NCBI RefSeq assembly: GCF_029867415.1
Contig: NW_026705227.1
Coordinates: forward strand, 913,001-977,000
Direction of reading: 5' to 3'
Length of the DNA: 64,000 nt
From: Vicia villosa
Taxonomy: Eukaryota > Streptophyta > Magnoliopsida > Fabales > Fabaceae
The number at the start of each line of letters is the position of its first letter. The first letter of the stretch is position 1. The position numbers and the translations under genes are program-made. The notes beneath the pieces are model-generated. The model searched no databases and was not told where the DNA came from. It worked only from the letters and a program-made list of their open reading frames with translations. Of this stretch, positions 1-64,000 are shown piece after piece.

Positions 1-106
1 GGCGAAGATCGAGCAGCTCAATGCGGAGGAGGCGCGAAATAAACGCGATTAAGAGAAGAAGACGATGATTCAGGTAAACTTCTTCGCGAATCTTTCGATT
101 TTCCTC

Positions 107-130
107 TCTTCTTCTTCTTCTTCTTCTTCT
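107..130. repeat. (TTC)n microsatellite
   Basis: About eight CTT/TTC triplets in a row inside the LTR-like fragment, with further pyrimidine-rich sequence on both sides. Confidence 0.8.
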
Positions 131-2289
131 ATCTTCTTTTTCTTCTTTCTAAATTTCTGAAGTTTTGTGATGTTGTTGTGGTGAGATGAGAATGCGAACT
201 GCGTTCTTGGAAGGGCGGAGGTTAAGCTCACTCCATTAGAGCTTCAATGAGAAACTCTAATGGAGGTTGAAGATGAGCTCTGAGTGTCGGTGAGGGTGAG
301 TGAGAAGAGTTGCAGAGTGGATTGAGATGAAGATGGAGGAGAAAGTGAAGAAAATGGCTCGGTGAAGAGAGAAGAGAGTGAGGGTGGTTGAAGGTGATGC
401 GTGTGTTGGTGGAGAATGAGTGTGAAGTTGTTGTAGTTAATTCTGGAGGTTCGTGATGGTGAGGACTGAAGATTGTTGGTGAATTGAAGGTGATGATTAT
501 GCTCTGAGGAAGATGAAGATTGAAGTATATGATGGTGAGTGAAGATGAATGTTGAAGGTGGAAGAGATGGCGTGAGTGTTTGCAGAGAGTGAGAGTGGAG
601 ATGAAGTTGCAGTGTGGAGATGAGCGTCTAGAAGATGATGAGAGAAGAAGATGATGATGGAGATGAATGAGAGTGGTGGAGGAGAGTGAAGGTGGGAGAA
701 GAATGGAGAGAGATCATGAATGAAGTGAAGTTCAAGTTATATAGAGGTTCAGGTTTCAATTCTCTTTTCATTTTCTGTTATGAACTAGTTGCTAGTAGTT
801 ATGAAAGTTAGTTAGAGGTTTAGAATTGGTTAGAACTGACTCAGTTAGTTATGACTGTTGACTCAGTTAGTTAGACTGAGTTGGAACTGAGTTAGTGATT
901 CTGTTAGGCTGGTTAAAACTGTTAGGAATGTTAGTTGGTGGTTAAAACTGTTGGGAGTTAGCTTAGGGTTATGGAGTTCTTCTAATTCTTTTCTTCTGAT
1001 GTGTGTTTCCAGTTTGGTTTTTATTCAAATGCAAGCTGTGGTTTTGGTTGTTGCTCAATAGTGAAATAGCATGTAGGTATTTTGTTTTTTTTTCTGCAAG
1101 AATTTTGGTGTATGTTATTGGATGATGTAAATGGTCTATGAACCTGTGTATGGTTGAATGTATTGTAGGTTAGTAGAGTAGTGTGAACTGGTATGAATCG
1201 GATGCGGTTTCAAATGAACAACTGTCTTGAATCGGTTTTTGTAATGTGTGTATTGCATCTGTTTACAGTTATGCAGAGCCGGCTGTTATGGTTTACCAAT
1301 TGTATGGTTATGGACAAATCTGGGCGATGACTGCTGGTTAATTGGTTTGAACCGGTATCGGTTCGGTTTACTTGCAGGCTGGTTTGAATCAATGTGCAGG
1401 ATGGTTTTTTGTGATGCAGGGCTGCAGTTTGGAATGAGAAGTGCTGTTGGGTCGGCTTTTGGATTAGTGTCGGTTTGAATCAAATAACTTCTTTTATTTT
1501 CCTGTCTGTAGTAGAATGATATCCTGTTTGTATAATGCATGCCCTTTCATGTTTAACTGTGTATGGATGTATGTAATGAAAGTAGTAGGACTGCTGCATT
1601 GACATGGGATGGTTTTACTTTATGAAGATGACATATGAATGTGTGTATTTGGTTTTGTATCTTGAACCAATTGTTTGTGGTTTTTATGCAGGGCTGTAAC
1701 AATAATGATGATGATTTGATGCTGCAAGTTTTGAATTGATTTCCTTTGAGAACTCGCATGAGGTTGTCCGCATATTTCTTCAGGTCACTCTCCATAGGTG
1801 CAATCACGTATATGCTTAAAGCATCTCCAGGGGATTATAGGCAGTAGCAGAGAGTGTTTTGAGGGATTGGGCACTTGGTTGCAACTTTAAAGCTTCAGTA
1901 TTTATAATTTTCCAGCATGAAGAGGGATGAAGCCCATGGAGAGATGGATTGCACTTGTTCTGTAAATTGAGCTCAGGAATAGTCATCAGGGTCAATGTTA
2001 TGATTAATGGTCAGGGTCAAAGGTCAACAGTTGACTAAAAGTCAACAGTTGACCAAAAAGTCAACCAACGGGAAAATATATATTTTCTTTTATTTTGCAA
2101 GTGAATTTTGAATAATGTGATTTTCTTTTGGAATTGGACATTTTCTTTGGACATTTGAATGGTGAAGGAATGATATTGACTCTTGAATTTGAATGATGTA
2201 GAATTTTTGTAACGAGTTTCTCTTTTCCATGAGCTTGTTTAAATTTGAATTCTTGGACTCTGGATGTTGGCTTAGCCGTGACTTGAATC

Positions 2290-2339
2290 TTGTATTGATA
2301 TGTATCTCAAGCAATTGTATTGATATGTATCTCAAGCAA
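2290..2339. repeat. Tandem duplication, 25 bp x 2
   Basis: Two perfect adjacent copies of a 25-bp block beginning TTGTATTGATATG, probably a replication-slippage product within the LTR fragment. Confidence 0.85.
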
Positions 2340-3101
2340 GTGGAGGAGTTTTACCTTCTTTTTTGAATTTCTCTTCATGCTTCAAAATCCACTATAAGTG
2401 TAATGTCTTTCAAAAGAAATCAACTATATTCCATCTCTAATGAGGAAATACACATGACTTAGTTAACAAAAGTCAACCTTGCAAGGTTGACTTGTTGACC
2501 AAATATCAACTTATGCCAAGTGGGATCATCTTTAGAATTCTTTCCTTATTCCGAATTCAAATGACCACTCGTCCCTTATTTCTCTCAAAGTTTGACATCA
2601 AAAGAATTTGCACTTTAATCTTCACATTGGCCATTAACCTAATATCTTGTGATATAAGAAACAAAGCCCGAACAATGGTTGCCCACCCAAGAATCAAAGC
2701 CTCAACTCAAATCATAACATCGTAACAGAATCTACTAATGAAGTATACATGAGACCATAACTCTGATCAGAAGTTTTTTATTCAAATGTCCCAGGAAATA
2801 AACCTTAGGTCTAACAATGAGTCATATGATCAAATGCCCTTTTAGAAGACCTGTACCAATCACAGTCTTGATTAAGTGCCAAACATCCTTTGAGGAAATA
2901 AATATGTCAAGGCTTAGATGAAATCCCAGTTTGCTTCATGACCCTTGATCCCATGCTTTTAGATGTTTTATTTAATGAATGAATGCAAAGTCCTGTTAAT
3001 GCCCTAATGGAGGTATGCATATGATTCAAAAGCTATAAGCCAGATAAAAATGAAAGGGTAGGACAAATTTGGGGTATGACAACATTATTCAAAATGTTTA
3101 A

Positions 3102-3213
<112 letters not shown>

Positions 3214-3364
3214 TAGCATAAACAATAACAAACAAGAACATTTCATTATATTTCAAAGAATTACAACTGATAGAAAACAAATTCTTCACATCTATAGCTA
3301 GACATGATGTTGCTCCTAGCAAGCGCAGTCTGTCTAAGGTTAGTTAGAATCCTAAATTTCTCAA

Positions 3365-3991
3365 TTAATTCAGAGACGACTCGCCCATAGGGTATATAGC
3401 AAGTCTCCTAGTTCTGGAAGACAAAACAACTTCCTTCAGATGAGTAAAGATGATAGCTGGTAGATTTACTTTGTGACCTATATAGAGACATCGAGCAAGG
3501 TGTTTATCTCGGGAGGATAAGACATTCTTGCAGGTTCCTCGAGGCATAATATTTGTCATGACAAATTCAGCCTAGGCTCTACTTATGGGTTTTAGATTTT
3601 TCGGATTATTGTAGAATCGTTTGAGAACGTTTGGAAGCATGGAAAGTTTAAAGAATTGTTTTCTAGTAAGGTAATCAAAGTACTCTAAGGGCATGAGACT
3701 TCGATGGGAAGAGCATTGAATAGCTTCAACAATGGAATCTTTGGAGATCACAATTCTGGAGCTGAATATGTGAGATGAAGTCCTTTTTCCGTCACTACTG
3801 ACTGATGCATACAGCCAGAAGTTCTTGACTAGGTTTGGATATATGGGTTTAAGAAGAACTTCTTTGTACCCATTCCATCCCTGATGGTTGAAGAGTGTGT
3901 GGAGATAGTAATCATCATTTGATTCATTGATGCGCTTCTCATTGATGATTTCTAGCATACTTTCGTTTTCGAGGAAAGTTTTGACAACCAT
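3365..3991 (-). pseudogene. Retroelement-associated ORF, plant-transposon-domain-like, broken
   Basis: Two minus-strand open stretches (3572-3991, 139 aa, and 3365-3559, 64 aa) together resemble one protein. The first has the pattern IYPNLVKNFW followed by ISKDSIVEAIQCS. The second has CKNVLSSRDKHLARCLYIG and VNLPAIIFTHL. This succession is typical of the domain often annotated 'putative plant transposon protein' (PF20167-like, from memory) in legume retroelements. A stop at 3572-3574 separates the two parts, so a full protein is not made. The molecular role is unknown. A related copy lies at 5106-6145. Confidence 0.5.
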
Positions 3992-4176
3992 GGAACAATA
4001 GTTTTGCTGGGTTAGATAAGGAGGAATGTCTTTGATGAGTAGGAGCAGTGAGGTTTTTGGGTTGAAGGCTGAAGGATTTTATAGGGAGAGGAAAGATTTA
4101 TGAAGAGATGGTTTGGTTTTTAGGGTAATGATTTACAGAGGAGATGAACCTAGAGTGTAGTGCTAATCATTACACA

Positions 4177-4484
4177 GAGACGCATGGAGGGAAGTCTAAG
4201 GATTTGATTTTTCAGTTTCTCGAGTTTATTATTAATTATCCTGCTTTTGATTGTGTGTTAGTTTAGACAAACGAATGTGGTTAGGTTTTATTAACACATT
4301 TTCATTATTAGAATCTTAACAGATTTTATGGAGACGCATGGAGGGAAGTCTAAGGATTTGATTTTTCAGTTTCTCGAGTTTATTATTAATTATCCTGCTT
4401 TTGATTGTGTGTTAGTTTAGACAAACGAATGTGGTTGGGTTTTTCTAACACATTTTCATTATTAGAATCTTAACAGATTTTATG
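4177..4484. repeat. Tandem direct duplication, 154 bp x 2
   Basis: Copies 4177-4330 and 4331-4484 begin with GAGACGCATGGAGGG and end in AACAGATTTTATG. They differ by only a few bases, for example near 4290 versus 4440. The duplication lies between the two related pseudo-ORFs and has no coding content. Confidence 0.85.
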
Positions 4485-5375
4485 GAGATAACTTATTTTG
4501 TTCCTTTAGTTATTTGAATGATGGTTAAGGCAGAAATAATTTTCAATTAAAAGATTTACTAAGACATAAGAAGAACAACAATCACAATCTTTCCATAGTC
4601 TTAGACTTAGGTATTACAGATTATCAACTATTGCTTCTTCCACAAGTCTCAGATGACTAACATGCTGGGTGCCTTGATTAGAACATCTGAGTGAATTTCT
4701 CCGTAAGAGAAATTAGTCTTCGAGTTCTTCAATCTTGTTCACCCGCTCACACCTCTCTGAAGTAAGAGCACTCTTAGGTCCTACCTGTCCAACTAATCTC
4801 TAGATATTATGATTTATGATTAGTTCAGGCAGAGCTCTTCCATATGGAATATGGAAGTGTGTCTGGTTTCGGGATATCCTAATGGTGTCCTTTAGGTGGT
4901 TGAAGATGGTTTTAGGAAAATCAATCCTGTAATGGTGTGTTAGAAGGAACACTAACACCCTCTAATCATGGGACATGTCATTCCTTACTTGCATTCTAGG
5001 ACGAAGGTTAGACAGGGAGAATTTGAACCAGATTTTAGGATAGTGAAGGAGATGTTCAGGGTTGTTTGGTTCAAAGGGAACAGAATCATCAAACAGAGTT
5101 TTGAACTAGTTTACCAACCTTAGGCCAGATTGGAACTCTTCAGTGGAGACTCCAGATGAGAGACAGCCTGTGGCTTTGACAATGGATGGGATGGTAACAG
5201 AAATGGGGAGTTTGAAGATTTCAGAAAAGATAGTATTACCATCATCACTGATCTTGGAAAATTTCCAGAATTCTTTTACTAAAATAGGGTAAATAGGACC
5301 TCGGAGCATGGTGAAGTAGTTTGCCCAGTACTAGATTTGGGAACTCCGTATTAATTCCCTTGCATCCTCCAAAAG

Positions 5376-6071
5376 CAGGGGCGGATACACATGGGGGAGA
5401 TTGGGGGCTCATGACCCCACAAAGCAAAAAAAATTCTTTTAATAATTAAGATTAATTATTTGTTCAGCCCCCATATAACTCCAACAAACCCACTAACGTG
5501 TACTATGTAACTACCCAATCCTACTTTAACTCTTCAAATTCTTTTCTTAATTATTACTATTTACTATTTTTATTTTTTTAATTGTTTTAACTTTTCAAAT
5601 TCAATTACAATCTCCACTCATTCTCTCTCTTAACTTTATTCACATTCTCTCATAATTCTTACGGTTTACTCTCACATTTTGACCTAACACTTTTTTTTGT
5701 TTCTTCCTTTTCCATTATTTCATTCAAGACTTCAAGTTCAACATCAATTTAGTTTGGTAAGTCTATGACTTTGTCTAATTGAGTCATTTTGTGAAGAATG
5801 GTTTACGCAATCGTATGAGAGATGAGTGGTTGAATGATTGTTTAGTTACATATATAGAGAGTAACATATTTGATGAAGTGGACAATGAAAAAATCATTGA
5901 ACATTTTTAAAATATGAAAACTCGTAGAGGACAATTGTAAGTTTTTTTGTATTTTAACTTTTTTTGTCGTTATATTATGTATTTTGGAACAATTTGAAAT
6001 ATTTTTCTTTAGTCAAAATATATCCATTATTTTTAAGCCCCCACCATAGAAAAGTTCTGGATCCGCCACTG
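5376..6071 (+). mobile_element. Non-autonomous hAT derivative, 696 bp, with 8-bp TSD
   Basis: The element has imperfect terminal inverted repeats (left CAGGGGCGGATAC, right GGATCCGCCACTG). It is flanked by the 8-bp direct repeat TCCAAAAG at 5368-5375 and 6072-6079, the duplication length expected for the hAT superfamily. Inside are AT-rich filler and the 3' end of a transposase reading frame (5782-5940) on the plus strand. It cannot encode a full transposase and would depend on a related autonomous element. Confidence 0.88.
5782..5940 (+). pseudogene. hAT transposase C-terminal remnant
   Basis: The plus-strand translation contains RNRMRDEWLNDCLVTYIE and ends in NMKTRRGQL before the stop at 5938-5940. 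This is the characteristic last segment of the hAT-family dimerisation region in ZMYM-type plant transposases. A premature TAA at 5908-5910 lies just upstream of the final block. The rest of the gene is missing, so this is a relic kept at the element's 3' end. Confidence 0.85.
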
Positions 6072-6661
6072 TCCAAAAGAAACGCAAGATTTGGGTCCTT
6101 CTCAGAGATGATCTTCAGATAGTTTTCATCTCCATGGTAGGTCATGGCAGACGTATTCTGAAAAGGATGTGGATGATTTGGAAGAGAGATGAAAATATAT
6201 TTGATTTTGTTAGATGAAAGTGTTTCAGGGTTGATATAGCTCTAATGTTAGTATATGTAGAGGATAATGAAGAGATGTCAGTTATACTATGATAGGATAC
6301 TAATGCACTCTTAAGAGACTAGTCTTTTCTCATAACTTTGGTGAGCATGCAAGAGTAGACAAGAGATACTGACATATGTCAGAGTTCAGAGACATATTTT
6401 AGTTTGAGTCAGATATTTTCAAGAAATGGTTGTTTAGCATATAAATACTAAATGAATGCAGTAATTAAAGTTAGCTCAGAGATACAGCACATGCATGGTG
6501 AATATGATAGATAGTAGAGTAGGTGAAAGGTAATGCTAAACATGCAAGAGAGATTTATGTACATTATTAATAAACTTATTTTAAAGTCAGCAGAATTATA
6601 AAAGAGAGAGTTTTAGAAATATCTGACCGTATTGGATGATAAACCTTTCTTCTTGTCTTTC

Positions 6662-6663
<2 letters not shown>

Positions 6664-6696
<33 letters not shown>
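6664..6696. repeat. (GA)n microsatellite
   Basis: About sixteen uninterrupted GA dinucleotides in the non-coding leader of the decayed copia element. Confidence 0.9.
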
Positions 6697-6697
<1 letters not shown>

Positions 6698-7082
6698 ATC
6701 TTCTTGAGCAGAAGTTCTGTCTGTTTCTGCTTCAGTCTTGTTCTGTTGTGTCTCCATTCTTTTGATCTACTATTGATGAGTTAGCTTTGGTTTAGACCAA
6801 CTAACTTGATTCCGCCACACTTGTTGGGCTTTGGATATTTCTATTAAGAACATATTCTTCTTTCTGATGTCTTGAGCTTGTTATGAAATTTTGATGTTGA
6901 TCCACAAAACTCCTTTAGATATGTAGATGATGTTCTTAGAGTATTGAGATCTTTGCCTTGACATCTTCTGATTATACTGAGTGTTGGAATATGACGTTGA
7001 TTTTATACTCAATGTGGTTTTTCTCCTTCTGGATCTCTCTACACGGTTAAGTGTTTGATCCTGAGATCAATAACAGAGCCAT

Positions 7083-7094
7083 TCTCTGATACCA
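7083..7094 (-). other. Primer-binding site (initiator tRNA-Met type)
   Basis: The minus strand reads TGGTATCAGAGA, matching the start of the classic TGGTATCAGAGC complement of plant initiator tRNA-Met. It lies two bases after the presumed LTR end (...TTCA at 7097), where minus-strand reverse transcription would start. The last base departs from the consensus. Confidence 0.75.
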
Positions 7095-7096
7095 AT

Positions 7097-7705
7097 TGAA
7101 GGTGAAGAAAAACACAAGAAAGGGGGGATTGAATTGTGTTCTTTATCAAATTAAAATTTCCTTTCTCTAAACTCTTTTCTTTCTCTTAGTATCTCATCTT
7201 TTGGATATGCTTTAATGTTGCGGAAGCATGCTTAGAATGGAGTTGCATAACGAATGAGATATTCAATTTAACTTATTTATATCATCAGAACTTCTGACTT
7301 GTCTCAGTACAGTTCTGAAGATATTATGCGTGAATGTTCTGAGTTAAATGAATTGTGCAGAAAGTAAAAGACACGTTCATTTTTATCCTGGTTCACCTTC
7401 TGAATAAGGGTACCTCCAGTCCACCCTCCTCAGGTGATTTGCCTCTCAACAAAGGACTTAGTCCACTATAACCCAACTTGATTACACCTGCATGATCATC
7501 TGTCGTGACTAACAACCTGCACAGCCAACTGCTGTGACTAACCCTGCACAAGCTACCCGCGAGTGACTAAACCCTAGATGACTGAACCCTTCAGTGATCC
7601 CATCTGGATATAATGTTCATCAATCTAGTATCCCTGCACAAGCCAACTGCTCGTGCCTAACTGCAATGGACTTTTTAGTGATCTGATCCACAGTGTAATA
7701 CAGTG
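7097..7705 (-). mobile_element. SIRE/Maximus-like copia 5' LTR fragment
   Basis: This is the sequence upstream (minus sense) of the primer-binding site. It contains a phrase about pairs of 'GGTACCTCCAGTCCACCCTC' and 'GACTTAGTCCACT' blocks (7408-7480) that I recognise from SIRE-type LTRs in legumes, followed by repeated CTGCACAAGC-type phrases (7515-7660). The LTR end at 7097 is defined by the adjacent primer-binding site. The other edge, near 7705-7720 where Ogre-like sequence begins, is only approximate. Confidence 0.55.
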
Positions 7706-7738
7706 GGAGAACTGACTTTTTGAAATGTGCGGATAGCA

Positions 7739-7748
7739 AGAGTCGCCA
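7739..7748 (-). other. tRNA-Arg-type primer-binding-site-like motif
   Basis: The minus strand reads TGGCGACTCT, the first ten bases of the site used by Ogre/Tat-like elements, and then diverges from the longer consensus. It directly follows the end of the long LTR-like region in minus sense. It may be a true but diverged primer site or a conserved piece of the LTR. Confidence 0.4.
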
Positions 7749-8136
7749 CCGACTTTTATTTTATCCAATTGGGAAAGGCAAAAAGAACACGAAAAGACCT
7801 TTTAAAAAGATTTTGAGTTCGGGGGGTAAGTTATACCAAGGGAAGGTGTAAGCACCCTTTGTATCCATGGTTATCCATGGGCTCTTAATTGCTTAGCTCA
7901 CTTTTATTTTCAAAATGTTTGAAGTGTATGAAAAATGTTTGAATAAGAACTTTAGCTTGTAAATAAGCGTAGTCTTTTTGAAAAGATTCTTTGAAAAGAA
8001 GTGGGAAAAGATTTTGATTTTTGAATTTGAATTTGAATAGAGCAAGCAATCAGGAGCACCTACCCTAAGTTAGAAAAATTGTTCTTTTAGCTTTTCAGTT
8101 TGAAAGGGCTATCCATACCATATGAGGGTAGGAAGT

Positions 8137-9477
8137 TGATCATTAAAATAACAAGTGTACTATTTTGCCTCTGTAGTAATAAAGGGAAAATTCCCCGAAT
8201 ATCGATCTCAAGGACTGCGTGATATTATAGAGTTAGTAGGAATTCAATTAAACAAAAAGCCTTGGGGTTTTGGTTTTTATGAATACGAATTAAATTGCAA
8301 ATAAACTTAAAAAGGTTGATTTAGCCAAATATGAGTAACATGCCAGGGTAGGTGTGTGCATTAACATGTAACAATTCTGAACCCTTGTTTCATTAACAAA
8401 ATTCAACTTATCAATTACCGATTCTTAAGGGTATTTGCTCCTAAGTCATTAGTGGGCAAACCTTTGAACATTGAAATCCTAATCCCAAAGTCCTTCGAAA
8501 TTAGTGATCAAATCAAGTATTATTATAATCAAGAACAATCCGGTTACTATAGGGTATCCCTAGTCCTAAGTGATATCTACTATAGTATAATGGTATAAAA
8601 ACCCTAACAATGGATGTCAATCCTAATTGTCAGTCATAAATCAATCCAGTTGGTCCGACGAGGAAAGCATTAAAAACCTTATACCATTAAATTGAACATG
8701 AAAGAGAAATATGTTATTGAAATTCGGAATTCAAAATCATCACAAATGTTAATCAGGGACACCCCCTAGCATTGGGGGGTTTAGCTACTCATATCATCCA
8801 AAGAAATTACAAAGATATCAAATAAAGACATTACAATAGAGATGATGAACTTTGATCTTCAATGGCTTCCGCTCATGAGAGTTCTCTGTTCTTCTCCAAT
8901 TGCATAGGCTTCCTTTCTCAATCCTCCAATTCTTCGTGTGGCAAAAAGATCCCTAATTCATCTTCAAAACTCTCCTAAATAGTGCAGACTCACTTAAGTT
9001 GGTTGGAAATCCCAAAAACACCCTTGCAGGCAAACCACTGAACAAAATCACAAAAATCAGCGTCAAACCCAACACGGGCCGTGTTGTGCAACACGGGCAC
9101 CCGTGTTGGTCTTCTGTCATATTTATTTTTATTATTTGGTCCCAGACTTAGCAACACGGGCCGTGTTGAGCAACACGGGCACCCGTGTTGCACCACTGTT
9201 TTTCCTTCCTCTCAAACTTTGCTCCCAGCTCTCTCCCTGACACGGCCCGTGTTGAGCAACACGGCCACCCGTGTCAGGCCTCCTGAAACATGTTTTCTGA
9301 ACTTCCTCAAAACTCCGAGTTTTGCACTGATTTAGTCCGATTTATCCATATGAACCTGAAAACATTAAAACATACAACCAAAGCATAAAATGACGAATAA
9401 GGAAATAAAACACTCAATAACATAACTTAAACATACTTAAAAACAACGGTAAATATATGTGTGAAAACCACTGATCA
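8137..9477. mobile_element. Solo LTR, 1341 bp, with 5-bp TSD
   Basis: The sequence begins TGATCATTAAAATAAC and ends AACCACTGATCA, so the TG...CA termini form a 6-bp inverted repeat (TGATCA). It is flanked by perfect 5-bp direct repeats GAAGT at 8132-8136 and 9478-9482. There is no internal domain, primer site or coding sequence, which fits an LTR left by recombination between two LTRs of an inserted retrotransposon. It sits inside the larger Ogre-like LTR and is therefore younger. The parent family was not identified. Confidence 0.8.
9071..9277. repeat. Three GC-rich double-palindrome cassettes in the solo LTR
   Basis: Each cassette (about 9071-9107, 9153-9190, 9238-9277) has the palindrome AACACGGGCCGTGTT, a short linker and a second palindrome AACACGGGCACCCGTGTT. 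The third copy is slightly degenerate. The surrounding LTR is AT-rich, so these stand out. They account for the overlapping short ORFs on both strands here. Confidence 0.9.
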
Positions 9478-12400
9478 GAAGTCCTTTCATTGGATGTAAA
9501 GGGTCATCGAGGAAGTATCGTTCGCCATAAAACTGTCCCTACCATATAGAGGGTAGGTAGTCTTTAGGGAAGAATAGTCATTTAGGCAACAGGCGAGGAT
9601 ACCTTAGCAATGGGACACTCATCTTTATTTCTGAGGCAGCATCGAGGGACAAGATCATTTATGTTAAGGCAACTTCGAAGGGACATATGCTCTTATGATG
9701 ATTTATGAACTAAGGGAAACATTTGCTTTAGGTATCCTCGGAATGGAGGGACTTGACTATTTTAGAATCGTAATTAAAAGGCAACAGGCAGCATAAGAAG
9801 GGTTACCCTAAAGGTGTGTGTATGGCACAATCATGTGGTTCAATTCGAATATTTATCTTGTAATTAGTGAGATATGTTAATTAACAGGCTTGCACTCCCT
9901 AGATTACTAACCACATCAATTAATATCATACAGAAATTAAAGGCAGAGAATATAAGTTCCTACGCTATTACAATAAACACCTATGGGCAGAAAAATAAAG
10001 GTGGAAAATAAAAGGTCCTAATTACTATTACATAAAAAAAACCTTGCGACCTATACATAACTTCTATAATTTTAAATGACAGAAATTAAATAATTAAATA
10101 AATGGCATATTTAAATAAAGTCAAAATTTAAATGATAGAGATTAATAAACAAAATCAAAACACGCATGCGACAATCATGGAATGGAGGTGAGAAGAGAAA
10201 TCGCGAATAAAATATGAATTCAGAAAAAAACAGGGTTAAAAGCCTTATGGCTAAAAACTTAAGGGTAAAACCTAAGCCTACAGTTTGATAGACAACCCTG
10301 ACATTGTTGATATGATTCTGATTAAAGGCTAAACCTGACTATGATTAAAATTTAAACCTAAAATTAATTTTATTAGAAAAACCTAAAATTAATTAAAATT
10401 ACTCTAATTAAATAAAAGAAATTAATATTATAATTAACCTAAATTGACTAAATTAAATTAATTAACTAAATTAAATTAATTAAATTACATTAACTAACTA
10501 AATTAGATTAAAGGAGAAACCTAATCCTAATTTTCTAATGATTAAATTAATTAACCTAAAATAATTAACTAAGTGTATGATGACCTATATGCTAATCATG
10601 AATTAAAATAGTAAGTTAAAAAACAAAAATTAAAGAGAAGAAATAAGAAAAAAAAACAAAGGAAGAAAAAAGAACCTGGGAGGGCGTTGGATATGGTGTG
10701 GAAGTGCTCTGAGCGTCTACGGTGGACTGGCGTCTAGGTGCCCTTGGATATGTCTCAGGTGAGATCGTGTGGTTGGTGATTAAGGGCCCAGCGTGTGCGC
10801 ACATGCCTTGAACGCGTCTGATCCAAGTCAAGTGGACCCGCTGCCTTCACGTCTGAACCAATGGAATGGGGGGGGGGAGAGAGAACTTGGTTGTTGACCA
10901 ACGAATGGAAACACGCCACGCGTGGAAGAGGGACCAAGACCTTTGACCAGCGAACCATCGTCAGCCACGCGTGTGGGTCAGCTGGTCCACGCCCACTTCA
11001 TCGTCTTCTACCTTCTTTCATGCGGATTCAGCCGCGGCTTTTGCTGTGCTTTTACCTGCGTAAATTATAGGATATTTCTGCATGAATTCAAACTCAAAAG
11101 GAACACGTAAAATAAAATCCAGGAGTACCCAGATCCACTTAATGGCATGCTACGAACTCATTAGGACCGTCGTTTATGACTAAAACAGCTTGTAAGTATG
11201 AAAACGATGGTGAGCTTCACTTGTGCCCTAACAATGGTGATTGGTCATCCTTGCGTTAAAGCTTTGAAACAAAGGCCCACATCCCTTCTAATACATGCCA
11301 GGAACTCAACCAATATGTTAAATTCAATTGATAGGCGATAAAATATGAGATTCGAATAATAGAAAAAAATCAATGAATATGTTAAACGTGAACATGAATT
11401 CTATGTATTCTCAAGCATGATTAATGATTCACCCCTACTCTATTATGCCTCTGGAGATGAATGGAACAAATATTTGGCTTTGATAGCGGCTTGAACACGA
11501 AGTCTTGAATTGCACCTTTCTTTGAATTTTTGGCAACCTTTGGAACCCTAGCTCTTCACCTCTTTTCGTCCTCCCTTTGGCTGCATATTTTGTGTGAATA
11601 TATATGAGTGAATTAGGGCAACCAAAAGGGCTTGGGCTTTAGGTCCTTGGAGAGAAAGAAACTTGATTGAAAATTTTATATTTTCTTCCTAAATTTGGCC
11701 AATCTCTCTCCATATCATGTAGCAACGAATTTGGACACTCCTTGGATCTTTCTTGGGCCTTCAAATGATTAAAACAAAGACCATATGGATTAGTTCACTT
11801 ATTTTTATATTTTACCTCATTTATTTGCCTTTTAATTGAATAAAATTCAAATAAATATAAATAAAAATGATAAAAATATGAGGATGGGTTTAGAGGTCAT
11901 ATTTTAGCTCATAAGTATGTTTGGAATCAAGATCCTAGGCCCATTAGCTTAAAAACCAAAAATTGTGCAATTAGGGTTTCATGCATTTTCCAAATTTCTC
12001 CCAACTTGTGCAAGCCATAACTCATTCAATATTTATCCTATGGAGATGATCTAGGACTTTTTGGAAAGTCCAAGATGTTCTCTATAAGCCACTTGGGAAC
12101 ATATTTTTCATTTGGAGATTTTATCTTGATGATATTGCTCCTGACAAAAAACAGCTTTTTGCGAGCTCCTAGAAGGACCTGTAATGTATTGACTCCTATC
12201 TCTTATGCAGAAGCATTTCTTGACCTTGAGCCCAACATCAAAGTTGTATAGAATGAAATTTCCTTGAGAATAGGCTTTGGTTGGGGAATTTCTGATAAAG
12301 TATGAAAGAGATATGATCATTCAAAGTTGGGTTGACTTTCTCCTATAAACCCTAATTTAGTAACTTGGACATTTGTGGATTTCTGATCTTTCCTTGATGA

Positions 12401-12764
12401 ATCATGATCAACCCTTGATCAAATGATGAATGTGACTTCAAAATATTGATGTTGACCAAAAATCAGGAGATTTGACTGTAATTTGACCATAGTTGACTTT
12501 TAGGTCCAATTGGTCGACTGTTGACCATTTGAGCATTTGACTGAGCAATCTAATGAATCAGAGCTTGAAACTTGGCATGAGGACCCTTTGAAGCATATGA
12601 GAGGACATGGGATCCATTTGAGGTCTTAGAACTTGATTTGATCTTTGAGAGAAGCTAAACCCTAATTGTGGGTTGATTGCTTAGGAGAAAGATAGTCAGG
12701 CTTATTTCTCAGTGCTTGAGCCAAAATATTTTGAAATATGATGGGCAAATTTTGGGGTATGACA

Positions 12765-12776
12765 GCTGCCCCTGTT
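12765..12776 (-). other. Polypurine-like tract next to LTR
   Basis: The minus strand reads AACAGGGGCAGC immediately before the LTR start TGTCATACCCC at 12764. This is the expected position for the plus-strand priming tract of a retrotransposon. It is short and contains pyrimidines, so it is only moderately convincing. Confidence 0.5.
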
Positions 12777-12944
12777 CAATGTTCTTAAACCTGAAGATGT
12801 AGATTGGCCTGTGTGCCTGTCGGAATCTGAAGGTGGAAGAGGATTGAACACTAGAATACCAAGAAATTTGCCCTTGTTGATGTAGGGACCTTTTATGGAG
12901 ATAGGCTTAAAGATGCCATCAGTTGATGTATTGACGTGTGTTAG

Positions 12945-13640
12945 AATTAGTCGTACGTTAGACTGTATTTGTGGTGTCAGAATTAAATTGTTGGCTCGAT
13001 TGCCCTGAGCGTCGGGATCATATAAGTGAATTGATTGAGATGGGCTTAAAAGATGCCACCTGACTTGATAGGTTGAAAGTCAGAATGAATCGTACGTTAG
13101 ACTGTATCTGAAAGGATATACCTAGGATGAGTCGTACGTTAGACTGAATCCACTATATTGATGAATGTCAAAGTAAGTCGTATGTTAGGCTGTACTTTAG
13201 GACGAGTCATACGTTAGACTAGGTCCAATTACATCGATAGATGTCTGGGTAAGTCGTATATTAGGCTGAAGGACGGGTCGTACGTTATACCGGGTCTGAT
13301 TGCATCAATAGATGTCTAGAGAGATGTACGTTAGGCTGAAGGACGGGTCGTATGTTAGACCGGATCCAATTGCATTGATAAATGTCTGGAAAGCCGTACG
13401 TTAGGCTGAACTTTAGGACGAGTCATACGTTAGACTGGGTCCGATTGCATTGATAAATGTCTGGAAAAGCCGTATGTTAGGATGTGGGATAGGTCGCACG
13501 TTAGACCAGGTCCCTTGTGTTGATAATTGTCATAATACACCATACATCAGGTTGTATCCTAGGATGAGTCGTACGTTAGACTGGATCCTTTGTATTGAGA
13601 AGTACCAGAATGAGCCGTACGTTAGGCTGTATCTGAGCTT
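12945..13640. repeat. Minisatellite A, irregular period of about 70 bp
   Basis: More than ten copies of a GTCGTACGTTAGACTG-type core alternate with GCCGTACGTTAGGCTG variants, separated by a TTGCATTGATAGATGTCTGG-type linker. Copies are diverged and spacing varies (for example 76 and 71 bp between neighbouring cores near 13396-13496). Confidence 0.85.
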
Positions 13641-13670
13641 AGATGTATTGAGAAGTGTTTGTTGGAGGTT

Positions 13671-14006
13671 GATCGTGTCAGCACCGTTCGTAGTAACTGA
13701 ATTAGATCTTGGAAAGATGATCGTGTCTACACCGTTCGTGGTGATAGAATTAGATCTTTGAATGTTGGTTGTGTCATCACCGTTCATAGTAACTGAATTA
13801 TACCTTGGAAGGATGATCGTGTCCACACCGTTCGTGATGATAGAATCAGATTTTTGAATGTTGATCGTGTCAGCGCCGTTCTTAGTAACTGAATTAGACC
13901 TTGGAAGGATGATCGTGTCTACACCGTTCGTGATGATAGGATTAGATCTTTGAATGTTGGTCGTGTCAGCACCGTTCGTAGTAACTAAATTAGATCTTAA
14001 GAAGAT
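13671..14006. repeat. Minisatellite B, exact 48-bp period, 7 copies
   Basis: GATCGTGTC-type starts occur at 13671, 13719, 13767, 13815, 13863, 13911 and 13959, always 48 bp apart. Odd and even copies differ (GTAGTAACTGAATTAGA versus GTGATGATAGAATTAGA), so the working unit is a 96-bp dimer. The ORFs on both strands across it result from the period being a multiple of three. Confidence 0.93.
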
Positions 14007-14325
14007 GATTATCTCTGAACTATCGCTGGAGAATATCCGGAACTAAGTATCAGAACTAAATCTTTGTCTTGATAATCTCTGAACTATCTCTGGAGAATAT
14101 CCAGAACTAAGTATCAGAACTAAATCTCTGTATTGATTATCTCTGAACTATCTCTGGAGAATACCCGGAACTAAGTATCAGAACTAAATCATGGTCTTGA
14201 TTATCTCTGAACTATCTTTGGAAGATATATAAAATTAAGTGTCAGAACTAAATCTCTATCTTGAATGAGTGTCAGAATTAAATCTTTAATTTGATTATCT
14301 CTGCACTATATCTAGAAGATAATGT
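14007..14325. repeat. Minisatellite C, 64-bp period, about 4.5 copies
   Basis: GATTATCTCTGAACTATC-type starts lie at 14007, 14071, 14135 and 14199, each 64 bp apart, followed by a degenerate copy to about 14325. It begins exactly where the 48-bp register of minisatellite B would place its next copy. Confidence 0.92.
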
Positions 14326-15879
14326 TCATTTGATTTGTAGGAATAGACTGAAAAAGCAACATTAGTTTTATGCAATGTCGTGATGCATGTATTGTAATGT
14401 TTATTTTTTTTGAAATGAATGAGAGTGTTATGCATATGCCACGAGGCGTATGTATGTTATGTGTGTGCCATGAGGCGTATGATGTATGAATGCAAAATGT
14501 TGTTAATGATGATAATAGATTGTAGTAGCGTCTGGCGGAGAAAATAAATCCCTGTATGTTGTGGAGAATACAAAGTACAGGTCTTCCTTTTTAGTAGGAA
14601 CTCCCGCTTCATGCTCGAGGATGCTCAGCTGGGGATTTTTGGCTTCTGCTTGGGGATCAGAGCCATTTGAATGATTGATCTTGATGTACCCTGACTAGGG
14701 ATAAGAGAGATGAATAACCTTGTTTGGAGAAGAGAAAAGTGTTGGGGAACCGGCAATGTCGCAGATGTAAACTCCGTTGAGGAACTAAGTCCTTGTTGAG
14801 ACAAGAACGTTTGAATATATCTTCTTGAGGATTACTCTGTGAGGATATGATCTTGTGAAGTCGACTCTGTGGGAAGGCATGGATGCCTTGAACATTGCCC
14901 CCAGTATTTATAGTAACTGCCATTCCTGGACTTGTATTGATTGGGACACACCAATGAGTATTGATCGAATTGTCAAATAGGCCTTGCATAGCTTTGCCCC
15001 AGCTATTAGGGAATTTGAAGAGATTCTCCTCGTGAGGACCTTATGAGATGTGTACTATGGGTGACATGCCCCTAGTACATAGTATGATGCCCCTGACTGA
15101 TTTGGAAGTAGCTTCCGACCCACTTGGACGCATGCCTCTGATTGATTGGCATTCTTGAGAGATTCTTGGAATCTTGACCTGATTGACCCAGATTGATTGG
15201 ACAAAGCATGTCGTACCCCTTGTATACATTGGAGACGTTGCTTCTGAAAAGATTTCGTCTGTCGAGATAACTTTTGGTCATTAGTTGTACCCTGTACAAA
15301 TTCTTCCTGATGCTAACATTTGAAATTATGTAGCAAAATGTGTTCAATAATAAATTACAATGCATATGTCTGTCTTGTTTTTTTTAAAACATTAAAACAG
15401 GAGATGTAAAAGCGTGATGTTTATAAAAACATGATGTTTGTAAAAATGAAATATCAACTCAGCATTTGTGGTAAACCTTAAGGAGTCAGGATACCTTTTG
15501 GTGACAGTACGCTTTCGAACTAACCATGCTTCAGTTAGGACTTTCAAGGGTTGTAACGTGGCTTGGTTCACTGATCGCGACTTTACGTGTCTATAAATCT
15601 GATAACTGCAAGTGCACAGTCGTGTCGTGTAGTTTTAAAAGATATCGAATCCACAGGGACTATGAATCGATCTACCGTTATCTAAGGTTACTATGTAAAG
15701 CTAAGGCTACTAATATTTTGATTGTTTCTAAAGGGAAAGTAATTGTGAATTCTAAGAAATATAATAATAAACGGATATCAGTATGTATTTCGTTTAACTT
15801 AGGCGATCCGAAGGTCCATTGGCTATTGTATTCATTCGATTAAAGATCTTTATTAATTCTGTTGATTAAAAGTCCTCCT

Positions 15880-16270
15880 CTCAAACTCTCGCTCTGTTGA
15901 TTTAGACTACTATCCTAACTCGTAATGTACGCTCTCTCCATCCCATTAGATTTAGAAAAGCTTTTTGAAAATAACATAGTTAATAAAATGCTTGCTTTAT
16001 GAAGTCGTTATCTACTTAAATCCCCTAGTCTCAAACTCTCGCTCTGTTGACTCGGTTCATGCTAGTATTCCCTAACGTACGCTTTCGCCATCCCGCGTCG
16101 GGTTTAAAAACACTTTTTGAAAGTAAATAATTTCTAATTAGTTTTAATACGCTTTCGCCATCCTTAAAACTAATGTCCTATGTCTACTATCCAATTAAGA
16201 ATCTCAAACTTTCGCTCTATTGATTTTAACCTTAGTCGGCCTTAAAACCTCAAACTCTCGCTCTAATGAT
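15880..16270. repeat. Dispersed repeats of the 'CTCAAACTCTCGCTCT' phrase
   Basis: Four near-copies (about 15880, 16031, 16202, 16248) alternate with a second phrase containing ACGCTTTCGCCATCC (about 16079 and 16148, with a weaker form near 15929). The two phrases form an irregular interleaved repeat within the LTR-like insertion. Confidence 0.75.
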
Positions 16271-16879
16271 TTTAAGACTTTATTAATTAAATTAGACATA
16301 AAACCAAAAATAAGTGATATTTAATAAAACATAATTAGGCCAATTTATTTCGGATCCCACGGTTAACTTACTTTACATACCGATATCTTAATTAATTAGC
16401 CAGACATATTGATACGGTTAAACATGCATAAATTAGTTCGGTTTATAATGAAAGGCATATTAAAAGGCATACAATATATCATGCAATTAAATAATATAAA
16501 GGCAATAAATAAATAACCTAAATAAAATAAATCTGAAATAAATCTGGATCTTGGAGTACTCGAACTTCTGCCATAGATCGGCTGGATCGTTCTTCAGAAA
16601 TTATTAGGCGTAAAATTTAAAGGTAAGGAAAATAAAACTAAATCTAACGTAAGGTTAGATTTATAAAAGGTTCACAATAATTTCCGGCGTAGAAATTGTT
16701 ATGAGAAAAAGAAAGCAATTGAATAAAATGCGGAGAGAAATAAAATGCTGGAGAAATGAATTCGGTAGCACTTCGTTAGCAAAATTTTGGATCTGGAGAA
16801 CTGAAGTATCAGCCTCCTTTTATAGGTGAGGTTCTGCAGATACGTTCCTTGAAAATAGGGACTTCTTGACTTGGGACTC

Positions 16880-17031
16880 GGAGACGCACGTCTCCACTTT
16901 TTGGGGAGACCAAGGCAGCAGACTTGAGACGTGTGTCTCAAGTGGAAGATTTTTAGGAGTAGTTGGAGACGGGCGTCTCCTTTTCGTGACGTGGCGTGGA
17001 CGTGGAAGTGGAGTGGGAGACGGACGTCTCC
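16880..17031. repeat. Four GAGACG...CGTCTC palindromes
   Basis: Palindromes at 16880-16895 (GGAGACGCACGTCTCC), 16924-16941 (TTGAGACGTGTGTCTCAA), 16965-16980 and 17016-17031 share the arm GGAGACG with a variable centre. They are spaced about 40-50 bp apart in a GC-richer part of the LTR-like insertion. Confidence 0.9.
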
Positions 17032-18206
17032 ACTCTTTACTTGGTCTTCTTCAATGTGGGCCACGTGCAAGTGATCATGTCTAGCTCCTTCGTGGGCTGG
17101 GCTTGCATCTTTGCATAATTGGGTCTTCTTTTGCACCCCTTTATTACTTCAACACCTCTCTTTCATCTTTTAATAATAAATAATAATGATTTTTGCTCCA
17201 TTTCTTCTTCTTTTCACAAATAGTCTCAATATGAACTCAAAACCTGAAACATCGCAAATACTCGCATAATATCATAATAAAACAATATAATTAAAAGAAA
17301 ATGCTAATAATACTTATGGATTTTAAGCTAAATATATGATATAAAATCGTGTTAACATTCACGGTTTAAGAAACAAAAGATAATGGCTCAAAGTATATTT
17401 GTACCCATCCCAATCTTCGTGATGTACTCGTGTAATGTGTATACTATTGTACTATGTTTCAATACCTGTATTAACCGTCTGAAGGGGATAATTATAGACT
17501 TATCTTGTTTGGATTGTTACATATTGAATATTTAAAATCATAGTATTTAAGTCAAAAAAAATTAAATGAGGTGGAATAAATTCATAAATTTCATTTCAAG
17601 GTAGATAACTAGCTGAATATTTTTAAATAATATTTGGATTAAAAAATCTTATTGAATGGAAAATAGAATAAAGTGTGGCAAGATGATAAATTTGAAAAAA
17701 AATAATATATAAAATTTACAATATTTAATAAAGGCCTATCAAGTGACTAGTTTAATTTAGTATGTACCTTTCATATAATAAACATCGTGTTACAGTCCTT
17801 TTATAAATTAATTTTCAAAGAAATTTAGAGCATTCAACTTGTGTGGTCTATATTTTATTTATATTCCACTAGTGTAGTCTATATTTTTCGTTCCCCTAAT
17901 ATTCTCTTCAAAATAACTTTAATTAAAATAATATGTACATATTAGTTCACAAAATAATAATTACTTGGTAAATTTTATTCACTATGGGACAAGCCTTAGT
18001 GATTTATTCAAAACATAATTGTGACAGGTAAATATACGCACTATAACGTTATATATATAATTAAAAGTAACAATTACCATCTCCAATCAATTTATCTCTC
18101 TTTTATTTGAATATAGTTTATTCTCTCTCTCACTCTCCTTAATTCAGAAATCACAAAATAAATTAGAAGATAAGTTGTCGAGTGAACGATAACTTAATGT
18201 TAAATA

Positions 18207-18256
18207 TGGTGGTGGTGTAAATTGGAACTCTCTAGTCTCAATCATGCAATGCAATG
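18207..18256 (-). pseudogene. Fossil CLE motif downstream of the stop codon
   Basis: Just past the stop of CLE gene 1 the minus-strand sequence still aligns with a CLE repeat. In frame it reads roughly IA, stop, LRLESPNLHHHH. It looks like a decayed additional 72-bp repeat, so the precursor was once longer at its C-terminus. The same relic follows the gene in every unit I compared. Confidence 0.6.
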
Positions 18257-18262
18257 ATTATT

Positions 18263-19126
18263 CTAAGGTTGAAAGGAATTCGGGTAGTTTGGATTATGAC
18301 CTCTTAGACTTAATTTTGCAGTGAGATGGACACTCGTTGGATGTAAGGAATTGTCGTGGTGTGGATTAGGACCTCCTGGACTCAATCTTGCAATTCCATG
18401 AACATTTCTTGTTTTCAAGAAATCAGGGTGGTGTGAATCTGGACCTCCTGGACTCAATCTTTCAATGCGATGAACATTCCCCGTTTGTAAGGAAACATGG
18501 TGGTGTGGATCTGGACCTTCTGGACTCAATCTTGCAATGTGATGAACATTCCTCGTTTGTAAGGAAAGATGGTGATGTGGATCGGGACCTCCTGGACTCA
18601 ATTTTGCAATGTGATCGACACTCGTTGGATTTAAGGAATTGTCATGGTGTGGATTAGGACCTCCTGGACTCAATCTTGCAATTTCACGAACATTTCTAGT
18701 TTGCAAGAAATCATGGTGGTGTGAATCTGGACCTCCTGGACTCAATCTTTCAATGTGATGAACATTCCCTGTTGGTAAGGAAACATGGTGGTGTGGATCT
18801 GGACCTTCTGGACTCAATCTTGCAATGTAATGAACATTCCTTGTTTGTAAGGAAAGATGGTGATGTGGATCGGGACCTCCTGCACTCAATTTTGCAATGT
18901 GATGATCACTTTTTGGCTGTAAGGAATTGTCGTGGTGTGGATTAGGTCCTTCTGGACTCAATCTTGCAATGCGATGAACACTCCTCGTTTGTAAGGAAAG
19001 TTGGTGATCAATATGATCCTTAATATTAATAAAGCGATGAGTTGCTTTGGAATTTCCCATCAACAATGCTAAAAGAGATACTTCGATAAGCATTATTGAA
19101 AAGAACATGTTTAGCAAATTTGCCAT
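18263..19126 (-). CDS. CLE: Multi-CLE peptide precursor, copy 1 (10 CLE motifs)
   Basis: An intronless gene for a 287-residue secreted prepropeptide. Residues 1-28 form a signal peptide (hydrophobic core 4-23, likely cut after SKA). Ten CLE motifs then start at residues 55, 79, 103 and so on every 24 residues to 271, joined by 12-residue linkers. Core motifs match the CLE dodecapeptide RLSPGGPDPHHH with Pro4, Gly6 and Pro7. CLE family peptides are cut out, hydroxylated on proline and sensed by leucine-rich-repeat receptor kinases. Variants repeat in the order A (...GPNPHHD), B (KLSPGGPDPHHH), C (RLSPEGPDPHHH), D (RLSPGGPDSHHH). Copy-specific changes are Ala4 in motif 2 and HHP at the end of motif 8. 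Motif 10 (KLSLRGHNPNYP) is degenerate. I chose Met at 19126, not the in-frame ATG at 19222, because it opens the signal peptide and lies about 80 bp after a TATA box. Confidence 0.9.
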   Translation of the reverse strand: MANLLNMFFSIMLIEVSLLALLMGNSKATHRFINIKDHIDHQLSLQTRSVHRIARLSPEGPNPHHDNSLQPKSDHHIAKLSAGGPDPHHHLSLQTRNVHYIARLSPEGPDPHHHVSLPTGNVHHIERLSPGGPDSHHHDFLQTRNVREIARLSPGGPNPHHDNSLNPTSVDHIAKLSPGGPDPHHHLSLQTRNVHHIARLSPEGPDPHHHVSLQTGNVHRIERLSPGGPDSHHPDFLKTRNVHGIARLSPGGPNPHHDNSLHPTSVHLTAKLSLRGHNPNYPNSFQP

Positions 19127-19206
19127 CGCTAAAATATTAAAGACTACAATGTTGATACACACAAACACACAAAATGTATTAGGAAAACATAATGAGAAAA
19201 TATAAA

Positions 19207-19216
19207 TTATATATAT
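19207..19216 (-). promoter_or_regulatory. TATA box of CLE gene 1
   Basis: The minus strand reads ATATATATAA about 80 bp upstream of the chosen start codon, allowing a 5' leader of roughly 50 bases. The same box and spacing are preserved in the other seven units, so all copies have the same core promoter. The upstream in-frame ATG at 19222 would precede this box, which argues against it as the start. Confidence 0.55.
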
Positions 19217-20310
19217 GAGCAACAGTTTTTTTGTTTGAACGGCATGCTAATTGCAAACATTAATTTGAATGTCTATAACAAGGAATTTTTACTCAACAAC
19301 TTAATTATTGTTTTGAAAATAAAACTATTACTTTAAAATAGAACTATTTGTTATGTATTTGGCAAAAAATTATTAAGTATGAGTAATAAATTACTTAATT
19401 TCTCAACAATCACACTATTGTTGGGAAAACCTTCTTATTCCAACAACAACAACTAGTTTTAGTGGTTGAAATTTGATTTGTTTTTTTTAATTATTTTACT
19501 ATATTTAAGAAAGAGTTGTATCAACAACAAATTTTGTTGCTGGTAATAAAATAATTTTGGAAAAATCATAATATATATAGATTGATAAACGATATATAAA
19601 AAAATATTTTTAAATTTTCAATTTCAATCACCAGATGCGGCATTTCCTTATACTTTTGGAAAAATATATTACAATTAATTAAATATAGTGAAATATATTA
19701 AAACTAACTCCTTTACTCTTTTTAATAAATATAGTTGTATATAAAATAAACTTACATCTTATGTTTGGTGAACTATATGGACTAATTTTTTTGGCACTAA
19801 GTGTAAAAGAAACTTTAAATTCTAAAACCTAATTAGTTAAGATGGATTCATCTATTCTAAACAATTTAAATTCAATTTAGTTGTAGAGTTCTAAAGTTGC
19901 CCCTTCTCATTCAAAAATCCAGTGAGTTGTAGACAACCCGTTTCCCAAAATTACCTCTCGAAAGGTATAAACATCTTCTAATCCAAATGGCTTCTATCGT
20001 TAGCTCACTTTCTTAAAATAAATCTATGTAAGACTCCTCGAGTACATTTATTCCCAGAGATATATTCCTTTCCAAAGCTATCAACTCTTATGGTATATGT
20101 CTTTTTTATTTACCGCATTGGTAGTCCATGTATTTTGATCCCCTCATTCCTCTTAATATAAATTTTTATGACAAGCAAATATGGGATAGTTCATATAATA
20201 ATAGATTACATGGAAAGTTATATTTACTACAGAGAGAATTGGTGATACTTTCAAAACGTAATTGTGACAAGTGAATATAAGAATTATCACTTTATATTTA
20301 TTATTCAAAG

Positions 20311-21200
20311 TGTAATACCCCGAATAATATGCGTATAGAATGGTATTATTTGACAATTTATATCTGGTACTGAGTACAACCAAAAGTGTCTAGATGACAT
20401 CCAATACATGTATGATAAAAGATACAATCATAGTACATATACAACATAAATCATGGAATAAAATACTAGAATAGGCTAGACAGCAAAAACAAAACAAAAA
20501 AATAGATAACAAGATCTTTAAATCCTTCATGTCATCTTTCCTTTTCATCAGTAATTCACCTAATTACCACAAATATTAAACATAGGGTGAGATATAACTA
20601 TTTCAGTGCAGTTCTAACTACACCGTATGTCTTCTTGGTCATGGTGCTCTCATGTTCTACTCTATTAATAATGTTTCTTTCTCAAACTTCCATATTCTAC
20701 AATCATAAAAGAACGTGGATCGAGATCCAATTGATCTCATATGGTGTGTGAATATCAACACTCGGGTCAAACGACCCATGTCTACCTCTGTATATGGATA
20801 GTTACGTGGGACATCTTTCTTGGGCCACAACTCTTAACATAAGTTTGGACACAGATCACAGACTCCCTAGCACACAAATAATGTCTTTCTCCCACCAACA
20901 CTTTTCACATAATTCCGGACACCGCTCAGAGACTATAACCTTCATATGGACCATACTCCCATTATTGGTAACAAAATCTTAGGCATCCATAAAGAGCCTC
21001 GATATCCCCCAAAATTGTACATGGTTTATTTCCATTGAAACCTAACATTCAAAGAATATACCAACTAGGAGTATGGTTGTGTTTCCGAATAACTCAATAC
21101 GATGGGATTTATATCACCCTAGGGTTTTCTCACCAAATGTATTATCTTTTTTTAACTTACTAAAAAATTATCAAGGCATCATCATGATTCATGATTTAAC
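20311..21200 (-). mobile_element. Gypsy (Tekay-like) LTR relic in the unit spacer
   Basis: The left end TGTAATACCCCGAAT mirrors the terminus of the Tekay LTR at 35041. In minus sense the segment contains phrases reminiscent of that LTR, such as TTATATCTCACCCTATG against TTATATCTCACCCCATTAT at 36720. It appears to be an old, strongly diverged LTR end in minus orientation; the right edge is not clear. Corresponding starts in later units are 25639, 30676, 44330, 49375, 54412 and 59449. Confidence 0.4.
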
Positions 21201-21479
21201 TATCTTAATCAGTTAGCCTATATGAATTTCAAATTAATTCCACCAAGGGTGGTAACCGCTTACTAGCAGAGAGTAACCAGTTATAGGTCGGTTAAAACTC
21301 AAAAATTTGCTAGTTTTTCATGTTTTCTCAAATCTGAATCCATTTAAGTCATGTACTAACATAAAGTGAACACTGACAACATATCACACAGCAGATGATT
21401 CATAATTTCGCACGCATTCATAAAAATCAACAATCAATTCATGATTTGTAATCAAGAAAAGAAATAAATCAAACTTAGT

Positions 21480-22296
21480 ATACCCCAACCTATCATGAAT
21501 TTATCTTAAATAGTGAGTGGTATCTAGCTACACATCATTGCTACCCAAGTCACGAAAATATCATGTGATCTAACAAAAGCTTTCGTGATAATGTTTGTGT
21601 AAAAAATTACCCTTTTGCACTCATGTCTATATTGAACACAGGGCATAGACCATGTCACCCTTGTCCAATTCAATATTGGGCCCTTAGACATTTATTCTAT
21701 TACGCGGGATGAGAAAGTTCTATCTAGGGCACTCATGTCCCTTAGCATGATTTGTGGAGTGCCCGTGAACTATGTTAACAACCATCCAATTACGGTTAAT
21801 ATCTGATCAATAAAAAAAATACTCGACTCCTACATCTATATATGGTTCGTAGTGGATTCAGGTCGAAGGGTTGTATACACCACTGTCTCCATGAGAATAA
21901 CTTATGACACTTTGCATAAATTTCTATGTAGAATTCTCTTAGCGGGTCAATCCACTATAAATATTACTCCTAATATTCATACCTATGTGAAGACTTGATT
22001 ACTCTTTATCCATAATCCATGAGATCTGATCGTCAGTCTATCCATACAATAATCTCGGTGATTTAATACTTTCCCACTTCACAGTAAAGCACGACTAGAG
22101 ATAATTTGAGAATACTGTCCTTATGTTTCATGGGATCTCATGATTATGGCGCACTTAACATTTCATTAAACAGAATAGCTATTCTAGGGACTTTATTATT
22201 TTGGAAAAACAAACATAATAAAGAAATGTCTTTTATTATTAATATATGATTTGATACAAGTACAAAAACTATTGGCATCTAGGGCTTACACCGTCA
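21480..22296 (-). mobile_element. Copia LTR relic in the unit spacer
   Basis: In minus sense it starts TGACGGTGTAAGCCCTAGATG at 22296, next to the polypurine tract GCTAGTGGGAGAT (22297-22309). Further on it contains blocks that I recognise from a widespread plant Ty1-copia LTR: ATGGATAGACTGACGATCAG, GTGACTTGGGTAGCAATG and GATCACATGATATTTTCGTG. The low-coordinate edge is approximate. The relic was copied with the unit; matching starts are at 27622, 32661, 46316, 51360, 56397 and 61434. Confidence 0.6.
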
Positions 22297-22461
22297 ATCT
22301 CCCACTAGCACTAGATCCCATCAGGCATACACCTAATACCCATAGATCTAGTATGGCCATCATACTCTATATATCTTCAGATCTCATATATCTATTATCT
22401 CTCGAATGAGGTGATATTGCCTAAATATGCGACTTACTATATGTTTAAGTATGCGAAAATT

Positions 22462-25400
22462 TGTACTCGTGTAATGTGTATACTATTGTACTATGTTTCA
22501 ATACCTCTATTAACCGTCTGAAGGGGATAATTATAGACTTATCTTGTTTGGATTGTTACATATTGAATATTTAAAATCATAGTATTTAAGTCAAAAAAAA
22601 TTAAATGACGTGGAATAAATTCATAAATTTCATTTCAAGGTAGATAGCTAGCTAAATATTTTTAAATAATATTTGGATTAAAAAATCTTATTGAATGGAA
22701 AATAGAATAAAGTGTGGCAAGATGATAAATTTGAAAAAAAATAATATATAAAATTTACAATATTTAATAAAGACCTATGAAGTGACTAGTTTAATTTAGT
22801 ATGTACCTTTCATATAATAAACATCGTGTTACAGTCCTTTTATGAATTAATTTTCAAAGAAATTTAGAGCATTCAACTTGTGTGGTCTATGTTTTATTTA
22901 TATTCCACTAGTGTAGTCTATATTTTGCGTTCCCCTAATATTCTCTTCAAAGTAACTTTAATTAAAATAATATGTACATATTAGTTCACAAAATAATAAT
23001 TACTTGGTAAATTTTATTCACTATGGGACAAGCCTTAGTGATTTATTCAAAACATAATTGTGACAGTTAAATATACGCACTATAAAGTTATATATATAAT
23101 TAAAAGTAACAATTACCATCTCCAATCAATTTATCTCTCTTTTACTTGAATATAGTTTATTCTCTCTCTCACTCTCCATAATTCAGAAATCACAAAATAC
23201 ATTAGAAGATAAGTTGTCGAGTGAACGATAACTTAATGTTAAATATGGTGGTGGTGTAAATTGGGACTCTCTAGTCTCAATCATGCAATGCAATGATTAT
23301 TCTAAGGTTGAAAGGAATTCGAGTAGTTTGGATTATGACCTCTTAGACTTAATTTTGCAGTGAGATGGACACTCGTTGGATGTAAGGAATTGTCGTGGTG
23401 TGGATTAGGACCTCCTGGACTCAATCTTGCAATTCCATGAACATTTCTAGTTTTCAAGAAATCATGGTGGTGTGAATCTGGACCTCCTGGACTCAATCTT
23501 TCAATGCGATGAACATTCCCCGTTTGTAAGGAAACATGGTGGTGTGGATCTGGACCTTCTGGACTCAATCTTGCAATGTGATGAACATTCCTCGTTTGTA
23601 AGGAAAGATGGTGATGTGGATCGGGATCTCCTGGACTCAATTTTGCAATGTGATCGACACTCGTTGGATTTAAGGAATTGTCATGGTGTGGATTAGGACC
23701 TCCTGGACTCAATCTTGCAATTTCATGAACATTTCTAGTTTGCAAGAAATCATGGTGGTGTGAATCTGGACCTCCTGGACTCAATCTTTCAATGTGATGA
23801 ACATTCCCCGTTGGTAAGGAAACATGGTGATGTGGATCTGGACCTTCTGGACTCAATCTTGCAATATGATGAACATTCCCCGTTTGTAAGGAAAGATAGT
23901 GATGTGGATCGGGACCTCCTGGACTCAATTTCGCAATGTGATGATCACTTTTTGGCTGTAAGGAATTGTCGTGGTGTGGATTAGGACCTCCTGGACTCAA
24001 TCTTGCAATTTCATGAACATTTCTAGTTTGCAAGAAATCATGGTGATGTGAATCTGGACCTCCTGGACTCAATCTTTCAATGTGATGAACATTCCCCGTT
24101 GGTAAGGAAACATGGTGGTGTGGATCTGGACCTTCTGGACTCAATCTTGCAATGTTATGAACATTCCTCGTTTGTAAGGAAAGATGGTGATGTGGATCGG
24201 GACCTCTTGGACTCAATTTTGCGATGTGATGATCACTTTTTGGCTGTAAGGAATTGTCGTGGTGTGGATTAGGTCCTTCTGGACTCAATCTTGCAATGCG
24301 ATGAACACTCCTCGTTTGTAAGGAAACTTGGTGATCAATATGATCCTTAATATCAATAAAGCGATGAGTTGCTTTGGAATTTCCCATCAACAATGCTAAA
24401 AGAGATACTTCGATAAGCATTATTGAAAAGAACATGTTTAGCAAATTTGCCATCGCTAAAATATTAAAGACTACAATGTTGATACACACAAACACACAAA
24501 ATGTGTTATGAAAACATAATGAGAAAATATAAATTATATATATGAGCAACAGTTTTTTTGTTTGAACGGCATGCTAATTGCAAACATTAATTTGAATGTC
24601 TATAACAAGTAATTTTTACTCAACAACTTAATTATTGTTTTGAAAATAAAACTATTACTTTAAAATAGAACTATTTGTTATGTATTTGGCAAAAAAATTA
24701 TTAAGTATGAGTAATAAATTACTTAATTTCTCAACAATCACACTATTGTTGGGAAAACCTTCTTATTCCAACAACAACAACTAGTTTTAGTGGTTGAAAT
24801 TTGATTTGTTTTTTTTAATTATTTTACTATATTTAAGAAAGAGTTGTATCAACAACAAATTTTGTTGCTGGTAATAAAATAATTTTGGAAAAATCATAAT
24901 ATATATAGATTGATAAACGATATATAAATTTTTTTTTTGAAATTTTCAATTTCAATCACCAGATGGGGCATTTCCTTATACTTTTGGAAAAATATATTAC
25001 AATTAATTAAATATAGTAAAATATATTAAAACTAACTCCTTTACTCTTTTTAATAAATATAGTTGTATATAAAATAAACTTACATCTTATGTTTGGTGAA
25101 CTATATGGACTAATTTTTTTGGCACTAAGTGTAAAAGAAACTTTAAATTCTAAAACCTAATTAGTTAAGATGGATTCATCTATTCTAAACAATTTAAATT
25201 CAATTTAGTTGTAGAGTTCTAAAGTTGCCCCTTCTCATTCAAAAATCCAGTGAGTTGTAGACAACCCGTTTCCCAAAATTACCTCTCGAAAGGTATAAAC
25301 ATCTTCTAATCCAAATGGCTTCTATCGTTAGCTCACTTTCTTAAAATAAATCTATGTAAGACTCCTCGAGTACATTTATTCCCAGAGATATATTCCTTTT

Positions 25401-27787
25401 CAAAGCTATCAACTCTTATGGTATATGTCTTTTTTATTTACCGCATTGGTAGTCCATGTATTTTGATCCCCTCATTCCTCTTAATATAAATTTTTATGAC
25501 AAGCAAATATGGGATAGTTCATATAATAATAGATTACATGGAAAGTTATATTTACTACAGAGAGAATTGGTGATACTTTCAAAACGTAATTGTGACAAGT
25601 GAATATAAGAATTATCACTTTATATTTATTATTCAAAGTGTAATACCCCGAATAATATGCGTATAGAATGGTATTATTCGACATTTTATATCTGGTACTG
25701 AGTACAACCAAAAGTGTCTAGATGACATCCAATACATGTATGATAAAAGATACAATCATAGTACATATACAACATAAATCATGGAATAAAATACTAGAAT
25801 AGGCTAGACAGCAAAAACAAAACAAAAAAATAGATAACAAGATCTTTAAATCCTTCATGTCATCTTTCCTTTTCATCAGTAATTCACCTAATTACCACAA
25901 ATATTAAACATAGGGTGAGATATAACTATTTCAGTGCAGTTCTAACTACACCGTATGTCTTCTTGGTCATGGTGCTCTCATGTTCTACTCTATTAATAAT
26001 GTTTCTTTCTCAACCTTCCATATTCTACAATCATAAAAGAACGTGGATCGAGATCCAATTGATCTCATATGGTGTGTGAATATCAACACTCGGGTCAAAC
26101 GACCCATGTCTACCTCTGGATATGGATAGTTACGTGGGACATCTTTCTTGGGCCACAACTCTTCACATAAGTTTGGACACAGATCACAGACTCCCTAGTA
26201 CACAAATAATGTCTTTCTCCCACCAACACTTTTCACATAATTCCGGACACCGCTCAGAGACTACAACCTTCATATGGACCATACTCCCATTATTGGTAAC
26301 AAAATCTTAGGCATCCATAAAGAGCCTCGATATCCCCCAAAATTGTACATGGTTGGTTTCCATTGAAACCTAACATTCAAACATATACCAACTAGGAGTA
26401 TGGTTGTGTTTCCGAATAACTCAATACGATGGGATTTATATCACCCTAGGGTTTTCTCACCAAATGTATTATCTTTTTTTAACTTACTAAAAAATTATCA
26501 AGGCATCATCATGATTCATGATTTAACTATCTTAATCAGTTAGCCTATATGAATTTCAAATTAAATCCACCAAGGGTGGTAACCGCTTACTGGCAGAGAG
26601 TAACCAGTTATAGGTCGGTTAAAACTCAAAAATTTGCTAGTTTTTCATGTTTTCTCAAATCTGAATCCATTTAAGTCATGTACTAACATAAAGTGAACAC
26701 TGACAACATATCACACAGCAGATGATCATAATTTCGCACGCATTCATAAAAATCAACAATCAATTCATGATTTGTAATCAAGAAAAGAAATAAATCAAAC
26801 TTAGTATACCCCAACCTATCATGAATTTATCTTAAATAGTGAGTGGTATCTAGCTACACATCATTGCTACCCAAGTCACGAAAATATCATGTGATCTAAC
26901 AAAAGCTTTCGTGATAATGTTTGTGTAAAAAATTACCCTTTTGCACTCATGTCTATATTGAACACAGGGCATAGACCATGTCACCCTTGTCCAATTCAAT
27001 ATTGGGCCCTTAGACATTTATTCTATTACGCGGGATGAGAAAGTTCTATCTAGGGCACTCATGTCCCTTAGCATGATTTGTGGAGTGCCCGTGAACTATG
27101 TTAACGACCATCCAATTACGGTTAATATCTGATCAATAAAAAAAATACTCGACTCCTACATCTATATATGGTTCGTAGTGGATTCAGGTCGAAGGGTTGT
27201 ATACACCACTGTCTCCATGAGAATAACTTATGACACTTTGCATAAATTTCTATGTAGAATTCTCTTAGCGGGTCAATCCACTATAAATATTACTCCTAAT
27301 ATTCATACCTATGTGAAGACTTGATTACTCTTTATCCATAATCCATGAGATCTGATCGTCAGTCTATCCATACAATAGTCTCAATGATTTAATATTTTCC
27401 CACTTCACAGTAAAGCACGACTAGAGATAATTTGAGAATACTGTCCTTATGTTTCATGGGATCTCATGATTATGGCGCACTTAACATTTCATTAAACAGA
27501 ATAGCTATTCTAGGGACTTTATTATTTTGGAAAAACAAACATAATAAAGAAATGTCTTTTATTATTAATATATGATTTGATACAAGTACAAAAACTATTG
27601 GCATCTAGGGCTTACACCGTCAATCTCCCACTAGCACTAGATCCCATCAGGCATACACCTAATACCCATAGATCTAGTATGGCCATCATACTCTGAATAT
27701 CTTCACATCTCATATATCTATTATCTCTCGAATGAGGTGATATTGCCTAAATATGCGACTTACTATATGTTTAAGTATGCGAAAATT
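22462..27787 (-). repeat. CLE array unit 2 (5326 bp)
   Basis: Same layout as unit 1 but about 287 bp longer. The extra length is accounted for by one additional 288-bp four-motif block inside CLE gene 2. The spacer from 24550 to 27787 holds the two LTR relics and no gene. Confidence 0.95.
23302..24453 (-). CDS. CLE: Multi-CLE peptide precursor, copy 2, expanded (14 CLE motifs)
   Basis: The longest copy: 383 residues from the Met at 24453. The signal peptide and linker are as in copy 1, followed by 14 CLE motifs starting at residue 55 and every 24 residues to 367. The extra 96 residues are exactly one A-B-C-D block, so it grew by in-frame duplication of a 288-bp higher-order repeat. Motif order is A B C D A B C D A B C D A and a degenerate B. 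Private changes are Arg5 in motif 2 (KLSPRGPDPHHH), a final Tyr in motif 6 (HHY), Asp6 replacing the normally invariant Gly6 in motif 10 (SPGDPD) and a terminal Ser in motif 14. Whether the Gly6 change ruins activity of that peptide is unknown, but Gly6 is among the most conserved CLE positions. Confidence 0.9.
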   Translation of the reverse strand: MANLLNMFFSIMLIEVSLLALLMGNSKATHRFIDIKDHIDHQVSLQTRSVHRIARLSPEGPNPHHDNSLQPKSDHHIAKLSPRGPDPHHHLSLQTRNVHNIARLSPEGPDPHHHVSLPTGNVHHIERLSPGGPDSHHHDFLQTRNVHEIARLSPGGPNPHHDNSLQPKSDHHIAKLSPGGPDPHHYLSLQTGNVHHIARLSPEGPDPHHHVSLPTGNVHHIERLSPGGPDSHHHDFLQTRNVHEIARLSPGGPNPHHDNSLNPTSVDHIAKLSPGDPDPHHHLSLQTRNVHHIARLSPEGPDPHHHVSLQTGNVHRIERLSPGGPDSHHHDFLKTRNVHGIARLSPGGPNPHHDNSLHPTSVHLTAKLSLRGHNPNYSNSFQP

Positions 27788-30700
27788 TGTACTCGTGTAA
27801 TGTGTATACTATTGTACTATGTTTCAATACCCGTATTAACCGTCTGAAGGGGATAATTATAGACTTATCTTGTTTGGATTGCTACATATTGAATATTTAA
27901 AATCATAGTATTTAAGTCAAAAAAAATTAAATGACGTGGAATAAATTCATAAATTTCATTTCAAGGTAGATAACTAGCTGAATATTTTTAAATAATATTT
28001 GGATTAAAAAATCTTATTGAATGGAAAATAGAATAAAGTGTGGCAAGATGATAAATTTGAAAAAAAATAATATATAAAATTTACAATATTTAATAAAGGC
28101 CTATCAAGTGACTAGTTTAATTTAGTATGTACCTTTCATATAATAAACATCGTGTTACAGTCCTTTTATGAATTAATTTTCAAAGAAATTTAGAGCATTC
28201 AACTTGTGTGGTCTATGTTTTATTTATATTCCACTAGTGTAGTCTATATTTTTCGTTCCCCTAATATTCTCTTCAAAGTAACTTTAATTAAAATAATATG
28301 TACATATTAGTTCACAAAATAATAATTACTTGGTAAATTTTATTCACTATGGGACAAGCCTTAGTGATTTATTCAAAACATAATTGTGACAGGTAAATAT
28401 ACGCACTATAAAGTTATATATATAATTAAAAGTAACAATTACCATCTCCAATCTATTTATCTCTCTTTTACTTGAATATAGTTTATTCTCTCTCTCACTC
28501 TCCTTAATTCAGAAATCACAAAATACATTAGAAGATAAGTTGTCGAGTGAACGATAACTTAATGTTAAATATGGTGGTGGTGTAAATTGGGACTCTCTAG
28601 TCTCAATCATGCAATGCAATGATTATTCTAAGGTTGAAAGGAATTCGGGTAGTTTGGATTATGACCTCTTAGACTTAATTTTGCAGTGAGATGGACACTC
28701 GTTGGATGTAAGGAATTGTCGTGGTGTGGATTAGGACCTCCTGGACTCAATCTTGCAATTCCATGAACATTTCTAGTTTTCAAGAAATCATGGTGGTGTG
28801 AATCTGGACCTCCTGGACTCAATCTTTCAATGCGATGAACATTCCCGTTTGTAAGGAAACATGGTGGTGTGGATCTGGACCTTCTGGACTCAATCTTGCA
28901 ATGTGATGAACATTCCTCGTTTGTAAGGAAAGATGGTGATGTGGATCGGGACCTCCTGGACTCAATTTTGCAATGTGATCGACACTCGTTGGATTTAAGG
29001 AATTGTCATGGTGTGGATTAGGACCTCCTGGACTCAATCTTGCAATTTCATGAACATTTCTAGTTTGCAAGAAATCATGGTGGTGTGAATCTGGACCTCC
29101 TGGACTCAATCTTTCAATGTGATGAACATTCCCCGTTGGTAAGGAAACATGGTGGTGTGGATCTGGACCTTCTGGACTCAATCTTGCAATGTGATGAACA
29201 TTCCTCGTTTGTAAGGAAAGATGGTGATGTGGATCGGGACCTCTTGGACTCAATTTTGCAATGTGATGATCACTTTTTGGCTGTAAGGAATTGTCGTGGT
29301 GTGGATTAGGTCCTTCTGGACTCAATCTTGCAATGCGATGAACACTCCTCGTTTGTAAGGAAACTTGGTGATCAATATGATCCTTAATATCAATAAAGCG
29401 ATGAGTTGCTTTGGAATTTCCCATCAACAATGCTAAAAGAGATACTTCGATAAGCATTATTGAAAAGAACATGTTTAGCAAATTTGCCATCGCTAAAATA
29501 TTAAAGACTACAATGTTGATACACACAAACACACAAAATGTGTTAGGAAAACATAATGAGAAAATATAAATTATATATATGAGCAACAGTTTTTTTGTTT
29601 GAACGGCATGCTAATTGCAAACATTAATTTGAATGTCTATAACAAGTAATTTTTACTCAACAACTTAATTATTGTTTTGAAAATAAAACTATTACTTTAA
29701 AATAGAACTATTTGTTATGTATTTCGCAAAAAAATTATTAAGTATGAGTAATAAATTACTTAATTTCTCAACAATCACACTATTGTTGGGAAAACCTTCT
29801 TATTCCAACAACAACAACTAGTTTTAGTGGTTGAAATTTGATTTGTTTTTTTTAATTATTTTACTATATTTAAGAAAGAGTTGTATCAACAACAAATTTT
29901 GTTGCTGGTAATAAAATAATTTTGGAAAAATCATAATATATATAGATTGATAAACGATATATAAAAAAAAATTTTGAAATTTTCAATTTCAATCACCAGA
30001 TGGGGCATTTCCTTATACTTTTGGAAAAATATATTACAATTAATTAAATATAGTAAAATATATTAAAACTAACTCCTTTACTCTTTTTAATAAATATAGT
30101 TGTATATAAAATAAACTTACATCTTATGTTTGGTGAACTATATGGACTAATTTTTTTGGCACTAAGTGTAAAAGAAACTTTAAATTCTAAAACCTAATTA
30201 GTTAAGATGGATTCATCTATTCTAAACAATTTAAATTCAATTTAGTTGTAGAGTTCTAAAGTTGCCCCTTCTCATTCAAAAATCCAGTGAGTTGTAGACA
30301 ACCCGTTTCCCAAAATTACCTCTCGAAAGGTATAAACATCTTCTAATCCAAATGGCTTCTATCGTTAGCTCACTTTCTTAAAATAAATCTATGTAAGACT
30401 CCTCGAGTACATTTATTCCCAGAGATATATTCCTTTCCAAAGCTATCAACTCTTATGGTATATGTCTTTTTTATTTACCGCATTGGTAGTCCATGTATTT
30501 TGATCCCCTCATTCCTCTTAATATAAATTTTTATGACAAGCAAATATGGGATAGTTCATATAATAATAGATTACATGGAAAGTTATATTTACTACAGAGA
30601 GAATTGGTGATACTTTCAAAACGTAATTGTGACAAGTGAATATAAGAATTATCACTTTATATTTATTATTCAAAGTGTAATACCCCGAATAATATGCGTA

Positions 30701-32826
30701 TAGAATGGTATTATTCGACATTTTATATCTGGTACTGAGTACAACCAAAAGTGTCTAGATGACATCCAATACATGTATGATAAAAGATACAATCATAGTA
30801 CATATACAACATAAATCATGGAATAAAATACTAGAATAGGCTAGACAGCAAAAACAAAACAAAAAAATAGATAACAAGATCTTTAAATCCTTCATGTCAT
30901 CTTTCCTTTTCATCAGTAATTCACCTAATTACCACAAATATTAAACATAGGGTGAGATATAACTATTTCAGTGCAGTTCTAACTACACCGTATGTCTTCT
31001 TGGTCATGGTGCTCTCATGTTCTACTCTATTAATAATGTTTCTTTCTCAACCTTCCATATTCTACAATCATAAAAGAACGTGGATCGAGATCCAATTGAT
31101 CTCATATGGTGTGTGAATATCAACACTCGGGTCAAACGACCCATGTCTACCTCTGGATATGGATAGTTACGTGGGACATCTTTCTTGGGCCACAACTCTT
31201 CACATAAGTTTGGACACAGATCACAGACTCCCTAGTACACAAATAATGTCTTTCTCCCACGAACACTTTTCACATAATTCCGGACACCGCTCAGAGACTA
31301 CAACCTTCATATGGACCATACTCCCATTATTGGTAACAAAATCTTAGGCATCCATAAAGAGCCTCGATATCCCCCAAAATTGTACATGGTTTGTTTCCAT
31401 TGAAACCTAACATTCAAAACATATACCAACTAGGAGTATGGTTGTGTTTCCGAATAACTCAATACGATGGGATTTATATCACCCTAGGGTTTTCTCACCA
31501 AATGTATTATCTTTTTTTAACTTACTAAAAAATTATCAAGGCATCATCATGATTCATGATTTAACTATCTTAATCAGTTAGCCTATATGAATTTCAAATT
31601 AAATCCACCAAGGGTGGTAACCGCTTACTGGCAGAGAGTAACCAGTTATAGGTCGGTTAAAACTCAAAAATTTGCTAGTTTTTCATGTTTTCTCAAATCT
31701 GAATCCATTTAAGTCATGTACTAACATAAAGTGAACACTGACAACATATCACACAGCAGATGCATCATAATTTCGCACGCATTCATAAAAATCAACAATC
31801 AATTCATGATTTGTAATCAAGAAAAGAAATAAATTCAACTTAGTATACCCCAACCTATCATGAATTTATCTTAAATAATGAGTGGTATCTAGCTACACAT
31901 CATTGCTACCCAAGTCACGAAAATATCATGTGATCTAACAAAACCTTTCGTGATAATGTTTGTGTAAAAAATTACCCTTTTGCACTCATGTCTATATTGA
32001 ACACAGGGCATAGACCATGTCACCCTTGTCCAATTCAATATTGGGCCCTTATACATTTATTCTATTACGCGGGATGAGAAAGTTCTATCTAGGTCACTCA
32101 TGTCCCTTAGCATGATTTGTGGAGTGCCCGTGAACTATGTTAACGGCCATCCAATTACGGTTAATATTTGATCAATAAAAAAAATACTCGACTCCTACAT
32201 CTATATATGGTTCGTAGTGGATTCATGTCGAAGGGTTGTATACACCACTGTCTCCATGAGAATAACTTATGACACTTTGCATAAATTTCTATGTAGAATT
32301 CTCTTAGCGAGTCAATCCAGTATAAATATTACTCCTAATATTCATACCTATGTGAAGACTTGATTACTCTTTATCCATAATCCATGAGATCTGATCGCCA
32401 GTCTATCCATACAATAGTCTCAATGATTTAATATTTTCCCACTTCACATTAAAGCACGACTAGAGATAATTTGAGAATACTGTCCTTATGTTACATGGGA
32501 TCTCATGATTATGTCGCACTTAACATTTCATTAAAGAGAATAGCTATTCTAGGGACTTTATTATTTTGGAAAAACAAACATAATAAAGAAATGTCTTTTA
32601 TTATTAATATATGATTTGATACAAGTACAAAAACTATTGGCATCTAGGGCTTACACCGTCAATCTCCCACTAGCACTAGATCCCATCAGGCATACACCTA
32701 ATACCCATAGATCTAGTATGGCCATCATACTCTGAATATCTTCACATCTCATATATCTATTATCTCTCGAATGAGGTGATATTGCCTAAATATGCGACTT
32801 ACTATATGTTTAAGTATGCGAAAATT
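27788..32826 (-). repeat. CLE array unit 3 (5039 bp)
   Basis: Standard-length unit carrying the frameshifted CLE copy 3. The spacer (29587-32826) is like that of the other units, with the two LTR relics and nothing coding. Confidence 0.95.
28628..29490 (-). pseudogene. CLE: Multi-CLE precursor, copy 3, frameshifted after motif 7
   Basis: One C is missing from a run at 28844-28846 (three instead of the four seen in the intact copies). The frame shifts inside the linker before motif 8 and ends at a stop at 28819. The predicted product has 223 residues: the normal signal peptide, seven complete CLE motifs (residues 55-210) and a 13-residue novel tail. The last three motifs remain in another frame (28628-28822). 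Because each CLE peptide is released separately, the truncated precursor could still be functional, so 'pseudogene' is only a formal label. A one-base sequencing error in a short homopolymer is an alternative explanation. Confidence 0.8.
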
Positions 32827-33666
32827 TGTACTCGTGTAATGTGTATACTATTGTACTATGTTTCAATACCCGTATTAACCGTCTGAAGGGGATAATTATA
32901 GACTTATCTTGTTTGGATTGCTACATATTGAATATTTAAAATCATAGTATTTAAGTCAAAAAAAATTAAATGACGTGGAATAAATTCATAAATTTCATTT
33001 CAAGGTAGATAACTAGCTGAATATTTTTAAATAATATTTGGATTGAAAAATCTTATTGAATGGAAAATAGAATAAAGTGTGGCAAGATGACAAATTTGAA
33101 AAAAACTAATATATAAAATTTACAATATTTAATAAAGGCCTATCAAGTGACTAGTTTAATTTAGTATGTACCTTTCATATAATAAACATCGTGTTAAAGT
33201 CCTTTTATGAATTAATTTTCTAATAAATTTAGAGCATTCAACTTGTGTGGTCTATGTTTTATTTATATTCCACTAGTGTAGTCTATATTTTTCGTTCCCC
33301 TAATATTCTCTTCAAAGTAACTTTAATTAAAATAATATGTACATATTAGTTCACAAAATAATAATTACTTGGTAAATTTAATTCACTATGGGACAAGCCT
33401 TAGTGATTTATTCAAAACATAATTGTGACAGGTAAATATACGCACTATAAAGTTATATATATAATTAAAAGTAACAATTACCATCTCCAATCTATTTATC
33501 TCTCTTTTATATGAATATAGTTTATTCTCTCTCTCACTCTACTTAATTCAGAAATCACAAAATAGATTAGAAGATAAGTTGTCGAGTGAACGATAACTTA
33601 ATGTTAAATATGGTGGTGGTGTAAATTGGGACTCTCTAGTCTCAATCATGCAATGCAATGATTATT

Positions 33667-34530
33667 CTAAGGTTGAAAGGAATTCGGGTAGTTTGGATTA
33701 TGACCTCTTAGACTTAATTTTGCAGTGAGATGGACACTCGTTGGATGTAAGGAATTGTCGTGGTGTGGATTAGGACCTCCTGGACTCAATCTTGCAATTC
33801 CATGAACGTTTCTAGTTTTCAAGAAATCATGGTGGTGTGAATCTGGACCTCCTGGACTCAATCTTTCAATGCGATGAACATTCCCCGTTTGTAAGGAAAC
33901 ATGGTGGTGTGGATCTGGACCTTCTGGACTCAATCTTGCAATGTGATGAACATTCCTCGTTTGTAAGGAAAGATGGTGATGTGGATCGGGACCTCCTGGA
34001 CTCAATTTTGCAACATGATCGACACTCGTTGGATTTAAGGAATTGTCATGGTGTGGATTAGGACCTCCTGGACTCAATCTTGCAATTTCATGAACATTTC
34101 TAGTTTGCAAGAAATCATGGTGGTGTGAATCTGGACCTCCTGGACTCAATCTTTCAATGTGATGAACATTCCCCGTTGGTAAGGAAACATGGTGGTGTGG
34201 ATCTGGACCTTCTAGACTCAATCTTGCAATGTGATGAACATTCCTCGTTTGTAAGGAAAGATGGTGATGTGGATCGGGACCTCCTGGACTCAATTTTGCA
34301 ATGTGATGATCACTTTTTGGCTGTAAGGAATTGTCGTGGTGTGGATTAGGTCCTTCTGGACTCAATCTTGCAGTGCGATGAACACTCCTCGTTTGTAAGG
34401 AAACTTGGTGATCAATATGATCCTTAATATCAATAAAGCGATGAGTTGCTTTGGAATTTCCCATCAACAATGCTAAAAGAGATACTTCGATAAGCATTAT
34501 TGAAAAGAACTTGTTTAGCAAATTTGCCAT
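33667..34530 (-). CDS. CLE: Multi-CLE peptide precursor, copy 4 (10 CLE motifs)
   Basis: Intact 287-residue precursor with the usual signal peptide and ten motifs. It differs from copy 1 by Lys instead of Met in the signal region (LLNKFFS), Thr before motif 1, loss of Pro4 in motif 3 (RLSLEGPDPHHH) and Val before motif 6. Pro4 is normally a hydroxylation site in CLE peptides, so the motif 3 product may be altered. It is almost identical to copy 5; the one difference I see is Gly versus Arg in the linker before motif 8. Its upstream region is normal for 505 bp and is then cut by the Tekay element at 35041, so distal promoter elements are displaced by 8.6 kb while the TATA box is retained. Confidence 0.9.
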   Translation of the reverse strand: MANLLNKFFSIMLIEVSLLALLMGNSKATHRFIDIKDHIDHQVSLQTRSVHRTARLSPEGPNPHHDNSLQPKSDHHIAKLSPGGPDPHHHLSLQTRNVHHIARLSLEGPDPHHHVSLPTGNVHHIERLSPGGPDSHHHDFLQTRNVHEIARLSPGGPNPHHDNSLNPTSVDHVAKLSPGGPDPHHHLSLQTRNVHHIARLSPEGPDPHHHVSLQTGNVHRIERLSPGGPDSHHHDFLKTRNVHGIARLSPGGPNPHHDNSLHPTSVHLTAKLSLRGHNPNYPNSFQP

Positions 34531-35035
34531 CGCTAAAATATTAAAGACTACAATGTTGATACACACAAACACACAAAATGTGTTAGAAAAACATAATGAG
34601 AAAATATAAATTATATATATGAGCAACAGTTTTTTTGTTTGAACGGCATGCTAATTGCAAACATTAATTTGAATGTCTATAACAAGTAATTTTTACTCAA
34701 CAACTTAATTATTGTTTTGAAAATAAAACTATTACTTTAAAATTGAACTATTTGTTATGTATTTCGCAAAAAAAAGTTATTAAGTATGAGTAATAAATTA
34801 CTTAATTTCTCAACAATCACACTATTGTTGGGAAAACCTTCTTATTCCTTCAACAACAACAACTAGTTTTAGTGGTTGAAATTTGATTTGTTTTTTTTTA
34901 ATTATTTTACTATATTTAAGAAAGAGTTGTATCAACAACAAATTTTGTTGCTGGTAATAAAATAATTTTGGAAAAATCATAATATATATAGATTGATAAA
35001 CGATATATAAAAAAAATTTTGAAATTTTCAATTTC

Positions 35036-35040
35036 AATCA
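35036..35040 (+). repeat. Target-site duplication of the Tekay element (left copy)
   Basis: AATCA directly precedes the 5' LTR and is repeated at 43645-43649 directly after the 3' LTR. Other units carry the empty site with a single AATCA in TTTCAATCACCAGATGG. Confidence 0.95.
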
Positions 35041-37048
35041 TGTAATACCCCGTATTAATTAAATGCTCTAATGTATTAACTGACGCTGAGGTTTTATCAA
35101 TTGATACGTTAGAGATACTTTTGGACATTAAGTTAGTAGTGTAACTTAAGATATTTTCTTATATCCTTTCCTTTTTGCTTTTCTTCTTCATTCTACATCA
35201 AAAAGAGAAAGATAGAGAGAAGAAGTAGAGAGAAGGAAGAGCAAGAGGAGAAAGAGGAAAAGCTTGGATCTTCGTCGTTTCTCCGCCGAATCAACTCATC
35301 TTCGACATCAACGACTCTTAATCGAGGTGGGTTCTAGTTAGAAACTTATAGCTTTGATTGTGGATGAGAAATCATAAGTTTTGTTTTAGGGTTTTGTATA
35401 GAGGAAATCTAGGTTTTGGACAAGTTCATCAATGTTCATGAGCAAAGTGATTATAATCCATAAATAGATCAACTATAGTTTGTATCCATGCTTTAATCTG
35501 ATCTGGAACAGGTTTAGATGGTTTAGATGGTTTGAACCATGGAAGGTTGTGAGTGAAACAGAACTGAGAGCTGAGTTCTCGCGCGCTTCGCGGCGCGAAC
35601 GGGGCTGCGCGGCGCGAACGGGGCTGCGCGGCGCGAACTATGCAGGTTTTTATGGGTTTTGCTTCTGCCTTCAGTACGCGGCGCGAACAGTTTGGAAATC
35701 TTTAGAGTTTTGCTACTGCCAGAGGTTGGCGGCGCGTAGATTAGTTAGCGGCGCGAACATTGTTGGAAATTATGATGGTTTGCTTCTGCCAGAGGGTTCG
35801 CGGCGCGACCTAGTTGTTGCGCGGCGCGAACTGAAGCTTCCTTAACCAAATTTTCTTAACTTAATGAAAATTGTTTCAATCATAACTTTTGAACCGTAAC
35901 TCTGTTTTAACCACCGTTCGAAGCAGTAATAGGCTAGGAGTGTGTACTTTATAGTGGTGTAGATTTTGGAACCATGAGGACGTTATGCTCTTGGTATGAT
36001 GCTTATGTACTCTATAATTGTTGTTGAGTTCTATTGCAGGTGGATTGGTAATACCTTGTTTATGTGTTTATATCAAGAGGGTTGAATAACTACATTGTTA
36101 TGTGAATAAAGAACAAGTGAGGAAAACTAGGAATTGTTAGGTTGTGTAGCTTAACAAAGAAACCTAGGATGAGACATTATATGGAACATACGTGTTGGAA
36201 TCTTATGAGGAAAGGCTAACAGGCCTAGTGGTTTGCGGAAGCGATCACCATTGTTGATGTATTAATCGGAACCGTTGTATTTTCTTTATTTCTTTATTTT
36301 TCCTTTGAATGCTAACAGGCATTCTCCGTGCAGAGAGGCACAATAATCTTGGCAGGTTTGATTCCCGCTGTTGTGTACGAATGGAACCTACGGGTAGAGA
36401 CTTGTGATGGTGTACGGGCCATGTGAAGTGACGATTCATGGGGAAAGGCTCATGAGTCCGAATCCATGTCGTATGTCAAGATTTTTCCAAAGGATCCATG
36501 ACTCGTGCCACCTCCTAGACGTAGAAGGGGACGGGAATATGGGGATGCCTTGGTATTGGTTTCCGATTAGTAATCTCGTGTTGAGTTGTTGAACTCTAAG
36601 TATGATTCCATATAATGTTAGTGTGAGAACTCAAGGTCTAGTTCTTCATGACTTGAGACTTATAGGTTAGAACCTTGTAAAGCCGAGAGGATCCATAGGA
36701 TAGGGAACTCACTGGGATTTTATATCTCACCCCATTATATATTGATTTCAGGTACTACAGGTTCCGCGAAGGGTAAGGAGAAAGAAGTTTGATTTCCTTA
36801 TTCCTTGTACTTATTTTGGATATGGCGAAGCTTCCGTTGTGGAGTTCCTTTGAGATCATTGTTTGATCTAGTTCTTAGTATTTTATTTTGAACATCTTGT
36901 ATGTATTATGCCATTGTGTAGAACTTTTGTATTTGGCATTAATATGTATAATGTGTTGACTAGGAACTTATTGGTATTTCAGTACCAAATACTTGGATTC
37001 ATGTATACTTATATGATTTGATGCATGTATTTATATATGGGTGTTACA
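35041..37048 (+). mobile_element. Tekay-like 5' LTR (2008 bp)
   Basis: Begins TGTAATACCCCG and ends GGGTGTTACA, giving an imperfect terminal inverted repeat. Compared with the 3' LTR I find three substitutions (35503 C/T, 35802 G/A, 36936 G/A) and a pair of compensating 19-bp indels in a GC-rich repeat. A 121-aa ORF inside it (35480-35845) comes from the GC-rich repeats and is not a gene. Confidence 0.95.
35592..35838 (+). repeat. GGCGCG repeat cluster in the 5' LTR
   Basis: At least seven copies of GCGGCGCG(A/T), usually GCGGCGCGAAC, lie in an otherwise AT-rich LTR. Three copies near 35592-35638 have an exact 19-bp period; the 3' LTR has only two there but an extra one near 42276. Confidence 0.9.
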
Positions 37049-37050
37049 AT

Positions 37051-37062
37051 TGGTATCAGAGC
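37051..37062 (+). other. Tekay-like primer-binding site (initiator tRNA-Met)
   Basis: TGGTATCAGAGC lies two bases after the LTR end, the canonical complement of the 3' end of plant initiator tRNA-Met. Confidence 0.93.
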
Positions 37063-37205
37063 AGGTCGTATCCTCGACCTAGCCATGAGATATTATAAGT
37101 GTTTCTTTCTGTCCAAGATGTGTTGTGTTCCCATGAGTTTTGTTGTGTTATGACTATGGTATTGAGCCTGATCAACTTAATCCCATTTTGATAACCTCCA
37201 GGAAC

Positions 37206-40200
37206 ATGGCGGACGGACGCAGGACTCGCGGTCGACCCCCCACAAGACCTCCACAAGTGAATACACCGGAAGGCGGTGCGAATGTTCCATGGCCCCAGTT
37301 CATGCAACAGATGCAACAGCAACATAATCAGTTCATGCTGCAGATGATGCAACAGATGAATGGCGGTCATAATGCTCCAGTGGTTGTGCCCGAAGCTGTA
37401 GGTGGAACTTATAGGGATTTCATTCGCATGAATCCTCCGGAGTTTCATGGTGGATTAGATCCTATAAAGGCGCATGAGTGGGTGGCCAATGTAGAGGGAA
37501 TCTTTGAGATCGTGCATTGTGGTGAAGAGGACAAGGTGGTGTTTGCTTCTCATTCGCTGAAAGGTCCAGCTATGAGGTGGTGGAAGGGTGCTTCTGCTTT
37601 GATGACTACTCAGGGAGTACCTAAGGAATGGGAGAATTTCAAGACCACTTTTATGGAGAATTACTTTCCTAGTTCACTGAGGACTAAGAAGGAATTGGAG
37701 TTCCAGCAGTTAAGGCAGGACAATATGTCAGTAGCTACTTATGCTGAGAAGTTTGAAATTTTGGCTGCTTACTCTAGGCAGGCCGCGTATGCTCCTGATG
37801 AGGGTTGGAAGGTGGACCAGTTTCTGTTCGGTTTAAGGGCTGATATCTCACATAGTGTGTCCCAGAGGGAGTTCACTACTTATACGGAGTTGTTGCGACA
37901 ATGTTATGTGGCTGAGACTAGTTTGAAGAAAGTTCAAGCTGAGGAAGATTTGAAGAAGAAGAATCAACATGAAAGAGGAAGGCCAAGCCAACAATTTCGA
38001 CCTAGGCCACAAGCTTTCAAAGGAAAGCAAGTGCAAGGTCCTCGGTCTAGTGCACCTCCGGTGTGTCGTAGTTGTGGTAAGAATCACCTTGGAAGATGTG
38101 CCTTTGAAGGGGTGAAATGTTTCCATTGTCATCAAGAAGGGCATATGGCTAGGAATTGTCCTCAGAATAGGAATCAAGTTCAAGGAAGGGGTACTGGTAG
38201 AGTTTATACCTTGGATGCTAAGAAGACCAAGAGTGATAACTCTTTGATTGCGGGTACGTGTTTCATTAATGGACATTCTTGTTTTGTTCTATTTGATTGT
38301 GGAGCAACACACTCTTTTGTGTCATTACAATGTATGAAGCGACTTGGGTTGCAAGCTACTCCTTTATTTCCTCCTATGGCGGTTACTACTGCTATGGATG
38401 AGATGGTAGAGACACCGTTGGTGTGTGAAAATTGTGTGTTATCTGTGGGTGGTAGGAATTTCCAGATCGATCTTGTTTGCTTACCACTTAAGAAGGTAGA
38501 TGTTGTATTGGGAATGGATTGGCTTTCTGCTAATTCGGTGTTCATTGGGTGTGAAGAGAAGTTAATCATTATTCCATCTGAAGAGGCTACTCCGAAGGAT
38601 GTGTTGACTACTATACTAGAAGGTACGGTAGGTATGATTAATTTCTTGTTTGAGAAAGAGAAGTCTGTTCTGTTGGTTCTCACTAAGGAGACGGGTGACA
38701 AGTTAGAGGTTTCACAAATTGCTGTCGTTAGAGAATTTCCTGATGTTTTTCCCGAGGATGTCACTTCTCTTCCTCCGGAAAGGGAAGTGGAATTCTCTAT
38801 TGACCTGATACCGGGAACGGCTCCTATATCCGTTTCTCCGTATCGGATGGCACCACTTGAATTAAGAGAATTGAAGGGGCAATTGGAAGAACTAATGGCT
38901 AAACATTTTGCGCGACCTAGTGTCTCACCGTGGGGAGCTCCAGTGTTGTTAGTAAAGAAGAAGGATGGTGGGATGAGACTATGTATTGATTACCGTCGGT
39001 TGAATAAGGCCACCATCAAGAACAAATACCCTTTGCCTAGGATAAACGACTTGTTAGATCAAGTGAAAGGAGCCTGTGTGTTCTCGAAGATTGATTTGCG
39101 GTCAGGTTATCACCAAATCCGTGTGAAGAGCTCAGATGTGCCAAAGACTGCATTTAGAACCCGTTATGGTCATTACGAATTCTTGGTGATGCCTTTCGGT
39201 GTTACGAATGCTCCAGCTGTTTTCATGGATTATATGAATCGGTTATTTCAGCCTTACTTAGATCAATTTGTGGTAGTCTTTATTGATGACATTCTTATTT
39301 ATTCTCGCACTCCACAAGAGCACGAAGGACACCTGAGGATTGTTCTGTCGGTATTGCAAGAAAATCAATTGTTTGCTAAGTTAAGCAAGTGTGAGTTTTG
39401 GATGACGGAGGTAAGATTTCTTGGTCATGTTATATCTCAAGGAGGTGTGGCAGTGGACCCGACAAAAATCGAAGCGGTAATTAATTGGGAGAGACCGAGC
39501 AATGTCTCAGAAGTCCGAAGTTTCTTGGGCTTAGCCGGCTACTACAGAAGATTTATAAAAGGGTTTTCTCAATTGGCTTTACCAATGACTAGACTTTCTC
39601 GGAAGGAGTGTCCTTATGATTGGGATTCGGGGTGTGAACAGAGTTTCATGGGCTTGAAGGAAAGATTGACGACTGCTCCTGTTTTGATCGTTCCTGACCC
39701 AAATAAGTCCTATGAAGTATTTTGCGATGCTTCCAAGAAAGGATTAGGAGGGGTTTTGATGCAGGATGGTCAGGTGGTAGCATACACATCCCGACAGTTA
39801 AAGGTTCACGAAGAGAATTATCCCACTCATGATTTAGAATTGGCTGCGGTTGTTTTTACCCTGAAGGTGTGGCGTCATTACTTGTATGGAGTTCATTTTG
39901 AAATGTTCAGCGACCACAAGAGTTTAAAGTACCTATTCGACCAGAAGGAGTTGAATATGCGTCAGAGGCGGTGGATGGAATACTTAAAGGATTATGATTT
40001 TGACTTGAAGTATCATCCAGGCAAAGCAAATAAAGTGGCGGATGCTTTGAGTCGGAAGGTGTTAAAGAGGGCCGAATTAATGATGTTAGAGTATGCATTA
40101 TTGGAGAAATTTCGAGATCTCAATCTTCAATTTGTTTGGACCCAAAATGGAGTATTGATGGGAAACTTGAATGTTAATTCTACTTTGAGAAACGACATCC

Positions 40201-41594
40201 AACAAGCACAAGCGTCTGATACTAAGTTACAAGAGGTGTTGGTTCAACCAGGTTTTACTCGAGCTACAGATGGGGTGATTATGTTTAATCAGAGGATTTG
40301 TGTTCCGGATGATGCGTCATTGAAAAGAAGGATTTTGGATGAAGCTCACAAAGGTGCTTTCACTATACATCCGGGTTCTTCAAAAATGTACCAAGATTTA
40401 AAAGGGGATTATTGGTGGTCCGGAATGAAAAGAGATGTCGCAGTGTACGTATCACAGTGTGCGGTGTGCCAACAAGTAAAGATCGAACATCAAAGGCCGG
40501 GTGGATTGTTACAACCACTAGAGATTCCAATATGGAAGTGGGATAGTATTTCAATGGATTTTGCAGTTAGTTTGCCTCGTACTCAAGGTGGATATGATTC
40601 TATTTGGGTGATTGTGGATCGGTTGACGAAATCTGCACATTTCTTGGCCGTGAAGACTACTTACAAGGCAAGTCATCTTGCACGGTTATTTGTCGCAGAG
40701 ATTGTGAAGTTGCACGGTGTACCCTCTAGTATTGTGTCGGATAGAGATCCAAAGTTTACTTCAAGGTTTTGGAGAGCTTTTCAACAAGCGATGGGATCTA
40801 AATTATGTTTGAGCACGTCGAACCACCCTCAATCGGATGGTCAAACGGAACGAACGATACAAACCTTGGAAGATATGTTAAGAGCTTGTGTGCTTGAAAG
40901 TAGAGGGAATTGGAAGGAGCTTTTACCATTGATTGAATTTGCATACAATAACAGTTATCATGCGAGTATCGGTATGGCACCTTATGAGGCATTGTATGGG
41001 AGAAAATGTAGAACACCGTTGTGTTGGTCAGAAGTTGGTGATGATAGAATTTTGGGACCCGAAATTATTCAAGAGACCACGGACAAGATTAGAATGATTC
41101 GTGAGAAGGTTAAACAAGCACATGATCGTCAGAAGAGTTATGCGGATAACCGTAGGAGGCCTTTGGAGTTTATGGAAGGTGACCATGTATTTTTGAAAGT
41201 TACTCCGAGGTTGAGGTTGAAAGGACCGTTTAAGTCAAGGAAGTTAAGTCCGAGATACGTGGGACCGTATGAGATTCTAGAGAGGATTGGTGAAGTAGCT
41301 TACCGTTTAGCCTTACCACCTTCTCTATCAGAAATGCATGATGTTTTCCACGTGTCTCAACTGAGGAAGTTTATTCCCGATCCTCTCCAGCCGGTGTTAC
41401 CAGATGCAATTGAGATAGAATCAGATTTGACTTTCGAACCCTTACCGAGCCGTATCGTAGGAAGAGAGACTAAAGTGTTACGAAACAAGGAGATTCCTCT
41501 TGTCAAGGTTCAGTGGGATGTGACGCATCCGGGCGATGCTACATGGGAACTTGAATCGGAAATGAGGGATGCTTACCCTCACCTTTTCAGGTAA
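37206..41594 (+). CDS. gag-pol: Gag-Pol polyprotein of a Tekay-like chromovirus
   Basis: One unbroken frame of 1462 residues from the ATG in [10 protein letters not shown]; an upstream in-frame ATG at 37140 is less likely because it adds a non-conserved leader. Gag carries the zinc knuckle [14 protein letters not shown] (38118-38159). Protease has [11 protein letters not shown] with catalytic Asp364; the triad is DCG, not the usual D(S/T)G. Reverse transcriptase includes [20 protein letters not shown] and the active site FIDD (Asp694-Asp695). RNase H follows ([13 protein letters not shown], then [16 protein letters not shown]). Integrase has an HHCC zinc region and a DD35E triad (Asp1118, Asp1179, Glu1215), then a C-terminal chromodomain-like end ([13 protein letters not shown] ... 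ATWELE) that in chromoviruses steers integration. All domains are complete and no stop or frameshift is present. The products would copy and integrate this element and related non-autonomous ones. Confidence 0.97.
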
Positions 41595-41623
41595 TTCTTA
41601 AATTCGAGGACGAATTTCTATTT

Positions 41624-41636
41624 AAGTGGGGGAGGA
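41624..41636 (+). other. Polypurine tract
   Basis: AAGTGGGGGAGGA directly precedes the 3' LTR, the expected plus-strand primer; 29 bp separate it from the gag-pol stop codon. Confidence 0.93.
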
Positions 41637-43644
41637 TGTAATACCCCGTATTAATTAAATGCTCTAATGTATTAACTGACGCTGAGGTTTTATCAATTGA
41701 TACGTTAGAGATACTTTTGGACATTAAGTTAGTAGTGTAACTTAAGATATTTTCTTATATCCTTTCCTTTTTGCTTTTCTTCTTCATTCTACATCAAAAA
41801 GAGAAAGATAGAGAGAAGAAGTAGAGAGAAGGAAGAGCAAGAGGAGAAAGAGGAAAAGCTTGGATCTTCGTCGTTTCTCCGCCGAATCAACTCATCTTCG
41901 ACATCAACGACTCTTAATCGAGGTGGGTTCTAGTTAGAAACTTATAGCTTTGATTGTGGATGAGAAATCATAAGTTTTGTTTTAGGGTTTTGTATAGAGG
42001 AAATCTAGGTTTTGGACAAGTTCATCAATGTTCATGAGCAAAGTGATTATAATCCATAAATAGATCAACTATAGTTTGTATCCATGCTTTAATCTGATTT
42101 GGAACAGGTTTAGATGGTTTAGATGGTTTGAACCATGGAAGGTTGTGAGTGAAACAGAACTGAGAGCTGAGTTCTCGCGCGCTTCGCGGCGCGAACGGGG
42201 CTGCGCGGCGCGAACTATGCAGGTTTTTATGGGTTTTGCTTCTGCCTTCAGTACGCGGCGCGTACTGGGGTTCGCGGCGCGAACAGTTTGGAAATCTTTA
42301 GAGTTTTGCTACTGCCAGAGGTTGGCGGCGCGTAGATTAGTTAGCGGCGCGAACATTGTTGGAAATTATGATGGTTTGCTTCTGCCAGAGGGTTCGCAGC
42401 GCGACCTAGTTGTTGCGCGGCGCGAACTGAAGCTTCCTTAACCAAATTTTCTTAACTTAATGAAAATTGTTTCAATCATAACTTTTGAACCGTAACTCTG
42501 TTTTAACCACCGTTCGAAGCAGTAATAGGCTAGGAGTGTGTACTTTATAGTGGTGTAGATTTTGGAACCATGAGGACGTTATGCTCTTGGTATGATGCTT
42601 ATGTACTCTATAATTGTTGTTGAGTTCTATTGCAGGTGGATTGGTAATACCTTGTTTATGTGTTTATATCAAGAGGGTTGAATAACTACATTGTTATGTG
42701 AATAAAGAACAAGTGAGGAAAACTAGGAATTGTTAGGTTGTGTAGCTTAACAAAGAAACCTAGGATGAGACATTATATGGAACATACGTGTTGGAATCTT
42801 ATGAGGAAAGGCTAACAGGCCTAGTGGTTTGCGGAAGCGATCACCATTGTTGATGTATTAATCGGAACCGTTGTATTTTCTTTATTTCTTTATTTTTCCT
42901 TTGAATGCTAACAGGCATTCTCCGTGCAGAGAGGCACAATAATCTTGGCAGGTTTGATTCCCGCTGTTGTGTACGAATGGAACCTACGGGTAGAGACTTG
43001 TGATGGTGTACGGGCCATGTGAAGTGACGATTCATGGGGAAAGGCTCATGAGTCCGAATCCATGTCGTATGTCAAGATTTTTCCAAAGGATCCATGACTC
43101 GTGCCACCTCCTAGACGTAGAAGGGGACGGGAATATGGGGATGCCTTGGTATTGGTTTCCGATTAGTAATCTCGTGTTGAGTTGTTGAACTCTAAGTATG
43201 ATTCCATATAATGTTAGTGTGAGAACTCAAGGTCTAGTTCTTCATGACTTGAGACTTATAGGTTAGAACCTTGTAAAGCCGAGAGGATCCATAGGATAGG
43301 GAACTCACTGGGATTTTATATCTCACCCCATTATATATTGATTTCAGGTACTACAGGTTCCGCGAAGGGTAAGGAGAAAGAAGTTTGATTTCCTTATTCC
43401 TTGTACTTATTTTGGATATGGCGAAGCTTCCGTTGTGGAGTTCCTTTGAGATCATTGTTTGATCTAGTTCTTAGTATTTTATTTTGAACATCTTGTATGT
43501 ATTATGCCATTGTGTAGAACTTTTGTATTTGACATTAATATGTATAATGTGTTGACTAGGAACTTATTGGTATTTCAGTACCAAATACTTGGATTCATGT
43601 ATACTTATATGATTTGATGCATGTATTTATATATGGGTGTTACA
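41637..43644 (+). mobile_element. Tekay-like 3' LTR (2008 bp)
   Basis: Same termini and length as the 5' LTR and nearly identical in sequence. It lacks one 19-bp unit near 42216 but has an additional 19-bp unit near 42258-42276, which explains the equal length. Followed by AATCA (43645-43649). Confidence 0.95.
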
Positions 43645-46481
43645 AATCACCAGATGGGGCATTTCCTTATACTTTTGGAAAAATATATTACAATTAATTA
43701 AATATAGTAAAATATATTAAAACTAACTCCTTTACTCTTTTTAATAAATATAGTTGTATATAAAATAAACTTACATCTTATGTTTGGTGAACTATATGGA
43801 CTAATTTTTTTGGCACTAAGTGTAAAAGAAACTTTAAATTCTAAAACCTAATTAGTTAAGATGGATTCATCTATTCTAAACAATTTAAATTCAATTTAGT
43901 TGTAGAGTTCTAAAGTTGCCCCTTCTCATTCAAAAATCCAGTGAGTTGTAGACAACCCGTTTCCCAAAATTACCTCTCGAAAGGTATAAACATCTTCTAA
44001 TCCAAATGGCTTCTATCGTTAGCTCACTTTCTTAAAATAAATCTATGTAAGACTCCTCGAGTACATTTATTCCCAGAGATATATTCCTTTTCAAAGCTAT
44101 CAACTCTTATGGTATATGTCTTTTTTATTTACCGCATTGGTAGTCCATGTATTTTGATCCCCTAATTCCTCTTAATATAAATTTTTATGACAAGCAAATA
44201 TGGTATAGTTCATATAATAATAGATTACATGGAAAGTTATATTTACTACAGAGAGAATTGGTGATACTTTCAAAACGTAATTGTGACAAGTGAATATAAG
44301 AATTATCACTTTATATTTATTATTCAAAGTGTAATACCCCGAATAATATGCGTATAGAATGGTATTATTCGACATTTTATATCTGGTACTGAGTACAACC
44401 AAAAGTGTCTAGATGACATCCAATACATGTATGATAAAAGATACAATCATAGTACATATACAACATAAATCATGGAATAAAATACTAGAATAGGCTAGAC
44501 AACAAAATCAAAACAAAAAAATAGATAACAAGATCTTTAAATCCTTCATGTCATCTTTCCTTTTCATCAGTAATTCACCTAATTACCACAAATATTAAAC
44601 ATAGGGTGAGATATAACTATTTCAGTGCAGTTCTAACTACACCGTATGTCTTCTTGGTCATGGTGCTCTCATGTTCTACTCTATTAATAATGTTTCTTTC
44701 TCAACCTTCCATATTCTACAATCATAAAAGAACGTGGATCGAGATCCAATTGATCTCATATGGTGTGTGAATATCAACACTCGGGTCAAAACGACCCATG
44801 TCTACCTCTGGATATGGATAGTTACGTGGGACATCTTTCTTGGGCCACAACTCTTCACATAAGTTTGGACACATATCACAGACTCCCTAGTACACAAATA
44901 ATGTCTTTCTCCCACCAACACTTTTCACATAATTCCGGACACCGCTCAGAGACTACAACCTTCATATGGACCATACTCCCATTATTGGTAACAAAATCTT
45001 AGGCATCCATAAAGAGCCTCGATATCCCCCAAAATTGTACATTGTTTGTTTCCATTGAAACCTAACATTCAAAACATATACCAACTAGGAGTATGGTTGT
45101 GTTTCCGAATAACTCAATACGATGGGATTTATATCACCCTAGGGTTTTCTCACCAAATGTATTATCTTTTTTTAACTTACTAAAAAATTATCAAGGCATC
45201 ATCATGATTCATGATTTAACTATCTTAATCAGTTAGCCTATATGAATTTCAAATTAAATCCACCAAGGGTGGTAACCGCTTACGGGCAGAGAGTAACCAG
45301 TTATAGGTCGGTTAAAACTCAAAAACTTGCTAGTTTTTCATGTTTTCTCAAATCTGAATCCATTTAAGTCATGTACTAACATAAAGTGAACACTGACAAC
45401 ATATCACACAGCAGATGCATCATAATTTCACACGCATTCATAAAAATCAACAATCAATTCATGATTTGTAATCAAGAAAAGAAATAAATTCAACTTAGTA
45501 TACCCCAACCTATCATGAATTTATATTAAATAATGAGTGGTATCTAGCTACACATCATTGCTACCCAAGTCACGAAAATATCATGTGATCTAACAAAACC
45601 TTTCGTGGTAATGTTTGTGTAAAAAATTACCCTTTTGCACTCATGTCTATATTGAACACAGGGCATAGACCATGTCACCCTTGTCCAATTCAATATTGGG
45701 CCCTTAGACATTTATTCTATTACGCGGGATGAGAAAGTTCTATCTAGGTCACTCATGTCCCTTAGCATGATTTGTGGAGTGCCCGTGAACTATGTTAACG
45801 GCCATCCAATTACGGTTAATATTTGATCAATAAAAAAAATACTCGACTCCTTCATCTATATATGGTTCGTAGTGGATTCATGTCGAAGGGTTGTATACAC
45901 CACTGTCTCCATGAGAATAACTTATGACACTTTGCATAAATTTCTATGTAGAATTCTCTTAGCGAGTCAATCCAGTATAAATATTACTCCTAATATTCAT
46001 ACCTATGTGAAGACTTGATTACTCTTTATCCATAATCCATGAGATCTGATCGTCAGTCTATCCATACAATAGTCTCAATGATTTAATATTTTCCCACTTC
46101 ACAGTAAAGCACGACTAGAGATAATTTGAGAATACTGTCCTTATGTTTCATGGGATCTCATGATTATGTCGCACTTAACATTTCATTAAACAGAATAGCT
46201 ATTCTAGGGACTTTATTATTTTGGAAAAACAAACATAATAAAGAAATGTCTTTTATTATTAATATATGATTTGATACAAGTACAAAAACTATTGGCATCT
46301 AGGGCTTACACCGTCAATCTCCCACTAGCACTAGATCCCATCAGGCATACACCTAATACCCATAGATCTAGTATGGCCATCATACTCTGAATATCTTCAC
46401 ATCTCATATATCTATTATCTCTCGAATGAGGTGATATTGCCTAAATATGCGACTTACTATATGTTTAAGTATGCGAAAATT

Positions 46482-49400
46482 TGTACTCGTGTAATGTGTA
46501 TACTATTGTACTATGTTTCAATACCCGTATTAACCGTCTGAAGGGGATAATTATAGACTTATCTTGTTTGGATTGCTACATATTGAATATTTAAAATCAT
46601 AGTATTTAAGTCAAAAAAAATTAAATGACGTGGAATAAATTCATAAATTTCATTTCAAGGTAGATAACTAGCTGAATATTTTTAAATAATATTTGGATTG
46701 AAAAATCTTATTGAATGGAAAATAGAATAAAGTGTGGCAAGATGATAAATTTGAAAAAAACTAATATATAAAATTTACAATATTTAATAAAGGCCTATCA
46801 AGTGACTAGTTTAATTTAGTATGTACCTTTCATATAATAAACATCGTGTTAAAGTCCTTTTATGAATTAATTTTCAAATAAATTTAGAGCATTCAACTTG
46901 TGTGGTCTATGTTTTATTTATATTCCACTAGTGTAGTCTATATTTTTCGTTCCCCTAATATTCTCTTCAAAGTAACTTTAATTAAAATAATATGTACATA
47001 TTAGTTCACAAAATAATAATTACTTGGTAAATTTTATTCACTATGGGACAAGCCTTAGTGATTTATTCAAAACATAATTGTGACAGGTAAATATACGCAC
47101 TATAAAGTTATATATATAATTAAAAGTAACAATTACCATCTCCAATCTATTTATCTCTCTTTTATATGAATATAGTTTATTCTCTCTCTCACTCTACTTA
47201 ATTCAGAAATCACAAAATAGATTAGAAGGTAAGTTGTCGAGTGAACGATAACTTAATGTTAAATATGGTGGTGGTGTAAATTGGGACTCTCTAGTCTCAA
47301 TCATGCAATGCAATGATTATTCTAAGGTTGAAAGGAATTCGGGTAGTTTGGATTATGACCTCTTAGACTTAATTTTGCAGTGAGATGGACACTCGTTGGA
47401 TGTAAGGAATTGTCGTGGTGTGGATTAGGACCTCCTGGACTCAATCTTGCAATTCCATGAACGTTTCTAGTTTTCAAGAAATCATGGTGGTGTGAATCTG
47501 GACCTCCTGGACTCAATCTTTCAATGCGATGAACATTCCTCGTTTGTAAGGAAACATGGTGGTGTGGATCTGGACCTTCTGGACTCAATCTTGCAATGTG
47601 ATGAACATTCCTCGTTTGTAAGGAAAGATGGTGATGTGGATCGGGACCTCCTGGACTCAATTTTGCAACATGATCGACACTCGTTGGATTTAAGGAATTG
47701 TCATGGTGTGGATTAGGACCTCCTGGACTCAATCTTGCAATTTCATGAACATTTCTAGTTTGCAAGAAATCATGGTGGTGTGAATCTGGACCTCCTGGAC
47801 TCAATCTTTCAATGTGATGAACATTCCCCGTTGGTAAGGAAACATGGTGGTGTGGATCTGGACCTTCTAGACTCAATCTTGCAATGTGATGAACATTCCT
47901 CGTTTGTAAGGAAAGATGGTGATGTGGATCGGGACCTCCTGGACTCAATTTTGCAATGTGATGATCACTTTTTGGCTGTAAGGAATTGTCGTGGTGTGGA
48001 TTAGGTCCTTCTGGACTCAATCTTGCAGTGCGATGAACACTCCTCGTTTGTAAGGAAACTTGGTGATCAATATGATCCTTAATATCAATAAAGCGATGAG
48101 TTGCTTTGGAATTTCCCATCAACAATGCTAAAAGAGATACTTCGATAAGCATTATTGAAAAGAACTTGTTTAGCAAATTTGCCATCGCTAAAATATTAAA
48201 GACTACAATGTTGATACACACAAACACACAAAATGTGTTAGAAAAACATAATGAGAAAATATAAATTATATATATGAGCAACAGTTTTTTTGTTTGAACG
48301 GCATGCTAATTGCAAACATTAATTTGAATGTCTATAACAAGTAATTTTTACTCAACAACTTAATTATTGTTTTGAAAATAAAACTATTACTTTAAAATAG
48401 AACTATTTGTTATGTATTTCGCAAAAAAAATTATTAAGTATGAGTAATAAATTACTTAATTTCTCAACAATCACACTATTGTTGGGAAAACCTTCTTATT
48501 CCTTCAACAACAACAACTAGTTTTAGTGGTTGAAATTTGATTTGTTTTTTTTAATTATTTTACTATATTTAAGAAAGAGTTGTATCAACAACAAATTTTG
48601 TTGCTGGTAATAAAATAATTTTGGAAAAATCATAATATATATAGATTGATAAACGATATATAAAAAAAAAAATTGAAATTTTCAATTTCAATCACCAGAT
48701 GGGGCATTTCCTTATACTTTTGGAAAAATATATTACAATTAATTAAATATAGTAAAATATATTAAAACTAACTCCTTTACTCTTTTTAATAAATATAGTT
48801 GTATATAAAATAAACTTACATCTTATGTTTGGTGAACTATATGGACTAATTTTTTTGGCACTAAGTGTAAAAGAAACTTTAAATTCTAAAACCTAATTAG
48901 TTAAGATGGATTCATCTATTCTAAACAATTTAAATTCAATTTAGTTGTAGAGTTCTAAAGTTGCCCCTTCTCATTCAAAAATCCAGTGAGTTGTAGACAA
49001 CCCGTTTCCCAAAATTACCTCTCGAAAGGTATAAACATCTTCTAATCCAAATGGCTTCTATCGTTAGCTCACTTTCTTAAAATAAATCTATGTAAGACTC
49101 CTCGAGTACATTTATTCCCAGAGATATATTCCTTTTCAAAGCTATCAACTCTTATGGTATATGTCTTTTTTATTTACCGCATTGGTAGTCCATGTATTTT
49201 GATCCCCTAATTCCTCTTAATATAAATTTTTATGACAAGCAAATATGGTATAGTTCATATAATAATAGATTACATGGAAAGTTATATTTACTACAGAGAG
49301 AATTGGTGATACTTTCAAAACGTAATTGTGACAAGTGAATATAAGAATTATCACTTTATATTTATTATTCAAAGTGTAATACCCCGAATAATATGCGTAT

Positions 49401-51525
49401 AGAATGGTATTATTCGACATTTTATATCTGGTACTGAGTACAACCAAAAGTGTCTAGATGACATCCAATACATGTATGATAAAAGATACAATCATAGTAC
49501 ATATACAACATAAATCATGGAATAAAATACTAGAATAGGCTAGACAACAAAATCAAAACAAAAAAATAGATAACAAGATCTTTAAATCCTTCATGTCATC
49601 TTTCCTTTTCATCAGTAATTCACCTAATTACCACAAATATTAAACATAGGGTGAGATATAACTATTTCAGTGCAGTTCTAACTACACCGTATGTCTTCTT
49701 GGTCATGGTGCTCTCATGTTCTACTCTATTAATAATGTTTCTTTCTCAACCTTCCATATTCTACAATCATAAAAGAACGTGGATCGAGATCCAATTGATC
49801 TCATATGGTGTGTGAATATCAACACTCGGGTCAAACGACCCATGTCTACCTCTGGATATGGATAGTTACGTGGGACATCTTTCTTGGGCCACAACTCTTC
49901 ACATAAGTTTGGACACATATCACAGACTCCCTAGTACACAAATAATGTCTTTCTCCCACCAACACTTTTCACATAATTCCGGACACCGCTCAGAGACTAC
50001 AACCTTCATATGGACCATACTCCCATTATTGGTAACAAAATCTTAGGCATCCATAAAGAGCCTCGATATCCCCCAAAATTGTACATTGTTTGTTTCCATT
50101 GAAACCTAACATTCAAAACATATACCAACTAGGAGTATGGTTGTGTTTCCGAATAACTCAATACGATGGGATTTATATCACCCTAGGGTTTTCTCACCAA
50201 ATGTATTATCTTTTTTTAACTTACTAAAAAATTATCAAGGCATCATCATGATTCATGATTTAACTATCTTAATCAGTTAGCCTATATGAATTTCAAATTA
50301 AATCCACCAAGGGTGGTAACCGCTTACGGGCAGAGAGTAACCAGTTATAGGTCGGTTAAAACTCAAAAATTTGCTAGTTTTTCATGTTTTCTCAAATCTG
50401 AATCCATTTAAGTCATGTACTAACATAAAGTGAACACTGACAACATATCACACAGCAGATGCATCATAATTTCACACGCATTCATAAAAATCAACAATCA
50501 ATTCATGATTTGTAATCAAGAAAAGAAATAAATTCAACTTAGTATACCCCAACCTATCATGAATTTATATTAAATAATGAGTGGTATCTAGCTACACATC
50601 ATTGCTACCCAAGTCACGAAAATATCATGTGATCTAACAAAACCTTTCGTGGTAATGTTTGTGTAAAAAATTACCCTTTTGCACTCATGTCTATATTGAA
50701 CACAGGGCATAGACCATGTCACCCTTGTCCAATTCAATATTGGGCCCTTAGACATTTATTCTATTACGCGGGATGAGAAAGTTCTATCTAGGTCACTCAT
50801 GTCCCTTAGCATGATTTGTGGAGTGCCCGTGAACTATGTTAACGGCCATCCAATTACGGTTAATATTTGATCAATAAAAAAAATACTCGACTCCTACATC
50901 TATATATGGTTCGTAGTGGATTCATGTCGAAGGGTTGTATACACCACTGTCTCCATGAGAATAACTTATGACACTTTGCATAAATTTCTATGTAGAATTC
51001 TCTTAGCGAGTCAATCCAGTATAAATATTACTCCTAATATTCATACCTATGTGAAGACTTGATTACTCTTTATCCATAATCCATGAGATCTGATCGTCAG
51101 TCTATCCATACAATAGTCTCAATGATTTAATATTTTCCCACTTCACAGTAAAGCACGACTAAAGATAATTTGAGAATACTGTCCTTATGTTTCATGGGAT
51201 CTCATGATTATGTCGCACTTAACATTTCATTAAACAGAATAGCTATTCTAGGGACTTTATTATTTTGGAAAAACAAACATAATAAAGAAATGTCTTTTAT
51301 TATTAATATATGATTTGATACAAGTACAAAAACTATTGGCATCTAGGGCTTACACCGTCAATCTCCCACTAGCACTAGATCCCATCAGGCATACACCTAA
51401 TACCCATAGATCTAGTATGGCCATCATACTCTGAATATCTTCACATCTCATATATCTATTATCTCTCGAATGAGGTGATATTGCCTAAATATGCGACTTA
51501 CTATATGTTTAAGTATGCGAAAATT
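46482..51525 (-). repeat. CLE array unit 5 (5044 bp)
   Basis: Sister of unit 4 but without the retrotransposon; the empty site lies at 48689-48693. It carries CLE gene 5 and the two LTR relics in the spacer (48282-51525), with no other gene. Confidence 0.95.
47322..48185 (-). CDS. CLE: Multi-CLE peptide precursor, copy 5 (10 CLE motifs)
   Basis: Intact 287-residue precursor. It shares with copy 4 the Lys in the signal region, Thr before motif 1, Leu4 in motif 3 and Val before motif 6. The one protein difference I see is Arg in place of Gly in the linker before motif 8. Signal peptide, motif spacing and degenerate motif 10 are unchanged. Unlike copy 4, its upstream region is uninterrupted, so the pair compares the same protein with and without a large retrotransposon about 0.5 kb upstream of the start codon. 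Confidence 0.9.
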   Translation of the reverse strand: MANLLNKFFSIMLIEVSLLALLMGNSKATHRFIDIKDHIDHQVSLQTRSVHRTARLSPEGPNPHHDNSLQPKSDHHIAKLSPGGPDPHHHLSLQTRNVHHIARLSLEGPDPHHHVSLPTGNVHHIERLSPGGPDSHHHDFLQTRNVHEIARLSPGGPNPHHDNSLNPTSVDHVAKLSPGGPDPHHHLSLQTRNVHHIARLSPEGPDPHHHVSLQTRNVHRIERLSPGGPDSHHHDFLKTRNVHGIARLSPGGPNPHHDNSLHPTSVHLTAKLSLRGHNPNYPNSFQP

Positions 51526-54500
51526 TGTACTCGTGTAATGTGTATACTATTGTACTATGTTTCAATACCCGTATTAACCGTCTGAAGGGGATAATTATAG
51601 ACTTATCTTGTTTGGATTGCTACATATTGAATATTTAAAATCATAGTATTTAAGTCAAAAAAATTAAATGACGTGGAATAAATTCATAAATTTCATTTCA
51701 AGGTAGATAACTAGCTGAATATTTTTAAATAATATTTGGATTGAAAAATCTTATTGAATGGAAAATAGAATAAAGTGTGGCAAGATGATAAATTTGAAAA
51801 AAACTAATATATAAAATTTACAATATTTAATAAAGGCCTATCAAGTGAATAGTTTAATTTAGTATGTACCTTTCATATAATAAACATCGTGTTAAAGTCC
51901 TTATATGAATTAATTTTCAAATAAATTTAGAGCATTCAACTTGTGTGGTCTATGTTTTATTTATATTCCACTAGTGTAGTCTATATTTTTCGTTCCCCTA
52001 ATATTCTCTTCAAAGTAACTTTAATTAAAATAATATGTACATATTAGTTCACAAAATAATAATTACATGGTAAATTTTATTCACTATGGGACAAGCCTTA
52101 GTGATTTATTCAAAACATAATTGTGACAGGTAAATATACGCACTATAAAGTTATATATATAATTAAAAGTAAGAATTACCATCTCCAATCTATTTATCTC
52201 TCTTTTATATGAATATAGTTTATTCTCTCTCTCACTCTACTTAATTCAGAAATCACAAAATAGATTAGAAGATAAGTTGTCGAGTGAACGATAACTTAAT
52301 GTTAAATATGGTGGTGGTGTAAATTGGGACTCTCTAGTCTCAATCATGCAATGCAATGATTATTCTAAGGTTGAAAGGAATTCGGGTAGTTTGGATTATG
52401 ACCTCTTAGACTTAATTTTGCAGTGAGATGGACACTCGTTGGATGTAAGGAATTGTCGTGGTGTGGATTAGGACCTCCTGGACTCAATCTTGCAATTCCA
52501 TGAACGTTTCTAGTTTTCAAGAAATCATGGTGGTGTGAATCTGGACCTCCTGGACTCAATCTTTCAATGCGATGAACATTCCCCGTTTGTAAGGAAACAT
52601 GGTGGTGTGGATCTGGACCTTCTGGACTCAATCTTGCAATGTGATGAACATTCCTCGTTTGTAAGGAAAGATGGTGATGTGGATCGGGACCTCCTGGACT
52701 CAATTTTGCAATGTGATCGACACTCGTTGGATTTAAGGAATTGTCATGGTGTGGATTAGGACCTCCTGGACTCAATCTTGCAATTTCATGAACATTTCTA
52801 GTTTGCAAGAAATCATGGTGGTGTGAATCTGGACCTCCTGGACTCAATCTTTCAATGTGATGAACATTCCCCGTTGGTAAGGAAACATGGTGGTGTGGAT
52901 CTGGACCTTCTGGACTCAATCTTGCAATGTGATGAACATTCCTCGTTTGTAAGGAAAGATGGTGATGTGGATCGGGACCTCCTGGACTCAATTTTGCAAT
53001 GTGATGATCACTTTTTGGCTGTAAGGAATTGTCGTGGTGTGGATTAGGTCCTTCTGGACTCAATCTTGCAATGCGATGAACACTCCTCGTTTGTAAGGAA
53101 ACTTGGTGATCAATATGATCCTTAATATCAATAAAGCGATGAGTTGCTTTGGAATTTCCCATCAACAATGCTAAAAGAGATACTTCGATAAGCATTATTG
53201 AAAAGAACATGTTTAGCAAATTTGCCATCGCTAAAATATTAAAGACTACAATGTTGATACACACAAACACACAAAATGTATTAGGAAAACATAATGAGAA
53301 AATATAAATTATATATATGAGCAACAGTTTTTTTGTTTGAACGGCATGCTAATTGCAAACATTAATTTGAATGTCTATAACAAGTAATTTTTACTCAACA
53401 ACTTAATTATTGTTTTGAAAATAAAACTATTACTTTAAAATAGAACTATTTGTTATGTATTTGGCAAAAAATTATTAAGTATGAGTAATAAATTACTTAA
53501 TTTCTCAACAATCACACTATTGTTGGGAAAACCTTCTTATTCAACAACAACAACTAGTTTTAGTGGTTGAAATTTGATTTGTTTTTTTTAATTATTTTAC
53601 TATATTTAAGAAAGAGTTGTATCAACAACAAATTTTGTTGCTGGTAATAAAATAATTTTGGAAAAATCATAATATATATAGATTGATAAACGATATATAA
53701 AAAAATATTTTGAAATTTTCAATTTCAATCACCAGATGGGGCATTTCCTTATACTTTTGGAAAAATATATTACAATTAATTAAATATAGTAAAATATATT
53801 AAAACTAACTCCTTTACTCTTTTTAATAAATATAGTTGTATATAAAATAAACTTACATCTTATGTTTGGTGAACTATATGGACTAATTTTTTTGGCACTA
53901 AGTGTAAAAGAAACTTTAAATTCTAAAACCTAATTAGTTAAGATGGATTCATCTATTCTAAACAATTTAAATTCAATTTAGTTGTAGAGTTCTCAAGTTG
54001 CCCCTTCTCATTCAAAAATCCAGTGAGTTGTAGACAACCCGTTTCCCAAAATTACCTCTCGAAAGGTATAAACATCTTCTAATCCAAATGGCTTCTATCG
54101 TTAGCTCACTTTCTTAAAATAAATCTATGTAAGACTCCTCGAGTACATTTATTCCCAGAGATATATTCCTTTTCAAAGCTATCAACTCTTATGGTATATG
54201 TCTTTTTTATTTACCGCATTGGTAGTCCATGTATTTTGATCCCCTCATTCCTCTTAATATAAATTTTTATGACAAGCAAATATGGGATAGTTCATATAAT
54301 AATAGATTACATGGAAAGTTATATTTACTACAGAGAGAATTGGTGATACTTTCAAAACGTAATTGTGACAAGTGAATATAAGAATTATCACTTTATATTT
54401 ATTATTCAAAGTGTAATACCCCGAATAATATGCGTATAGAATGGTATTATTCGACATTTTATATCTGGTACTGAGTACAACCAAAAGTGTCTAGATGACA

Positions 54501-56562
54501 TCCAATACATGTATGATAAAAGATACAATCATAGTACATATACAACATAAATCATGGAATAAAATACTAGAATAGGCTAGACAGCAAAAACAAAACAAAA
54601 AAATAGATAACAAGATCTTTAAATCCTTCATGTCATCTTTCCTTTTCATCAGTAATTCACCTAATTACCACAAATATTAAACATAGGGTGAGATATAACT
54701 ATTTCAGTGCAGTTCTAACTACACCGTATGTCTTCTTGGTCATGGTGCTCTCATGTTCTACTCTATTAATAATGTTTCTTTCTCAACCTTCCATATTCTA
54801 CAATCATAAAAGAACGTGGATCGAGATCCAATTGATCTCATATGGTGTGTGAATATCAACACTCGGGTCAAACGACCCATGTCTACCTCTGGATATGGAT
54901 AGTTACGTGGGACATCTTTCTTGGGCCACAACTCTTCACATAAGTTTGGACACAGATCACAGACTCCCTAGTACACAAATAATGTCTTTCTCCCACCAAC
55001 ACTTTTCACATAATTCCGGACACCGCTCAGAGACTACAACCTTCATATGGACCATACTCCCATTATTGGTAACAAAATCTTAGGCATCCATAAAGAGCCT
55101 CGATATCCCCCAAAATTGTACATGGTTTGTTTCCATTGAAACCTAACATTCAAAACATATACCAACTAGGAGTATGGTTGTGTTTCCGAATAACTCAATA
55201 CGATGGGATTTATATCACCCTAGGGTTTTCTCACCAAATGTATTATCTTTTTTTAACTTACTAAAAAATTATCAAGGCATCATCATGATTCATGATTTAA
55301 CTATCTTAATCAGTTAGCCTATATGAATTTCAAATTAAATCCACCAAGGGTGGTAACCGCTTACGGGCAGAGAGTAACCAGTTATAGGTCGGTTAAAACT
55401 CAAAAATTTGCTAGTTTTTCATGTTTTCTCAAATCTGAATCCATTTAAGTCATGTACTAACATAAAGTGAACACTGACAACATATCACACAGCAGATGCA
55501 TCATAATTTCGCACGCATTCATAAAAATCAACAATCAATTCATGATTTGTAATCAAGAAAAGAAATAAATTCAACTTAGTATACCCCAACCTATCATGAA
55601 TTTATCTTAAATAATGAGTGGTATCTAGCTACACATCATTGCTACCCAAGTCACGAAAATATCATGTGATCTAACAAAACCTTTCGTGATAATGTTTGTG
55701 TAAAAAATTACCCTTTTGCACTCATGTCTATATTGAACACAGGGCATAGACCATGTCACCCTTGTCCAATTCAATATTGGGCCCTTAGACATTTATTCTA
55801 TTACGCGGGATGAGAAAGTTCTATCTAGGTCACTCATGTCCCTTAGCATGATTTGTGGAGTGCCCGTGAACTATGTTAACGGCCATCCAATTACGGTTAA
55901 TATTTGATCAATAAAAAAAATACTCGACTCCTACATCTATATATGGTTCGTAGTGGATTCATGTCGAAGGGTTGTATACACCACTGTCTCCATGAGAATA
56001 ACTTATGACACTTTGCATAAATTTCTATGTAGAATTCTCTTAGCGAGTCAATCCAGTATAAATATTACTCCTAATATTCATACCTATGTGAAGACTTGAT
56101 TACTCTTTATCCATAATCCATGAGATCTGATCGTCAGTCTATCCATACAATAGTCTCAATGATTTAATATTTTCCCACTTCACAGTAAAGCACGACTAGA
56201 GATAATTTGAGAATACTGTCCTTATGTTTCATGGGATCTCATGATTATGTCGCACTTAACATTTCATTAAACAGAATAGCTATTCTAGGGACTTTATTAT
56301 TTTGGAAAAACAAACATAATAAAGAAATGTCTTTTATTATTAATATATGATTTGATACAAGTACAAAAACTATTGGCATCTAGGGCTTACACCGTCAATC
56401 TCCCACTAGCACTAGATCCCATCAGGCATACACCTAATACCCATAGATCTAGTATGGCCATCATACTCTGAATATCTTCACATCTCATATATCTATTATC
56501 TCTCGAATGAGGTGATATTGCCTAAATATGCGACTTACTATATGTTTAAGTATGCGAAAATT
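51526..56562 (-). repeat. CLE array unit 6 (5037 bp)
   Basis: Standard unit with CLE gene 6 and a spacer (53325-56562) with the two LTR relics. Some spacer variants agree with units 4 and 5 on its left part and others with unit 7, suggesting exchange between neighbouring units. Confidence 0.95.
52365..53228 (-). CDS. CLE: Multi-CLE peptide precursor, copy 6 (10 CLE motifs)
   Basis: Intact 287-residue precursor that is closest to a consensus of the family. All nine good motifs keep Pro4, Gly6 and Pro7, and the signal region has the common LLNMFFS form. Motif order is A(E5) B C D A B C D A and degenerate B. Motifs 2 and 6 are both KLSPGGPDPHHH; motifs 3 and 7 are RLSPEGPDPHHH; motifs 4 and 8 are RLSPGGPDSHHH. 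Start choice, TATA box and fossil motif after the stop are as described for copy 1. This is a good reference copy for judging changes in the others. Confidence 0.92.
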   Translation of the reverse strand: MANLLNMFFSIMLIEVSLLALLMGNSKATHRFIDIKDHIDHQVSLQTRSVHRIARLSPEGPNPHHDNSLQPKSDHHIAKLSPGGPDPHHHLSLQTRNVHHIARLSPEGPDPHHHVSLPTGNVHHIERLSPGGPDSHHHDFLQTRNVHEIARLSPGGPNPHHDNSLNPTSVDHIAKLSPGGPDPHHHLSLQTRNVHHIARLSPEGPDPHHHVSLQTGNVHRIERLSPGGPDSHHHDFLKTRNVHGIARLSPGGPNPHHDNSLHPTSVHLTAKLSLRGHNPNYPNSFQP

Positions 56563-59500
56563 TGTACTCGTGTAATGTGTATACTATTGTACTATGTTTC
56601 AATACCCGTATTAACCGTCTGAAGGGGATAATTATAGACTTATCTTGTTTGGATTGCTACATATTGAATATTTAAAATCATAGTATTTAAGTCAAAAAAA
56701 ATTAAATGACGTGGAATAAATTCATAAATTTCATTTCAAGGTAGATAACTAGCTGAATATTTTTAAATAATATTTGGATTAAAAAATCTTATTGAATGGA
56801 AAATAGAATAAAGTGTGGCAAGATGATAAATTTGAAAAAAATAATATATAAAATTTACAATATTTAATAAAGGCCTATCAAGTGACTAGTTTAATTTAGT
56901 ATGTACCTTTCATATAATAAACATCGTGTTACAGTCCTTTTATGAATTAATTTTCAAAGAAATTTAGAGCATTCAACTTGTGTGGTCTATGTTTTATTTA
57001 TATTCCACTAGTGTAGTCTATATTTTTCGTTCCCCTAATATTCTCTTCAAAGTAACTTTAATTAAAATAATATGTACATATTAGTTCACAAAATAATAAT
57101 TACTTGGTAAATTTTATTCACTATGGGACAAGCCTTAGTGATTTATTCAAAACATAATTGTGACAGGTAAATATACGCACTATAAAGTTATATATATAAT
57201 TAAAAGTAACAATTACCATCTCCAATCTATTTATCTCTCTTTTATATGAATATAGTTTATTCTCTCTCTCACTCTACTTAATTCAGAAATCACAAAATAC
57301 ATTAGAAGATAAGTTGTCGAGTGAACGATAACTTAATGTTAAATATGGTGGTGGTGTAAATTGGGACTCTCTAGTCTCAATCATGCAATGCAATGATTAT
57401 TCTAAGGTTGAAAGGAATTCGGGTAGTTTGGATTATGACCTCTTAGACTTAATTTTGCAGTGAGATGGACACTCGTTGGATGTAAGGAATTGTCGTGGTG
57501 TGGATTAGGACCTCCTGGACTCAATCTTGCAATTCCATGAACGTTTCTAGTTTTCAAGAAATCATGGTGGTGTGAATCTGGACCTCCTGGACTCAATCTT
57601 TCAATGCGATGAACATTCCCCGTTTGTAAGGAAACATGGTGGTGTGGATCTGGACCTTCTGGACTCAATCTTGCAATGTGATGAACATTCCTCGTTTGTA
57701 AGGAAAGATGGTGATGTGGATCGGGACCTCCTGGACTCAATTTTGCAATGTGATGATCACTTTTTGGCTGTAAGGAATTGTCGTGGTGTGGATTAGGACC
57801 TCCTGGACTCAATCTTGCAATTTCATGAACATTTCTAGTTTGCAAGAAATCATGGTGGTGTGAATCTGGACCTCCTGGACTCAATCTTTCAATGTGATGA
57901 ACATTCCCCGTTGGTAAGGAAACATGGTGGTGTGGATCTGGACCTTCTGGACTCAATCTTGCAATGTGATGAACATTCCTCGTTTGTAAGGAAAGATGGT
58001 GATGTGGATCGGGACCTCTTGGACTCAATTTTGCAATGTGATGATCACTTTTTGGCTGTAAGGAATTGTCGTGGTGTGGATTAGGTCCTTCTGGACTCAA
58101 TCTTGCAATGCGATGAACACTCCTCGTTTGTAAGGAAACTTGGTGATCAATATGATCCTTAATATCAATAAAGCGATGAGTTGCTTTGGAATTTCCCATC
58201 AACAATGCTAAAAGAGATACTTCGATAAGCATTATTGAAAAGAACATGTTTAGCAAATTTGCCATCGCTAAAATATTAAAGACTACAATGTTGATACACA
58301 CAAACACACAAAATGTATTAGGAAAACATAATGAGAAAATATAAATTATATATATGAGCAACAGTTTTTTTGTTTGAACGGCATGCTAATTGCAAACATT
58401 AATTTGAATGTCTATAACAAGTAATTTTTACTCAACAACTTAATTATTGTTTTGAAAATAAAACTATTACTTTAAAATAGAACTATTTGTTATGTATTTG
58501 GCAAAAAATTATTAAGTATGAGTAATAAATTACTTAATTTCTCAACAATCACACTATTGTTGGGAAAACCTTCTTATTCAACAACAACAACTAGTTTTAG
58601 TGGTTGAAATTTGATTTGTTTTTTTTAATTATTTTACTATATTTAAGAAAGAGTTGTATCAACAACAAATTTTGTTGCTGGTAATAAAATAATTTTGGAA
58701 AAATCATAATATATATAGATTGATAAACGATATATAAAAAAATATTTTGAAATTTTCAATTTCAATCACCATATGGGGCATTTCCTTATACTTTTGGAAA
58801 AATATATTACAATTAATTAAATATAGTAAAATATATTAAAACTAACTCCTTTACTCTTTTTAATAAATATAGTTGTATATAAAATAAACTTACATCTTAT
58901 GTTTGGTGAACTATATGGACTAATTTTTTTGGCACTAAGTGTAAAAGAAACTTTAAATTCTAAAACCTAATTAGTTAAGATGGATTCATCTATTCTAAAC
59001 AATTTAAATTCAATTTAGTTGTAGAGTTCTCAAGTTGCCCCTTCTCATTCAAAAATCCAGTGAGTTGTAGACAACCCGTTTCCCAAAATTACCTCTCGAA
59101 AGGTATAAACATCTTCTAATCCAAATGGCTTCTATCGTTAGCTCACTTTCTTAAAATAAATCTATGTAAGACTCCTCGAGTACATTTATTCCCAGAGATA
59201 TATTCCTTTCCAAAGCTATCAACTCTTATGGTATATGTCTTTTTTATTTACCGCATTGGTAGTCCATGTATTTTGATCCCCTCATTCCTCTTAATATAAA
59301 TTTTTATGACAAGCAAATATGGGATAGTTCATATAATAATAGATTACATGGAAAGTTATATTTACTACAGAGAGAATTGGTGATACTTTCAAAACGTAAT
59401 TGTGACAAGTGAATATAAGAATTATCACTTTATATTTATTATTCAAAGTGTAATACCCCGAATAATATGCGTATAGAATGGTATTATTCGACATTTTATA

Positions 59501-61599
59501 TCTGGTACTGAGTACAACCAAAAGTGTCTAGATGACATCCAATACATGTATGATAAAAGATACAATCATAGTACATATACAACATAAATCATGGAATAAA
59601 ATACTAGAATAGGCTAGACAGCAAAAACAAAACAAAAAAATAGATAACAAGATCTTTAAATCCTTCATGTCATCTTTCCTTTTCATCAGTAATTCACCTA
59701 ATTACCACAAATATTAAACATAGGGTGAGATATAACTATTTCAGTGCAGTTCTAACTACACCGTATGTCTTCTTGGTCATGGTGCTCTCATGTTCTACTC
59801 TATTAATAATGTTTCTTTCTCAACCTTCCATATTCTACAATCATAAAAGAACGTGGATCGAGATCCAATTGATCTCATATGGTGTGTGAATATCAACACT
59901 CGGGTCAAACGACCCATGTCTACCTCTGGATATGGATAGTTACGTGGGACATCTTTCTTGGGCCACAACTCTTCACATAAGTTTGGACACAGATCACAGA
60001 CTCCCTAGTACACAAATAATGTCTTTCTCCCACCAACACTTTTCACATAATTCCGGACACCGCTCAGAGACTACAACCTTCATATGGACCATACTCCCAT
60101 TATTGGTAACAAAATCTTAGGCATCCATAAAGAGCCTCGATATCCCCCAAAATTGTACATGGTTGGTTTCCATTGAAACCTAACATTCAAAACACATACC
60201 AACTAGGAGTATGGTTGTGTTTCCGAATAACTCAATACGATGGGATTTATATCACCCTAGGGTTTTCTCACCAAATGTATTATCTTTTTTTAACTTACTA
60301 AAAAATTATCAAAGCATCATCATGATTCATGATTTAACTATCTTAATCAGTTAGCCTATATGAATTTCAAATTAAATCCACCAAGGGTGGTAACCGCTTA
60401 CTGGCAGAGAGTAACCAGTTATAGGTCGGTTAAAACTCAAAAATTTGCTAGTTTTTCATGTTTTCTCAAATCTGAATCCATTTAAGTCATGTACTAACAT
60501 AAAGTGAACACTGACAACATATCACACAGCAGATGCATCATAATTTCGCACGCATTCATAAAAATCAACAATCAATTCATGATTTGTAATCAAGAAAAGA
60601 AATAAATTCAACTTAGTATACCCCAACCTATCATGAGTTTATCTTAAATAGTGAGTGGTATCTAGCTACACATCATTGCTACCCAAGTCACGAAAATATC
60701 ATGTGATCTAACAAAACCTTTCGTGATAATGTTTGTGTAAAAAATTACCCTTTTGCACTCATGTCTATATTGAACACAGGGCATAGACCATGTCACCCTT
60801 GTCCAATTCAATATTGGGCCCTTAGACATTTATTCTATTACGCGGGATGAGAAAGTTCTATCTAGGTCACTCATGTCCCTTAGCATGATTTGTGGAGTGC
60901 CCGTGAACTATATTAGCGGCCATCCAATTACGGTTAATATTTGATCAATAAAAAAAATACTCGACTCCTACATCTATATATGGTTCGTAGTGGATTCAGG
61001 TCGAAGGGTTGTATACACCACTATCTCCATGAGAATAACTTATGACACTTTGCATAAATTTCTACGTAGAATTCTCTTAGCGGGTCAATCCACTATAAAT
61101 ATTACTCCTAATATTCATACCTATGTGAAGACTTGATTACTCTTTATCCATAATCCATGAGATCTGATCGTCAGTCTATCCATACAATAGTCTCAATGAT
61201 TTAATATTTTCCCACTTCACAGTAAAGCACGACTAGAGATAATTTGAGAATACTGTCCTTATGTTTCATGGGATCTCATGATTATGTCGCACTTAACATT
61301 TCATTAAACAGAATAGCTATTCTAGGGACTTTATTATTTTGGAAAAACAAACATAATAAAGAAATGTCTTTTATTATTAATATATGATTTGATACAAGTA
61401 CAAAAACTATTGGCATCTAGGGCTTACACCGTCAATCTCCCACTAGCACTAGATCCCATCAGGCATACACCTAATACCCATAGATCTAGTATGGCCATCA
61501 TACTCTGAATATCTTCACATCTCATATATCTATTATCTCTCGAATGAGGTGATATTGCCTAAATATGCGACTTACTATATGTTTAAGTATGCGAAAATT
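56563..61599 (-). repeat. CLE array unit 7 (5037 bp)
   Basis: Standard unit with CLE gene 7; the spacer (58362-61599) has both LTR relics and no gene. Confidence 0.95.
57402..58265 (-). CDS. CLE: Multi-CLE peptide precursor, copy 7 (10 CLE motifs)
   Basis: Intact 287-residue precursor. Motif 2 is KLSPRGPDPHHH (Arg5), as in copies 2, 3 and 8. The linker between motifs 5 and 6 is NSLQPKSDHHIA, normally found only between motifs 1 and 2, in place of NSLNPTSVDHIA. Only copy 2 shows this linker internally, in its extra block, so copy 7 probably arose by unequal exchange or gene conversion involving such a block. Other features match copy 6. Confidence 0.9.
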   Translation of the reverse strand: MANLLNMFFSIMLIEVSLLALLMGNSKATHRFIDIKDHIDHQVSLQTRSVHRIARLSPEGPNPHHDNSLQPKSDHHIAKLSPRGPDPHHHLSLQTRNVHHIARLSPEGPDPHHHVSLPTGNVHHIERLSPGGPDSHHHDFLQTRNVHEIARLSPGGPNPHHDNSLQPKSDHHIAKLSPGGPDPHHHLSLQTRNVHHIARLSPEGPDPHHHVSLQTGNVHRIERLSPGGPDSHHHDFLKTRNVHGIARLSPGGPNPHHDNSLHPTSVHLTAKLSLRGHNPNYPNSFQP

Positions 61600-64000
61600 T
61601 GTACTCGTGTAATGTGTATACTATTGTACTATGTTTCAATACCCGTATTAACCGTCTGAAGGGGATAATTATAGACTTATCTTGTTTGGATTGTTACATA
61701 TTGAATATTTAAAATCATAGTATTTAAGTCAAAAAAAATTAAATGACGTGGAATAAATTCATAAATTTCATTTCAAGGTAGATAACTAGCTGAATATTTT
61801 TAAATAATATTTGGATTAAAAAATCTTATTGAATGGAAAATAGAATAAAGTGTGGCAAGATGATAAATTTGAAAAAAACTATAATATATAAAATTTACAA
61901 TATTTAATAAAGACCTATCAAGTGACTAGTTTAATTTAGTATGTACCTTTCATATAATAAACATCGTGTTACAGTCCTTTTATGAATTAATTTTCAAAGA
62001 AATTTAGAGCATTCAACTTGTGTGGTCTATGTTTTATTTATATTCCACTAGTGTAGTCTATATTTTTCGTTCCCCTAATATTCTCTTCAAAGTAACTTTA
62101 ATTAAAATAATATGTACATATTAGTTCACAAAATAATAATTACTTGGTAAATTTTATTCACTATGGGACAAGCCTTAGTGATTTATTCAAAACATAATTG
62201 TGACAGGTAAATATACGCACTATAAAGTTATATATATAATTAAAAGTAACAATTACCATCTCCAATCTATTTATCTCTCTTTTATATGAATATAGTTTAT
62301 TCTCTCTCTCACTCTACTTAATTCAGAAATCACAAAATACATTAGAAGATAAGTTGTCGAGTGAACGATAACTTAATGTTAAATATGGTGGTGGTGTAAA
62401 TTGGGACTCTCTAGTCTCAATCATGCAATGCAATGATTATTCTAAGGTTGAAAGGAATTCGGGTAGTTTGGATTATGACCTCTTAGACTTAATTTTGCAG
62501 TGAGATGGACACTCGTTGGATGTAAGGAATTGTCGTGGTGTGGATTAGGACCTCCTGGACTCAATCTTGCAATTCCATGAACATTTCTAGTTTTCAAGAA
62601 ATCATGGTGGTGTGAATCTGGACCTCCTGGACTCAATCTTTCAATGCGATGAACATTCCCCGTTTGTAAGGAAACATGGTGGTGTGGATCTGGACCTTCT
62701 GGACTCAATCTTGCAATGTGATGAACATTCCTCGTTTGTAAGGAAAGATGGTGATGTGGATCGGGACCTCCTGGACTCAATTTTGCAATGTGATCGACTC
62801 GTTGGATTTAAGGAATTGTCTGGTGTGGATTAGGACCTCCTGGACTAAGGAATTGTCATGGTGGTGGTGTGGATTAGGACCTCCTGGACTCAATCTTGCA
62901 ATTTCATGAACATTTGCTAGTTTGCAAGAAATCATGGTGGTGTGAATCTGGACCTCCTGGACTCAATCTTTCAATGTGATGAACATTCCCCGTTGGTAAG
63001 GAAACATGGTGGTGTGGATCTGGACCTTCTGGACTCAATCTTGCAATGTGATGAACATTCCTCGTTTGTAAGGAAAGATGGTGATGTGGATCGGGACCTC
63101 TTGGACTCAATTTTGCAATGTGATGATCACTTTTTGGCTGTAAGGAATTGTCGTGGTGTGGATTAGGTCCTTCTGGACTCAATCTTGCAATGCGATGAAC
63201 ACTCCTCGTTTGTAAGGAAACTTGGTGATCAATATGATCCTTAATATCAATAAAGCGATGAGTTGCTTTGGAATTTCCCATCAACAATGCTAAAAGAGAT
63301 ACTTCGATAAGCATTATTGAAAAGAACATGTTTAGCAAATTTGCCATCGCTAAAATATTAAAGACTACAATGTTGATACACACAAACACACAAAATGTAT
63401 TAGGAAAACATAATGAGAAAATATAAATTATATATATGAGCAACAGTTTTTTTGTTTGAACGGCATGCTAATTGCAAACATTAATTTGAATGTCTATAAC
63501 AAGTAATTTTTACTCAACAACTTAATTATTGTTTTGAAAATAAAACTATTACTTTAAAATAGAACTATTTGTTATGTATTTGGCAAAAAATTATTAAGTA
63601 TGAGTAATAAATTACTTAATTTCTCAACAATCACACTATTGTTGGGAAAACCTTCTTATTCCAACAACAACTAGTTTTAGTGGTTGAAATTTGAATTGTT
63701 TTTTTAAATTATTTTACTATATTTAAGAAAGAGTTGTATCAACAACAAATTTTGTTGCTGGTAATAAAATAATTTTGGAAAAATCATAATACATATAGAT
63801 TGATAAACGATATATAAAAAAATATTTTGAAATTTTCAATTTCAATCACCATATGGGGCATTTCCTTATACTTTTGGAAAAATATATTACAATTAATTAA
63901 ATATAGTAAAATATATTAAAACTAACTCCTTTACTCTTTTTAATAAATATAGTTGTATATAAAATAAACTTACATCTTATGTTTGGTGAACTATATGGAC
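61600..64000 (-). repeat. CLE array unit 8 (partial, runs off window)
   Basis: The first 2401 bp of another unit, including the damaged CLE copy 8 and the start of its upstream spacer (63444-64000). Sequence agrees with the other units to the last base, so the array continues beyond 64000. Confidence 0.93.
62442..63347 (-). pseudogene. CLE: Multi-CLE precursor, copy 8, disrupted after motif 4
   Basis: The 5' part is normal: signal peptide and four complete motifs (A B C D, with Arg5 in motif 2). An extra G near 62915 then shifts the frame and a stop follows at 62904, giving a 147-residue product ending in TSKCS. Between about 62790 and 62920 there are several more changes against the intact copies: loss of AC in GATCGACACTCG, loss of an A near 62820, and a partial duplication of the AAGGAATTGTC...TGGACT block. 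Downstream the frame is open again with five motifs (62442-62780). The short product still holds four apparently normal CLE peptides. Confidence 0.8.

Follow-up and report, generated by a model that had tools for sequence, protein, structure and literature searches.

A tandem array of genes for multi-CLE preproproteins in Vicia villosa, probably encoding secreted ligands at a multiplied dose

CLE precursors usually carry one motif, and it is a standing question why in some plants a single precursor holds many CLE peptides; what, then, is a locus in which genes for such precursors are themselves repeated head to tail? In the window, i.e. the whole stretch of 64,000 nucleotides of Vicia villosa DNA that was analysed (C304:913001-977000), the alignment of one 5,037-base unit to its own contig placed eight head-to-tail units of approximately 5 kb, with starts at 17423, 22462, 27788, 32827, 46482, 51526, 56563 and 61600, and thereby reproduced exactly all eight unit boundaries claimed by a first-pass annotation. 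The pieces in the window are approximately 97–100% identical with this unit. The minus strand of every unit holds one long frame, the next longest ATG frame in the single unit that was checked being of 67 residues, and the window shows tandem periodicities of 72 and 288 bases. These data confirm the observation of a tandem array of multi-CLE genes, the features of which are collected in Table 1. The array had also been claimed to exceed the window, and it does continue to the end of C304 at 1,004,150.

Table 1. Multi-CLE genes, array and inserted element in the window (motifs are those of the first open frame of each gene)
Feature	Position	Strand	Description
Tandem array	17423..64000	.	Seven full units and a partial eighth, ~5.04 kb; self-alignment of one unit
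Gene 1	18263..19126	-	Intact, 287 aa, 10 motifs, the final one degenerate
Gene 2	23302..24453	-	Intact, 383 aa, 14 motifs, the final one degenerate; one extra four-repeat block
Gene 3	28819..29490	-	Frameshift after 223 aa; 7 motifs ahead of the break
Gene 4	33667..34530	-	Intact, 287 aa, 10 motifs
Ty3/gypsy LTR retrotransposon	35041..43644	+	Within unit 4, outside the gene; target duplication AATCA
Gene 5	47322..48185	-	Intact, 287 aa, 10 motifs
Gene 6	52365..53228	-	Intact, 287 aa, 10 motifs; TATATATAA 89 bases upstream of the ATG
Gene 7	57402..58265	-	Intact, 287 aa, 10 motifs
Gene 8	62904..63347	-	Broken after 147 aa; 4 motifs ahead of the break

The wide spacing between the starts at 32827 and 46482 corresponds to one unit that is interrupted by a Ty3/gypsy element of 8.6 kb, which has 2.0-kb LTRs of 98.0% identity and a 5-base target duplication. 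The element looks young, with a gag-pol frame of 1484 residues open throughout. We considered and rejected the multi-CLE gene as cargo of a retrotransposon, as the element is found in a single unit of the window and has a target duplication of its own. To the left of the array, the stretch 12001-14000 is a dispersed repeat with 88 matches across the genome and was unusable as an anchor. Three adjacent tandem arrays, with units of 70, 96 and 64 bases, lie at 13123-14264.

Six of the eight genes in the window reach a common stop (five at 287 aa and one at 383 aa), the other two being frameshifted. Their motifs in first open frames sum to 75, in agreement with the earlier figure of about 75, although six of these are the degenerate last motifs: in all six intact genes the final motif reads KLSLRGHNPNY, which leaves 69 good motifs. 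The accompanying statement that each gene carries 10–14 motifs is correct for six of the eight, but fails for the two frameshifted genes, which have seven and four. Gene 8 has a second open piece with further motifs at 62442-62807, and at its break (62807-62904) approximately 100 bases are scrambled, with short repeat pieces in altered frames, reflecting either recombination or an assembly error.

The multi-CLE frame starts with MANLLNMFFSIMLIEVSLLALL. By hydropathy, its N-terminus resembles a signal peptide, being strongly hydrophobic over approximately the first 22 residues and hydrophilic afterwards, the 11-residue maximum being 2.46 within the first 23 residues and the values negative past residue 22. 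The repeats are of exactly 24 residues, made up of a CLE dodecapeptide and a spacer (a spacing of 24 in nine of nine cases in the consensus gene), with nine good repeats in the 287-aa copies and thirteen in the longest. Four peptide variants, RLSP(G/E)GPNPHHD, KLSPGGPDPHHH, RLSPEGPDPHHH and RLSPGGPDSHHH, are repeated in a constant four-step order, and dodecapeptide positions 2, 3, 4, 6, 7, 10 and 11 are invariant over the nine good repeats of the consensus gene. The array gene thus departs from the typical CLE form, a single motif at or near the C-terminus, in having nine good motifs per 287-aa copy. Precursors of 383, 287, 239 and 191 aa were found, i.e. lengths differing in steps of 96 or 48, and as the motif number changes by whole repeats the reading frame is kept.

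Read from its sequence, the locus is in our view probably a plant multi-CLE preproprotein gene that has been amplified in tandem, the source of secreted ligands in a multiplied dose. The gene was multiplied head to tail together with approximately 4 kb of its surroundings, and unequal crossing-over would have acted at both levels, on the motifs inside the gene and on the units in the array. The precursor would be secreted and then cut within the spacers, its conserved prolines would be modified, and the peptides would be perceived in the manner of AtCLE1-7 or the legume nodulation-type CLE peptides, presumably by receptors of the CLV1/BAM type. One transcript would yield about nine ligands, and the array would multiply the ligand dose, probably in roots, with the dose scaling with copy number. 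If the genes are expressed, the extreme dosage proposed in the first-pass annotation may follow. Redundancy would permit single copies or motifs to decay while the locus still codes.

The number of copies was examined by a DNA search of the genome (1,888 contigs and 2,034,964,285 bases), which gave 47 matches, fragments and overlapping pieces included. Copies of the array were found beyond C304 on C364, C992 and the chromosome-scale C2, i.e. on four contigs in all, bearing out the claim that the true copy number is higher than that in the window. We counted 37 gene starts (C304, 14; C2, five; C364, 15; C992, three), which is a lower bound, since C304 ends in the array, C2 is gapped, and C2 and C992 were partly covered. 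The common stop is reached by 28 of the 37 copies (11, three, 11 and three on C304, C2, C364 and C992 respectively), with 24 of these coding for 287 aa, two for 383 and one each for 239 and 191. By a loose pattern these intact copies hold 275 motifs (C304, 113; C2, 29; C364, 104; C992, 29), of which 27 are the degenerate last motif. Among the nine non-intact copies, five are frameshifted, two have a nonsense codon at an identical site, one lacks the stop and runs on for seven residues, and foreign sequence interrupts the last.

The left flank of the array matches C364:710001-720467 in five collinear pieces (443 to 3,212 bases, 95.5–98.3% identity), and the arrays of C304 and C364 begin at an identical point beside this common flank, which suggests that the two contigs represent alternative haplotypes at a single locus. 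Over 13.5 kb, C2 is collinear with the far end of C304 (99.2% identity). On its left flank only scattered pieces of C364 were matched, and on its right side there was no match, so that the grouping of C2 with C304 is based on the 13.5-kb match and on clustering rather than on unique flanks. Clustering of 36 of the 37 copies over 930 bases put C304 with C2 and most of C364 with C992, and three C364 copies were nearest to C304, two of which adjoin the common flank. We interpret the grouping as a pair of haplotypes that may have been homogenized separately in their interiors, and infer that C2 and C992 are part of the same locus as C304 and C364. The gene starts would then number 19 (C304 plus C2) and 18 (C364 plus C992) per presumed haplotype, and because a sum over contigs mixes the two, a naive genome-wide count is approximately twice the haploid number. 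A 4.5-kb unit subtype, which lacks unit positions 4020-4564 and has itself been amplified, was also seen at C304:984971-1000638 and C2:167492873-167507120.

Selection was assessed on the 24 intact 287-aa copies (22 of them distinct), with frames pre-selected as intact and the 13 other copies excluded, an omission that biases towards constraint on stops and frame and not on N/S itself. These copies show 24 synonymous and 55 nonsynonymous variants. Against a neutral ratio of 3.85, derived from the mutation spectrum of the flanks, the observed N/S is 0.59 of neutral (p = 0.037), and by part it is 0.48 for the N-terminal region (p = 0.23), 0.69 for the CLE motifs (p = 0.43) and 0.64 for the spacers (p = 0.24). 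Equal-rate counting gave 0.44, 0.86 and 0.62 respectively. The N/S test proposed in the first-pass annotation thus has a divided outcome: the ratio is below one and barely significant for the whole gene, but not significant for the CLE motifs alone, which in recent copies have 19 nonsynonymous and six synonymous variants. Pairwise diversity is 0.012 in the coding region; three flanks of 500 bases, from which 1/24, 4/23 and 1/24 rows respectively were dropped, gave 0.017, 0.024 and 0.021. Small indels number four in 864 coding bases (28 of 37 copies given), and seven in 500 (31 of 37 copies used) and 14 in 500 (24 given) in two flanks. Outside simple runs the contrast is small, with three in 800 coding bases compared with three in 367 and seven in 372 flanking bases. 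The upstream 500-base flank gave 38 indels and was set aside, a badly aligned copy having probably raised this count. When the nine good repeats within the consensus gene are set against one another, a comparison older than that between copies, dN/dS is 0.26 for the CLE motif, 0.48 for the CLE core and 0.78 for the spacers. Together these values indicate that the CLE motif was maintained in the past, the constraint being clearer between repeats than between copies, and that recent copies are under weak constraint, a state that redundancy and slow decay alike would give.

It is in this light that the strongest alternative has to be weighed, namely a real array that is passive, in which a multi-CLE gene that formerly functioned is caught in a self-amplifying tandem repeat, with most copies silent and decaying and few or none that still matter. 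Recent constraint is weak and close to neutral in the CLE motifs, nine of the 37 copies are broken or altered, transposons have inserted inside the array, and the copies are homogenized by contig group as a satellite would be, all of which such an origin would explain. However, 28 of the 37 frames are intact, the overall N/S is under neutral, the first 432 coding bases contain no frame-breaking small indel in 36 copies, and a TATA-like TATATATAA lies within 200 bases upstream of the gene in all 37. On balance we regard a passive array as somewhat unlikely, and an amplified gene that still codes remains the reading we prefer.

A different objection is that heterozygosity misled the assembly, and that the array or a large share of its copies is an artefact. 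Vvill1.0 was built from HiFi reads of a V. villosa genome with 3.1% heterozygosity, and is reported to have unplaced haplotigs and approximately one-third of its bases unplaced (PMC10659084). C304 terminates inside the array, the array of C2 ends exactly at a run of 100 N, some of the copies on C2 show no difference across 930 bases, and gene 8 is scrambled at its break. Against this, the copies differ in point changes, in motif number, in the 4.5-kb subtype and in insertions restricted to single units, and the arrays of C304 and C364 share their starting point beside a common flank. In addition, duplicated haplotypes raise the total but cannot create an array. We consider an artefact of this kind very improbable, and continue with the array as a real, amplified locus.

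That the repeats encode CLE peptides was examined with a matrix of 44 distinct dodecapeptides from poplar and tomato, as given in PMC4776436 and PMC9670457. It was run over 58,197 stop-free 12-mers from the six frames of the window at a threshold of 6 bits. All 77 of the 12-mers above 6 bits belong to the array and to its minus strand; 76 of them score approximately 20–39 bits and one 12.0, compared with 28–43 for the 44 source peptides, and the degenerate last motif is absent from these matches. Three of the four main variants are one residue off poplar PtCLE48 (RLSPGGPDPHHH). Sequence comparison found in the array peptides a core of the RLSPGGPDP type (the AtCLE1-7 or nodulation type); the RLSPGGPDP core is carried by AtCLE1-4. 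A protein search with one gene as query gave four relatives among 7,997 candidates scored, and one with a three-sequence alignment gave 14 among 7,992, i.e. one protein of Trifolium subterraneum, six others that show CLE features of a plant-like kind and seven cyst-nematode proteins named CLE. The array gene has its N-terminus and repeat type in common with the T. subterraneum protein and the other plant-like ones; with residues 1-80 alone as query, no relative was found among the six candidates scored. Pfam, run on two gene copies, returned nothing above its cut-off and only a weak chance match below it (Stannin, E 0.14 and 0.28), which makes it neutral on CLE identity.

Besides the array, the genome contains at least two further multi-CLE genes. 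One lies at C7:100376901-100378400, where a plus-strand frame (122-1453) of 443 residues has ten exact copies of REVPSGPNPLHN and one variant, mostly in 26-residue steps, and the other at C6:130694101-130695000, where a plus-strand frame (71-658) contains the RLTPSGPNEKHN-type motif three times at intervals of 24 residues. On C121 lies a frame of 445 residues that resembles the C7 gene and is perhaps its other haplotype, and on C55 a 195-residue frame similar to the C6 gene. Further, weaker matches fell on C121, C55, C264, C3, C28, C7 and C1715. Chance frames in a satellite were rejected as the source of the motifs, all 77 matrix matches being confined to the array. The wider notion of a coding-looking satellite with no hormone function and a coincidental likeness to CLE motifs, to which the 72- and 288-base periodicity and the sub-threshold Pfam result would conform, is scarcely credible beside these matches, the occurrence of a related N-terminus and related repeats among other plant proteins, the further multi-CLE genes of this genome with their different CLE peptides, and the lower rate at which amino acids change in the CLE half of each repeat.

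Multi-CLE precursors as such are established, as the first-pass annotation had stated for some legumes and rice. Legume examples include MtCLE14 with seven motifs (PMC5570945 and PMC4526924), LjCLE32 with eight and LjCLE33 with nine (PMC5570945), and soybean GmCLE37a/b with six (PMC4526924). In rice, wheat and Medicago, two to six motifs are described, and an amplification of peptide or signal was proposed in 2008 (PMC2254619). The legume repeats are of constant length, 24–35 aa (PMC5570945), as are those of the array gene with their spacing of 24. MtCLE14 of Medicago truncatula, which can be compared by description only, resembles the array gene in being an intronless legume gene, coding for 221 aa with seven CLE motifs regularly repeated and several of them identical, but it is listed as one gene rather than an array (PMC5570945 and PMC4526924). 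In Lotus japonicus, LjCLE32, LjCLE33, LjCLE46 and LjCLE47 have seven to nine motifs per precursor, as here, and LjCLE46, LjCLE47 and LjCLE33 are no more than approximately 10 kb apart, which makes them the closest precedent for a cluster. That cluster, as described, consists of three genes at spacings of 2.6 and 6.7 kb with >50% similarity, and not of near-identical head-to-tail units (PMC5570945). GmCLE37a/b and the rice and wheat genes have fewer motifs, and the passages describing them mention no array (PMC4526924 and PMC2254619). The proteins named as cyst nematode CLEs have sequence in common with the query, at best 40% identity over 46% of its length, but are animal genes acting on plants. 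The nearest named plant match, T. subterraneum TSUD_324710, has a related N-terminus and repeats of a ARLSPAGPDPHHH-type motif, with fewer motifs than the array gene followed by a gag domain in one annotated protein. It is named for the gag domain only, and the annotated model may be a fusion in which a CLE gene is concealed.

The claim that no array of such genes had been described stands in so far as we found none in the open-access literature, but has to be qualified by the small Lotus cluster already in print (PMC5570945). Clustering as such is, given those three genes, not new, and it is the scale that is new here. As far as we searched, the novelty lies in the multiplication of a known precursor type into arrays of 18–19 gene starts per presumed haplotype.

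A more specific form of our reading can be put forward tentatively, as a possibility and not as an expectation: a dosage locus of approximately 20 polyprotein genes per haplotype, each giving about nine ligands of four kinds, with numbers varying between haplotypes. A locus multiplied at two levels, in motifs and in genes, whose numbers differ between presumed haplotypes makes the amplification idea testable, the question being how ligand output and, for example, nodule number relate to copy number. Gene prediction in Vvill1.0 followed soft-masking against a de novo repeat library (PMC10659084), and the array may exemplify a class of hormone genes hidden by repeat masking. If the dosage locus were real, a signal in nodulation, mycorrhiza or root nutrition would be a quantitative trait, evolving fast through unequal crossing-over.
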